Source of the DNA: Tragulus kanchil
Lineage: Eukaryota; Chordata; Mammalia; Artiodactyla; Tragulidae
NCBI GenBank assembly: GCA_022376925.1
Contig: JAIOJX010000025.1
Span: 96,065,608 to 96,129,607 of the forward strand
Length of the DNA stretch: 64,000 nt
Direction of reading: 5' to 3'
In this document: positions 1 through 64,000 of the stretch, piece by piece
Layout: each line of letters opens with the position of its first letter
Numbering within the stretch: the stretch's first letter is position 1
Made by a program: the position numbers and the translations under genes
Notes under the pieces: model-generated
The model's input: only the letters and a program-made list of their open reading frames with translations
What the model was told of the DNA's origin: nothing
The model's database searches: none

Positions 1-257
1 TAACTGTGGTAAACATTTCTGTTTAGAAAGGGAAAGAATTGGAGGCATACATGAATAGTATTAGCAAATATTTTATCATAGCTAACATGGATTGCTAACT
101 CTCCAGCCTCTAACAACAGTTTCCTTGCAACTACCCACTGAGATTTTAAGTCATAGAAAATATTTTACATTTTCTATCATAACTGTACTTGCTTCTGGGC
201 ACCAAATTCTGTTAGTCAGAATGATCTGGGTTATGCTCCAGTATTCAATGACGAAGG
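1..257. other. unassigned unique sequence
   Basis: AT-rich sequence upstream of the first Bov-tA fragment. I see no repeat, exon or RNA signature that I can name. Confidence 0.4.
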
Positions 258-349
258 ACAGGGAAGCCCCATGCTGCAGTTCATGGGGTTGCAAAGAGTC
301 AGACACAACAGAGCAACTGAGCGACTGAACTGAACTGAACTGAACTGAT
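258..349 (+). mobile_element. Bov-tA SINE, 3' fragment
   Basis: This matches the 3' half of the ruminant Bov-tA SINE: a 'ctgcagttcatggggttgca' core, then 'agagtcagacacaac', then a degenerate (actga)n tail at about 330-349. The tRNA-derived head is absent, so this is a 5'-truncated copy. Confidence 0.85.
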
Positions 350-1258
350 CCTCCAGTAACAGAAACCCCAAATCCTAGAGGTTTAATATAAAAATTTATT
401 TCTTACTTAAACTATATGTTCTCCAAAAATCAGTATTGGGAGAACTCTTCTATGTCCACTCGGGGACCAATGTTTATGGGACCCAACCATCCGAAAGTTC
501 TTCAGTCAGCATGACAAGAGAAAAAAAATAACCAAAGAATAACCCAACTTTTAAAGACTTCTGCCAGAAGTTAAATATTTCACTGGGTGAAGCAAATCAT
601 GAGGCTATCCCTAACTTCAAAGGAGTAATATATTAGAGTACAATAAACCACCTCAAAACTTAAAAATTTGTAGCATCAACTTTGTTTGGTTCATGATTCT
701 ATGGAATGGCGATTTTCATTAAGCTCAGCCAGATAGTTCTGCTTGCCCGGCTTGGGCTCACTCTGGTGTTTGTGAAAAACTGCCTGTCAACAAGGCAGCT
801 TTGTTTCTGAGGTCAGTGAGTTGTCAGCTGGGACTACAGAGCAATCAGTCCACATGTCCCTCGTTATCAGGAGGCTAGCCTTGGCTTGATCATCGGGTGG
901 TAGTCACAGGCAAGAGAGCAAGCTTCAGTGTACAAGCACTTTAAGTTTGAGCTTGGGTTGCATTTGCTCAAGGTTCATTGGCTACAGCAAATCATATGGC
1001 CAAACCCAGTGGCAATTTGAGGATATAGATCCTACCTCTTAAGAGGAAGACATAATGGAAAAGGGCACAGAAAGAAGGAAAGAAACAATTTGTGCCTACT
1101 TTTCAGTTTGCTGCATGAAAGAAAGTGCAATGCTACCATGCTCTTCCAAAGTAGGGAAAACAGAAGTATTAACAAACAGAACTAATAAACTATAGAACTT
1201 CTAGGAGAAGAGAAATATCATGGCCAGATACAATGAAATACATAAGTAGAGTTAACTT
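350..1258. other. unassigned unique sequence
   Basis: I recognise no repeat or coding signal here. The stretch at 700-1030 is less AT-rich than its surroundings but has no long open frame and no CpG clustering. Confidence 0.4.
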
Positions 1259-1360
1259 TTGTTGTTGTTGCTTAGTTGCTAAGTTGTGTCCCACTATTTC
1301 ATGATCTCATGGACTAGTATTCAACTTGACTTTGAAGAACAATTTGCCATGGCAAGTATC
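1259..1360 (-). mobile_element. Bov-tA-derived SINE, degraded, antisense
   Basis: It begins with a gttgttgttgc run followed by 'tagttgctaagttgtgtccc' and a degraded 'ctcatggact' block. This is the antisense order of the Bov-tA 3' region. The rest has decayed or is missing. Confidence 0.55.
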
Positions 1361-1724
1361 ACAGAGCATGTTATAGCAATCCAATAACCTGATTTTTGCA
1401 TGAGTTCAATGAACATAATGATAGAAGTCTAGTTGATTCTCCTTTGTATTTCCAGAATCTAGTGCTGTTTAGACACTTAGTTGATGCCCACTGTTTATTG
1501 ATTGAGTTGACAAGTGTTGGAATTATCTACAGGGCCACGAATAGAGGAGTCATATCTGAGATTGTTTTCTACTCTGAAAATCTAGTTACTCACAAAGGAT
1601 TTTTAATATAGTACAATTATATTAATAACATAATATGTAACATTATATTAATGTTATTTTAATTACAAAATGTTAACGGCCTTTGAAAAGATTTTTTATT
1701 TTGTCCTCTATTTCCAATACGTAT

Positions 1725-2225
1725 TGTATCATTGTTTATTGCTGTGTAACAAGCCTGTCTATAACTTAGTAGCTTAAAAGAACAACCATTTGTTATCGCT
1801 CAAAAAAGTCTACATGTCAAATGGGCAGTTCTGCTTATCTGGTGAGGCACTTCTGTTTTTGGCTGGGATTGCTTATGCTGGAAGCTGCTCAGTCTACAAT
1901 GGCTTCTCTCTCTCTCTGGTCTGGAGTCTGACTCCCAGTCTGCTAGAGTTAAAGGAATGACTGAACCATGGATCTCATTATCCAGAGACTAGCTAAAGCT
2001 TATTCATTTAGTGGCGGCATACAAAGCACAACAAGAGGTTAAGCAGTGTAAGTGTTTTTCAAGTCTTTGCTTGCATCGTATTTGCTTGCTACTCACCTTT
2101 TTAAACAAGGCAAATCATATGACCAGGCTCAACGTCTGAGAGCAAGAGAACTAACAAATGGCAAGGATACAGAAAGGATCACCAAATTAGGATCATTATT
2201 TCAGTCAGACCACCATAAATATCCA
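1725..2225. repeat. probable ancient MER-type interspersed repeat
   Basis: The block 'ttattgctgtgtaacaagcc' followed by 'agtagcttaaaagaacaacc' and a (tc)n patch resembles a common old mammalian medium-reiteration repeat. I cannot name the family with confidence. The boundaries are approximate, and the 77-residue open frame at 2052-2285 inside it shows no protein signature. Confidence 0.4.
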
Positions 2226-2570
2226 TCCAAGCTCTCTATTATCCATCTAAAAAGCACATCTATAGAGTATCAAGTATACATATGAACTGCTGGAAAATTA
2301 CATTTCTTGATGTATATGATCATTTGGCAGTCAATTTTTAATCTGGGGTACATTTTAGGAGAATATGATATAAACATACAAATAAATTGGTGAAGTTTGA
2401 AAGACCCATGTTTCCGTAGAAGAGAAATGTAAAACTACAGATGTTTTCTGAGAGACTAACCAAAAATGAAAGTTATTCTTTTATTTTGCAACAAAAATAA
2501 CCCAGTATACAAGTAAGATTATAAAATACCTATTAAATTATGAATTATCAGCATCTAATATAGAATAACT

Positions 2571-2838
2571 GGGCTTTCCTGGTGGTCCAGTGGGTAAAGA
2601 GTCTGCCTTGCAGTGCAAGGGGCACCGATTCCATCCCTGGCACGGGAAGATCACACATGCTGCAAAGCAGTTGAACGGGTGCGTCCAATTACCAGCCAGC
2701 GCTCTGGAGTGCATAGGCCCAAAGCCAGTCTGCAAGGAGAGAGGCCACTGAGATTGGAGGCCCACACAGGCCAAAGAATTAAGATGGATGAAAATAAACA
2801 AATAAAGGACCAGTAAAAGAGGCCAAAATTTTTTTAAA
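2571..2838 (+). mobile_element. tRNA-derived artiodactyl SINE (CHR-like, 'tggtccagtgggtaa' type)
   Basis: The head 'gggctttcctggtggtccag' is followed by 'gccttgcagtgcaagg' (the degenerate B-box region), a 'gtccaattaccag' middle, 'ggcccacacaggccaaaga', 'agatggatgaaaat' and an A-rich tail. The same architecture recurs at 14670, 16516, 35541 and, antisense, at 17165 and 29330. Its mismatches show that it is an older copy. Confidence 0.75.
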
Positions 2839-4110
2839 AAGGGAATAAAATTAATTAAAATAAAATAAAATAACATACATTTTATAATTTAATAAAATAC
2901 ATTTTTGTATGAATTAGATTTGGAAACTATAAGGCATAGCTATTAGATGCCTTAATTAACTATAAATTTACCCTTAATTCTGAGAAGATATTTTGTTAGT
3001 AAACATTATAAGTTGCTTTAAAAATATCACACTTTACTATATTTCCTTTAGTTCTGAGCTATAATTCACTGATCAGAGATATAAAAATCAAAGACAAATT
3101 TGATCAGCCAATTATTATGACATGGAGCACAGCCCCTTAAAAGCATTTCTAATCAGCCACATAATCATATTATGCTAAATTTTATGCAAACATCTTAAAT
3201 TCATCCAGGTCTATGAGCCAAAGATTTTCATTATATTTTTCTTGTGGGAGTTTGGACTCTAAGGACACTGTTGTTTCAGATACACATGCTGATGCATTTA
3301 ACTTCAATACTGTAGCTAAATAAATAGTTAAATAGATGAACGATTTTATTTTCCTGATACATTTCCAAATATTGTCAACATAGTTTTGTACATTTTGTAG
3401 GGAATAATGACAAGATTTCAAAGGATATAATAAAAATTGAAGAAGCAGAAATATAATGATCATGTATTTCCTTTCTTATACTACAATATCTATTTCTTAT
3501 ACAAGACAGTCTTTAGTGTACATAAAAAGGGCACAATAGTTCTTGCCTTATTGTCACTCATCTCAGGAGTCTACCTTAGATTTTTGTTCTCCATGTTCTT
3601 TATTTAATTCAACCATTGGGTGTTTTAAAATACATTTCTAAAACATTGCTGTGACAACCTGTAACCACTTCATATTAAATATCTTATAGTTAGATAAAAT
3701 CTTTGCTGTATTAGGAGAATTCAGGCCCTAAACTGGAAGGATAACCAATACTGAAATTAGGGTGAGCATGTTTTGTTTTTTTTCACAGAATAATACACCT
3801 TTGAGCTTGGAATCTGAATTGAATAAATTTACCATCTATTTTCTCTCACATCCAGGCAAATGTTAATAGGATCTGATTTATCAGTACTCTTTTTTGTGTG
3901 CACTGGAAATTATTTCCCCAGCCCAGCTCATTATCATCACTTTCGTTTTCAGCCTTTTAATAAAATTTCAATGTATTTTATGCTTAATGATGGCAATTTG
4001 ATCCAATTTAATCCAACTGTGTAGTTTAGTATCAAAGTCAAATAAAAATGTCATCTATAACATCTAGACTATTACAGTTTAGCGAAAGTACTGGTTGTCT
4101 AGGTTAATCC
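2839..4110. other. unassigned AT-rich sequence
   Basis: No recognisable repeat head, exon or RNA gene. The 93-residue minus-strand open frame at 3182-3463 has low-complexity hydrophobic content typical of chance frames in AT-rich DNA. Confidence 0.4.
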
Positions 4111-4119
4111 TCTACCTTT

Positions 4120-4225
4120 TCAGATGTGCATATTTGAGACCCAGAGAGAATAAGCAATTTATGTAGCTTACACAGCTTATAAACAGTAGTATACTAGATA
4201 AATATCATATTTCCTGTTTTCTAAC
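4120..4225 (+). mobile_element. MIR fragment
   Basis: The order 'gacccagagagaataagcaa', then 'agcttacacagct', then 'taaacagtagta' matches the second half of the tRNA-derived MIR SINE (the gaggcacagagaggt / cacacagctagtaagtgg region). Heavily diverged. Confidence 0.5.
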
Positions 4226-4235
4226 CTTGACTTTT

Positions 4236-4455
4236 TTTGCTATAATAATAGCCATGATTTGTTGAGCATGTACATACATTATTAGTTCATTTACATTTTC
4301 CTACAGACCTATGCAATAAGTTCTGTTAATAATATACATATATCCGAGAAAAGGAATTATAAATTGGTCCAGAGAAGTTAGCTTGTTCAACAGCAGTCAA
4401 CTAGTTTCTGATGGAACTGGAATTTGAACCTGTCCTTCCAAATTTAGTGATTGCT
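4236..4455 (+). mobile_element. MIR SINE
   Basis: The full MIR order is visible: 'taatagccatgatttgttga' head, a 'ttagttcatttacattttcc' block, 'tatgcaataagttctgttaa', a degraded core, then 'ggaactggaatttgaacctg' near the 3' end. Divergence is as expected of this pre-eutherian family. Confidence 0.65.
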
Positions 4456-4459
4456 TTAC

Positions 4460-6435
4460 ACTGGGAATCAGAAAAGTAAGTGATAATGTTGCCTTGTAAA
4501 AAAGTCAGAAATTGAGGAACTTGGACTTTATATGATTTTCATGAGGGGCTCCTGTTTAGTTGGGGAAAGATAGTAACACAAACACAAAAGTATGGTCCCC
4601 AATATTTAATATATCATTCAACCAAACCTTTTTATTTTTTTTTTTTGCCACCTACCTTCTGATATTTCCATGCTGTTTTCTCTCATGGAGCTTGTCTAAT
4701 CCTCCTTTTTGTGCTCTTAAAACATGTTATTTATACCTTTTCTCATGATATTTTTATCATATCCTTCCATGTATTATAATTATACATGGGATTTCTTATC
4801 ACCACTGTATCATCTTGTCGACTGTGAAGTCAGGGCCTGAGTGTTCCTCATCTCTTTATAGCTGTATTCTAAACTTAGCTGATACCAAAGAAACTTTAGT
4901 TATGTTTAAATAAAAGGGTAACAAGTTGAGATTTATAAAAGAAAATCTGAAGGATATAGGATTTCTTTCATCCCAACCCCCAGCAACATTCTTAAGCCTA
5001 CTCATAAATCCAAACTTGTTTTCCATCCTCGATGTCAAGACAGTGACAAAAGGAAGTGGTGTGTTTGCATTTTACAGAGTTTATATTTCAAACCAAAAGA
5101 AATAATCATTTAGTCTTTCAGCATGTTGAAATTCCTCATACAAAATAAACCACAATATCTTGTATGAATAAGGCAAATCTCTTTACCTACTAAAATATCC
5201 TGGGAAACAGAAACAGGAACAATTGATGAATTTGAAAATTCTTTTCCATGCTGTTGACAATAGCTAGGATTGAGTTCTCAGTTTCTATATATAGAAAATA
5301 TTTATGTATTTTAATACAACATAGTACAAAACTCTAGTGTTTCATGGTAAACAGACTCAGCAATAAAGCACTGAAGTAAAATACAGTGGATTGAATAAGT
5401 TTATTTTAAAATATTACTACAAAAAGGTTTCTTTAACCAGTGGAATGTGGTAATAGGGTATATTAATACAATCTAGAGAATAGATGTGAAATACAGAAAA
5501 GAAAAAGGCAATTAAATTATACTATTATTTACCCTTATAAAAAGACATATGAATTAAAATATGAAGTTGATAAAATTTTAGTACCTTTTAAGTTAGTAAT
5601 CGTATGTCAAAATTATAGAGCATCTGATGATTTAAATTATAATAAGATTCCAATCATAATTCATAATTACATATGCAACAGTAGAAGGTAAAGAACAGTA
5701 TATTATTCTATTGTAGATTTTCAAATATAATAGGTGAAATCACCTGATCTTATTAGTGTAATCTAAACTTAAGCTCTAAACCAGAAGCTTGGAAGAAAAA
5801 GAAATCTAAATATAAAACTAAGCAACTCTTTGAATATTGCTGGTTTCCCTGTATCTCTGTTTCTCCATTGTTCCCAGGAAATATTAAAAAAATCACAAGA
5901 CAGAAGTTAGAGGTGAGGAGTTGAAAGAGTGTGATGAAGAGCTGAAGATCATCTCCTCCTCCAGACTACTTCTCAACCGTGTATGTGCAGCCTGGCCTTT
6001 TTATCTCAACGCCTACCAGAGACTGGACAGTCACTCTTTGGAGAAATAGGACTAGAGAGATTATGAATTTGAAGACACCAAATATGGTAGAGGGAGGGGT
6101 TAAAGTTTCACACTGAACACAGTTTATTAAGTAAAAGGTTAGTAAATTTCCCCCAGCTTGCTCCTGGAACACCCATAACCAGAGCCATGTCTGGTTACAT
6201 TCCTCCAATTTACCAGGAAATGGGAGATTTTTCTCAAGGGAAACTCATAAGTCTCACAAATAAGGCTTACAGATGCTGACATTTGAATATCTCTTTAGTG
6301 AAAAGTTGGCCTTCCACTTGATCACTCTTCAGTAAAGCCCACCAGTCCTAAGGCTCACCATTTATATAGATCATCCAAAAAATGTTTAAGGGTTTCATTC
6401 ATAAAATGTGCACTGGCTGCTAAGAGTCCTTAGAC
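4460..6435. other. unassigned AT-rich sequence
   Basis: About 2 kb without a repeat I can name. It has many short A/T runs and no open frame above 80 residues. Very old repeats could be hidden here. Confidence 0.4.
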
Positions 6436-6439
6436 TTAT

Positions 6440-6842
6440 GAGTGACATATACAACTTGAAAGACAGAGACTAAAACAACCAGATTAATAGAATCTGAATT
6501 AAAACAGAGACAATGCAGGGAATACAAGAAAGCTTCCAAGTAATTATAATTAACATCTTCAGAGAGATAGAAGAGGATATTGCATCATTAAAACAAGAAT
6601 TACTTTGAAACCAGATGCTGTGAGCACAGAGAAAAACAAGAAAGATCAAGAAAGATATCCTGAAAATCAAAAATATTTCGAATGAAAGTAAGACAAAATT
6701 CCATAGAAATATTGAGAAATGAAGACAAAAATATCTTTAAGGTAGCATCAAAGAACAAAAAAGATGTAGAGACAGACAGTAGAAGATAGGAAAATTTCAA
6801 GATCAATCTGGGAGGTCCAACATCTGACCAACCTGAGTTCCA
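6440..6842 (+). mobile_element. HAL1-like LINE ORF1 remnant, 5' part
   Basis: The segment reads like the coiled-coil-coding region of an ancient L1-type ORF1: 'gagatagaagaggatattgc', then 'aatctgggaggtccaacatc', then 'ctgagttccagaa'. These match the HAL1/L1M family in order. No reading frame remains open, so it is a fossil. It stops abruptly at about 6842, where L1 sequence begins, and the same element resumes at about 8108. That shows a nested insertion. Confidence 0.6.
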
Positions 6843-8107
6843 GAAACTATAAAACTTTTGAAGGAGAATATAGGCAAAACACTCAATGACATAAATGACA
6901 TAAATCAAAACAAGATCTTCTATGACCCACCTACTAGAATAGTGGAACTAAAAACAAAAATTAATATGTGGGACCTAATGAAACTTAACAGCTTTTTGTA
7001 TAGCAAAAGAGACAACAAAAAAGGTGAACAGAATGGGAGAAAATAATAGCAAATGAAACAACAGACAAAGAATTAATCTCCAAAATCTATAAGCAACTCA
7101 GACAACTCAACACCGGAAAAATGAACAACCCAATCAAAAAATGGGAAAAAGATCTAAAGAGACACCTCTCCAAAGAAGGCATGCAGATGGCCAATAAACA
7201 CATGAAACGACGCTCAACCTCGCTTATTATTAGAGAAACACAAATCAAAACTACAATGAGATATCACCTCATACCCGTTAGAATGACCATCATCCACAAA
7301 TCGACAGACAAAAAATGCTGGAGAGGGTGCGGAGAAAAGGGAACACTCTTGCATTGCTGGTGGGAATGGAAATTGATACAGCCGCTATGGAAGACAGTAT
7401 GGAGATTCTTTAAAAAGTCAAAAATAGAAGCACCATATGACCCAGCAACCCCACTATTAGGTTTATACACTGATGAGATCAAAATGGAAAGAGACACCTG
7501 TACCCCAATGTTCATTGCAGCACTCTATATACTAGCTAGAACATGGAAGCAACCTAGATGTCCATTGACGAATGAATGGATAAAAAAACTCTGGTGCATA
7601 TATATAATGGAGTACTTCTCAACTGTAAAAAGATATGCAGAAGAATCAGTCCTAATTAGGTGGCTGGATCTAGAACCTATTATACAAAGTGAAGTAAGTC
7701 AAAAAGAGAAAGACAAGTACAGCATACTAACACATATATATGGAATCTAGTAAGATGGTAATAACAACACACACAGTGAAGCGATGGAAAAACAGACATA
7801 GAAAACAGACGTATGGACATTGTGGGGAATGAACAGTGGGTGAGAGGCGTAGAGGGAGTAACGTGGAAACCTATACTATCCTATGTGAAACAGACAGCTA
7901 TTGTAATTGTGCTGTGGGAATAGGGGATCCTACAGGGGCGCTGTGCAATGGCCTGGAGGTGGGATGGGGGGACTGGAAGGGAAGTGGAGGAGGGAGAGGG
8001 ACCAGGGATATATATATATATATATATGAGTAATCTGGTATTATACATATCTGTAAACAACAAAACTGTAAAAGTAAAAAGTAAAATAAAAATAATTATT
8101 AAAAAAT
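6843..8107 (+). mobile_element. L1 LINE, 5'-truncated, with 3' UTR
   Basis: The L1 ORF2 3' third (about 6850-7750) is followed by a 3' UTR containing a purine-rich G tract at about 7945-8003, a (ta)n patch at 8010-8027 and an A-rich tail to about 8100. Familiar ORF2 stretches are 'ttctatgacccacctactag', 'ctggagagggtgcggagaaa' and 'gaagcaacctagatgtccat'. The 5' end is missing, as is typical of target-primed insertion. Both flanks are HAL1-like sequence. Confidence 0.9.
7121..7750 (+). pseudogene. L1 ORF2 C-terminal fragment (209-residue open frame)
   Basis: This is the only frame in the window with clear protein homology. It covers the C-terminal region of LINE-1 ORF2, the endonuclease/reverse transcriptase that copies L1 RNA into DNA. 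The endonuclease and polymerase domains lie upstream and are absent, so it cannot act. The C-terminal cysteine-rich motif C-X3-C-X7-H-X4-C is visible at Cys66, Cys70 and His78. The last position (residue 83) is Trp, so the motif is broken. The frame ends with the typical L1 ending ILTHIYGI and a stop. The Met at 7121 is an internal residue of the original ORF2, not a true start. Upstream codons at 6858-7046 carry further ORF2 sequence in a different frame, separated by stops or frameshifts. Confidence 0.85.
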
Positions 8108-8700
8108 AACACAGAAAGAGATTATAGACAAACTGAAGGAAGGATATTTTCAAAGAAATAGTAAAAGTTTCCAGAATTTAGGGAAATGAGCCTCCAGATT
8201 AAGTGGCTTCACTCTAAAACACATAATCATGAAATTTCACAGTCCCAAGAATAATAAGACAATTCTAAAAACTTCCAGAGAGAAAAGCGGACCATATGCA
8301 CAATGAATAAGGAGTTAGAATAGTATGACTTCTTTGCAGAGGACAATGGTAAACATCTACAAAATTAGAATTAGCAATGATTTCCAACCTGAAATTCTAA
8401 AATCTGTCAAACTATCAGTCAATTATGGGAATAGAGTAGATATTTTGGGGGTTGAAAAGTCTCAAAACATTTGCTTCCCACATATTTCTTTTCAGTGCTT
8501 TCTTATAACTAAAGAGATAAGTAACCACGGAAACAGAGAATCCACCATAAGAAAGAGGTCAAAGGAATTCCGAAGGTGAGGAAGCGAAGGACAGTTATAA
8601 GTTAGAGCCAACAAAAGAACCCCAAAGCAAGTCCAAATGCAAATAGGATGATGGAAGGAGCCAAGAAAGAATTTCCTGGGACAAAACGAAGCAAATTATT
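8108..8700 (+). mobile_element. HAL1-like LINE ORF1 remnant, 3' part
   Basis: It continues the element interrupted at 6842. 'tccagaatttagggaaatga', 'cttccagagagaaaa', 'gatttccaacctgaaattct', 'caaactatcagtcaa' and 'ggtcaaaggaattcc' occur in the order of the HAL1 ORF1 and its 3' region. The 84-residue open frame at 8325-8579 lies in it by chance or as a decayed remnant. Confidence 0.6.
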
Positions 8701-8708
8701 TAACAGAT

Positions 8709-11084
8709 GTGATTGTGTAAAACTGAGAATTGAAAAGATGTTGGCGAGGACAAAAAGAACTAGTAATAACCTAGAAAATAAAAGATCCTCAATGTATGTG
8801 ACTTTGAATTTTTATCTTTGCTTATCCATTATCTGTAATAGTCTCTAGAATGGAAGAGGATCTCAGTGAGTGCTTACTGAATGAATGGATAAATTAATAA
8901 TGGATAATAATTACTTTCTGCATTCCTTCACCCAACAGTCCCTTGAACATAGTTTTGTAAAAGCATATTGTTTACTTAATCATTTGTTAACCTGTTTTTA
9001 TTAGTCAGATTTCTTAGTTTTCAAAAACAGAAATTAAATTTAGATTTGTTTGATTAAAGTAGGGAATTTATTAAGATTCTGAAAAATTCCAGGTGTTAAC
9101 TTTTGTCATTGAATGAATCCAGGTACTCAAAAACAATCTGTTTCTCTGTGTCTCTTACCATTGCTTTCCTCTTGGCTATTTCTAAGAGGTTAATTCTTAG
9201 GTTAGATCTCTCCAAATGCTTGGTCAAAGTAACCATGAGTAGTTAATAGACTTAATCCCCAAGATTAGCAGCACCTCTTTTTTATTAGCTACTCCAAAAT
9301 ACACAGCTTATTCGAAGTTTACTGACTTTTATCGACCTCTTGAGCCAATTATTGGGCTCAGGGCAATAGAATACTCTGATTAAGTAGACCTGGGTCACAT
9401 GACCACCTCTAGACCCATGGGTCAGCCTCATTCAAAGGACACGAACCCCATATCAGAGAGACTTCCTCAAAGGGCACTATTACCAGAAAAACGAAATGTG
9501 GATGATCCAGAAAGGCAAAACCAAATAGCACTTTATTGAAAAAAATTCACCTACTTGACCCTGATCTCTATTAGAAACATGAATATTCCTCCAGATAAGC
9601 CTTTCAAACAGAAAAGAGTGTTTGAGATTTCTTCTTAAATATGACTATGTATATTTCCTTATATCTCATCTCCCATCTTTCTAACTTCTTGACGTGTAGT
9701 TGGTAGACCAGCTCTGTTCAGTAGAAATATAATGTGAGACACAAATGTAAGCCCATGTTTACAATTTTAAATTTTCTAGTAGTCATATTTAAAAAGTAAA
9801 AGTGAAATTCATTTTAAAAATATATTTTATTTAATCCAAAAATTTAAAACACTGTCACTTTAACATATGATCAATATAAAAGTATTAATGATATATTGTG
9901 ATGGTAAAACTGAGAATTGAAAAGATGTTGGCGAGGACAAAAAGAACTAGTAATAACCTAGAAAATAAAAGATCCTCAATGTATGTGACTTTGAATTTTT
10001 ATCTTTGCTTATCCATTATCTGTAATAGTCTCTAGAATGGAAGAGGATCTCAGTGAGTGCTTACTGAATGAATGGATAAATTAATAATGGATAATAATTA
10101 CTTTCTGCATTCCTTCACCCAACAGTCCCTTGAACATAGTTTTGTAAAAGCATATTGTTTACTTAATCATTTGTTAACCTGTTTTTATTAGTCAGATTTC
10201 TTAGTTTTCAAAAACAGAAATTAAATTTAGATTTGTTTGATTAAAGTAGGGAATTTATTAAGATTCTGAAAAATTCCAGGTGTTAACTTTTGTCATTGAA
10301 TGAATCCAGGTACTCAAAAACAATCTGTTTCTCTGTGTCTCTTACCATTGCTTTCCTCTTGGCTATTTCTAAGAGGTTAATTCTTAGGTTAGATCTCTCC
10401 AAATGCTTGGTCAAAGTAACCATGAGTAGTTAATAGACTTAATCCCCAAGATTAGCAGCACCTCTTTTTTATTAGCTACTCCAAAATACACAGCTTATTC
10501 GAAGTTTACTGACTTTTATCGACCTCTTGAGCCAATTATTGGGCTCAGGGCAATAGAATACTCTGATTAAGTAGACCTGGGTCACATGACCACCTCTAGA
10601 CCCATGGGTCAGCCTCATTCAAAGGACACGAACCCCATATCAGAGAGACTTCCTCAAAGGGCACTATTACCAGAAAAACGAAATGTGGATGATCCAGAAA
10701 GGCAAAACCAAATAGCACTTTATTGAAAAAAATTCACCTACTTGACCCTGATCTCTATTAGAAACATGAATATTCCTCCAGATAAGCCTTTCAAACAGAA
10801 AAGAGTGTTTGAGATTTCTTCTTAAATATGACTATGTATATTTCCTTATATCTCATCTCCCATCTTTCTAACTTCTTGACGTGTAGTTGGTAGACCAGCT
10901 CTGTTCAGTAGAAATATAATGTGAGACACAAATGTAAGCCCATGTTTACAATTTTAAATTTTCTAGTAGTCATATTTAAAAAGTAAAAGTGAAATTCATT
11001 TTAAAAATATATTTTATTTAATCCAAAAATTTAAAACACTGTCACTTTAACATATGATCAATATAAAAGTATTAATGATATATT
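8709..11084. repeat. tandem duplication 1 (about 1.19 kb unit)
   Basis: Copy 1 is 8709-9897 and copy 2 is 9898-11084, at a constant offset of 1187 after the first bases. They look identical except at the very start of copy 2, where 'gtgattgtg' has become 'gtgatg'. There is no spacer between copies. Most of the unit (8717-9700) is sequence I cannot assign to a family. Confidence 0.95.
9700..9897. mobile_element. MER-type DNA transposon fragment (hAT-like), cut by duplication 1
   Basis: 'ctctgttcagtagaaatata', then 'ttttaaattttctagtagtc', then 'ttttatttaatccaa' match, in order, a common non-autonomous mammalian DNA element whose ends read 'tgtccaatagaaatat'. It is broken at 9897. The complete version runs in copy 2 from about 10887 to 11200, ending 'atcatgttggacaaagca'. 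The family name (MER5/MER3 group) is uncertain. Confidence 0.5.
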
Positions 11085-11200
11085 TACATTATTATTTCTA
11101 TTTTCTTTGAAATTCTTTGGGTGTTTTACACTTGCAGCAAATTTTAATTTGAATTAGCCACATATGGATGGAAGCTATCATGTTGGACAAAGCATTTATA
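10887..11200. mobile_element. MER-type DNA transposon (hAT-like), full copy
   Basis: The same element as at 9700-9897, here continuous across the duplication end at 11084 into unique sequence ('acacttgcagcaaattttaa', 'gaattagccacatatgg'). That continuity shows copy 2 joins the true downstream flank. Confidence 0.5.
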
Positions 11201-12224
11201 GGCTATGAAAGCTATTATATTCTATTAAGTGAAGTCTTTCTTTTCCCCCATCGAAACCAGCTTCCTCTCTTAAAACCCTTCTATTTCCATTCTAATCATA
11301 TTTCCACCTCCAATCAAATAGTTCAATGCATCAAGTAGGACAATGTTAATTAATTCACAGTCTTACGATTTTGAAAAGGGAATAAAAAAAGTGTTCACAT
11401 GTTTCTACTTTTCAGGAATGAGAGCTGAAATAAAATGGCAAATCACTTTGGTGCTTTTATTCAGCGTGAGTTAAAGCAATGTGGAGCAGATGATCACATC
11501 TTGATGACAATTATGGTATGACTTGGCAGAAAGAAGTGAAGAAGAAATTTGGCCTGGTGCTATTAAATAGCTGCCCAGATAGGTTCTACAAGAAATAGAA
11601 AGAGTGAGAAGAATCTAATTACCCACACGCAGATAACGAAATAGTTGCATCATGTTGTTGGGGGACTCTTAATTGCTAACGTAGAATACCTGTTAGCACA
11701 TCTTTATTTCTTAAAGAAGTCTGATTTGCACATACTTTTGAGCATAAATCTTCAGATTTACTTTTTTTGTATGTTTAAAAAGTAGGCTTTTTTTCTATTA
11801 TGAATCCCTTGATCCAAGGGTTTATTTTGGCACCTTGACGATTACGCAAAACTTACTGCTGAAGCAGCCTTTTCTTTTAAAGCATTGGTTTCCAAGCACT
11901 CTAAAAAAGATAAAAAATAAAATAAAATAAAAAGCCTCCAAAATGTCAACTACTTTGGGGTGGATTTTGTATGATTTTCTCAGTTCAAGCAAAGCTGCAG
12001 TATATATAAAAAATGTGACAGAATTTTATTTTGCAAATTTAGTATCATTAGAGTTTATATGCAGCTATAAATTACCATTCAGTTTTCACAGAAATATGTT
12101 AAACAACTTGCATTTATATACACTGGGTGACTTAATTTTAAAATGACATTACTTTAGATTTGTCCCTTATCATAAAATGTATCTTTTAGTTGGAAAATAA
12201 TACCCCACACATAAAAATTCAATA
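11201..12224. other. unassigned sequence
   Basis: No repeat family recognised. An A-rich run at 11900-11940 could be a decayed poly-A tail but no element body is evident beside it. Confidence 0.35.
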
Positions 12225-12879
12225 AACATTTTGGGCATTTAGTGTTTTTCAAGTGCAGCACTGGACTTGAAGTCACAAAACTTATTCCCATGATCATGAC
12301 ATATGTTTTTAGTGTTTGATGCACACTATTTGTAGACCTTACTTTTAGAAATTAAATCTTAATTTTCCTCTAAAGACCATGTCCTCTATTGTTCTCAGTT
12401 TATCTGCGTCCTGTGGAATTGGCTCCCTCTCCTGACTGCAGACTTGAGCAGGTGAGTCTGGACTAGCCATTCAGAACACTGCATCCCCTAGCATAGTAAC
12501 TGGCACAAGAATGGACACATTAAGTAGTCAGGGCCAATGAGACTCAGTGAAGTTTGGGATAGACCTGCTCTTTTCCATTAAATGTGCAACAACCATTTTG
12601 TGATTCTACATGATGTTTGAGAATGAAACTACCACAGAGGAACAGAGCTCACAAAGGGAGAGAGGAAAGCCACGTCCTGTAATGAGCTTTGTCTAAAGCC
12701 AATAACCTTGGACAAAGGAATAAAAGTAGAGAATAAGCTCAGTAAGCTCAATGGAAGTAGTGAGTTGGAGGGGAGGGAAGATGTCAGAAGAAGTCTTCTA
12801 GTCAGATAATACTAGACCAAAGGCAGCTACAGCAGAATAAAAGAAGAAAACCTCAGTTAGCTCTGAGAAAACATAGAAT

Positions 12880-13065
12880 GACAATAATAGAGTGATCAGA
12901 GAAGAGGCTAGAGAAAGAGGCAAGGGACAGATCACAGAAGATCTTATCCTTTAGGTTAAGGACCATCACATAGAGGTTGGCAGGATTACTGACATATTTT
13001 AAGCAGGGAGTGACATGGTCATATTTGTTTTGTAAACACCATTTTAAAAGTGCTTTATTTAAGTA
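12880..13065 (-). mobile_element. L2 LINE fragment (first copy)
   Basis: 'agagtgatcagagaagaggc', 'ggttaaggaccatcacatag' and 'gcagggagtgacatggtcat' match the antisense L2 3' region in order (the 'gagcagaggagtgacatgat' landmark). It is repeated at about 13975-14155 by duplication 2. Confidence 0.5.
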
Positions 13066-13139
13066 AGCACTTAATTAATTAGAACAATACCTGCGATATA
13101 ACATTGAATGTGTGGGGACACTTATTTTTTTGGGAAATC

Positions 13140-13316
13140 ACTTTAAATTTACTTTTTTTTAAATCGAAGGATAATTGCTTTACAGAGTTATGTTGGCTCC
13201 TGCCAGATATCAACATGAATCAGCCATAGGTATATATATGTCCCCTTCCTATTGAACCCTCCTCTCACCTTTCTCCCCATTCCACCTCTTTCGGTTGTTA
13301 CAGAGCCCCTAGGTTT
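13140..13316 (-). mobile_element. L1 3' end, antisense, first (cut) copy
   Basis: A T-run and 'ggataattgctttacagag' are followed by 'aacatgaatcagccatagg', which is the antisense L1 3' UTR end seen in ruminant L1s. It is cut at 13316 by the duplication junction. Confidence 0.75.
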
Positions 13317-14234
13317 ACTAACATTCTTGGGCATTTAGTGTTTTTCAAGTGCAGCACTGGACTTGAAGTCACAAAACTTATTCCCATGATCATGACATAT
13401 GTTTTTAGTGTTTGATGCACACTATTTGTAGACCTTACTTTTAGAAATTAAATCTTAATTTTCCTCTAAAGACCATGTCCTCTATTGTTCTCAGTTTATC
13501 TGCGTCCTGTGGAATTGGCTCCCTCTCCTGACTGCAGACTTGAGCAGGTGAGTCTGGACTAGCCATTCAGAACACTGCATCCCCTAGCATAGTAACTGGC
13601 ACAAGAATGGACACATTAAGTAGTCAGGGCCAATGAGACTCAGTGAAGTTTGGGATAGACCTGCTCTTTTCCATTAAATGTGCAACAACCATTTTGTGAT
13701 TCTACATGATGTTTGAGAATGAAACTACCACAGAGGAACAGAGCTCACAAAGGGAGAGAGGAAAGCCACGTCCTGTAATGAGCTTTGTCTAAAGCCAATA
13801 ACCTTGGACAAAGGAATAAAAGTAGAGAATAAGCTCAGTAAGCTCAATGGAAGTAGTGAGTTGGAGGGGAGGGAAGATGTCAGAAGAAGTCTTCTAGTCA
13901 GATAATACTAGACCAAAGGCAGCTACAGCAGAATAAAAGAAGAAAACCTCAGTTAGCTCTGAGAAAACATAGAATGACAATAATAGAGTGATCAGAGAAG
14001 AGGCTAGAGAAAGAGGCAAGGGACAGATCACAGAAGATCTTATCCTTTAGGTTAAGGACCATCACATAGAGGTTGGCAGGATTACTGACATATTTTAAGC
14101 AGGGGAGTGACATGGTCATATTTGTTTTGTAAACACCATTTTAAAAGTGCTTTATTTAAGTAAGCACTTAATTAATTAGAACAATACCTGCGATATAACA
14201 TTGAATGTGTGGGGACACTTATTTTTTTGGAAGT

Positions 14235-14560
14235 CACTTTAAATTTACTTATTTTTAAATCGAAGGATAATTGCTTTACAGAGTTATGTTGGCTCCTGCC
14301 AGATATCAACATGAATCAGCCATAGGTATATATATGTCCCCTTCCTATTGAACCCTCCTCTCACCTTTCTCCCCATTCCACCTCTTTAGGTTGTTACAGA
14401 GCCCTGGTTTGAATTCCCTGAGTCATACAGCAAATTGCCATTGGCTATTTTACATATGGTAATGTAAGTTTCCATGTTACTCTCTCCATATATCCCACCC
14501 TCTCCTTCCTCCCCCACCAACTCTACCATGTTCAAAAACAGGTTGTGGATTGGGTTCACC
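14235..14560 (-). mobile_element. L1 3' UTR, antisense, second copy
   Basis: It runs from the T-rich start through 'aacatgaatcagccatagg', 'gtccccttcctattgaacc', 'gagtcatacagcaaattgcc' and 'atatcccaccctctccttcc'. This is the reverse complement of the ruminant L1 3' UTR. The open frame at 14386-14574 on the minus strand is UTR sequence, not a gene. The third copy is at 15285-15610. Confidence 0.75.
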
Positions 14561-14669
14561 TGCAGATGCCTCATTCTGGGATCTGTGTCTCTTCAGGGTA
14601 TGCTCTTATCATGAGATGACAGATAGGTATGAGGGCAAACAAGACAACATGCATTTAAAGCCTTTCATT

Positions 14670-15008
14670 GGGCTTCCCTGGTGGTCCAGTGGGTGGGGAC
14701 ACCGCCTTGCAGTGCAAGGGGCGCCGCTTCTATCCCTGACCTGGGAAGATCCCATGTGCCGCGGAGCAGCTAGACTGATGTGTCCAATTACTGAGCCTGA
14801 GCTCTGGAGCACGTGTGCCCAGAGCTGGTGCCCTGCGACAACAGAGGCCACTGCGATGGGAGGCTCACATTGGCCAGAGAACAAAGATGGATGAAACTGA
14901 ATAAATGAAAGACCAATAGAAGTGGCCCGCCCGCCCCCTTCCCTCCCCAACCCACACCCCCGCCAAAATAAATAAATAAATAAATTCTAAAAAAAAAAAA
15001 GAAAAAAG
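14670..15008 (+). mobile_element. tRNA-derived artiodactyl SINE (CHR-like) with target-site duplication
   Basis: It has the head 'gggcttccctggtggtccag', 'tgtccaattactgagcc' middle, 'agaacaaagatggatgaaac', an (aaat)n stretch and an A-rich tail. The target-site duplication 'aaagcctttc' is at 14657-14666 and 15009-15018. Open frames on both strands (14550-14894, 14609-14950) lie wholly or mainly in it and are not genes. Confidence 0.9.
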
Positions 15009-15284
15009 AAAGCCTTTCCTTATGTCACATTAGCAACCGTTCCATTGGTTAAATCGAGTCAAGTCCAATGTCAATAGAAAGGATGTATATTCTGCACACA
15101 ATGAACTATGGCAAGAGAGTGGTAAAGAGGCAGATGAACTGTGAGCCAATCATACTATCTACCACAGGTATCAATGGCTATTGAAAACCACTTTTTTTGC
15201 TTTATTTAAGTAAGCACTTAATTAATTAGAACAATACCTGCGATATAACATTGAATGTGTGGGGACACTTATTTTTTTGGAAGT

Positions 15285-15610
15285 CACTTTAAATTTACTT
15301 ATTTTTAAATCGAAGGATAATTGCTTTACAGAGTTATGTTGGCTCCTGCCAGATATCAACATGAATCAGCCATAGGTATATATATGTCCCCTTCCTATTG
15401 AACCCTCCTCTCACCTTTCTCCCCATTCCACCTCTTTAGGTTGTTACAGAGCCCTGGTTTGAATTCCCTGAGTCATACAGCAAATTGCCATTGGCTATTT
15501 TACATATGGTAATGTAAGTTTCCATGTTACTCTCTCCATATATCCCACCCTCTCCTTCCTCCCCCACCAACTCTACCATGTTCAAAAACAGGTTGTGGAT
15601 TGGGTTCACC
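15285..15610 (-). mobile_element. L1 3' UTR, antisense, third copy
   Basis: Third copy of the same L1 3' UTR, produced by duplication 3. It agrees with the second copy wherever the first differs. Confidence 0.75.
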
Positions 15611-15719
15611 TGCAGATGCCTCATTCTGGGATCTGTGTCTCTTCAGGGTATGCTCTTATCATGAGATGACAGATAGGTATGAGGGCAAACAAGACAACAT
15701 GCATTTAAAGCCTTTCATT

Positions 15720-16056
15720 GGGCTTCCCTGGTGGTCCAGTGGGTGGGGACACCGCCTTGCAGTGCAAGGGGCGCCGCTTCTATCCCTGACCTGGGAAGAT
15801 CCCATGTGCCGCGGAGCAGCTAGACTGATGTGTCCAATTACTGAGCCTGAGCTCTGGAGCACGTGTGCCCAGAGCTGGTGCCCTGCGACAACAGAGGCCA
15901 CTGCGATGGGAGGCTCACATTGGCCAGAGAACAAAGATGGATGAAACTGAATAAATGAAAGACCAACAGAAGTGGCCCGCCTGCCCCTTCCCTCCCAACC
16001 CACACCCCCGCCAAAATAAATAAATAAATAAATTCTAAAAAAAAAAAAGAAAAAAG
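15720..16056 (+). mobile_element. tRNA-derived SINE, duplicate of the copy at 14670
   Basis: Same SINE including the same target-site duplication (downstream copy 16057-16066), so it is not an independent insertion. Small differences sit in the C-rich stretch at about 15965-16010. Confidence 0.9.
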
Positions 16057-16240
16057 AAAGCCTTTCCTTATGTCACATTAGCAACCGTTCCATTGGTTAA
16101 ATCGAGTCAAGTCCAATGTCAATAGAAAGGATGTATATTCTGCACACAATGAACTATGGCAAGAGAGTGGTAAAGAGGCAGATGAACTGTGAGCCAATCA
16201 TACTATCTACCACAGGTATCAATGGCTATTGAAAACCACT

Positions 16241-16515
16241 ATTATTCTCCCTAAATTACTTGCTTAATTCCATTACAGAGGAACACTACCTTTGTTTATT
16301 TTTCAGGCAAATACCTAAATTTAGTTAAGATCACATACATTTAAGAAAAAAGGCCACGTAGTAGAATAATAAAGCAATAGTACCTAGTAGTACTTTATAT
16401 GAAGCAAGCACTTGGTAAATATTTGAATGAAAAAGTAAATGAATGAGTGAATAAAAATAAACTAGTTTTTCAGAAGGGAGCACTCATATCAGAAAGGTTA
16501 AAAAATATTCTTCCA
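16241..16515. other. unassigned sequence
   Basis: AT-rich sequence between duplication 3 and the next SINE. Nothing recognised. Confidence 0.4.
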
Positions 16516-16844
16516 GGGCTTCCCTGGTGGTCCAGTGGGTAAGGACACCGCCTTGCAGTGCAAGGGGTGCTGGTTCGATCCCTGGCCTGGGAAGATCCCA
16601 TGTGCCGCGGAGCAGCTGGACCGATGTGTCCAATTACCAAGCCGGAGCTCTGGGGCGCACGCGCCCAGAGCCGGTACTCTGTGACAACAGAGGCCACCAC
16701 GATGGGAGGCCCACATGGGCCAAAGAACAAAGATGGATGAAAATGGAGAAATGAAAGAACAATGGAAGTGGCCCGCCAGCTCCCCTCCCTCCCCACCCCA
16801 CCCCCACCAAAAAAAATAAATAAATAAATCTTAGAGGAGAAAAA

Positions 16845-16870
<26 letters not shown>
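16516..16870 (+). mobile_element. tRNA-derived artiodactyl SINE (CHR-like)
   Basis: Same family as at 14670, with less decay: 'gggcttccctggtggtccag', 'tgtccaattaccaagccgg', 'caaagatggatgaaaat', an (aaat)n stretch, an A-run and (ta)n to about 16876. A probable target-site duplication is 'tattcttccag' upstream against 'tatattccag' downstream. Open frames on both strands here are SINE sequence. Confidence 0.85.
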
Positions 16871-16875
<5 letters not shown>

Positions 16876-17164
16876 TTCCAGATAATTGAGAGTTTCAGAG
16901 TTACACATGAAAATGTACCTTATCTGTCCTGTTTTTGTTCTCCTGTTAATTGAAGTTGTTCAGTGACTATATTTATTTTCATCCTTAAAATATATACAAG
17001 GGCAATTTAAAATTGTTTTTTGCATTAAAAATATCTACCCTGAAGGATAATTTACTTGAAAAATTTAGGATTTCATAATATAGCTGCTTTAGAATTTAAA
17101 TAGAAAATGTTTCATATTGGTAAGTTTATAAAAACAAATTTTTTGAAAATTTGGCGTCTTTTTA

Positions 17165-17412
17165 CTTAATTTTTATTTATTTATTTTTCATCCACTTTTA
17201 TTCTTGGGCCTGTGTGGGCCTTCCATTGCAGTGGCCTCTCTCATTGCAGAGAACTGGCTCTGGGTGCATGTGCTCCAGAGTGCTGGCTGGTGGTTGGACA
17301 CAGCGATCCAGCTGCTCCGCAGCATGCCGGATCCTCCGGGTCCAGGGGTCAAACCGGTGCCCCTTGCACTGCAAGACGAACTCTTTATCTACTGCACCAC
17401 CAGGGAAACCCC
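17165..17412 (-). mobile_element. tRNA-derived SINE, antisense (first copy)
   Basis: This is the reverse complement of the CHR-like SINE: T-rich start, 'tcatccacttttattcttgg', 'tgtgggccttccattgcagt', ending 'ctgcaccaccagggaaacc'. The 140-residue open frame at 17151-17573, repeated exactly at 18303-18725, is this SINE plus flank and not a gene. Confidence 0.85.
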
Positions 17413-18316
17413 TAAAGTTTTATCAGCTATCTCACTTTAAAAGAATTGGCCTGAAATATATGAAAAAATTCAGCCATAGAGGTGACTTTTTGTGTCTTTG
17501 TAGGACTACATTTAGCTTCAGTTTAAGCCTGGGTTTGCAAACGTCCATAAATTTGAAAGTATTTTCACAATAATTTTTTTCTATAAAAAGTTTTAAAATA
17601 ATTATTATTAACTAGTAAATTTTGTTTTAAATAACATCTAATTAAACTCTTAGGTGAAGATGAAAAATAAAAAATGCCATTTGGGTCAGCACCATGGATT
17701 TTATTCGTGAAATGAGGCCAACTGAATGGCAGCTTTGGTGATTTTAGTGATCTCTGTAATGTTAATGGAATGCAAGTCTGTATTGGTGGTAGCGTATCTA
17801 TTATAAAGTGCAGTTTGGTTTTACCATCTTGTTTATTTACCTAAAAACTTTGTTCAGCCTGCAGATGAGAGACCATTAGTGGAGACTATTAATGAGATCT
17901 ATACTCACCCTGGTCTGAATATACCTCATTGTCCCCTAGACCACTAATATCTGTGTTTTTAAACCAGCTATTTTTCCTTGCGATGTGCCTATGATAGAGA
18001 CATGGAAAGATCATACAGATGGGCGAAGAAAGTTTTTGTTGTGGGATGTTTCAGGTTTAGGAAGCCTCTATTCTTGAGAGTTTAGATCTCAGGAACAAGC
18101 TTGCTATTCACAGTTTGCAAAGATTTATTTTCATCCTTAAAATATATACAAGGGCAATTTAAAATTGTTTTTTGCATTAAAAATATCTACCCTGAAGGAT
18201 AATTTACTTGAAAAATTTAGGATTTCATAATATAGCTGCTTTAGAATTTAAATAGAAAATGTTTCATATTGGTAAGTTTATAAAAACAAATTTTTTGAAA
18301 ATTTGGCGTCTTTTTA

Positions 18317-18564
18317 CTTAATTTTTATTTATTTATTTTTCATCCACTTTTATTCTTGGGCCTGTGTGGGCCTTCCATTGCAGTGGCCTCTCTCATTGCA
18401 GAGAACTGGCTCTGGGTGCATGTGCTCCAGAGTGCTGGCTGGTGGTTGGACACAGCGATCCAGCTGCTCCGCAGCATGCCGGATCCTCCGGGTCCAGGGG
18501 TCAAACCGGTGCCCCTTGCACTGCAAGACGAACTCTTTATCTACTGCACCACCAGGGAAACCCC
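18317..18564 (-). mobile_element. tRNA-derived SINE, antisense (duplicate)
   Basis: Second copy of the SINE at 17165, inside copy 2 of duplication 4. Confidence 0.85.
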
Positions 18565-19572
18565 TAAAGTTTTATCAGCTATCTCACTTTAAAAGAATTG
18601 GCCTGAAATATATGAAAAAATTCAGCCATAGAGGTGACTTTTTGTGTCTTTGTAGGACTACATTTAGCTTCAGTTTAAGCCTGGGTTTGCAAACGTCCAT
18701 AAATTTGAAAGTATTTTCACAATAATTTTTCTATAAAAGTTTTAAAATAATTATTATTAACTAGTAAATTTTGTTTTAAATAACATCTAATTAAACTCTT
18801 AGGTGAAGATGAAAAATAAAAAATGCCATTTGGGTCAGCACCATGGATTTTATTCGTGAAATGAGGCCAACTGAATGGCAGCTTTGGTGATTTTAGTGAT
18901 CTCTGTAATGTTAATGGAATGCAAGTCTGTATTGGTGGTAGCGTATCTATTATAAAGTGCAGTTTGGTTTTACCATCTTGTTTATTTACCTAAAAACTTT
19001 GTTCAGCCTGCAGATGAGAGACCATTAGTGGAGACTATTAATGAGATCTATACTCACCCTGGTCTGAATATACCTCATTGTCCCCTAGACCACTAATATC
19101 TGTGTTTTTAAACCAGCTATTTTTCCTTGCGATGTGCCTATGATAGAGACATGGAAAGATCATACAGATGGGCGAAGAAAGTTTTTGTTGTGGGATGTTT
19201 CAGGTTTAGGAAGCCTCTATTCTTGAGAGTTTAGATCTCAGGAACAAGCTTGCTATTCACAGTTTGCAAAGTATGTTTGTGACAGCTATTAGTATCTAAT
19301 GTCTGACTTTATTTTGAAAAGGTAGGTTTATGGGGTAGGCAGCAAGGAAACTTTGTGTGAAGTCAAATTTCTAAGCTTACAAAATGTTACCACAATCTAT
19401 GAATTTTTGGGCATGTTCAGATGCCAAAGAGGATACCTGTTGTGTACAGAGGACCTCCTTAAATTCACTACAAACTGTGACTCTGACTAACAGCTTTCTA
19501 TCTAGCTAGGGTTCAAAAAGAATGAAACACGGCCAAAGTACCTGTTAAGTCAATAGTAAGCAGGGTGTTTAT

Positions 19573-19576
<4 letters not shown>

Positions 19577-19608
<32 letters not shown>
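19577..19608. repeat. (TG)16 microsatellite
   Basis: Thirty-two bases of pure tg repeat. The duplicated copy at 20655-20686 has the same length. Equal length argues for a very recent or artefactual copy, because dinucleotide arrays mutate fast. Confidence 0.95.
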
Positions 19609-19614
<6 letters not shown>

Positions 19615-19682
19615 CAGAGGGGCTCTGTGCTTAATCAGCCTAACAAAGTGAAAAGATACTAGGGATGTATAGTGGATGTATA

Positions 19683-20137
19683 TTGGTTCCATAGGGCTAT
19701 TGTAAAAAACTCCACAAACTGGGTGACTTAAAATAAGTGTGCTATCACATAATTCTGGAGGTCAGGAAACAGAAATCAAGATATTCACATGGCCATTCCT
19801 TCCCTGAAACTTGTAGGAGAATTCTCCCTTGTCTCTTCCTAGCTTCTGGCAATTTTTTGGAAATCTTTGGAGTTTCTTGCTTGCAACTGCATCACTCCAA
19901 TCTTTGTCTTTATTGTCACATGGCATTCTCCCTGTGTGTCTCTGTCTTTGCATGGATGCCTTGTAAGGACACCAGTCATTCTGGATTATAGGCCCACCAA
20001 CTGCCGTATGACCTCACTTTAACTTAACTATTACATCTGCAATGACCCTAATTCCAAATATGGTTACATTCTGAAGTAATTGGGGGCTAGGACTTCAGCA
20101 TCTTTTTTTGTTGGGGACACAAATCAACTCATAACAG
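19683..20137 (-). mobile_element. MLT1-type LTR (ERVL-MaLR), antisense (first copy)
   Basis: 'gaggtcaggaaacagaaatc', 'gacaccagtcattctggatt', 'cctcactttaacttaacta' and 'ttacattctgaagtaattgg' lie in the reverse-complement order of an MLT1 solo LTR, ending near 'caactcataac'. No internal retroviral gene is present. Open frames in it (19737-19991 plus, 19762-19953 minus) are not genes. Confidence 0.75.
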
Positions 20138-20650
20138 AATATAAAGTAGAGAGAGGACTCAAGCTCTGAAATGAGTCTAGTCAGAAAAGGACCAGCTATT
20201 TTTCCTTGCGATGTGCCTATGATAGAGACATGGAAAGATCATACAGATGGGCGAAGAAAGTTTTGTTGTGGGATGTTTCAGGTTTAGGAAGCCTCTATTC
20301 TTGAGAGTTTAGATCTCAGGAACAAGCTTGCTATTCACAGTTTGCAAAGTATGTTTGTGACAGCTATTAGTATCTAATGTCTGACTTTATTTTGAAAAGG
20401 TAGGTTTATGGGGTAGGCAGCAAGGAAACTTTGTGTGAAGTCAAATTTCTAAGCTTACAAAATGTTACCACAATCTATGAATTTTTGGGCATGTTCAGAT
20501 GCCAAAGAGGATACCTGTTGTGTACAGAGGACCTCCTTAAATTCACTACAAACTGTGACTCTGACTAACAGCTTTCTATCTAGCTAGGGTTCAAAAAGAA
20601 TGAAACACGGCCAAAGTACCTGTTAAGTCAATAGTAAGCAGGGTGTTTAT

Positions 20651-20654
<4 letters not shown>

Positions 20655-20686
<32 letters not shown>
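20655..20686. repeat. (TG)16 microsatellite, duplicate
   Basis: Copy of the array at 19577 within duplication 5. Confidence 0.95.
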
Positions 20687-20692
<6 letters not shown>

Positions 20693-20761
20693 CAGAGGGG
20701 CTCTGTGCTTAATCAGCCTAACAAAGTGAAAAGATACTAGGGATGTATAGTGGATGTATAT

Positions 20762-21217
20762 TGGTTCCATAGGGCTATTGTAAAAAACTCCACAAACTGG
20801 GTGACTTAAAATAAGTGTGCTATCACATAATTCTGGAGGTCAGGAAACAGAAATCAAGATATTCACATGGCCATTCCTTCCCTGAAACTTGTAGGAGAAT
20901 TCTCCCTTGTCTCTTCCTAGCTTCTGGCAATTTTTTGGAAATCTTTGGAGTTTCTTGCTTGCAACTGCATCACTCCAATCTTTGTCTTTATTGTCACATG
21001 GCATTCTCCCTGTGTGTCTCTGTCTTTGCATGGATGCCTTGTAAGGACACCAGTCATTCTGGATTATAGGCCCACTCAACTGCCGTATGACCTCACTTTA
21101 ACTTAACTATTACATCTGCAATGACCCTAATTCCAAATATGGTTACATTCTGAAGTAATTGGGGGCTAGGACTTCAGCATCTTTTTTTGTTGGGGACACA
21201 AATCAACTCATAACAGA
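20762..21217 (-). mobile_element. MLT1-type LTR, antisense (duplicate)
   Basis: Second copy of the LTR at 19683, near-identical, inside copy 2 of duplication 5. Confidence 0.75.
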
Positions 21218-21554
21218 ATATAAAGTAGAGAGAGGACTCAAGCTCTGAAATGAGTCTAGTCAGAAAAGGACCACTCTTAGCCTGCAATGAAGACTGTGCG
21301 AATTTGGAAAGATGATCCCTCTGGGTGGACACAGTCACCATGCCAGGGCTCACAGCTGGGAGAGCACAAGCTGGATTTCAACCCCCTTTATCCCCTCAGC
21401 ATAGTGTTTTTATATGGTGCACAAACAGCCCAAAATAACAGTGGTCCTGATACTGGAAGCAAAATGATGACAATGTGGGGATAGTAAGAATGTTGACAAG
21501 AACAAGTTGATGAAAATGGAATATCTGATGGAGATGGAGCAAAGGGTAGCATTC

Positions 21555-21905
21555 ATTGTCTCACCTCACCAGTGGTTACTGAGTATCTACTTCAAGCTAG
21601 GTGCTCTGGAGGTACCTGATATATAACACGGAATAGAATGGAGTAGACCTCTTGTCTGCTCTTAAGAACTCACATTATCTGTGTTGTGTTGACAGATAAT
21701 GAATAAGCAAACAGCAAGCACATTAGTATAAATCATAGAACATGTTCTGAAAGAAATAGCAGGCCATAAGAGAAGAAAATAGAGAAACAGAGTAGATCAT
21801 CTTTTTCAGATAGAGTGATCAGGAAACATTTGAAAATGATATTTAGATACAGACCTAATGGGTAAGACTTATGGGTGACACTGGTTAAAGCTGGATCTAG
21901 TGAGG
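21555..21905 (-). mobile_element. L2 LINE fragment
   Basis: 'tactgagtatctacttcaag', 'ctaggtgctctggaggtacc', 'cttaagaactcacatta' and 'agatagagtgatcaggaaac' follow the antisense L2 3' order (tttattgagcgcctac... / ...agggtggtcagggaaggc). Diverged. Confidence 0.5.
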
Positions 21906-21954
21906 TGGGACATAAACGATATCTAAATTAAAACTTCTTTGTCTCATTGATTTT

Positions 21955-22045
21955 ATTTTATTTTTTAGAGTTCTGTTTATGGCTGCACATTGACCCAATC
22001 CTCCATAGGTATACACACATCCCCCTACCCCCAAACCTCCCTGTC
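21955..22045 (-). mobile_element. possible short L1 3' UTR fragment
   Basis: A T-rich start, then 'atcctccataggtatacaca' and 'cccctacccccaaacctccc', resemble the antisense L1 3' UTR. Too short for certainty. Confidence 0.4.
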
Positions 22046-22049
22046 TCAT

Positions 22050-22690
22050 TGATTTTAAATCTTTTTATCTTTTTCAATTTAGCCATTTGTATTATTTCTC
22101 TTTTCTATAATTGATAGAATCCATTATTTTGTTGAGAGATTTTAGTGCTCTTTCACTGGAAATAGTTTTATAAATACAACTCAGTTTTATCAGTTGTTCA
22201 AAATTTGCAACAATTGTGAAATGTACATGTTATTATCCAAGAATTTTATTTCCTCAGAGAACCAGAGCCATTTAGGTTTCTTATGAGGCCCAGTGATTCT
22301 CTGAGAACTGGGATCAGTTGCCAAAATTTCTGGAAACAAAACTGAGCATGGATTTTTCTTGAAATGTTCACACAAATTTCCCTATATCTTGGGTATCCAG
22401 ACTGATCCAGTCATTCTAGGCAAAATACTGGGTACCAAAATAGTTAAAATGAAATTTGCATTTTCTGATCACCACTTCCTTCCAGTTCTGTATCATTACC
22501 TTTGAGGTTTAAAATGCAGCAAGGAAAATACACTTCTTTTAAAACAGTCAGGATAAACTAGTCACAAGATTTACATATTCAGATGTTTTTTTCTGTGTGC
22601 AAAAAAACTAGATCTCAAGTATTGGAAATACAAAAATAAAGAATTAGACATAAACTTCAGTTGTGTATGGCCAAAAGGAATTTCATGGCT
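22050..22690. other. unassigned sequence
   Basis: No repeat or exon recognised. Confidence 0.4.
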
Positions 22691-22694
22691 GAGA

Positions 22695-22990
22695 AATGCA
22701 CATCACTCAGGTAAGTCCATCTCACTATGTAGGCTTTACTTGGTGTCCCTTCCCCAGAGACCTGGAACTCACTGAGCAATGTGTCATCTCTCTCCCGTTT
22801 CCTTTTCTTCATAGCATTTATCAGTATCTAAAGTCACTACTTTATTTATTTGTTTATTGCCTGATTTCATACAACAAAACTCCAGCTAGACTTTGTCTTT
22901 TTCATAGCTGTGTTCACAGCACTTAGAAGAAAACATACAGTAAATACACAATGAATATTTGAGAATGAGTGTAGGAATGAATGAAATTCA
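22695..22990 (+). mobile_element. L2 LINE 3' end
   Basis: 'cattccatcatagcattt'-type order is visible: 'atagcatttatcagtatcta', 'ctttatttatttgtttattg', 'tgtctttttcatagctgtgt', and an end in 'gtaggaatgaatgaaa'. This matches the sense L2 3' terminus with its short tgaatgaa tail. Confidence 0.6.
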
Positions 22991-23304
22991 GTGATAGAGA
23001 AACATTCTTACTGACAATACCACTAAAAGCCTATTTACTCAAGGGTAGTCAAATTTTTTTTACCATTAAATGATTCTTCTACAAAAGCTATCACATTAAA
23101 TATGTCATCTATGCTTAACTAATTCATTTAAAATATCGTTGCATACAAATTCATACAACTAAACCATTAGGGATGCCATAACTCTATTTCTCTTGAATTC
23201 AAACTATTATTTATAGGCTGTTTATTCATGAGGGTAAAAATTCCTTCTGATATTCAGTTGGCATTCCTCTGTAACATATATGACGTTGCATTGCATATTG
23301 CATA

Positions 23305-23495
23305 TAATAAGAATAGTAATAATAATAACAGCTAAAATTTACTTAACACTTATTACATGACACTGTTTTAAGTGTTTTATAGATATTTTATGTATACCTC
23401 ATAATAACGTTATAACTTTCTCACAGCTACACAGTTAATAAGTGACAGAGCCAGAGTGGGGCTCAAGACCCCTTGGGTCAAGGCCCTTAACACGT
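23305..23495 (+). mobile_element. MIR SINE (complete copy)
   Basis: 'taataataacagctaaaatt', 'cttaacacttattacatgac', 'ctcacagctacacagttaat' and 'aagtgacagagccagagtgg' are in MIR order. Its 3' half (from 23397) is repeated at 24519 by duplication 6, leaving a headless MIR there. Confidence 0.75.
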
Positions 23496-24002
23496 TCACC
23501 AGTCCTCATTTATTGAGAGCTTAAGCCTCCGTGTGTTTGCAGGGAACGATATTAACACGGGCTGAGACCCACTCACAGCCCTGATCAATAATTGCTCTCA
23601 TGACTCTAAGAATGGAAAGGGCGTGCTTTAGCTGGGGGGCAAGTAGACCAGCAAGAAGTTAAGGAATCTGTCCTGTGTGCACATGCAGCGTTCTAACGTG
23701 CATTGACCTGGTGTTCCAAAGTCCACAGCAGATTTCCCACCTGTTACTGATCAGTATGACCTCAGCTAAAGAGCCCATGTGAATCAAATCACTTGTTTTT
23801 CTCTTAGTTTTTTCATTTCCAAGATGTTTTTCTCCTGGCTCAGTCAAAGCTGCAAAAACCTTCACTAGTTTGTTGCCCCACAATAATGGACTAGGGTGAA
23901 GGAAATACTATGAGGTAGGTTTGACGGTAATCCCAAATTGACTGATGATTCAGTGGGGTATGCTCATAGTGATTTGAAAGTGATGATAAAAGCAATGTGG
24001 TT

Positions 24003-24028
24003 GGGCCGGGGGTGGGGGTGGGGGAGGG
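24003..24028 (+). other. G-rich tract with quadruplex-forming pattern
   Basis: Five runs of three or more G separated by one or two bases (ggg cc ggggg t ggggg t ggggg a ggg). It is duplicated at 25124-25149. No CpG island or promoter-like context surrounds it. Confidence 0.75.
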
Positions 24029-25123
24029 CAAGCTGGTTTTACAGGAAGGTGTAGCAACACATACTTTTTTGTTGCCCAGTATCTAAACATTTTTCATATT
24101 TTGGAAGGATTTCAAAATAGAAGGCAGAGTCCTACCTCCTACCATGGGAGCCAAAAGTTTGTGTGCAGGAGCAGATAATCTTTCTCCAAGCTTATACATA
24201 TAGTAGCTTAAGTGTAGGTATGTCACCTAGGCTGGACACATCAGATACACCCATCTGGAGTTTTAGTTCTTATAGGAGTAATGGAAGAAGGCAGTGGATG
24301 GTTAGGATGGTTAGAGTTGTGTGTTTTTTTTTGTTTTTGTGTGTGGCAGAATCATGAGTCCAGTAGTATAATTGTTAAGTGATGGTGACATAAGGGCAGC
24401 TTCCTCAGCAGCCTACATCTATGGTGGGTGTGACTGTCTCTTGGTTTCTTCTTATTTTTGAGGCTGGTTCTCCCATTCCACAGATCTTGAGAAGTCTGAA
24501 AATTTCTCCGTTAATGACCCTCATAATAACGTTATAACTTTCTCACAGCTACACAGTTAATAAGTGACAGAGCCAGAGTGGGGCTCAAGACCCTTGGGTC
24601 AAGGCCCTTAACACGTTCACCAGTCCTCATTTATTGAGAGCTTAAGCCTCCGTGTGTTTGCAGGGAACGATATTAACACGGGCTGAGACCCACTCACAGC
24701 CCTGATCAATAATTGCTCTCATGACTCTAAGAATGGAAAGGGCGTGCTTTAGCTGGGGGGCAAGTAGACCAGCAAGAAGTTAAGGAATCTGTCCTGTGTG
24801 CACATGCAGCGTTCTAACGTGCATTGACCTGGTGTTCCAAAGTCCACAGCAGATTTCCCACCTGTTACTGATCAGTATGACCTCAGCTAAAGAGCCCATG
24901 TGAATCAAATCACTTGTTTTTCTCTTAGTTTTTTCATTTCCAAGATGTTTTTCTCCTGGCTCAGTCAAAGCTGCAAAAACCTTCACTAGTTTGTTGCCCC
25001 ACAATAATGGACTAGGGTGAAGGAAATACTATGAGGTAGGTTTGACGGTAATCCCAAATTGACTGATGATTCAGTGGGGTATGCTCATAGTGATTTGAAA
25101 GTGATGATAAAAGCAATGTGGTT

Positions 25124-25149
25124 GGGCCGGGGGTGGGGGTGGGGGAGGG
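25124..25149 (+). other. G-rich quadruplex-pattern tract, duplicate
   Basis: Copy of 24003-24028 within duplication 6, same run pattern. Confidence 0.75.
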
Positions 25150-25764
25150 CAAGCTGGTTTTACAGGAAGGTGTAGCAACACATACTTTTTGTTGCCCAGT
25201 ATCTAAACATTTTTCATATTTTGGAAGGATTTCAAAATAGAAGGCAGAGTCCTACCTCCTACCATGGGAGCCAAAAGTTTGTGTGCAGGAGCAGATAATC
25301 TTTCTCCAAGCTTATACATATAGTAGCTTAAGTGTAGGTATGTCACCTAGGCTGGACACATCAGATACACCCATCTGGAGTTTTAGTTCTTATAGGAGTA
25401 ATGGAAGAAGGCAGTGGATGGTTAGGATGGTTAGAGTTGTGTGTTTTTTTTTGTTTTTGTGTGTGGCAGAATCATGAGTCCAGTAGTATAATTGTTAAGT
25501 GATGGTGACATAAGGGCAGCTTCCTCAGCAGCCTACATCTATGGTGGGGTGTGACTGTCTCTTGGTTTCTTCTTATTTTTGAGGCTGGTTCTCCCGCCAT
25601 TCCACAGATCTGGTGAGACAGTCTCTGTAGACTACCAAACAATTTACTTCCTGTTTACGTGGAGAGTTTGTTCCTTTCGTTTGCAAAGATAAATGATGAT
25701 GTACAGAGGCCTTAGCAGGGTTGACAGTGACTGGCATTTTAGTCATGATGAGTGAAAGCAGATA

Positions 25765-26065
25765 GTTTGACACTCACACAGAAATGTTTGGACTCAACTA
25801 GATAAGGGCAAGGAGTGTGTGGAAGGAGTCAGTAGAGGAAGTAGAGTTGGTTGTTATCTACCCAGATGTGGTTAAGGCAGTCGTGACAGTGGATGGATTT
25901 GTTGGAGAGAGTGTATGAAGAGAGAAAAGAATGCCCAGGACAAATCTTTGGACTATACCACAGAGAGAGAATAGGAGAAGAAAGAAATGACAGCAATCAG
26001 AGAGGTGGGTGGAAAGACAATACAGTTCAATCATACAGGTCAAGGAAGGAAAGAAGTTCAAGCAG
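25765..26065 (-). mobile_element. L2 LINE fragment
   Basis: 'gttggagagagtgtatgaag', 'agaaaagaatgcccaggac' and 'aaatctttggactata' match the antisense L2 interval (…gagagtgagtgtagatagagaag…ggtccaaggactgagccctgg). Overlapping open frames at 25858-26199 are not genes. Confidence 0.45.
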
Positions 26066-26260
26066 TTATCAACATTTTTGAAAGAATAAAATTTATTTTA
26101 AAATGCTTTGTTTCAGAAAGCTTTAAAAATTTGAAACTCAGACTTTTGAATTCAAAATTCTTAGTGAGTTCTTACTTCTTTCTATGGTTGTGTAACTAGA
26201 TAACTGAGTAATGTGTAAGATTTCTTTTTGCTCTTAACCTTTTAAGAAATTATGTTGACA

Positions 26261-26655
26261 GGGCTTCCCTGGTAGCTCAGTGGTAAAGAGTTTGCCTGCC
26301 AATGCAGGAGACACAGGTTTGATCCCTGATCTGGGAAGATCCCACATGCTGCGGAGCAACTATGTCTGTGAGCCACAACTATGGAACCTGTGCTCTAGAG
26401 CCTCGGAGCCGCAACTATGGAGCCCACACGCTGCAACTACTGAAGCCCATGAGCCCTGGAGCCCGAGTTCCACAGCAAGAGAAGTCACTGCAACAAGAGG
26501 CCTGCTCACCTCAACTAGAGAGTAGCCCCCACTCCCTGCAACTAGAGAAGAGCCTGTGGCAGCAGTGAACACCCAGAATAGCCAAAAATAAATAAATAAA
26601 TAAAAACAAAAAAATTTAAAAATAATTAAAAAAAGAGTTTATACTCTCAAAAAAG
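26261..26655 (+). mobile_element. CHR-type tRNA-derived SINE with target-site duplication
   Basis: The head 'gggcttccctggtagctcag' is followed by 'gcctgccaatgcaggagaca', repeated 'gcaactatgga' and 'gagcccacacgctgcaac' units, then (aaat)n and an A-rich tail. Target-site duplication 'aagaaattatgttgaca' at 26244-26260 matches 26656-26672 at 16 of 17 positions. Open frames on both strands at 26280-26572 are SINE sequence. Confidence 0.9.
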
Positions 26656-26672
26656 AAGAAATTATATTGACA

Positions 26673-27150
26673 TTGGGATAGTCTAATTTTTATCTTAAAA
26701 AAATTGATTAAGATGGTAAACTGGTGTTTACACACTTTGAGAAAAATAGAACCATTAGAGAATCCAGAGCTAGACCATCTCCCACAATTGACATGGCTAA
26801 TTTTCCCAAAGTGATAGGAAACAGAATGTATTTTTTAAAAAGTCTAAGCTCTCTACTTCCTTCTGGAACTCCTCTCACTAATGGGAATTATTCAGACCTC
26901 TGGATAGGAGTATGAGTGTTTCTAGGGATGGTCAAGATTCTAAAGAATTAAAACAAAATATTCTCTAACCTTTAAAGCAAAATAGGTTTTCTTTTGTTTG
27001 ATTTACTATGACTATCAAGTTTTCTTTCAATGTGATCCATAAAACAGGATTCTGTGTCCAGATGTATTTGGGTAACTTCGGGTAAAACAAAAAAAAGTTT
27101 TAAATTTTAATTCCTCTCTGAGTATTTAGTATTGGAAATGCATATAGGGA
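26673..27150. other. unassigned sequence
   Basis: Nothing recognised. A short 'ttcacaggtggctcagatgg' at about 27151-27172 is a Bov-tA head fragment. Confidence 0.4.
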
Positions 27151-27224
27151 TTCACAGGTGGCTCAGATGGTGGAGAAATGCATTTATTTATTTATTTTTA
27201 AATATATTTACCTTCTCAGATTCA

Positions 27225-27748
27225 GCCACTTTTCTTTTTTTTTTTTTTAATTTTATTTATTTTTGGCTATCCTGGGTGTTCACTGCTGCCACAGCCTCTT
27301 CTCTAGTTGCAGAGAGTGGGGGGCTACTCTCTGGTTGAGGTGAGCAGACTTCTTGTTGCAGTGACTTTTCTCATGGAGCTCGGGCTTTAGGGCTCAAGGG
27401 CTTCAATAGTTGCGGCACATGCGAGGCTCTAGAGCACAGACTCAATAGTTGTGGCTCATGAGCTTAGTTGCTTCTCAGCATGGGGGATCTTCTTGTTTTG
27501 GTGACTTTTTCTTGTTGTGGTGACCTTTTCTTGTTGTGGAACTTGGGCTCTAGGGCATACAGGCTTCATAGTTGTAGCACATGGGCTCAATAGCTGTGGC
27601 TCTGAGGTTCTAGAGAACAGGTTCCATAGTTGTGGCTCACGGGCTTAGTTGTTCCAGAGCATGTGGGATCCTCCTGGATCAGAGATTGAACTTGTGTCTT
27701 CTGCATTGGCAGGGGAGCTCTTTACCCCTGAGCTACCAGGGAAGCCCC
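27225..27748 (-). mobile_element. CHR-type tRNA-derived SINE, antisense
   Basis: A T-run (antisense poly-A) is followed by 'tttatttttggctatcctgg', tandem 'cttgttgcagtgac' and 'atagttgtggctca' units, ending 'tgagctaccagggaagccc', the reverse complement of the SINE head. The repeated middle makes it longer than a standard copy. Confidence 0.85.
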
Positions 27749-28549
27749 TGCATTTAATTTTTTGATAGACAAATACTGGTTAAACATCTTCCAGGGCCAG
27801 ATGCTGTGCTAGCACTGGGGACATAGTAGAGGCCTCCCTTTAGCAAAGTGAGGGCTGATGAGAATTTCCTGTTATTCTGCAAGCAAATAGAAGGTATATA
27901 GTTTCTCTTATGTTTTCTTTTTTTAACCAGAAGAATCTTTTCTTCCTTCCTTTTTTCAGTGGAATACCTCTGGGGACTGTCTTTCTCAGGAAAATGCTTT
28001 GAGAAAATGTAGAGCTACATTTACTAATAGATTCCCTTAATATGACCTTTCTCAGTGTCTACCCTAGGAGGTCCAGATGCTAGAGAACAAGGCCAGGAGG
28101 ATGAGCATGCAATGAAGAAGACCCAACTAAAGATTTCACACAGTTAGATTTCCTAAGTGCACTCAGCCACTTAGGTCAGCATTGGGAACCTAAGAACAAG
28201 ATAGGACTCAAGTACTTTGAAGTATTGAAGTTCTTCAATGGTTTAATATCAAGAGGAATGTGGATAGAAAACATTTATTTTAGAAATTTTCAAAATATCA
28301 ACTATCAATTTAAATTCTAACCTGAGGGTATATTTATTATCTTCTTTCCTGCCCAGGGGTAGGGAGATGCCACCAGAAGATTACTTTGGGCTTAGAAAGC
28401 TCTGGATATTTTTTCTTTGTGGAGAAGAACTAAGGAGGCAAAGGTCGGAGATGGTAAGCGCAAAGGTAGTCGGTTAGAGAAGAACATGAATCAGCAGCAA
28501 AACTTGGGGACCTGAAGTTACTTGTAATCAATACTATAAATTAGTCACA
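27749..28549. other. mostly unassigned; possible weak L2 at 27765-27900
   Basis: 'ccagatgctgtgctagcact' followed by 'ggggacatag' suggests the antisense L2 start. The rest (27900-28549) shows no family I can name. Confidence 0.35.
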
Positions 28550-29329
28550 TTGTAAAAGTGTTGAGGGTTCTATGGGCCTCATATCTTACACTTATATGTA
28601 TGATTTGACACATAATTATGTAAGGCCTGCTGTCCATGGAAATCTTAAGATTGTTTTAAGAAATGACTAGTTTATACTACTGTGATGGTATCAGGAAAGG
28701 AGAAGGCCTTCAATCTAAGATAGACCTGGATTTGAAACTTTCTTCATTTTCTATTAGGTGCGCCTGATATAATTATTATGCTGTTAATTATGTGCAAAGG
28801 CTCCGTAAAGGTTACAAAGATGAAACAAACAGGAACTCTATCCTCAAAGACTTGATGATTTGAATGGGAGATAAAGCATGTATTTTTACCCATGATACAA
28901 GGTAGGAAATGAATAAAGATCATAATAAGTTATGCAGTACGATTCAACCCTATATTTTCAGTTTACAATTTCCTTCATTTGAAATAATAAAGGGTTCTCA
29001 TTTGCATCTGAAGATTGTATCATAGTCAATCTGATTTCTTAAGAATGAATACTTTGTTGCCAGACACATCAGAATCATACATATTTCTACTTTGCCTCTA
29101 GAAAGCTTTGCTTTTATTTGTCCAAATTAGGCATTAATTAAACAGATAATATAATTTCTACTCATAAACAATTTGTATAATTTATAGAGTACTTTCTAAG
29201 CTTCAACCTGCCTTCACATCTATTTTCTCATGTGTTCCTTGTAACAATTAGATGTAGTACTAGAACTTTTTTTAAATTACAATTAAATTTTTTTCATTTT
29301 TTAAATAAAAATTTTGGTCTCTTTTATTG

Positions 29330-29450
29330 GTCCTTCATTTATCTATTTTCATCCATCTTAATTGGCCTGTGTGGGCCTCCCATCGCCATGGTTTCTCTCA
29401 TTGCAAAGCACCGGCTCTGGGCGCATGCACTCCAGAGCTCTGGCCTTTGT
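29330..29450 (-). mobile_element. tRNA-derived SINE fragment, antisense (first copy)
   Basis: 'tctattttcatccatcttaa', 'tgtgggcctcccatcgccat' and 'ctccagagctctgg' are the 3' half of the CHR-like SINE in reverse. The tRNA-like head is missing. Open frames at 29232-29625 are repeat sequence. Confidence 0.8.
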
Positions 29451-30446
29451 ACCCAGACAGCTTGACACCATTATGCTTGGGGACCACTTTAAACAGCAAA
29501 ATCTCCTTTTTGCTCCCCCAAAAAAGTGCAGAAAAATGAGAAAAATGTGATACTAAATAGATTGCAAAACACTGCCAGTTTTTACAGTATGAGAGTTGAC
29601 AAAAGAAGGCAGAACATCTCCTCATTTGACCTCAGTAAGAATGTGCATATAGGGTGACTCATTTTTTTGTAAAAGTGTTGAGGGTTCTATGGGCCTCATA
29701 TCTTACACTTATATGTATGATTTGACACATAATTATGTAAGGCCTGCTGTCCATGGAAATCTTAAGATTGTTTTAAGAAATGACTAGTTTATACTACTGT
29801 GATGGTATCAGGAAAGGAGAAGGCCTTCAATCTAAGATAGACCTGGATTTGAAACTTTCTTCATTTTCTATTAGGTGCGCCTGATATAATTATTATGCTG
29901 TTAATTATGTGCAAAGGCTCCGTAAAGGTTACAAAGATGAAACAAACAGGAACTCTATCCTCAAAGACTTGATGATTTGAATGGGAGATAAAGCATGTAT
30001 TTTTACCCATGATACAAGGTAGGAAATGAATAAAGATCATAATAAGTTATGCAGTACGATTCAACCCTATATTTTCAGTTTACAATTTCCTTCATTTGAA
30101 ATAATAAAGGGTTCTCATTTGCATCTGAAGATTGTATCATAGTCAATCTGATTTCTTAAGAATGAATACTTTGTTGCCAGACACATCAGAATCATACATA
30201 TTTCTACTTTGCCTCTAGAAAGCTTTGCTTTTATTTGTCCAAATTAGGCATTAATTAAACAGATAATATAATTTCTACTCATAAACAATTTGTATAATTT
30301 ATAGAGTACTTTCTAAGCTTCAACCTGCCTTCACATCTATTTTCTCATGTGTTCCTTGTAACAATTAGATGTAGTACTAGAACTTTTTTTAAATTACAAT
30401 TAAATTTTTTTCATTTTTTAAATAAAAATTTTGGTCTCTTTTATTG

Positions 30447-30567
30447 GTCCTTCATTTATCTATTTTCATCCATCTTAATTGGCCTGTGTGGGCCTCCCAT
30501 CGCCATGGTTTCTCTCATTGCAAAGCACCGGCTCTGGGCGCATGCACTCCAGAGCTCTGGCCTTTTG
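30447..30567 (-). mobile_element. tRNA-derived SINE fragment, antisense (duplicate)
   Basis: Second copy of the SINE fragment at 29330, in copy 2 of duplication 7. Confidence 0.8.
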
Positions 30568-30829
30568 TACCCAGACAGCTTGACACCATTATGCTTGGGG
30601 ACCACTTTAAACAGCAAAATCTCCTTTTTGCTCCCCCAAAAAAGTGCAGAAAAATGAGAAAAATGTGATACTAAATAGATTGCAAAACACTGCCAGTTTT
30701 TACAGTATGAGAGTTGACAAAAGAAGGCAGAACATCTCCTCATTTGACCTCAGTAAGAATGTGCATATAGGGTGACTCATTTTTTTGCAATCTGTGCAAG
30801 ACTACAAAACAACAGTTGAGTATGGGTTA

Positions 30830-31028
30830 AGTGAATGTCACTCAGTAATGTTTGACTCTTTGGGACTCCATGGGCTGTAACCTGCCGGGTTTCTCTGTCC
30901 ATGGGATTCCCAGGCAAGTGTACTGGAGTGGGGAACTGTTCCCTTCTCCAAGGGATCTTCCCAACCCAGGGATGGAACCCAGGTCTCCTGCACTGCAGGT
31001 AGATTCTTCACCATCTGAGCCATCAGGA
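30830..31028 (-). mobile_element. Bov-tA SINE, antisense, with target-site duplication
   Basis: 'actccatgggctgtaacctg', 'ctgtccatgggattcccagg', 'ggtctcctgcactgcaggta' and 'ccatctgagcc' give a nearly full antisense Bov-tA. The target-site duplication 'agtatgggtta' is at 30819-30829 and 31029-31039. Open frames on both strands here are SINE sequence. Confidence 0.9.
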
Positions 31029-31039
31029 AGTATGGGTTA

Positions 31040-31330
31040 GTAAGGAGGCAAATGCAGGATGTATGAATGACAAGGATGGACTACATCTTGTTTACCTTTG
31101 TGTCATGGGTAACTATAATGTTGCTTGGCATGTAGTAAGAACTCAATACATATGGTGAATAAGTAGTGTCCTTTAATTTTTAAATGAATCTCAGTTATAT
31201 TGTCTTACTCTGATTTGTGACGTACTAATTTTGTAAAAGTGAACATTTTAGAATAATATGATTGCTTGCTTGAATAGACTCATAATTGTTTCCCCTTGGA
31301 ACTTGGAAAATATTGCTCTCTTATCTCTGG
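31040..31330. other. unassigned sequence
   Basis: Nothing recognised between the Bov-tA and duplication 8. Confidence 0.4.
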
Positions 31331-31603
31331 CATCTAAAATTGATAAAAATTGTGATCCCAATTGAAATGTCAGTCCTTTGTAGTGTACCTATTAATTCCT
31401 ACCCTCTGTGCCTCCTTTGGAAGCTTTTGGGACTTTTAAAAATTTTTTTTGGAAAATGAAAATTCATATGTATTTGGACTTTCTAAATTGAAACATTTAT
31501 ATCTTTCTATAGTGCTGGAAATTTTTCTTTACTGGTTATTTCATTGGGTGTATCTTTTCCTCCATTCTCTCTATTACTACAGAAATCTTATTGAATTCTA
31601 AAC

Positions 31604-31810
31604 ATGGTGGCTCAGATGGTAAAGAATCTGCCTGCAGTGCAGGAGACCCAGGTTTGATCCCACTGTTGGGAAGGTTCCCTGGAGAAGAGAATGGCACCCT
31701 ATTGTGGTACTCTTACCTGAGAAATTCCATGGACTGAGGGACCTGGCTGACTATAGTCCATGGGATCACCAAGAGTGAGACACGACTGAGTGACTAACAC
31801 TCACACAAAT
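31604..31810 (+). mobile_element. Bov-tA SINE (first copy)
   Basis: 'atggtggctcagatggtaaa', 'gcctgcagtgcaggagaccc', 'ggagaagagaatggcaccct' and 'gacacgactgagtgactaac' run in sense order. Near full length, with a few diverged positions. Confidence 0.9.
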
Positions 31811-32137
31811 ATCTGAATCTATATAACATATTTCTTTGAGTTGCTTTTATACATTTAACACATTATCTTTTCATACTGTGTTCTGAGAGCATAAGCTGGC
31901 TTAGATTTCTAACTCAAATATTAATCTTCAGTCATGTCCCATTATCATCTTTAGTTTATATATTGTTTTAGAGAAAACTTATAAATATTTTCACTTGAGT
32001 TAATTTTAAAATATGGTATGAGGGATAGAATACAACTCTTCCTTTTGAATGTGGGTATCAAGGTGTTCAAGCACCATTTGTTAAAGGAATTATTTCCCCA
32101 TTGGATTGTAAATTCATAGGGAAATGCAAGGACAGAA

Positions 32138-32346
32138 AAGCCAATTCAATCTTGAAAAAGAAGAAAGTTGGAGACCTTGCTGATTTTAAAATTTAACATA
32201 AAACTACAATAATCAAGACAGTGTGATACAGACGTAGAACTAGACATACAGATTGATAGAATAAAATGGACAGTCCAGAAGGAAACCCTTACATTCCGTA
32301 AGCAAGGTCTCCAACTCTTCTTTTTCAAGATTGAGTTGGCTTTATC
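32138..32346. repeat. inverted repeat inside the L1 (arms about 43 bp)
   Basis: The left arm, about 32138-32184, and the right arm, about 32302-32346, are reverse complements apart from a few mismatches. Both contain 'gaaaaagaaga' or its complement and 'ggagaccttgc' or its complement. They come from the same ORF2 stretch in opposite orientation. The copy is at about 33199-33407. Confidence 0.8.
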
Positions 32347-32660
32347 GTTCCCTATTCATTTAGAATCAACGTGTCAATTTCTGCAAAAATGGCTGCTGGG
32401 ATCTAAAATTGATAAAATTGTGATCCAATAACCCTTGTAGTGTACCTATTAATTCCTACCCTCTGTGCCTCCTTTGGAAGCTTTTGGGACTTTTAAAAAT
32501 TTTTTTTGGAAAATGAAAATTCATATGTATTTGGACTTTCTAAATTGAAACATTTATATCTTTCTATAGTGCTGGAAATTTTTCTTTACTGGTTATTTCA
32601 TTGGGTGTATCTTTTCCTCCATTCTCTCTATTACTACAGAAATCTTATTGAATTCTAAAC

Positions 32661-32866
32661 ATGGTGGCTCAGATGGTAAAGAATCTGCCTGCAGTGCAGG
32701 AGACCCAGGTTTGATCCCACTGTTGGGAAGGTTCCCTGGAGAAGAGAATGGCACCCTATTGTGGTACTCTTACCTGAGAAATTCCATGGACTGAGGGACC
32801 TGGCTGACTATAGTCCATGGGATCACCAAGAGTGAGACACGACTGAGTGACTAACACTCACACAAA
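32661..32866 (+). mobile_element. Bov-tA SINE (duplicate)
   Basis: Copy of the SINE at 31604 within copy 2 of duplication 8. Confidence 0.9.
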
Positions 32867-33895
32867 TATCTGAATCTATATAACATATTTCTTTGAGTTG
32901 CTTTTATACATTTAACACATTATCTTTTCATACTGTGTTCTGAGAGCATAAGCTGGCTTAGATTTCTAACTCAAATATTAATCTTCAGTCATGTCCCATT
33001 ATCATCTTTAGTTTATATATTGTTTTAGAGAAAAACTTATAAATATTTTCACTTGAGTTAATTTTTATATATGGTATGAGGGATAGAATACAACTCTTCC
33101 TTTTGAATGTGGGTATCAAGGTGTTCAAGCACCATTTGTTAAAGGAATTATTTCCCCATTGGATTGTAAATTCATAGGGAAATGCAAGGGACCCAGAAAA
33201 GCCAATTCAATCTTGAAAAAGAAGAAAGTTGGAGACCTTGCTGATTTTAAAATTTAACATAAAACTACAATAATCAAGACAGTGTGATACAGACGTAGAA
33301 CTAGACATACAGATTGATAGAATAAAATGGACAGTCCAGAAGGAAACCCTTACATTCCGTAAGCAAGGTCTCCAACTCTTCTTTTTCAAGATTGAGTTGG
33401 CTTTATCGGTTCCCTATTCATTTAGAATCAACGTGTCAATTTCTGCAAAAATGGCTGCTGGGATTTTGACAGAAATTGTATTGAATCTATAGATCCATGT
33501 AAGGTGTATTGCAATGTTAGCAATACCAACCCTTCCGGATCCATGAATGTGGGATGTCTTTCCATTTGTTTAGATCTTCTTTAGTTGCTTTTCATGGTAC
33601 TTTATGGTTTTTACTATATGATTTACATTCTTTTGGTTAAATTTATTGTAACTATTCTACTTGTTTGAATTCTATTATAAATGGGATTATTTTCTTAATT
33701 TCATTTTTTGTGTTGTTTATGGCTCGTATGTAGAAATAGAAGTGAATTTCATTCAGTAATCTTGTATTTTGGCAACCTTGCTGAACTCGTTTACTAGTTC
33801 TAATAGCTTGTGTGTTTGCACGTGTATTCTTTAGGACTTTCTAAACATGAGACCATGTCATCCATGAATAGAGATGAGTTCTTTTTTTTTTTTTT

Positions 33896-34395
33896 CCAAC
33901 CTGGGTACCTTTTATTTATTTTTCTTTTCCCTTTTCATCTTTCTCTTCTTCTTCATTCCCACCTTCTCTTCTTCCTTTTTCTCTCTTATTATATATTTCT
34001 TCTGTCATTTCTAGAGACTGGAGCAGATAGGAGGGGAAATTGGCCTAGCCTACCATCTTAATTCAACCTGAGCATTATGCATACCAATGAAATGTAAGAA
34101 ATGACTAAAATGAGAATTGTTAATTAAACTGCAGTACACCAACATAATGATACATCATACAACCATTAAATATATATGGCCAAAGAATGCTTAAGTCTAT
34201 GCAAAGTGTGTGATATATTAAGTATAAAAAGCTAGAGACTTTTTATGATTATTTAAGACTGTTTTTATGGTATGATTATAAAATATACAGAAGAAAGTAT
34301 TACTAAATTCTTAGGGAGAAAGGTGATAAAATATGCCAAAATATTTATCAAACATTAATCATGTTATTAAAAAACATCTGTCCTATCATTTGAAG
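33896..34395. other. unassigned sequence
   Basis: A T-run (33880-33895) and a pyrimidine-rich stretch (33920-34010), then AT-rich sequence. Nothing coding. Confidence 0.4.
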
Positions 34396-34399
34396 GTTC

Positions 34400-34880
34400 A
34401 TATTTAGTGGTTAAGCCAGTACTTGTAACTTCTTACATGCCATGGCCCCTGGGCAATTTGTCGGTACATTTTGGACTATTTTCTTCCTTGTCCTCTCAGC
34501 TACAGTCAAAAGGAGCTCTTTTTTGTTCTTTGAGCATATCAGATTTACCTCAGGACCCTTTTCTTTATTGTTTTGTATGCATGGAACATTATCTTCCCAG
34601 ATATTCCCATGGCTTAATCCATTACTTCTTTCAGGCTTCTGATCTACTTTTACTTTATCAGTCTACCCTATAAAAAATAGCAGCCCTGTCTTTTCCTTTA
34701 TACTGCTTTTTCTTTGTAAATCATTGCTATCTTACTGTGTTCATTCTTTCTCTACTACAATATGAATGCAATGAAAGCAGAAACTTTGTCTTGTTCACTG
34801 CTCCATCTTCAGAGCCTGGAACAGTGTTTGGCACATAGTCAGTACTTAATGAATGTTTGTTAAATCCATAATTTTGTGAA
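34400..34880 (+). mobile_element. L2 LINE 3' region
   Basis: 'ggaacattatcttcccagat', 'ttctttcaggcttctgatct', 'gtctaccctataaaaaatag', 'cagagcctggaacagtgttt' and 'cagtacttaatgaatgtttg' follow the sense L2 3' end in order. The 88-residue frame at 34407-34673 is decayed L2 ORF or chance. Confidence 0.7.
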
Positions 34881-35149
34881 TGCATATCTGACATAAAACA
34901 GGCAATCTATTATTTTAATCTATAGTCTAACTTGATAAAATATATCTGTACCCTAACTTCCTACTGAAGCTTGAGGAGTTAACATGGAGTATGGAAATAA
35001 TAATGCTTCAAAATGTAGATGTTTAAACTTGGTTTGTGCAAATCATGTTTTGTCTAAGAACAGCTGGCAGTAGATGAGCCTCTCATTCTATTACAGGATT
35101 GACTTTTTGATTTGCCAGAAACATTAAATAAGATAAATGAGTATATAAT
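34881..35149. other. unassigned sequence
   Basis: AT-rich sequence with nothing recognised. Confidence 0.4.
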
Positions 35150-35350
35150 CACTTGTTGAGTGCCCACTGTATCATGTTTTATAATCCTAGTTAATCATTG
35201 CTACATGTTAAACAGAGATTACTATTCTCAATTTTCAAAGGAGGAAGCTGTGGCCAAAGAGGATAAATCATTTGAACAAAGGTACAAAGAAATAAGTCAG
35301 AGTCTGAATTCAAACCCAAATCTTCAAACTCTCTGTGTAGTGCTTTCTCC
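35150..35350 (+). mobile_element. MIR SINE
   Basis: 'cacttgttgagtgcccactg', 'gattactattctcaattttc', 'aaaggaggaagctgtggcc' and 'gagtctgaattcaaacccaa' are in MIR order. Confidence 0.65.
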
Positions 35351-35384
35351 ATAGATTGATTAGCTAATTTAAAAATGTTTTTGA

Positions 35385-35540
35385 GTAGCTGCTCTGTGTC
35401 AGGCTTTGTGAATTTTTTTTCTTTTGCAGTAGGATGTACAGTGTTGAATAAAAAAGAAAAAAATCCTCATGCTTTGTCATATTCTAGTGGTAGTGGCAAG
35501 AGAGAAAAACAACAAATTAACAAGTAAAAAGTATATGAGA
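35385..35540 (-). mobile_element. L2 LINE, part 1 (split by a SINE)
   Basis: 'gagtagctgctctgtgtcag', 'acagtgttgaataaaa' and 'ggcaagagagaaaaacaaca' match the start of antisense L2. The element resumes at 35845 after the SINE insertion. Confidence 0.65.
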
Positions 35541-35829
35541 GGGCTTCCCTGGTGGTCCAGTGGGTAAGGACACTGCCTTGCAGTGCAAGGGGTGCTAGTT
35601 CAATCCCTGACCTGGGAAGATCCCACGTGCCGTGGAGCGGCTGGACCGATATGTCCAATTACCGAGCTGGAGCTCTGGGGCGCATGCGCCCAGAGCCGGT
35701 GCTCTGCCGCGACAGAGGCCACCGCGATGGGAGGCCCACACGGGCCAAAGAACAAAGATGGATGAATCTGAATAAATGAAAGACCAATAGAAGTGGCCTG
35801 CCCACCCCCATCCCTCCCCTCCACCAAAA
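35541..35829 (+). mobile_element. tRNA-derived artiodactyl SINE (CHR-like) with 15-bp target-site duplication
   Basis: It runs from the head 'gggcttccctggtggtccag' to 'aaagaacaaagatggatgaa' and an A-rich tail. The perfect target-site duplication 'aaaaagtatatgaga' is at 35526-35540 and 35830-35844. The insertion splits an L2. Open frames at 35467-35827 on both strands are SINE sequence. Confidence 0.95.
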
Positions 35830-35844
35830 AAAAAGTATATGAGA

Positions 35845-36695
35845 TGCCTGATTAGATGGTGACTGGTACTAAGGAGAAAATGAAGTCTACCAGATATGGC
35901 ATTCTGAAAGGGGTATTGACAGTGATGGAGTTAATATTTTAATAAAGTGCTTTTGCAAAAGATTTCACTGAGAAGGTGACATCCTATCTATAGCCATCTA
36001 GGTGAAGAGCATCCTTAGTAGGAGGAAGAAGTGTAAAGGCTCTGAGGCACTTGTGTGCTTGTGTATGTGAGGAAAAGCAAGAAGCTAAGGTGGCTGGTGG
36101 GGTTCACCATGGTGCATAGTGGTAGGAGGTCAATGTCAGACAGGTAAAGGGGAGTGAATTCAATAGTTGGGATTTTGTAGGACGTTAGTTTTTACTGTGA
36201 AGGAAACAAGGATCTGTTGGGGAATTTTGAATAGGGAAGTGTGGTGATACTTTATGTTTTAAAATAATCTTGTGATTTATGTTTATTGAACAGATTTGGC
36301 TTGGAAGACTAAAGGTTTAGTTTTATTCATCTGAAGTTTGAGATGTCTGACATATCGAAGAGAAATTTTGAGTAGGCAATCGAATATAGAGTTTGGAATT
36401 CAAAGGAGAGGTCTGAGGTGGTGACATAAATTTGCAAAGTGTCACCACATTGATCATATTTTAAGTGGTACATTTGCATGAAAGCATCTAGGAAGTGACA
36501 GAAGATGAGGAACACATCCAAAGATTGAAATCTGGGGCTCCAACATTAGGACCCAGTAAAGGAGACTGAGTAAGGAGACCCAGTAAGGAGACCTGTGAGG
36601 TAGAAAGACAACCAGGAGAATGCGGTTGTCCTGGAAGTCAAGAGAAGCAAGTGCTGAAAGGAGAAGGGAAGAGTCAACTGTGTAAAATGATTCAG
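35845..36695 (-). mobile_element. L2 LINE, part 2
   Basis: A long antisense L2 run: 'gtgtaaaggctctgaggcac', 'ttaaaataatcttgtgattt', 'gaagtttgagatgtctgaca', 'gagtaggcaatcgaatatag', 'ggggctccaacattaggacc' and 'gagtcaactgtgtaaaatg'. It is repeated from about 37162 to 37775 by duplication 9. Minus-strand frames at 36327-36759 are decayed L2 or chance. Confidence 0.75.
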
Positions 36696-38215
36696 AAATG
36701 GGGTGTGCAAAAGGGAGAGAACAGAGAAAAATATCTGTGAATACGTCCTTTTGTTTCAACTAAGAAGGTTTTCTTTCTCCCCAAACCCTCTGTAAGTTCA
36801 GCCATGTGATGATGTAAGGTGATGGCCTGGGTTGGGCGCCATGGTTGACTTGTTTTTGGTAAGTGTAATCCCCCTGGCCCTCTTCTGCCCAGATTACTGA
36901 TGATCCTGGCGAGGAACATTTCCATGGGGATGTGTGCATTTGCTATGTCTGGCTTGTAGACAAGTGAATACAAATGCTGCTTTATCAATTTACAGCACAA
37001 TCGCTCCATGGCCAAAAGCAGAGTTGGAAGTCTGCCTCCAACTGCCTTCAGGATAGAGGCCAAACTTCTTAGCATGCCATTTCAGCCTTCATCAAATGTC
37101 TCTATTCCTTGCCATCCTCCCGCTCTCCACTTTCCTCCCCCCACTTACCCTCCCTACACATGCAAGAAGCTAAGGTGGCTGGTGGGGTTCACTTTATGGT
37201 AGGAGGTCAATGTCAGACAGGTAAAGGGGAGTGAATTCAATAGTTGGGATTTTGTAGGACGTTAGTTTTTACTGTGAAGGAAACAAGGATCTGTTGGGGA
37301 ATTTTGAATAGGGAAGTGTGGTGATACTTTATGTTTTAAAATAATCTTGTGATTTATGTTTATTGAACAGATTTGGCTTGGAAGACTAAAGGTTTAGTTT
37401 TATTCATCTGAAGTTTGAGATGTCTGACATATCGAAGAGAAATTTTGAGTAGGCAATCGAATATAGAGTTTGGAATTCAAAGGAGAGGTCTGAGGTGGTG
37501 ACATAAATTTGCAAAGTGTCACCACATTGATCATATTTTAAGTGGTACATTTGCATGAAAGCATCTAGGAAGTGACAGAAGATGAGGAACACATCCAAAG
37601 ATTGAAATCTGGGGCTCCAACATTAGGACCCAGTAAAGGAGACTGAGTAAGGAGACCCAGTAAGGAGACCTGTGAGGTAGAAAGACAACCAGGAGAATGC
37701 GGTTGTCCTGGAAGTCAAGAGAAGCAAGTGCTGAAAGGAGAAGGGAAGAGTCAACTGTGTAAAATGATTCAGAAATGGGGTGTGCAAAAGGGAGAGAACA
37801 GAGAAAAATATCTGTGAATACGTCCTTTTGTTTCAACTAAGAAGGTTTTCTTTCTCCCCAAACCCTCTGTAAGTTCAGCCATGTGATGATGTAAGGTGAT
37901 GGCCTGGGTTGGGCGCCATGGTTGACTTGTTTTTGGTAAGTGTAATCCCCCTGGCCCTCTTCTGCCCAGATTACTGATGATCCTGGCGAGGAACATTTCC
38001 ATGGGGATGTGTGCATTTGCTATGTCTGGCTTGTAGACAAGTGAATACAAATGCTGCTTTATCAATTTACAGCACAATCGCTCCATGGCCAAAAGCAGAG
38101 TTGGAAGTCTGCCTCCAACTGCCTTCAGGATAGAGGCCAAACTTCTTAGCATGCCATTTCAGCCTTCATCAAATGTCTCTATTCCTTGCCATCCTCCCGC
38201 TCTCCACTTCCTCCA
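36077..38215. repeat. tandem duplication 9 (about 1.08 kb unit)
   Basis: Copy 1 is 36077-37155 and copy 2 about 37162-38215. Start of copy 2: 'ggttcactttatggtagg' replaces the longer 'ggttcaccatggtgcatag' and following bases. End of copy 1: 'ccactttcctccccccac' against 'ccacttcctccacc' in copy 2. The core appears identical, including two minus-strand open frames of 101 and 127 residues that are repeated exactly. Confidence 0.95.
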
Positions 38216-38585
38216 CCTTACCCCCTCCCCTCCCACCACACATTGCCTATGCTCCTTTTACACTGGACTTCTGCTCTCCTTAAGACACACTGCCTCTGTC
38301 TTTAACAAGCTGTTTCTCAGGCTTGCAATGCCCTTCACTGTTTTTGTGTTCAGGAAGGCACTGCTGGTCCTTGGAAGCTCAGTTGATGTAGAATTTCCAT
38401 TGTGAAGGCTTCCTGATCCTTGACTCAGATACTTTAATTTCTTTCTCTGTTTCTCCCTCTCTTGTTGAATTTATATATTGTATTAAAATTGTTTATATGC
38501 CTGACATTTCTCAATGGATTTTCAAGCTTCTCACTTATATCAATATCCCTTACTTTGCCTGGCACATAGTAGATATTTACTGATA
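38060..38585 (+). mobile_element. L2 LINE 3' region
   Basis: 'ttcaggatagaggccaaact', 'tcttagcatgccatttcagc', 'ctcaggcttgcaatgccctt', 'gaaggcttcctgatccttga' and 'cctggcacatagtagatatt' are in sense L2 order. The first part is also present at 36985-37140, and the 3' part is repeated from 39471 by duplication 10. Confidence 0.65.
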
Positions 38586-38587
38586 AT

Positions 38588-38795
38588 ACTCCCTCATGGC
38601 TCAGTGGAAAAGAATCTGCTTACCAATGCAAGAGATGCAGGTTGGATCCCTAGGTTGGGAAGATTCACTGGAGAAGGAAATGGCAACTTGCTCCAGTAGT
38701 CTTGCCTGGGGAATCCTATGGACAGAGGAACCTGGCAGGCTGCAGTCCATGAGGTTGCAAATGAGTCAGATAAGCCTTAGCAACTAAACAACAAA
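38588..38795 (+). mobile_element. Bov-tA SINE (first copy)
   Basis: 'catggctcagtggaaaagaa', 'caatgcaagagatgcaggtt', 'ggagaaggaaatggcaactt' and 'ggcaggctgcagtccatgag' in sense order. The duplicate is at 39701-39910. Open frames here are SINE sequence. Confidence 0.85.
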
Positions 38796-38884
38796 CAACA
38801 AAATGATAATAGCTACTTTAAAAAAACTATAGGATGCTTGTCTTTGTGCTGTCTTTGGTTTTTTTTTTTTTTTTTGTGCTGTTT

Positions 38885-39050
38885 TTGAATGTATTTTCTC
38901 ATTTCATCCTCATTACAACTTTCTGAGGTAAGGTTTATTATTTTCCCATGCCAAAGATGAAGGAACTGAGGCCCATAGTGGTTATGAAATTTCTGCTACA
39001 TTTCAAATAGGTTCTATAACCTAGATTTCAAATTCAGTTGATTTTGGGGT
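38885..39050 (+). mobile_element. MIR SINE (first copy)
   Basis: 'tattttctcatttcatcctc', 'attacaactttctgaggtaa', 'aagatgaaggaactgaggcc' and 'acctagatttcaaattcag' are in MIR order. In the second copy (about 40000-40165) the first landmarks are corrupted. Confidence 0.7.
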
Positions 39051-39700
39051 TTGAGTACTTAATTTCTGTTCTGTACATTTAAAGGAGAAAGAAAGAGAGA
39101 ATTAGGAATAGAAATTTTCCCTAGGATCCAGAATGCTCATATTTTCATCTTTCATTAATTTCTAACTGAATGTGCCTTACATTTGCCATTTTCTAAACAG
39201 TTATGTGGCATCCTTTCCCCTTTCACATGAATTACAATAATACTGTTTGTTTATCCAGGAAATGTTGAATATGATCTGTGTACTGTGCCCACCCAGACAC
39301 ATAGCTATAACTGGGCCTGAATCCAAGCAAAGACTCCATGTAGTCAGGTGCAGTGGGGCGGGAGACAGGGGGAATGGGTGAAGAAGTAGGGCCACAATAT
39401 TGTACAAATCCTGTTGGAATTCATCTCATCGTGATCTCATATGAACAGTGCACTGAGGGCAGATGGTAGAAAGGCACTGCTGGTCCTTGGAAGCTCAGTT
39501 GATGGATTTCCATTGTGAAGGCTTCCTGATCCTTGACTCAGATACTTTAATTTCTTTCTCTGTTTCTCCCTCTCTTGTTGAATTTATATATTGTATTAAA
39601 ATTGTTTATATGCCTGACATTTCTCAATGGATTTTCAAGCTTCTCACTTATATCAATATCCCTTACTTTGCCTGGCACATAGTAGATATTTACTGATAAT

Positions 39701-39910
39701 ACTCCCTCATGGCTCAGTGGAAAAGAATCTGCTTACCAATGCAAGAGATGCAGGTTGGATCCCTAGGTTGGGAAGATTCACTGGAGAAGGAAATGGCAAC
39801 TTGCTCCAGTAGTCTTGCCTGGGGAATCCTATGGACAGAGGAACCTGGCAGGCTGCAGTCCATGAGGTTGCAAATGAGTCAGATAAGCCTTAGCAACTAA
39901 ACAACAAACA
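39701..39910 (+). mobile_element. Bov-tA SINE (duplicate)
   Basis: Copy of 38588-38795 in copy 2 of duplication 10. Confidence 0.85.
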
Positions 39911-40746
39911 ACAAAATGATAATAGCTACTTTAAAAAAACTATAGGATGCTTGTCTTTGTGCTGTCTTTGGTTTTTTTTTTTTTTTTTTTGCTGTTTTTT
40001 TATGTTTTTTTTCATTTTTTCCTCCTTTCCACTTTCTGAGGTAAGGTTTATTATTTTCCCATGCCAAAGATGAAGGAACTGAGGCCCATAGTGGTTATGA
40101 AATTTCTGCTACATTTCAAATAGGTTCTATAACCTAGATTTCAAATTCAGTTGATTTTGGGGTTTGAGTACTTAATTTCTGTTCTGTACATTTAAAGGAG
40201 AAAGAAAGAGAGAATTAGGAATAGAAATTTTCCCTAGGATCCAGAATGCTCATATTTTCATCTTTCATTAATTTCTAACTGAATGTGCCTTACATTTGCC
40301 ATTTTCTAAACAGTTATGTGGCATCCTTTCCCCTTTCACATGAATTACAATAATACTGTTTGTTTATCCAGGAAATGTTGAATATGATCTGTGTACTGTG
40401 CCCACCCAGACACATAGCTATAACTGGGCCTGAATCCAAGCAAAGACTCCATGTAGTCAGGTGCAGTGGGGCGGGAGACAGGGGGAATGGGTGAAGAAGT
40501 AGGGCCACAATATTGTACAAATCCTGTTGGAATTCATCTCATCGTGATCTCATATGAACAGTGCACTGAGGGCAGATGGTAGAAACAGAGGGGTGAGTGT
40601 GATAGTCAGTTGTATATGTCCACTTGGCTAGGCTTGGTTAAACCCCAGTTAATCAGTCAAACACTCTTGTGGGTGTTGCTGTGAAGGTATATTGTAGACC
40701 TATTTAACATCTACGATAATCAATTGTCTCTAAGTAAGATAAGATT

Positions 40747-40873
40747 GGAGAAGGGAATGGCGACACACTCCAGTATTCTTGCCTGGAGAACCCCACGGAT
40801 GGAGGAGCTTGGCTGACTACAGTCCACAGGCTTGCAGGAGTCAGACATGACTTAGCGACTAAACTACTACTAA
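40747..40873 (+). mobile_element. Bov-tA SINE, 3' part
   Basis: 'ggagaagggaatggcgacac', 'cagtattcttgcctggagaa' and 'agacatgacttagcgactaa' in sense order, lacking the tRNA-like head. It sits inside the old repeat at 40595-41310. Confidence 0.85.
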
Positions 40874-41094
40874 AAGGAGATTATTCTGAAAAATCCGAGT
40901 GGCCCAGACCCAGTCAGTTGAAAGATTTTGAGGGCAGAATTGAAGTTTCCCTGAGGAAGAAGAAATTCCACCTGTGAATTGCAGTGTCAGCTCCTGAGTG
41001 AGAGCTTACTCTTCCCAACAGCCTGCCCTAGGTATTTCAGACTTGCCTAGCCAGCTCCTACAATGGTGTAAGCCAATTCGTTGTAGTCAGTCTC

Positions 41095-41265
41095 TATCTT
41101 TTCCTTTTTATCTATATATCTATACTGATATATCTGTAGTTACCTATACACACACACACATATATATACATCTATATTTATGTCTCTATATATCTGTATC
41201 TTTTAATCTATGTTTATCTATCTATATATACTTCTTTATATATATATATAGATAGATAGATAGAT
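41095..41265. repeat. TA/TATC/GATA-rich microsatellite cluster
   Basis: Interleaved tatc, (ca)n, (ta)n and (gata)n arrays. The cluster lies where the flanking old repeat normally carries a short (tctc/ta)n tract, so it is probably an expansion of that tract. Confidence 0.85.
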
Positions 41266-41439
41266 CTTTGTGGTTCCCTTATGTGGTAGAAACTTGACTG
41301 ATAACACTGAGAAAATAAAAAAGGTGTTTTAATGAGAAGTTAGCAAGAAAAAACAAGAGAAGAATATGATAATGTTATAATAGATAATAGAAAGAATGTT
41401 CAACAAATGGAATTGGAGGATTGTTACTCTTTATGACTG

Positions 41440-41695
41440 CCTATATGCTTCCTCATCCACTCTGCCAACTTTGCCTCCTAGCCTGCGATTCTTATTCTGT
41501 CTTGCCTATTGCCTCCTATTATGGTATTGAAACTGCATACTGACATGTTTGTGATTCCTCACGTTCCTTCTTCATTTCCTACTATGTGAGTTTTGAGACT
41601 CAGAGTATAGTTCGTCTCTTTATCCCTGGCACATAGCTTAGTTCTTGATTCATATTAGGAGCTGAATAAAATTTGTTGATAAGTGAATGAGAGTA
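41440..41695 (+). mobile_element. L2 LINE 3' end
   Basis: 'cctactatgtgagttttgag', 'tttatccctggcacatagct' and 'ggagctgaataaaatttgtt' with 'gataagtgaatga' match the sense L2 terminus. The 5' part is weak. Confidence 0.5.
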
Positions 41696-41944
41696 CATAG
41701 CTTTTGGTCCTCAAAGATGCCCTACTCGGGCCATTCCCTGGGCCAGGGAAGGCTTTCTGGAGGAAGCAGCCTCTGAGAACTATCAGAAGGAAAACTTTAG
41801 CCAATTTTCTGGATTTGATTCCTTCCATTCACTTGTTTGTGCCCTCAGGAGCATGCAATTTCCTGGACCCCTTTCTGTAACATGGTCCCATCTACATCTT
41901 TCCAGTGACTCTAGGAAATGGCAGTCAGTGACTTTTATTTGATA

Positions 41945-42019
41945 CAGAAGAGCCTTGAGGGCTACAGTCCAGGGGTTTGCAAGGAGTCAAACATGATTTA
42001 GTGACTAAACAACAACAAA
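41945..42019 (+). mobile_element. Bov-tA 3' fragment
   Basis: 'gagggctacagtccaggggt', 'caaggagtcaaacatgattt' and 'agtgactaaacaacaacaaa' are the SINE end. Confidence 0.75.
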
Positions 42020-42274
42020 TTGACTTTATTTAATAATCATGTATCAGTATTGGTTTATTAACTGTAACAAACATACCACACTAATGTAAGATGTTAATAA
42101 TAGGGTATACTGCCTGAAAGGAGAGTATATGGTTACACGCTGTACTATATGCTCCATCTCTCTGTAAATCTAAAACCTTTCTAAAAGATTTACTCAAAAA
42201 ATCCTTAGGATAAAAAGGGAGGAAAAGACATAAGGTCCTGCCCTGGTGGTATAGGTGTGCAGAGTTAAGTGCAT

Positions 42275-42312
<38 letters not shown>

Positions 42313-43139
42313 ACCTACACCTTGTAACAGTCGCTATAACAAAGGCTAAGATATCTCATAGTGATTATGAGATTTCATCTCATGGCCATGATATCTTGGA
42401 CAGAGAGGGAGAAGGAGAGCAAAGGAGGTCCTGAGTGTTGTGCTAACTTGGAATTCTTTCCTTGATATCTTCCCATTGTTTAAGGTTCTGCTTATTATCA
42501 TCGAGATAGTATGAAGAAAGAGTGATGGAGAGAGTAAGTAGCTTACAGGCTGAATGCTCAGGATTTCCTAATCTTTAATCTTCAAATTCACAATCACATT
42601 GGATGAAGAGGAGAGTAGATACTCTGAGGAAAGTATCGTTCCACATGAAGTTTAATATGCCATCTTGATATATTCCATTCAGTTTATCCAGCAGTGATTC
42701 CAAACTCTAAAAATGTTAAATTGAATTACTAAAAACAGCAGAAGTTCGACAAAATGGTAAAAAGACAAAAACCAAAGAAGACATTTTAGGACTTTAGGTT
42801 CGGTGTCAGCTGTGCCTACACTGAGAATTATACTGTTGAAGAATATATCAGAAAACAAGTAAATAGCTGTTATGGACACATATTTTTCAAACCCAAATCA
42901 AAACACTGGGGTGGTGAGTAAGAGAGTTTATGGAACAAAATGATGAACACTTTCAACTGAGGCTGCCTTGGGAAATCTAGGACAGAGTCAATGAAAAGTG
43001 AATAGATTAGGAAAAGGCAAGGACAGATGAATTAAGTAAAGGAAGAATAAGCTGCTGATCTTAAAAGTCCTGCTTATTTTTTGTGATCGATATTCATAAT
43101 TTCTAAACCAATATGCTTTCTTCTTTTCAAACTAACCTA
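42020..43139. other. unassigned sequence with a (CA)n array
   Basis: No named repeat apart from the (CA)n at 42276-42309. Nothing coding. The minus-strand frame at 42081-42308 starts inside the CA array. Confidence 0.4.
42276..42309. repeat. (CA)17 microsatellite
   Basis: Pure ca dinucleotide array. Confidence 0.95.
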
Positions 43140-43500
43140 ATGTCTATTTTATTGTGTGGAAAAATACCTAGCTAGAAGAGGCATTTCCCAGCTTCCCTTT
43201 CAGCTGTGGGTAGCCATATGACACAGTTCTGGACAATGAGATGTAAGCACAAGTTCCTGGGAGAGGCTTCTAAAGAGAATTAGCTGTTCTTTGTCCTCTT
43301 TTCAGCTAAAACATGGACTCAGCTTTTGATATGAAGGAACAGTCTTGGCACAAAGGAGCAGCATGACACCGACAAAGGAAGAATGAATAATGGTGAAAAA
43401 CTAGAAAGAATCTAGATCCTTGAGGACCTTGGAGGGTTTCCATACCATTCTTGGATTTCCAAACTCTGGACTCATTTTATAAATAAGACAACAATGAGGC
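43140..43500. repeat. possible ancient MER/LTR-like repeat
   Basis: 'ctttcagctgtgggtagcca' followed by 'tgacacagttctggacaatg', 'agatgtaagcaca' and 'aataagacaacaa' recalls a common old mammalian repeat, but I cannot assign the family or orientation with confidence. Confidence 0.4.
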
Positions 43501-43769
43501 CCTTGAATAATTTAGGTTGTTATTTTTACAGTTTTGTTTCTGCTTGATCTCAACTTAAACACAGACCTCTTAATAAGAGCATCTTCTACATTTTACCAAA
43601 GACTGAGAGCCAAAACTGTCAGAACTAAGAGGATCTCTGCTACACCCTATTAAGAACGGAAATCTTTGAGGTGACCGCAACTGAAGTTGGTTCTAGCATT
43701 TTGGTTTGTTTCTTAACTGAGAATGATAGCCCTGTGGCTGAGAGATAGCATGGTGGATTTATGTGTAAC

Positions 43770-44190
43770 AACCATTTAGCTGCCGTCAACTTGTGCAATC
43801 TCTGGAAACTGTAAAACTTCTTGCATCTCAGTTTCCTCATAAACTGAATGGGGTTAACAGTACCTATCTCATAGCATCATTCTGAGAATTGAATGAGATA
43901 CGTTGTGTATAAAAGGGCTTACCAGTAGCACCGGTGGTAAAGAATCTGTCTGCCAATGCAGGAGATGTGGGTTCAATCTCCTGGGTTGGGAATATCCCCT
44001 GGAGGACATGGTAACCCATTCCAGTATTCTTGCCCAGAGAATCTCGTGGACAGAGGAGCCTAGCTGGCTACAGTCCATAGAGTCTCAAAGAGTCGGACAT
44101 GACTGAAGTGACTTAGCACACAGATATGGTGTGTATAAAATTTAGCATGGTTCCTGGCTCATAAATACTTAGCAGTAAATGGTGGCTATC
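43770..44190 (-). mobile_element. MIR SINE, antisense, split by Bov-tA
   Basis: 'catctcagtttcctcataaa', 'gaatggggttaacagtacct' and 'tcattctgagaattgaatga' precede the Bov-tA. 'atttagcatggttcctggct' and 'tagcagtaaatggtggctat' follow it. Together they give one antisense MIR. Confidence 0.8.
43915..44130 (+). mobile_element. Bov-tA SINE with 10-bp target-site duplication
   Basis: Full-length sense Bov-tA from 'gggcttaccagtagcaccgg' to 'gactgaagtgacttagcaca'. The target-site duplication 'gtgtataaaa' is at 43905-43914 and 44131-44140. Open frames on both strands are SINE sequence. Confidence 0.92.
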
Positions 44191-44848
44191 ACTTCAAATG
44201 TGTTTTTTTTTTAAGCTTTACAAATTGTAAAGAGTTATATGAGTATAGTATTCTTTGGATCACACCTGGGTCAGTTATTAAGCTATTGCTTTTCAGCTCC
44301 AAGCCATTGTTTCTAGATTCAGCTTAGCAATGCTGGAGCTTGGACTCTGGAAACCACTCCTAGCTTTGCCACCAGTTCCCTGTAACTCTACCATCAGGGT
44401 ATTAGAAGGTGATGGCGAAGCTGGAGGAGGAAGCCATGCTCCTTCCTGTACCTGTGACCTGTGCTCTTGCACTGTTTTTCTACTCACTCCAGCAGTTCCT
44501 TCCCGAAGTCAGAATTGAGTCCAGTTGGCAGTTACTCTGATGCTTTCAAATACTGTGCATTTCAGAGTCACTGGCACTACTCACACCTTCTTTATGTTTA
44601 TGTGTTTATGTATGTATGCATTTATTTATTTTTCACATTTCTCCATTGATTTAGTTTTTTGAAAGGAGAGGATTTTGTGCAGAGAAAATACGCGGAATAG
44701 GAAAAAATACAAATGGAAGCTGCTTTGCTATTTGTTTTACGACTGTAAGAAATATCAAAGTGCTCTGTTCAAAACAACACAATAAAAGTTCAAAGTTCAA
44801 GGTGTTCTCTTAGGCGAGGCTGAAGATTTCAACCTCAGGTATTTGCAA
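44191..44848. other. unassigned sequence
   Basis: Nothing recognised. The 62- and 64-residue frames at 44293-44518 overlap on opposite strands and show no protein signature. Confidence 0.4.
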
Positions 44849-45547
44849 TTTAGGTTGGAGTCCTTGTTTTTGGATGAATCACTGGATGTGTGGCACAGTC
44901 CATACTTCTCACCAGATCTGAATGGAGGTACGACCACTAAGTTCAGTTAGAAGTAGATCAAATGTTTAGTTACAGGTGTGACAAAAGTATGGCGTTCCTT
45001 CTACAATTCTGTGTCAAGTGGGGTTGTACTTGTTGCCAAATATCCTTCTCAGTGTTATGTTTCTCCAATGTCTGAGCAACCCTCTGCACCAAGCCTTGTT
45101 GCATCTCCTCCAATATATTTGCATTTTTGATGGAGGCCTTTCATGTACACATGGTTACCTTCGGGGCAAAGGCTGCCCCACCGTGCAGGGCCCCTCCTTC
45201 AGACTTGTAAATTTCAATAATTCCAGCCTCTGTGTTCCTCAGTCATAAGTGTGTTAGTGGTTTCCTGCAATTGCTACCTCTGTGCAGGAGCCAGCTCACA
45301 CTGGCTTGCAGAGTCTGTTGTTAAATTTTCAGGAATCTTGCAAGTGAAATGTTAAACTGTTAATAGCCAGAAATATGCCATGGTGGAGTATTTACACCAT
45401 GGAAATTGACAAATGTTACAAATCAGATTTCCCCAACCAGAAATCTAGTTGTAAACACAGAAGCCCACTACTAAAAGAGTTCTTTTATTCCACCCATTAC
45501 TTAGTCAATTACTTTGTATCTAATTGCTGGCTCTGACTTTATATAGA

Positions 45548-45698
45548 AGGTGCCTGCAGTGCAGGAGACCTGGGCTTGATCTCTGGGTCAGGAAGACCCT
45601 GCTTTCCTGGAGAATTCCATGGACAGAGGAGCCTGGCAGGCTACAGTCCATGGGTCACAAAGAGTCAGACATGACTAAGTGATTAACTTTCATTACTT
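45548..45698 (+). mobile_element. Bov-tA SINE (first copy)
   Basis: 'gcctgcagtgcaggagacct', 'ctttcctggagaattccatg', 'caggctacagtccatgggtc' and 'gacatgactaagtgattaac' in sense order. The first ~35 bases of the head are missing. Confidence 0.85.
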
Positions 45699-46681
45699 TT
45701 CAAGAATGCTTTTCCTTGACTTCTCTCTGTTCAATTAACTAGTGTGATTTTTGTACCTGGAAGGACCCTGAATGATACATTGCCTTATAGAGTTGTATCT
45801 CTATCAATAACAATTGTCTTCCAGGAAAACTGGTAACTGAGTGTAGTTTTGTTTTGACAAATATCTTCTACAAAAAGTGCCTAATACCTAGAATTTTCTA
45901 AATAATCAATTAACATGAACTGTGTTGCTAACATTAGTTTACATCAATAACATGAGCTGATGTTGGTTCAATTCTCCAGGATTTTAGGTTGGAGGCCTTG
46001 TTTTTGGATGAATCACTGGATGTGTGGCACAGTCCATACTTCTCACCAGATCTGAATGGAGGTACGACCACTAAGTTCAGTTAGAAGTAGATCAAATGTT
46101 TAGTTACAGGTGTGACAAAAGTATGGCGTTCCTTCTACAATTCTGTGTCAAGTGGGGTTGTACTTGTTGCCAAATATCCTTCTCAGTGTTATGTTTCTCC
46201 AATGTCTGAGCAACCCTCTGCACCAAGCCTTGTTGCATCTCCTCCAATATATTTGCATTTTTGATGGAGGCCTTTCATGTACACATGGTTACCTTCGGGG
46301 CAAAGGCTGCCCCACCGTGCAGGGCCCCTCCTTCAGACTTGTAAATTTCAATAATTCCAGCCTCTGTGTTCCTCAGTCATAAGTGTGTTAGTGGTTTCCT
46401 GCAATTGCTACCTCTGTGCAGGAGCCAGCTCACACTGGCTTGCAGAGTCTGTTGTTAAATTTTCAGGAATCTTGCAAGTGAAATGTTAAACTGTTAATAG
46501 CCAGAAATATGCCATGGTGGAGTATTTACACCATGGAAATTGACAAATGTTACAAATCAGATTTCCCCAACCAGAAATCTAGTTGTAAACACAGAAGCCC
46601 ACTACTAAAAGAGTTCTTTTATTCCACCCATTACTTAGTCAATTACTTTGTATCTAATTGCTGGCTCTGACTTTATATAGA

Positions 46682-46832
46682 AGGTGCCTGCAGTGCAGGA
46701 GACCTGGGCTTGATCTCTGGGTCAGGAAGACCCTGCTTTCCTGGAGAATTCCATGGACAGAGGAGCCTGGCAGGCTACAGTCCATGGGTCACAAAGAGTC
46801 AGACATGACTAAGTGATTAACTTTCATTACTT
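46682..46832 (+). mobile_element. Bov-tA SINE (duplicate)
   Basis: Copy of 45548-45698 in copy 2 of duplication 11. Confidence 0.85.
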
Positions 46833-47119
46833 TTCAAGAATGCTTTTCCTTGACTTCTCTCTGTTCAATTAACTAGTGTGATTTTTGTACCTGGAAGGAC
46901 CCTGAATGATACATTGCCTTATAGAGTTGTATCTCTATCAATAACAATTGTCTTCCAGGAAAACTGGTAACTGAGTGTAGTTTTGTTTTGACAAATATCT
47001 TCTACAAAAAGTGCCTAATACCTAGAATTTTCTAAATAATCAATTAACATGAACTGTGTTGCTAACATTAGTTTACATCAATAACATGAGCTGATGTTGG
47101 TTCAATTCTCCAGGATTTA

Positions 47120-47574
47120 TGTGGAAAGCTATCTTACCTATTTTAGGATACAGTTTGTAATTATTTTTTTCTGTATAGAAGGGAAGGAGATACAGCCAAC
47201 AACCACATTTTTTGCTGAATAAGGGGGATGACATGTTTCTTTAAAAAATCCTGATTTAAACATGTTAGGCTAAAAGAAACAACATTTTCTATTCTGGCAC
47301 TTGTATAGATTGGGTTAGGTTTCTAAAAAGCAAGTTATATTAGATATATCTGATTCCTTAAGGTATATCTTCTGGCTCTATATAAGTGTATACTTGCTAT
47401 TACGGTTTTAAAACTCCATTTTAACTGCATAATTTTGCTTTTTAGACTTGGAGCAACCTTCCATTGACTCTCCAAAGCTTTGATCTTTCTCAACATGTGT
47501 ATGAGACTCCACAAAGTTATGTTCTGTAAAAAGATGCCAACATTCCAACATAATCATCAAAATAACTTGCAAGA
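47120..47574. other. unassigned sequence
   Basis: AT-rich sequence with nothing recognised. Confidence 0.4.
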
Positions 47575-49731
47575 AAAAGCAAACTTTTCACACAAATCCT
47601 ATATTTAAAGATGTCTTCCTTCCAATAACATTCATTAAGCGACCATCTGTTTGCCTTTGATTATCGTCTGGACCACTAATAAGCGAGTTTAATCTGAGCA
47701 GTGTTATTTGCACGCTACTTCTAAATTTAGTGCCTTTCAAAGAAGTCAGCAAGGCTGACCTCCAGGAAATATTGCCTTTGATGTAACATCTGGTTTTCAG
47801 GGAATTTCTGTGTAGTGCCCAACCAGAGGGTGGACTAAGGGGCAAAGAGAAACCAAGTGATTTGCGCAGAGTCATGTAATTAGTTAATGACTTAACTTGG
47901 GTTACCTGTAGTTTCTATCTGTCGTTTTAAGTCCTAGCCTACTTATTTCTATTCTATAAATTGTACAGAGACTGTACACATAGACATAACCATCCGCTTC
48001 CATTAATGAATAGATGTGTGTGTGGGTCTTTAAGACTAATTATAGATTTATTTATTTGCATCTTTCTTTTTTGGTATTTCCTCTTTATAACTTGAGAAGA
48101 AAGGAAAATTTCCTGTGTTATACTCTACTTTATTTAAAAAAAAAGGTGATTTGAAGTAACAGTGAATTGTTATTGACTGCAACATCTCTAGAAGTGAACA
48201 GATAGTTCTCCTTGCAAGGAAAATGGATGGTTAAATTGTATGTCCAACTCACTTGATTTGAGGGCAATTGGAAGGCTTCATCACAGGCATCATCAACATT
48301 CAACCTTTTCCCCTTGTCTTGGCTTCTCCATTTTTCCCCTCTTTTCTCCCTTCCTGGGCTGGAGATCACAGAGCTGTCAACGCCTCAAATGCATGATTAT
48401 AATGAAAGTTCAAGGTTATGATGGTTTATTGTAAAAGCAATTCTTTTTGCTACTTTACTAGGTCAATACATTTTATAATCAGTATATGATTTTAATGTCC
48501 TTGTACTAATTATAACAATATATTCAATTTGATTAGTGCTTTTAGCTTTAAAAGTATTTTCACATTTATGGTTTATGTTTAATCTCAGGTTTCTATTTTA
48601 AAACAATTTGCAATTTATGTATGCTTAGAATTATTTTTCCATCACCTGCAAAAGCAAACCTTTTCAAAAAAACAAATCCTATATTTAAAGATGTCTTCCT
48701 TCCAATAACATTCATTAAGCGACCATCTGTTTGCCTTTGATTATCGTCTGGACCACTAATAAGCGAGTTTAATCTGAGCAGTGTTATTTGCACGCTACTT
48801 CTAAATTTAGTGCCTTTCAAAGAAGTCAGCAAGGCTGACCTCCAGGAAATATTGCCTTTGATGTAACATCTGGTTTTCAGGGAATTTCTGTGTAGTGCCC
48901 AACCAGAGGGTGGACTAAGGGGCAAAGAGAAACCAAGTGATTTGCGCAGAGTCATGTAATTAGTTAATGACTTAACTTGGGTTACCTGTAGTTTCTATCT
49001 GTCGTTTTAAGTCCTAGCCTACTTATTTCTATTCTATAAATTGTACAGAGACTGTACACATAGACATAACCATCCGCTTCCATTAATGAATAGATGTGTG
49101 TGTGGGTCTTTAAGACTAATTATAGATTTATTTATTTGCATCTTTCTTTTTTGGTATTTCCTCTTTATAACTTGAGAAGAAAGGAAAATTTCCTGTGTTA
49201 TACTCTACTTTATTTAAAAAAAAAGGTGATTTGAAGTAACAGTGAATTGTTATTGACTGCAACATCTCTAGAAGTGAACAGATAGTTCTCCTTGCAAGGA
49301 AAATGGATGGTTAAATTGTATGTCCAACTCACTTGATTTGAGGGCAATTGGAAGGCTTCATCACAGGCATCATCAACATTCAACCTTTTCCCCTTGTCTT
49401 GGCTTCTCCATTTTTCCCCTCTTTTCTCCCTTCCTGGGCTGGAGATCACAGAGCTGTCAACGCCTCAAATGCATGATTATAATGAAAGTTCAAGGTTATG
49501 ATGGTTTATTGTAAAAGCAATTCTTTTTGCTACTTTACTAGGTCAATACATTTTATAATCAGTATATGATTTTAATGTCCTTGTACTAATTATAACAATA
49601 TATTCAATTTGATTAGTGCTTTTAGCTTTAAAAGTATTTTCACATTTATGGTTTATGTTTAATCTCAGGTTTCTATTTTAAAACAATTTGCAATTTATGT
49701 ATGCTTAGAATTATTTTTCCATCACCTGAAA
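47575..49731. repeat. tandem duplication 12 (about 1.08 kb unit)
   Basis: Copy 1 is 47575-48650 and copy 2 is 48650-49731, with a constant offset of 1080 through the core. Differences appear only at the start of copy 2, where 'caaacttttcacac' has become 'caaaccttttcaaaaaaac'. A MIR-like fragment lies at about 47835-47950, repeated at 48915-49030. The rest is unassigned. Confidence 0.95.
47835..47950 (+). mobile_element. MIR fragment (first copy)
   Basis: 'ctaaggggcaaagagaaacc', 'aagtgatttgcgcagagtca' and 'tgacttaacttgggttacct' follow the MIR 3' half. The duplicate is at 48915-49030. Confidence 0.5.
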
Positions 49732-49804
49732 AACACTCTAATTTTTGTACAGCGAAGCATAACTTAATATCTTATAAATTAGAAAATTAAAATTTTGATC
49801 TGAC

Positions 49805-49975
49805 AATTTGGAATTTAAGTCTCAACTCTGCAGACTATGTGAATTTCGACAAATCACTAGATCTTTCTAACCTTCAATGTCCTCATCTGAAGTACCTATT
49901 TTGTAACACTGAGAGAATGAATTGAGATCATATGTAAAGTTGTTAATATGATGCTCTGATAATACAGTAAAAGAT
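49805..49975 (-). mobile_element. MIR SINE, antisense
   Basis: 'ggaatttaagtctcaactct', 'gacaaatcactagatctttc' and 'caatgtcctcatctgaagta' are in antisense MIR order. Confidence 0.6.
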
Positions 49976-50415
49976 GAGGAAATACTCCTCAATTTTCTTT
50001 GGTTTGGTTTTTTTTCTACAAAGCACATTAGTGTCCTGTGCTTGTTCTTGCCTATTAGAGATTTTATGAAAATCACAATCACATGTGGAGGTTTTTGGGT
50101 ACTTGAGAAACCATGATTAGAAAATTAAATCCAGTGGTGTACTAGAGACTTTTGAGTTTGGCTAGATATCCATTTCTTTTGCTTTGGTTGATGCTACCCT
50201 GATTCTCTTTAAGAGAATTCCTTTTGTGCTCTTCCTGGTAGTCTTGGGAGAACAGTCAGACAAATAACAGGCCTTCCCTTAGCCAAGGGCTGAGCATGAG
50301 ACTCAAACCATTGCAATTCTGCCATCTCTTTTTTCAGGATTTTGAATCCTATGAAATAATACAAAGGCAGGAAAACTGTTAAATCACCTGGAGCCCTGAA
50401 GTGACAATGAGAGGT
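49976..50415. other. unassigned sequence
   Basis: Nothing recognised. Confidence 0.4.
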
Positions 50416-50419
50416 CAGA

Positions 50420-50815
50420 GTATGCTGAGTGGCTAAGAGCAGAGACTCAGGAGTTGCATAACCCGAGTTCAGACCCTTTACTAGCTAAATGACTGTAACT
50501 AGGACAAGTTCCTTAGTCTCTTTTGCTGAAAAAGGAAATGGCAACCCACTCCAGTATTATTGCCTGGGAAATTCCATAGACAGAGGAGCCTGGCAGACTA
50601 CAGTCCATGGGGTCACAAAGAGTCAGCCACAACTGAGTGACTGAGCACTTAATCTCTTTAGGCCAAGTTTACTTATCTCTACAAGGGAGTCATTAATAGA
50701 ACCTAACTCATAGGGTTGTTATGAGAATTAAATAAGTTAGTATATCTAAAGGGTTTAGGATGTGCCTGATACATATTAAATACAGTATATATTATAACTA
50801 CAGCTGCTAATACTG
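50420..50815 (-). mobile_element. MIR SINE, antisense, split by Bov-tA
   Basis: 'ggctaagagcagagactcag' and 'gagttcagaccctttactag' precede the Bov-tA. 'actcatagggttgttatgag' and 'aattaaataagttagtatat' follow it. Together they make one antisense MIR. Confidence 0.8.
50523..50648 (+). mobile_element. Bov-tA SINE, 3' part, with target-site duplication
   Basis: 'aaggaaatggcaacccactc', 'cagtattattgcctgggaaa' and 'cagccacaactgagtgactg' in sense order. A likely target-site duplication is 'ttagtctctttt' at about 50512 and 'ttaatctcttta' at about 50649. The head is missing, so this is a 5'-truncated insertion. Confidence 0.85.
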
Positions 50816-51146
50816 TGACTGTATTCTGTTCTTGCCTTGAGACATCCAGACCTATCTTACTTCCTGTTCTTCTTTGGTTCTCGTTCTCTGGCCTTACTTT
50901 TGATTCTGAGAGAGCTACCCAAAATCATTTTTATAAACTTCTTTACTGCCTAAGGTAGACGGAGTTGGTCTTTTTCTTGAAGCCATATGATCTTAAACAG
51001 TAAGAACGGTTCTGAGAAATGAAGACATCCCATCCTCTATTTTTGTTGATTTTTTATATAGATTAGAAAACTAAGCAAAATTCCTTGGGTGAGTTCACTC
51101 AGCGTGTAAATGGCAGTATTTGGGTTAGTGTCTGACTATCCTGACA
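50816..51146. other. unassigned sequence
   Basis: Nothing recognised. Confidence 0.4.
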
Positions 51147-51359
51147 ACAGCTGCTGCAACAGTTGCTAAGTCATGTCCAACTCTTTGCGACCCCATGAAC
51201 TTTAGTCCGCCAGACTATTCTGTCCATGGGATTTCCTAGGCAAGAAAACTGGAGTGGTTGCCATTTTCTTTTCCAAGGGATCTTCCTGACCCAGGGATCA
51301 AGGCTGTGTCTCTTGTTTGGCAGACATATTCTTTACCACTGTGCCACCTGAGAAGCCCA
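51147..51359 (-). mobile_element. Bov-tA SINE, antisense
   Basis: 'gttgctaagtcatgtccaac', 'gtccatgggatttcctaggc', 'gggatcttcctgacccaggg' and 'gccacctgagaagccc' give a near full-length antisense copy. Confidence 0.88.
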
Positions 51360-51449
51360 TGGTGACGACTTCACACAGACTTTTTCTACTGAACCAAGAT
51401 TATGCTTAATTTGTCCTTACTCTTTTCTGTTTCTGTAACAACCTCTTCT

Positions 51450-53703
51450 CAGATCCTTATTCGTTACTGAAGCTTTCCTTATTTATTTTACACATTATTT
51501 TTTGCATTCAGTCATCACCTCTTTTGTTTAACTTGTTTTTACCCTCCACTTGACAGACCAAGGCATATATAACTTGGATTTTACTGCTATTTCAGAACTC
51601 AATGAGGTCTCAAAAGACACTTGACCCTTTCCCCATACTCCTCTCCACTAGTCATACTCCTATCTTTCTATTTTAAAAAATCTTATTTGTTGATTGATTC
51701 ATTCATTGATTGTTTCATTTATTCTTATATTCATTTACTCAGTAGGCACATTGAACATCTATAATTTGCTAGAAACTGTTCTAGATCCTGAGGATATGGC
51801 AATGAACAAGGTATTGTTGTTTAGTGCAAGGAGCTTATATCTCTAGTGGCATTATGGTTGCATCAATATAATTATAATAGTATGTTGCACAGGGATTAAA
51901 AACTATCAGGGGTAAGGCAATGGAGAAGGGAGGTTCTTATTTCACATAGGGTATTAAGGAAGAAACATTCAAACCCAGAATTGAATGAAGTGAAGATGAG
52001 AGCCCTGTGAATATCTATGGGAGGAATATTCACAGAGATGGGCATATATTTGGAAAGTTTGAGGAATAACAAAGAGGCCAGTATGCTACAGGGCAGTAAA
52101 TAAAAACAATAGTTAGATCTGAGGCATAGCAAAGGCAGCTCATGTACGACTTTGAGTTTATAGAAAAAACTCTGGATTTTTTTTCTAAGTGTGGAGGGAA
52201 CAGTGCTGTCTTAGAGCCCATTCACGCAGTGCGTGAGATCAGACTGTTAGTATCTCTTCCCAACCTTGTTTTTGGTGATTTCACACAGGTTATTAAACAT
52301 TGACAAGTATAAAGCTGGATGAGAAGCTCTTGAACTCTTAAGAGGAGGGTGTGGCACGATCTCTATTTATCATTCAGAAAGATCACTCAGGTTGCTCTAT
52401 GGAGAACAGTGCACAAGAGGCCAAGAGTGGCAGCAAGGAGACCAGTTAGCAGCTTACGGCCACAGTTCTGGGAGTGTTGATGCTGGCGTAGAGTTTGGGA
52501 ATAGCGGTATGTCATGCAGGAAATAGCAGAATGTAGGATATATTTCCGTCTTTTCATTTGTTCATGTTCAAGGGTTTCAGATTTATCGTTACTGAAGCTT
52601 TCCTTATTTATTTTACACATTATTTTTTGCATTCAGTCATCACCTCTTTTGTTTAACTTGTTTTTACCCTCCACTTGACAGACCAAGGCATATATAACTT
52701 GGATTTTACTGCTATTTCAGAACTCAATGAGGTCTCAAAAGACACTTGACCCTTTCCCCATACTCCTCTCCACTAGTCATACTCCTATCTTTCTATTTTA
52801 AAAAATCTTATTTGTTGATTGATTCATTCATTGATTGTTTCATTTATTCTTATATTCATTTACTCAGTAGGCACATTGAACATCTATAATTTGCTAGAAA
52901 CTGTTCTAGATCCTGAGGATATGGCAATGAACAAGGTATTGTTGTTTAGTGCAAGGAGCTTATATCTCTAGTGGCATTATGGTTGCATCAATATAATTAT
53001 AATAGTATGTTGCACAGGGATTAAAAACTATCAGGGGTAAGGCAATGGAGAAGGGAGGTTCTTATTTCACATAGGGTATTAAGGAAGAAACATTCAAACC
53101 CAGAATTGAATGAAGTGAAGATGAGAGCCCTGTGAATATCTATGGGAGGAATATTCACAGAGATGGGCATATATTTGGAAAGTTTGAGGAATAACAAAGA
53201 GGCCAGTATGCTACAGGGCAGTAAATAAAAACAATAGTTAGATCTGAGGCATAGCAAAGGCAGCTCATGTACGACTTTGAGTTTATAGAAAAAACTCTGG
53301 ATTTTTTTTCTAAGTGTGGAGGGAACAGTGCTGTCTTAGAGCCCATTCACGCAGTGCGTGAGATCAGACTGTTAGTATCTCTTCCCAACCTTGTTTTTGG
53401 TGATTTCACACAGGTTATTAAACATTGACAAGTATAAAGCTGGATGAGAAGCTCTTGAACTCTTAAGAGGAGGGTGTGGCACGATCTCTATTTATCATTC
53501 AGAAAGATCACTCAGGTTGCTCTATGGAGAACAGTGCACAAGAGGCCAAGAGTGGCAGCAAGGAGACCAGTTAGCAGCTTACGGCCACAGTTCTGGGAGT
53601 GTTGATGCTGGCGTAGAGTTTGGGAATAGCGGTATGTCATGCAGGAAATAGCAGAATGTAGGATATATTTCCGTCTTTTCATTTGTTCATGTTCAAGGGT
53701 TTC
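51450..53703. repeat. tandem duplication 13 (about 1.125 kb unit)
   Basis: Copy 1 is 51450-52579 and copy 2 is 52579-53703. The start of copy 2 reads 'cagatttatcgtt' where copy 1 has 'cagatccttattcgtt'. Otherwise the copies appear identical. Copy 1 ends inside an antisense L2. Copy 2 continues into BovB. Confidence 0.95.
51690..52579 (-). mobile_element. L2 LINE, antisense (first copy)
   Basis: A long antisense L2: 'attcattgattgtttcattt', 'gaaactgttctagatcctga', 'gaaacattcaaacccagaat', 'gaggaataacaaagaggcca', 'gtgtggcacgatctctattt' and 'ggatatatttccgtc'. It is repeated from 52815 to 53703. Sequence from about 52298 occurs a third time at 54527. The rest of the L2 resumes after BovB at 54170 and 55274. 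Confidence 0.75.
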
Positions 53704-54162
53704 TCATGGCAAGAATACTGGAACATTTGCCATTCCTTTCTCCAGCAGACCACGTTTCATCAGAACTCTCCACTATGACCCATCTGTCTTGGGTGGCTCT
53801 GCACAGCATGGCTCATGGCTTCACTGAGTTATGCAAAACTCAGTGACAAGCTTCTTTGCTATGACAAGACTGTGATCCATGAAAGGAATCACATGAATGG
53901 GATGCTGAAACTGAAGCTCTAATACTCTGGCAACCTAATTCGAAGAGATGACTTATTGGAAAAGACCCTGCTGCTGGGAAAGACTGAAGGTGAAAGGAAA
54001 AGAAAGCAGCAAAGGATGAAATGACTAGATAGCCTCACCAACTCAACGGACATGAATTTGAGCAAACTTCAGAAGACAGTGACAGACAGGGAAGCCTGGA
54101 GTGCTGCTTTCCATGGGATCACAAAGAGTCCGACATAACTTAGGAACTGAACAACAACAACA
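53703..54162 (+). mobile_element. BovB LINE 3' end (first copy)
   Basis: 'ctcatggcaagaatactgga', 'ctatgacccatctgtcttgg', 'gaaaagaccctgctgctggg', 'atgaatttgagcaaacttca' and 'agggaagcctggagtgctgc' follow the ruminant BovB/ART2A 3' end in order, closing with 'gaactgaacaacaacaaca'. Only the 3' end is present, as is usual. It is inserted into the L2. The small frame at 53639-53827 is chance. Confidence 0.85.
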
Positions 54163-54169
54163 TGGATCT

Positions 54170-54325
54170 GTTTAGGACAGTGGATTCTGAAGAATTAAAT
54201 CAAGGGTGTGAGGTAAAGAGAGGAGTCAAGCATGACTTAATTTTTATTCAGAGCACCTGACTTAAAGATGGTGCTGATTACTGAGATGGGAAAGATTGGC
54301 AGAAGTGACAGGTTAGGGTAGGAAA
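54170..54325 (-). mobile_element. L2 LINE continuing after BovB (first copy)
   Basis: 'gtgaggtaaagagaggagtc', 'aagcatgacttaatttttat' and 'actgagatgggaaagattgg' are the next segment of the same antisense L2. The duplicate is at 55274-55429. Confidence 0.6.
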
Positions 54326-54806
54326 ATATATCCAACAGTTGTAGTTTGAATCTCTGTTTCCAGAGTAGAAAAACCTGAAGAACAAAGAAGAATAAATACT
54401 GCGAAGAATAAGCATTGTTAAAGACCATACAAAGAGGAGGGAAGTTGTCAATTGTCCAGTTTATTGTTGGGAACAAAGAACTGTAACTGAAATCCTTGAT
54501 GACAGATGGAGACTCTTGGGAACTTTCATTGACAAGTATAAAGCTGGATGAGAAGCTCTTGAACTCTTAAGAGGAGGGTGTGGCACGATCTCTATTTATC
54601 ATTCAGAAAGATCACTCAGGTTGCTCTATGGAGAACAGTGCACAAGAGGCCAAGAGTGGCAGCAAGGAGACCAGTTAGCAGCTTACGGCCACAGTTCTGG
54701 GAGTGTTGATGCTGGCGTAGAGTTTGGGAATAGCGGTATGTCATGCAGGAAATAGCAGAATGTAGGATATATTTCCGTCTTTTCATTTGTTCATGTTCAA
54801 GGGTTT

Positions 54807-55266
54807 CTCATGGCAAGAATACTGGAACATTTGCCATTCCTTTCTCCAGCAGACCACGTTTCATCAGAACTCTCCACTATGACCCATCTGTCTTGGGTGG
54901 CTCTGCACAGCATGGCTCATGGCTTCACTGAGTTATGCAAAACTCAGTGACAAGCTTCTTTGCTATGACAAGACTGTGATCCATGAAAGGAATCACATGA
55001 ATGGGATGCTGAAACTGAAGCTCTAATACTCTGGCAACCTAATTCGAAGAGATGACTTATTGGAAAAGACCCTGCTGCTGGGAAAGACTGAAGGTGAAAG
55101 GAAAAGAAAGCAGCAAAGGATGAAATGACTAGATAGCCTCACCAACTCAACGGACATGAATTTGAGCAAACTTCAGAAGACAGTGACAGACAGGGAAGCC
55201 TGGAGTGCTGCTTTCCATGGGATCACAAAGAGTCCGACATAACTTAGGAACTGAACAACAACAACA
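54807..55266 (+). mobile_element. BovB LINE 3' end (duplicate)
   Basis: Copy of 53703-54162 in copy 2 of duplication 14. Confidence 0.85.
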
Positions 55267-55611
55267 TGGATCTGTTTAGGACAGTGGATTCTGAAGAATT
55301 AAATCAAGGGTGTGAGGTAAAGAGAGGAGTCAAGCATGACTTAATTTTTATTCAGAGCACCTGACTTAAAGATGGTGCTGATTACTGAGATGGGAAAGAT
55401 TGGCAGAAGTGACAGGTTAGGGTAGGAAAATATATCCAACAGTTGTAGTTTGAATCTCTGTTTCCAGAGTAGAAAAACCTGAAGAACAAAGAAGAATAAA
55501 TACTGCGAAGAATAAGCATTGTTAAAGACCATACAAAGAGGAGGGAAGTTGTCAATTGTCCAGTTTATTGTTGGGAACAAAGAACTGTAACTGAAATCCT
55601 TGATGACAGAT

Positions 55612-55840
55612 ATTAGCCTATTCAACAAAGAGTTAGTCATTTTGTTCTCAAGTATAAAATGTTTCTACCTAACATTAAAATATACCTCTTGCATAAAGAC
55701 TTTGAGAAAAGATCTATGCAGAAAAACATATAATTATTACCTTCATAAGCCACAGTCAGTTTCTCTCAGTGCCTAAAGGAATTGCTAATTATAAAGTATT
55801 TATTGAACAGTTCACTGTGACTCTTTTGGGCCACACTCTT
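55612..55840. other. unassigned sequence
   Basis: Nothing recognised. Confidence 0.4.
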
Positions 55841-55844
55841 AGAA

Positions 55845-55965
55845 TGGTGAAAGTATGGAATAATGGTTTAGAAAATAAATGCTGGAGCTCAAATGCCCAT
55901 GTTCACATCTCAATTTTGTTCATTCCCAGCTGTGACCTTGGATAAATTGATGGAGCAGTCTCTAT
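55845..55965 (-). mobile_element. MIR SINE, antisense
   Basis: 'ggaataatggtttagaaaat', 'aatgctggagctcaaatgcc' and 'ccagctgtgaccttggataa' are in antisense MIR order. Confidence 0.6.
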
Positions 55966-56550
55966 CTACAGCTGTCAGGTTTCTTGACCTAGGGGATATA
56001 TCCATGGCTTACCATGTGTTAATTCTTAAAACTTCTTTTCAAAGGTGACAAATGTAACTTTACTGTGCATTCCACAGGCCAAAGGCAGTTATATGGTCAA
56101 GCCTGACCTCAACAGGCTAGGAATATTTAATCTTCCTAGAAGATAGGAATTCCAGTCTCCTTCAGAGAGTAGCAACAGATATTTCAAACAATGAGTAATA
56201 CAGGTACTTGAGGGTAATATAATACGTGGACCTCATATTTAGCGTCTAATGACTTATGTTCTTAAAGCTCTGGTTTCATGTTTATTATTATGGATGACAT
56301 CAAGACTTTTCACAAATGAAAAATTCTCATTAATACCTAGAAGGAACAGACTGGAGAATCATATAGTTAATTAGAAGGAAATGACTTTCCAATTTTAGGA
56401 CTTTACATAGTGCTAAAATAGTAAATTTCTATGGTGGGGGCACTGCATTTCTGTGAGTTTTGTGCCTGGATCATAGAATGGCTAGCTACTTGCTTGAATG
56501 TCTTCTCCAGTGGCTTCACAGGCATGATACAGCAGCTCTACCACTCATCC
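55966..56550. other. unassigned sequence
   Basis: Nothing recognised. The 74-residue frame at 56460-56684 overlaps a MIR and is not convincing. Confidence 0.4.
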
Positions 56551-56554
56551 TACC

Positions 56555-56700
56555 CCCCAGGTCTCATCATTTTTCTGTGAAACAAGGTGGGCCAGTTGTC
56601 ATTCTCTTGACTCACAGTCATGTTGTGAGGATTAATGAGTTAAACGTTGTAAAATGTCTTCAGCTACTGAAAGATGATAAATAGAAGGCATAATTATTGC
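56555..56700 (-). mobile_element. MIR fragment, antisense
   Basis: 'tttttctgtgaaacaaggtg', 'gtcatgttgtgaggattaat' and 'gataaatagaaggcataatt' match the antisense MIR middle and end. Confidence 0.5.
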
Positions 56701-57026
56701 TATTTCCCCATGTTTACTTAGACTTGAAAGGCCCTTCTAGTCACCTTTGAGATTTTGACATAATTCAGCTACTGTGGTGAATTTCATTTGTTTTCCCTCC
56801 CTTCTGTTTGACATTTTCTTTCTCTCATCTCATCACAGTGATTTTAAAGAAAGAACGTCAGTCTTAACCTTTTATGTTTCCATCTGTTGAGACTTTTGAG
56901 TTGTCTTATTGTTATTTTGTATATTTTATTCTATTGTTTACAAGACTATGCTCTCAGACTTATACTATTAGCTAAGAAACAGAGACATAAAGGGCAAACT
57001 GTAGTCCTATGTTTATTGTATATAGT
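56701..57026. other. unassigned sequence
   Basis: Nothing recognised. Confidence 0.4.
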
Positions 57027-57552
57027 GCCTGGTAAGTTCATTAGGGTGGTTCAATGATTAACCAACATTATTCACAAACGCAGGTTTCCAGTGAGCAAGC
57101 TCTCAATCTGAAAGTCTCATTACTAATTTAAGATATAATTCAAAATAAAAATTTACTATTAATACAGTCAACTCATTACCATATAGGTACTCTCCATCCC
57201 TGGCTTTGAGTAAATATCATAGAGACAGAAGAAAGTTGAGAGAAATATTCTATGTAGAGATTGTCATTAAAGGGATATAATTTAAGTTTGCACTATTGTG
57301 TCCCTTATGATTTTGCCTGTGGGATACAGAAATTAACTGTAATGCTTCTCTAGCCAGACAAATTTGTTTTTTCTCAAGAACATGCATATATATGACTTCT
57401 ATCTTCACATTTTTTTTTTTTTTTGCTTATTGCTTCTGTAAGGGCAGACATCCCTACAGGTTCATATTTCATCTTTAAAACTTGTTTCTGCAAAATTGAC
57501 TTGCATTAGACTAAACCAGTCATGAGCTATTTGACTTTCCTTTAGCACTAAT

Positions 57553-57776
57553 ACAGGCTTCCCAGATGGTGCTTTTGCTAAAGAAGCCGTTTAGCCAATG
57601 CAAGAGATGTAAGAGAGAGATGCAAGTTCAATCCTTGGGCCAGGAAGATCCCCTGGAGTAGGAAATGACAACCCACTCCAGTATCTTGCCTGGAGAATCC
57701 CATGGACAGAAAAGCCTGGCAGGCTACAGTCCATAGGATCACAAAGAGTCAGACATGACTGAAGAGCCTTATTACA
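57553..57776 (+). mobile_element. Bov-tA SINE with 11-bp target-site duplication (first copy)
   Basis: 'caggcttcccagatggtgct' to 'cacaaagagtcagacatgac' in sense order, with an extra 'gatgtaagagagagatgcaa' repeat in the head. The target-site duplication 'ttagcactaat' is at 57542-57552 and 57777-57787. Confidence 0.92.
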
Positions 57777-58596
57777 TTAGCACTAATGGAAACAGAATGG
57801 TATGGTAGATAATACCTTAAAGATTTAGCTTATGTAAAACCCTATTATAGAAAAGCCTAAGAGTTATAGGTAAAATATGAATCAGAGAAGGAGTGGTTCA
57901 AGTTTTGGCTTGTTCCTATATCTAGGCAATGGACATTTATAAAGTGCTTTTCAGAAGTCATTCATTATGTTTGGTTCTGGATGCATCTTGCCCCTTTACC
58001 AGGATTCTCCTTTGGGCAAATCACTGGGGCTTTCAAACCTCAGTTTCCTATCTGTAAAAAAAATATTTGGGCCTGGTAAGTTCATTAGGGTGGTTCAATG
58101 ATTAACCAACATTATTCACAAACGCAGGTTTCCAGTGAGCAAGCTCTCAATCTGAAAGTCTCATTACTAATTTAAGATATAATTCAAAATAAAAATTTAC
58201 TATTAATACAGTCAACTCATTACCATATAGGTACTCTCCATCCCTGGCTTTGAGTAAATATCATAGAGACAGAAGAAAGTTGAGAGAAATATTCTATGTA
58301 GAGATTGTCATTAAAGGGATATAATTTAAGTTTGCACTATTGTGTCCCTTATGATTTTGCCTGTGGGATACAGAAATTAACTGTAATGCTTCTCTAGCCA
58401 GACAAATTTGTTTTTTCTCAAGAACATGCATATATATGACTTCTATCTTCACATTTTTTGTTTTTGCTTATTGCTTCTGTAAGGGCAGACATCCCTACAG
58501 GTTCATATTTCATCTTTAAAACTTGTTTCTGCAAAATTGACTTGCATTAGACTAAACCAGTCATGAGCTATTTGACTTTCCTTTAGCACTAATACA

Positions 58597-58820
58597 GGCT
58601 TCCCAGATGGTGCTTTTGCTAAAGAAGCCGTTTAGCCAATGCAAGAGATGTAAGAGAGAGATGCAAGTTCAATCCTTGGGCCAGGAAGATCCCCTGGAGT
58701 AGGAAATGACAACCCACTCCAGTATCTTGCCTGGAGAATCCCATGGACAGAAAAGCCTGGCAGGCTACAGTCCATAGGATCACAAAGAGTCAGACATGAC
58801 TGAAGAGCCTTATTACATTA
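58597..58820 (+). mobile_element. Bov-tA SINE (duplicate)
   Basis: Copy of 57553-57776 with the same target-site duplication and the same unusual head repeat, so not an independent insertion. Confidence 0.92.
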
Positions 58821-59049
58821 GCACTAATGGAAACAGAATGGTATGGTAGATAATACCTTAAAGATTTAGCTTATGTAAAACCCTATTATAGAAAAGCCTA
58901 AGAGTTATAGGTAAAATATGAATCAGAGAAGGAGTGGTTCAAGTTTTGGCTTGTTCCTATATCTAGGCAATGGACATTTATAAAGTGCTTTTCAGAAGTC
59001 ATTCATTATGTTTGGTTCTGGATGCATCTTGCCCCTTTACCAGGATTCT

Positions 59050-59115
59050 CCTTTGGGCAAATCACTGGGGCTTTCAAACCTCAGTTTCCTATCTGTAAAA
59101 TTAGAATAATATACT
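59050..59115 (-). mobile_element. MIR fragment, antisense
   Basis: 'gggcaaatcactggggcttt' and 'caaacctcagtttcctatct' followed by 'gtaaaattagaataata' match the antisense MIR core. The start is also present at 58006-58059, and the end is repeated at 60155. Confidence 0.6.
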
Positions 59116-61246
59116 TTATCTTGTTAAGAGGACCTATTTTAGTTTTCTTTTGGTTGCAAGTCCCAGACTCTCCTTATTTGACTTTAATCCAGCCAGTCAT
59201 TTAATAATTCAATGCTAATAGGAAGAGGCCTCAAAATCAAATCTTTGAAATCTTTTGCTTCTTATTTACTTTGATCCTTGACTCAAACTGCATTTCCTGC
59301 ATTTCCTGTGTTCCTGATAATGTGTCATCTAATGTTGTTGGTTGTTATGTAACATAAGATTTAAGATTTGGCCACTTGGGTTGACACTTGGTTTTGCCCT
59401 CCATCACTTCTTATAACCCTGATGTACTATAGCAGCTGATAAAACCTTGTCTGGTTCTGACATCCTATCTTGCAGCTGACCTGCTGATCTTTTGCCTTAG
59501 TTGGGCCTGCTCTGGCCTACTTTAAGGGAAAATTTCATAGGTGTAGTTGCAGCCTCATCGAGAGGGTACCAGCACGTGCTAGTGTGGTCATCAGGGCTCT
59601 GTTTCAATGGGGTCCAGGCAGGACCCTGGTCTTATGATAGAACTGGAGTCCTATTTAGAACTTATGGTAGAACCAGTTATATACTCACTCCCAAAGTGTT
59701 AAGACAATGCCATGGCTTGGTGGGTTTATGAGAGTTCAGGGCTTATCTTCATAGGCTGGATACAAATCTCATAGGGCTAACCTACTGTTTCTGTTTATTC
59801 TGGCATCTTAGTGGGGATAGATCAGAAAATAAGTGGCTGTTATACCAAAGGTTTCAGTGTTCAAGTTCACTTCAGAGTAGGAGGAAAGATAGATATTAAC
59901 ATTTTATAAACTATACAAAGGTAGGTGCCATCATTATCAACACTGTGTGACAAAGGCACACAACAGGTATGTGATAAATAATAGCCATTATTGCTTAAGT
60001 TTTAAAAATTTATTGATTGGTTAGTGGCTTGTATGTTTCTTACAAAAAGTTCTTATGTCTACTATACATTCTTGTCTTATTTCATAGCCTTATTTTTCTC
60101 TCCAGAGAGATCTGGCAAAGTTGTCTAGTGCTGGTGGTATGGTAGTTAGTACCATGGGGCTTTCAAACCTCAGTTTCCTATCTGTAAAATTAGAATAATA
60201 TACTTTATCTTGTTAAGAGGACCTATTTTAGTTTTCTTTTGGTTGCAAGTCCCAGACTCTCCTTATTTGACTTTAATCCAGCCAGTCATTTAATAATTCA
60301 ATGCTAATAGGAAGAGGCCTCAAAATCAAATCTTTGAAATCTTTTGCTTCTTATTTACTTTGATCCTTGACTCAAACTGCATTTCCTGCATTTCCTGTGT
60401 TCCTGATAATGTGTCATCTAATGTTGTTGGTTGTTATGTAACATAAGATTTAAGATTTGGCCACTTGGGTTGACACTTGGTTTTGCCCTCCATCACTTCT
60501 TATAACCCTGATGTACTATAGCAGCTGATAAAACCTTGTCTGGTTCTGACATCCTATCTTGCAGCTGACCTGCTGATCTTTTGCCTTAGTTGGGCCTGCT
60601 CTGGCCTACTTTAAGGGAAAATTTCATAGGTGTAGTTGCAGCCTCATCGAGAGGGTACCAGCACGTGCTAGTGTGGTCATCAGGGCTCTGTTTCAATGGG
60701 GTCCAGGCAGGACCCTGGTCTTATGATAGAACTGGAGTCCTATTTAGAACTTATGGTAGAACCAGTTATATACTCACTCCCAAAGTGTTAAGACAATGCC
60801 ATGGCTTGGTGGGTTTATGAGAGTTCAGGGCTTATCTTCATAGGCTGGATACAAATCTCATAGGGCTAACCTACTGTTTCTGTTTATTCTGGCATCTTAG
60901 TGGGGATAGATCAGAAAATAAGTGGCTGTTATACCAAAGGTTTCAGTGTTCAAGTTCACTTCAGAGTAGGAGGAAAGATAGATATTAACATTTTATAAAC
61001 TATACAAAGGTAGGTGCCATCATTATCAACACTGTGTGACAAAGGCACACAACAGGTATGTGATAAATAATAGCCATTATTGCTTAAGTTTTAAAAATTT
61101 ATTGATTGGTTAGTGGCTTGTATGTTTCTTACAAAAAGTTCTTATGTCTACTATACATTCTTGTCTTATTTCATAGCCTTATTTTTTCTCTCCAGAGAGA
61201 TCTGGCAAAGTTGTCTAGTGCTGGTGGTATGGTAGTTAGTACCATG
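59066..61246. repeat. tandem duplication 16 (about 1.09 kb unit)
   Basis: Copy 1 is 59066-60157 and copy 2 is 60155-61246, offset 1089. It overlaps duplication 15, so 'ggggctttcaaacctcagtt' occurs three times (58026, 59067, 60156). A T-run differs near 60092 against 61182. The unit is mostly unassigned and contains an exactly repeated 76-residue frame (59501, 60590) without protein signature. Confidence 0.95.
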
Positions 61247-61819
61247 AAAGAACTAGCTCATGTAAAACCTTAGGAACAGGGAGGCTCAAGATATTCCACC
61301 AAAATTTTTTTTTGGTTGAGGTATAAGCTAACTTTAAAATTTTAATCGGAACTGGGGGTTCAAGCTTTGACTCATTTAAATATCCAATCAACAAACATTC
61401 ATAAAATGTTCATTACTACTTACCATACCACCCAGTACTATCTAGAGTCCTTGATAAATAGCAGTTTATTCAGTGTATGGTGACTGGATATAGGAGTGGG
61501 AGAAGCCATGAATTCTTTCTATTAATCATCTTTATATGTTGTGTACAAATAATAGACTGGTCATGGTTTAGGCCTTCCTGGGAGAAAGTAATTTAATATA
61601 TGTTAATTCTACCTCACAAGCATTTTTTGAGAAAGATTAAATGTGTAGTTGTAACTCTGTTTCCTAAGGCTGACTAACTCTTTTTTTCCTTGGCTGGAAG
61701 ACTTGTTTATAAGCTGAACAATATTAATGACAATGTGTATCATTAATCATTACTCTAGCTTTGATTAAGCAAATATTTTAAGTTGCTCAATGTGTTTTTC
61801 TATTTACGCTTCTATTAAT

Positions 61820-61930
61820 GAAATCCTCTGTGATTGATCTTGGGCAAGTTAACTGCATTCTCTGAATCATAATTTCTTCACCTATGCTGTGTGGTCATGG
61901 TTAACTTTCATGACTATTATGATGGCTAAA
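61820..61930 (-). mobile_element. MIR SINE, antisense (first copy)
   Basis: 'gattgatcttgggcaagtta', 'actgcattctctgaatcata' and 'tcatgactattatgatggct' are in antisense MIR order. The duplicate is at about 62955-63065. Confidence 0.6.
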
Positions 61931-61944
61931 TGAAACCATGCAGT

Positions 61945-62475
61945 CCTTGAACAGGTATTTACAGAGTACCTCCTATGTGTCAGGCTCTGAGCCATCTCCC
62001 AAGGATACCATAATGAAGCAAATTTGACATTGTCCCTGCTTTCGTGGAAATAACAGTCTAGAGAGGGAAACAGACATTAAATAATACAGATTGCTATTTA
62101 ATTACAGTTGTGATCAGTGCTACCAAGGACCAGCATACTATGGAGAGTATGTTATTGAAACTGACCAAGATTGTAAAGTCAGGGAGGGAAGTTTCTCTTG
62201 GGAAGATGCAGAAGACTTGAGGATGAGAAAGAGTGAGAGGTGGGGAGGCCCACACTTCAGGACAAGGAAATAACATACTGTGAGAGGAGTTTGGTACCTT
62301 AATGCTGTGAGATTTCAGTGGACAAGAGTGCAAGGAATACCTGTGGGCTCAGGGAGTTGTTTTGGGTCCAATGGTACAGGGCTATTTAGGCTATAGTGAG
62401 GAATTCTGATGTTATCAAAGGGTAATAGAAAACAATGAAACATTTAAAGTAGATTAGAATTATATTTACTTCTTA
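61945..62475 (-). mobile_element. L2 LINE, antisense (first, cut copy)
   Basis: 'tttacagagtacctcctatg', 'tgtcaggctctgagccatct', 'ccctgctttcgtggaaataa', 'ggaagatgcagaagacttga' and 'gatgttatcaaagggtaata' are in antisense L2 order. The element is cut at 62479. Copy 2 (63081 on) carries it through to about 63850. Confidence 0.7.
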
Positions 62476-63080
62476 TTTTAATCGGAACTGGGGGTGCAAG
62501 CTTTGACTCATTTAAATATCCAATCAACAAACATTCATAAAATGTTCATTACTACTTACCATACCACCCAGTACTATCTAGAGTCCTTGATAAATAGCAG
62601 TTTATTCAGTGTATGGTGACTGGATATAGGAGTGGGAGAAGCCATGAATTCTTTCTATTAATCATCTTTATATGTTGTGTACAAATAATAGACTGGTCAT
62701 GGTTTAGGCCTTCCTGGGAGAAAGTAATTTAATATATGTTAATTCTACCTCACAAGCATTTTTTGAGAAAGATTAAATGTGTAGTTGTAACTCTGTTTCC
62801 TAAGGCTGACTAACTCTTTTTTTCCTTGGCTGGAAGACTTGTTTATAAGCTGAACAATATTAATGACAATGTGTATCATTAATCATTACTCTAGCTTTGA
62901 TTAAGCAAATATTTTAAGTTGCTCCATGTGTTTTCTATTTACGCTTCTATTAATGAAATCCTCTGTGATTGATCTTGGGCAAGTTAACTGCATTCTCTGA
63001 ATCATAATTTCTTCACCTATGCTGTGTGGTCATGGTTAACTTTCATGACTATTATGATGGCTAAATGAAACCATGCAGTC

Positions 63081-63850
63081 CTTGAACAGGTATTTACAGA
63101 GTACCTCCTATGTGTCAGGCTCTGAGCCATCTCCCAAGGATACCATAATGAAGCAAATTTGACATTGTCCCTGCTTTCGTGGAAATAACAGTCTAGAGAG
63201 GGAAACAGACATTAAATAATACAGATTGCTATTTAATTACAGTTGTGATCAGTGCTACCAAGGACCAGCATACTATGGAGAGTATGTTATTGAAACTGAC
63301 CAAGATTGTAAAGTCAGGGAGGGAAGTTTCTCTTGGGAAGATGCAGAAGACTTGAGGATGAGAAAGAGTGAGAGGTGGGGAGGCCCACACTTCAGGACAA
63401 GGAAATAACATACTGTGAGAGGAGTTTGGTACCTTAATGCTGTGAGATTTCAGTGGACAAGAGTGCAAGGAATACCTGTGGGCTCAGGGAGTTGTTTTGG
63501 GTCCAATGGTACAGGGCTATTTAGGCTATAGTGAGGAATTCTGATGTTATCAAAAGGGTAATAGAAAACAATGAAACATTTAAAGTAGATTAGAATTATA
63601 TTTACTTCTTATTTGACTCTGATAGCACTGTGGAAAAATGTGTAAAAGGGGTCCAGAGTGGATGCAGAGAAATCATGAGGAGGTCACAGTAGTTGTCCAA
63701 GTAAGAAATGCTGGTGCTTTGGGCTTAGGGACATGTCCGTGGAGATGGGGAGAAGGGATGCCCTGGGTATGGTAGGATAGGGAGAGCAAGGTTAAAGATA
63801 GTGCACAAGTTTTCTGGTACAGGTCACTGAGTGAAATGTGTTAGTGGTGT
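63081..63850 (-). mobile_element. L2 LINE, antisense (continuous copy)
   Basis: The second copy of the L2 passes the duplication end at 63614 and continues 'actctgatagcactgtggaa', 'gaggtcacagtagttgtcca' and 'agtaagaaatgctggtgctt', the expected next L2 segment. The paired minus-strand frames at 62094 and 63229 are decayed L2. Confidence 0.7.
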
Positions 63851-63904
63851 CTTTATTGAGAGAAGAGATGCTGGAGGAGGAAAAGGTTTGGGGTATCCAG
63901 AGAA

Positions 63905-64000
63905 TGAACATCCCAGGTAACCCAGTGGGTAAAGAATCTGCCTGCAATGCAGGATATGGAGGAGACAAGGGTTCAGTGCCTGGGTGGGGAAGATCCCCTG
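63905..64000 (+). mobile_element. Bov-tA SINE, cut by the window end
   Basis: 'aacccagtgggtaaagaatc', 'tgcctgcaatgcaggatatg' and 'gtggggaagatcccctg' are the sense Bov-tA head. The rest lies beyond the window. Confidence 0.88.

Follow-up and report, generated by a model that had tools for sequence, protein, structure and literature searches.

False duplications have been described in the assemblies of the Vertebrate Genomes Project (VGP). In the homotype form, a locus that is not duplicated in the genome is assembled twice, and the two copies differ in consensus quality and not as alleles do (PMC8081667, PMC9516828). The tandem copies that we analysed in the assembly of Tragulus kanchil resemble this form in that one locus would stand twice in the assembly without any duplication in the genome. 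They are unlike the VGP homotype duplications found at contig boundaries, whose length is often close to that of a read and which carry a gap after scaffolding, whereas here the copies measure about 1.1 kb, recur every few kb and adjoin gap-free at the 17 junctions of the window, that is, of the whole 64-kb stretch of DNA that was analysed. The extent is also different. In the figures given in PMC9516828 for three species, in older and newer versions, homotype duplications amount to at most 2.7% of the assembly, while in a region of 264 kb, made up of the window and 100 kb of flank on either side, the redundant share was 34%. In the case of the hummingbird, homotype duplications were attributed to a bug in the FALCON algorithm (PMC8081667). 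This is a closely related situation, since it is a software fault that writes sequence twice, although a different program would be involved here if our inference of wtdbg2, discussed below, holds. Among the titles and abstract openings listed, we found no earlier published account of the artefact described here, which does not show that none exists.

Uniform tandem pairs in the window and its flanks

Megablast comparison of the window with itself gave 17 direct head-to-tail pairs spanning positions 8708 to 63614 (Table 1), with aligned lengths of 1033–1190 bp, offsets of 1044–1189 bp and identities of 98.15–100%. This agrees with an earlier note on this DNA, which had reported 17 adjacent, near-identical direct pairs of nearly uniform offset and had taken about 18.8 kb of the window to be false sequence; the 17 offsets add up to 18,784 bp, or 29.35% of the window. 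Because the window contains no N letters, all 17 junctions are gap-free. Chance is ruled out as the source of the pairs by their near-identity over kilobase lengths. Some neighbouring units run into each other, so that about 263 bp shared by pairs 2 and 3 and 281 bp shared by pairs 13 and 14 stand in three copies; the units of pairs 4 and 5 overlap by about 160 bp. Neither an Rfam scan nor a tRNA scan of the window returned anything bearing on the question of duplication.

Table 1. Tandem pairs in the window, read as false duplications (positions in the window; offset in bp)
Feature	Span	Copy A	Copy B	Strand	Offset	Identity
False tandem pair 1	8708..11084	8708-9897	9897-11084	.	1189	99.8%
False tandem pair 2	12225..14410	12225-13316	13320-14410	.	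1095	99.3%
False tandem pair 3	14148..16240	14148-15192	15198-16240	.	1050	99.6%
False tandem pair 4	16971..19271	16971-18122	18123-19271	.	1152	99.7%
False tandem pair 5	19112..21273	19112-20194	20191-21273	.	1079	99.8%
False tandem pair 6	23397..25624	23397-24497	24519-25624	.	1122	99.2%
False tandem pair 7	28550..30787	28550-29669	29667-30787	.	1117	99.9%
False tandem pair 8	31327..33464	31327-32402	32396-33464	.	1069	98.2%
False tandem pair 9	36077..38214	36077-37138	37162-38214	.	1085	99.2%
False tandem pair 10	38352..40585	38352-39472	39468-40585	.	1116	98.8%
False tandem pair 11	44849..47118	44849-45984	45983-47118	.	1134	99.9%
False tandem pair 12	47575..49733	47575-48653	48650-49733	.	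1075	99.4%
False tandem pair 13	51449..53703	51449-52578	52577-53703	.	1128	99.7%
False tandem pair 14	53423..55611	53423-54507	54527-55611	.	1104	100%
False tandem pair 15	57027..59100	57027-58059	58071-59100	.	1044	99.6%
False tandem pair 16	59066..61246	59066-60156	60155-61246	.	1089	99.9%
False tandem pair 17	61339..63614	61339-62478	62475-63614	.	1136	99.6%

The earlier note had counted 17 duplications across 55 kb. All of them are present, and the phenomenon is wider, with 81 pairs distributed throughout the 264-kb region and further pairs on other contigs. Counting self-matches of at least 300 bp that are more than 95% identical and lie 900–1350 bp apart, the 81 pairs have an offset of 1116 ± 42 bp and identities of 97.8–100%. 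Without the distance limit, the remaining self-matches of the region are all 2.1–2.3 kb apart, a distance explained by overlapping units. The pieces between junctions measure 1.6–11.8 kb (median 2.8 kb), one pair split by N being counted as joined; the length of the shortest (1607 bp) may be underestimated, since the neighbouring alignment ends at N. The size of the overlap is uncorrelated with the length of the piece that follows it (r = 0.04). At 2 of the 81 junctions N stands between the BLAST-bounded copies, perhaps in place of letters that were withheld.

Spread across the assembly

The duplication defect is assembly-wide and not local. Of seven 6-kb samples placed arbitrarily elsewhere in the assembly, six contained pairs, with offsets of 1073–1176 bp; these six come from contigs C2, C3, C5, C15 and C30 and from a distant part of C8. 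The one sample without a pair (L023, on contig C1) indicates that pair density varies. A homeodomain scan of the assembly gave the same distance: among the best 150 of 439 candidates there were 44 pairs of same-strand matches 1013–1203 bp apart (mean 1111, SD 37), a count that stands without a normal mammalian genome alongside, the 14 control genomes scanned having given zero matches. Within these best 150 candidates, pairs at about 1.11 kb are present on all 16 chromosome-size contigs, the bit scores of the two members lie within 1 of each other in 38 of the 44 pairs, the neighbouring 250-bp distance bins hold only 3 and 6 pairs, and 44 of about 106 homeodomain places are doubled. On contig C31, one pair throws a zinc-finger/homeodomain coding stretch out of frame. 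Taken together, the redundancy, the apparently doubled homeodomain exons and the out-of-frame coding stretch mean that counts of genes, maps of segmental duplications and values of genome size derived from this assembly would be wrong. With about a third of the examined 264 kb redundant, a mammalian assembly at chromosome scale is seriously flawed.

Probable unmerged overlaps and their likely source

What leaves a second copy of about 1.1 kb at one junction after another? Read from the assembled sequence, the answer is very probably an artefact of the whole assembly, in which overlapping tiles were concatenated and their shared overlap was kept. The sequence would have been emitted as consensus tiles of about 1.6–11.8 kb (median 2.8 kb), every tile starting with a repeat of the final 1.1 kb or so of the preceding one, and the tiles would then have been joined end to end with the shared stretch left in twice. 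This reading agrees with a single overlap size that is unrelated to the length of the following piece, with the genome-wide spread and with differences between copies that are dominated by indels and crowd at piece ends; a biological origin of the duplications can almost certainly be dismissed. The earlier note had also proposed that overlapping pieces were joined unmerged, and in this respect the uniform overlap and the piece-end differences bear it out. It had thought of contigs or reads, but the pieces are probably not ordinary ones, because tiles of 1.6–11.8 kb that adjoin without N at the 17 junctions of the window point to internal consensus units of the assembler.

One assembler offers a likely origin for such units. 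Redbean (wtdbg2) cuts reads into segments of 1024 bp that serve as vertices (PMC7730629), and its bins are 256 bp long (PMC11831799). We consider it likely that the tiles are edges of the fuzzy Bruijn graph of wtdbg2, that the overlap is one vertex, that the reads were nanopore reads and that the merging step failed or was skipped. The shared overlap would thus be one read segment of 1024 bases, made up of four 256-base bins, which would grow to about 1.1 kb in the consensus owing to a net excess of deletions in the raw nanopore reads; the mean overlap of 1116 bp would correspond to 1024 raw bases only given net deletions of about 8%. Fixed-length vertices common to variable-length edges would yield uniform overlaps of about 1 kb between tiles of variable length, as observed. 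The wtdbg2 consensus is made edge by edge and then joined, and normal output has the overlaps merged, whereas here merging of neighbouring edge consensuses at their common vertex would have been skipped or have failed. The default limit for the overlap of neighbouring vertices is one 256-base bin. Consecutive units in the 264-kb region overlap by up to 388 bp, as against about 279 bp expected for one bin, and this excess counts against the wtdbg2 step, though the vertex ends would be fixed only to about one bin. We also looked for a rhythm of 256-base bins in the tile lengths, omitting values of 7000 bp or more, and obtained no more than a hint of one. Scanned from 200 to 400 bp, the best period was 280 bp against a predicted 279, a peak that 43% of 2000 jittered controls matched; for the spacings, 86% of 2000 jittered controls reached the best peak of the same scan. 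At a period of 279 the statistic was 3.5 for tile lengths (78 of 80) and 2.2 for spacings (79 of 80).

The sequence pins down the kind of error and not the software, and the same kind of artefact might instead have arisen in another program or step, such as another long-read consensus stage, polishing or gap-closing in overlapping chunks, or the scaffolding of short contigs without merging. Any step with a fixed overlap could in principle give gap-free junctions in the window and a uniform overlap of about 1.1 kb. We regard this as possible but rather unlikely, since chunks of fixed size predict evenly spaced junctions and not pieces of 1.6–11.8 kb, overlaps between ordinary contigs are not expected to be uniform in length, and the anatomy seems to call for a graph whose vertices are fixed in length while its edges vary.

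Differences between the copies

In 80 of the 81 pairs, the omitted one containing N, we counted 187 indels, 114 of them in homopolymer length, against 93 substitutions, and the copies were identical in 13 pairs. The outer 50 bp of the units hold 195 of the 403 differing positions, where 37 would be expected if they were uniformly placed. Where units overlap, the same DNA stands in three copies. Across all 19 unit overlaps of at least 80 bp, with 8 alignment columns trimmed at each end, 87 columns in 39 runs differed; 86 of these columns, forming 38 of the runs, were private to a copy at a tile end and the remaining one to the copy inside a tile. Differences were seen at 12 of the 19 places, the other 7 having none, and one place alone supplied 22 of the 87 columns. 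We know of no biological process that predicts differences private to the copies at piece ends; they are what unmerged consensus tiles with poor ends predict.

Heterotype false duplication, in which both haplotypes of each stretch are set side by side, likewise gives adjacent near-identical copies (PMC8081667). It is very improbable here: allelic substitutions would be expected where indels prevail twofold (187 to 93) and 13 of 80 pairs are identical, the differences crowd at unit ends and nearly all fall in tile-end copies, and haplotype bubbles are not expected to have one fixed size. A real, novel process making tandem copies of about 1.1 kb from unrelated DNA across a mammalian genome is still more improbable, for although the copies do stand in the assembled sequence, no observation positively favours such a process, which would have to account for a redundancy of 34% in 264 kb with all pairs 97.8–100% identical (above the 95% filter), for two copies at 44 of about 106 homeodomain places, as counted in the best 150 of 439 candidates, for a broken reading frame, and for outer copies that carry 86 of the 87 columns with a difference, where a spread of ages and sizes and evenly shared differences would be expected and one size and 1 of 87 interior columns were found. 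On the grounds given for each, we rejected or downgraded real and allelic duplication as well as polishing in chunks of fixed size.

The signature of unmerged overlapping tiles, namely adjacent copies, an offset near 1.1 kb and differences at piece ends, is simple to screen for in other assemblies. At the level of single pairs in the window, half of the differences of pair 8 fall within 51 bp of the start of its unit, and most of the mismatches of pair 10 lie in a single T-rich stretch some 40 bp long.

Extent of the tandem pairs

Self-comparison of the window recovered 17 direct, adjacent pairs, with aligned lengths of 1033-1190 bp, offsets from copy A to copy B of 1044-1189 bp and identities of 98.15-100%. 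As bounded by BLAST, the borders between copies range from a 7 bp overlap to a 23 bp spacer, and the matches listed contain no inverted match of at least 200 bp. Added together, the offsets amount to 18,784 bp, and both the coordinates and the total duplicated length proposed in the earlier note were correct. Two additional near-identical matches have offsets of 2.1-2.2 kb (table), because consecutive units overlap and the shared DNA is thus present three times. Also in the window, a SINE-like repeat of ~340 bp (86-89% identity between places; a weak tRNA match heads two copies) presumably resembles cetartiodactyl tRNA-Glu SINEs, and ARAGORN predicts a tRNA-Cys (gca), either gene or pseudogene.

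Features located in the window and on contigs C1 and C31
Sequence	Feature	Position	Remark
Window	Additional match	13051/15198
Window	Additional match	52298/54527
Window	SINE-like repeat	16515-16853
Window	SINE-like repeat	14670-15007
Window	SINE-like repeat	35540-35826
Window	Predicted tRNA-Cys (gca)	30957-31029 (-)
C1	Homeodomain pair	32473430 and 32474545
L037 (6-kb stretch of C31)	Pair, copy A	1184-2292	Within coding sequence; zinc-finger and homeodomain matches
L037 (6-kb stretch of C31)	Pair, copy B	2298-3414	Within coding sequence; zinc-finger and homeodomain matches

The pairs do span the 55 kb to which they had been attributed, but they are not confined to it. The assembly totals 3.167 Gb in 32 contigs, and the window sits at 96.07-96.13 Mb on one of 224 Mb. 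When the comparison was redone on 264 kb (the window joined to 100 kb on each side), 81 pairs were found, running past both window edges. Their offsets (mean 1116, SD 42, range 991-1228 bp) sum to 90,395 of 262,335 bp, or 34%. Seven 6-kb samples were taken, at round coordinates picked arbitrarily, from C1, C2, C3, C5, C15, C30 and C8 (at 200 Mb). Six held at least one pair, whole or cut by the sample end, and the offsets there were 1073-1176 bp. The C1 sample (C1:30000001-30006000) showed no tandem pair within its 6 kb; C1 is nonetheless affected, as its homeodomain pair indicates. Pair density therefore differs along the assembly.

A PF00046 homeodomain scan of the assembly gave 439 candidates, of which the best 150 were scored. 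Among these matches, 85 form 44 same-strand pairs separated by 1013-1203 bp (mean 1111, SD 37), and in 38 pairs the two bit scores differ by no more than 1. Counted in 250-bp bins of distance in this assembly alone, the 1000-1250 bp bin holds 44 pairs and the adjoining bins 3 and 6. The pairs fall on C1-C8, C15, C17, C23, C26, C27, C30, C31 and C32 which, when the lengths of all 32 contigs are compared, are the 16 larger than 70 Mb. The assembly comprises these chromosome-size contigs (73-297 Mb) and 16 small ones of 0.19-10.7 Mb.

Differences between copies

In 80 of the 81 pairs, 93 substitutions stand against 187 indels, 114 of which alter homopolymer length; 13 pairs are identical. Ageing duplicates gain mostly substitutions, whereas a profile dominated by indels and homopolymers is that of noisy long-read consensus, and it is the latter that the copies display. 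Differing positions also gather at unit ends, with 195 of 403 lying within 50 bp of them and 37 expected under uniformity.

Successive units overlap by at least 80 bp at 19 places, and there the same DNA occurs at the end of a first piece (a stretch that opens with copy B of one pair and closes with copy A of the following pair), in the interior of a second and at the start of a third. Were these real duplicated copies, changes should be shared about evenly among them; however, only 1 of 87 differing columns is private to the interior copy, compared with 26 in the piece-end and 60 in the piece-start copy (1, 16 and 22 runs, respectively). These columns come from 12 of the 19 places, and a single place supplies 22. 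Poor-ended pieces laid end to end account for nearly all differences lying in the piece-end and piece-start copies. The single size, the assembly-wide spread and this placement of differences uphold the earlier interpretation of an artefact: the tandem pairs are almost certainly not a real biological feature, and the artefact affects the whole assembly. Joined overlapping pieces stand as proposed, although "contigs or reads" is better read as unmerged consensus tiles.

Origin of the unmerged tiles

False duplication is a well-known form of assembly error. The Vertebrate Genomes Project divides such cases into heterotype (allelic) and homotype duplications, of which the homotype ones lie near contig boundaries or are due to sequencing errors, and it ascribes some false duplications to a FALCON bug (PMC8081667); homotype totals tabulated for older assemblies of three species are 0.4-2.7% (PMC9516828). 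The Tragulus kanchil case works in the same way as homotype duplication. We do not assign it to the contig-boundary type, because its window junctions are gap-free, its duplications are of one size and their density is far higher.

Pieces measure 1.6-11.8 kb (median 2.8 kb), and 21 of 80 fall at 1.8-2.1 kb, about twice the overlap minus a few hundred bases; overlap size is unrelated to how long the next piece is (r = 0.04). Shared vertices of fixed length, linked by edges of variable length, would give such a constant overlap with variable pieces. In wtdbg2/Redbean, consensus is built per edge and afterwards joined across the shared vertex, and a failure of joining would write every vertex out twice. 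This assembler is described as cutting reads into segments of 1024 bp, which serve as the vertices of its graph (PMC7730629), operating in 256-bp bins (PMC11831799) and leaving consensus to a separate program (PMC12037172). A vertex of 1024 raw bases would become ~1116 bp if reads missed a net 8% of bases, a loss that would fit nanopore better than PacBio CLR reads. We consider wtdbg2/Redbean the probable source of the tiles. Two observations speak against this source: the pieces give no more than a hint of a bin rhythm near 279 bp, and unit overlaps reach 388 bp, above the default limit that the program sets on vertex overlap.

Consequences for coding sequence and genome size

The L037 stretch was picked for its homeodomain matches. 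The offset of its pair is 1114 at the start and 1120 between homeodomain copies, and three divides neither number; one open frame stops ~15 bp past the start of copy B, whose homeodomain sits in a long open stretch of a different frame. The pair thus throws a zinc-finger/homeodomain coding stretch out of frame, and gene models built on this assembly will suffer such damage. If the densities sampled in the 264 kb (34% redundant) and in the homeodomain scan (44 additional copies for some 106 places) applied throughout, the true genome size would extrapolate to ~2.1-2.2 Gb, not 3.17 Gb.
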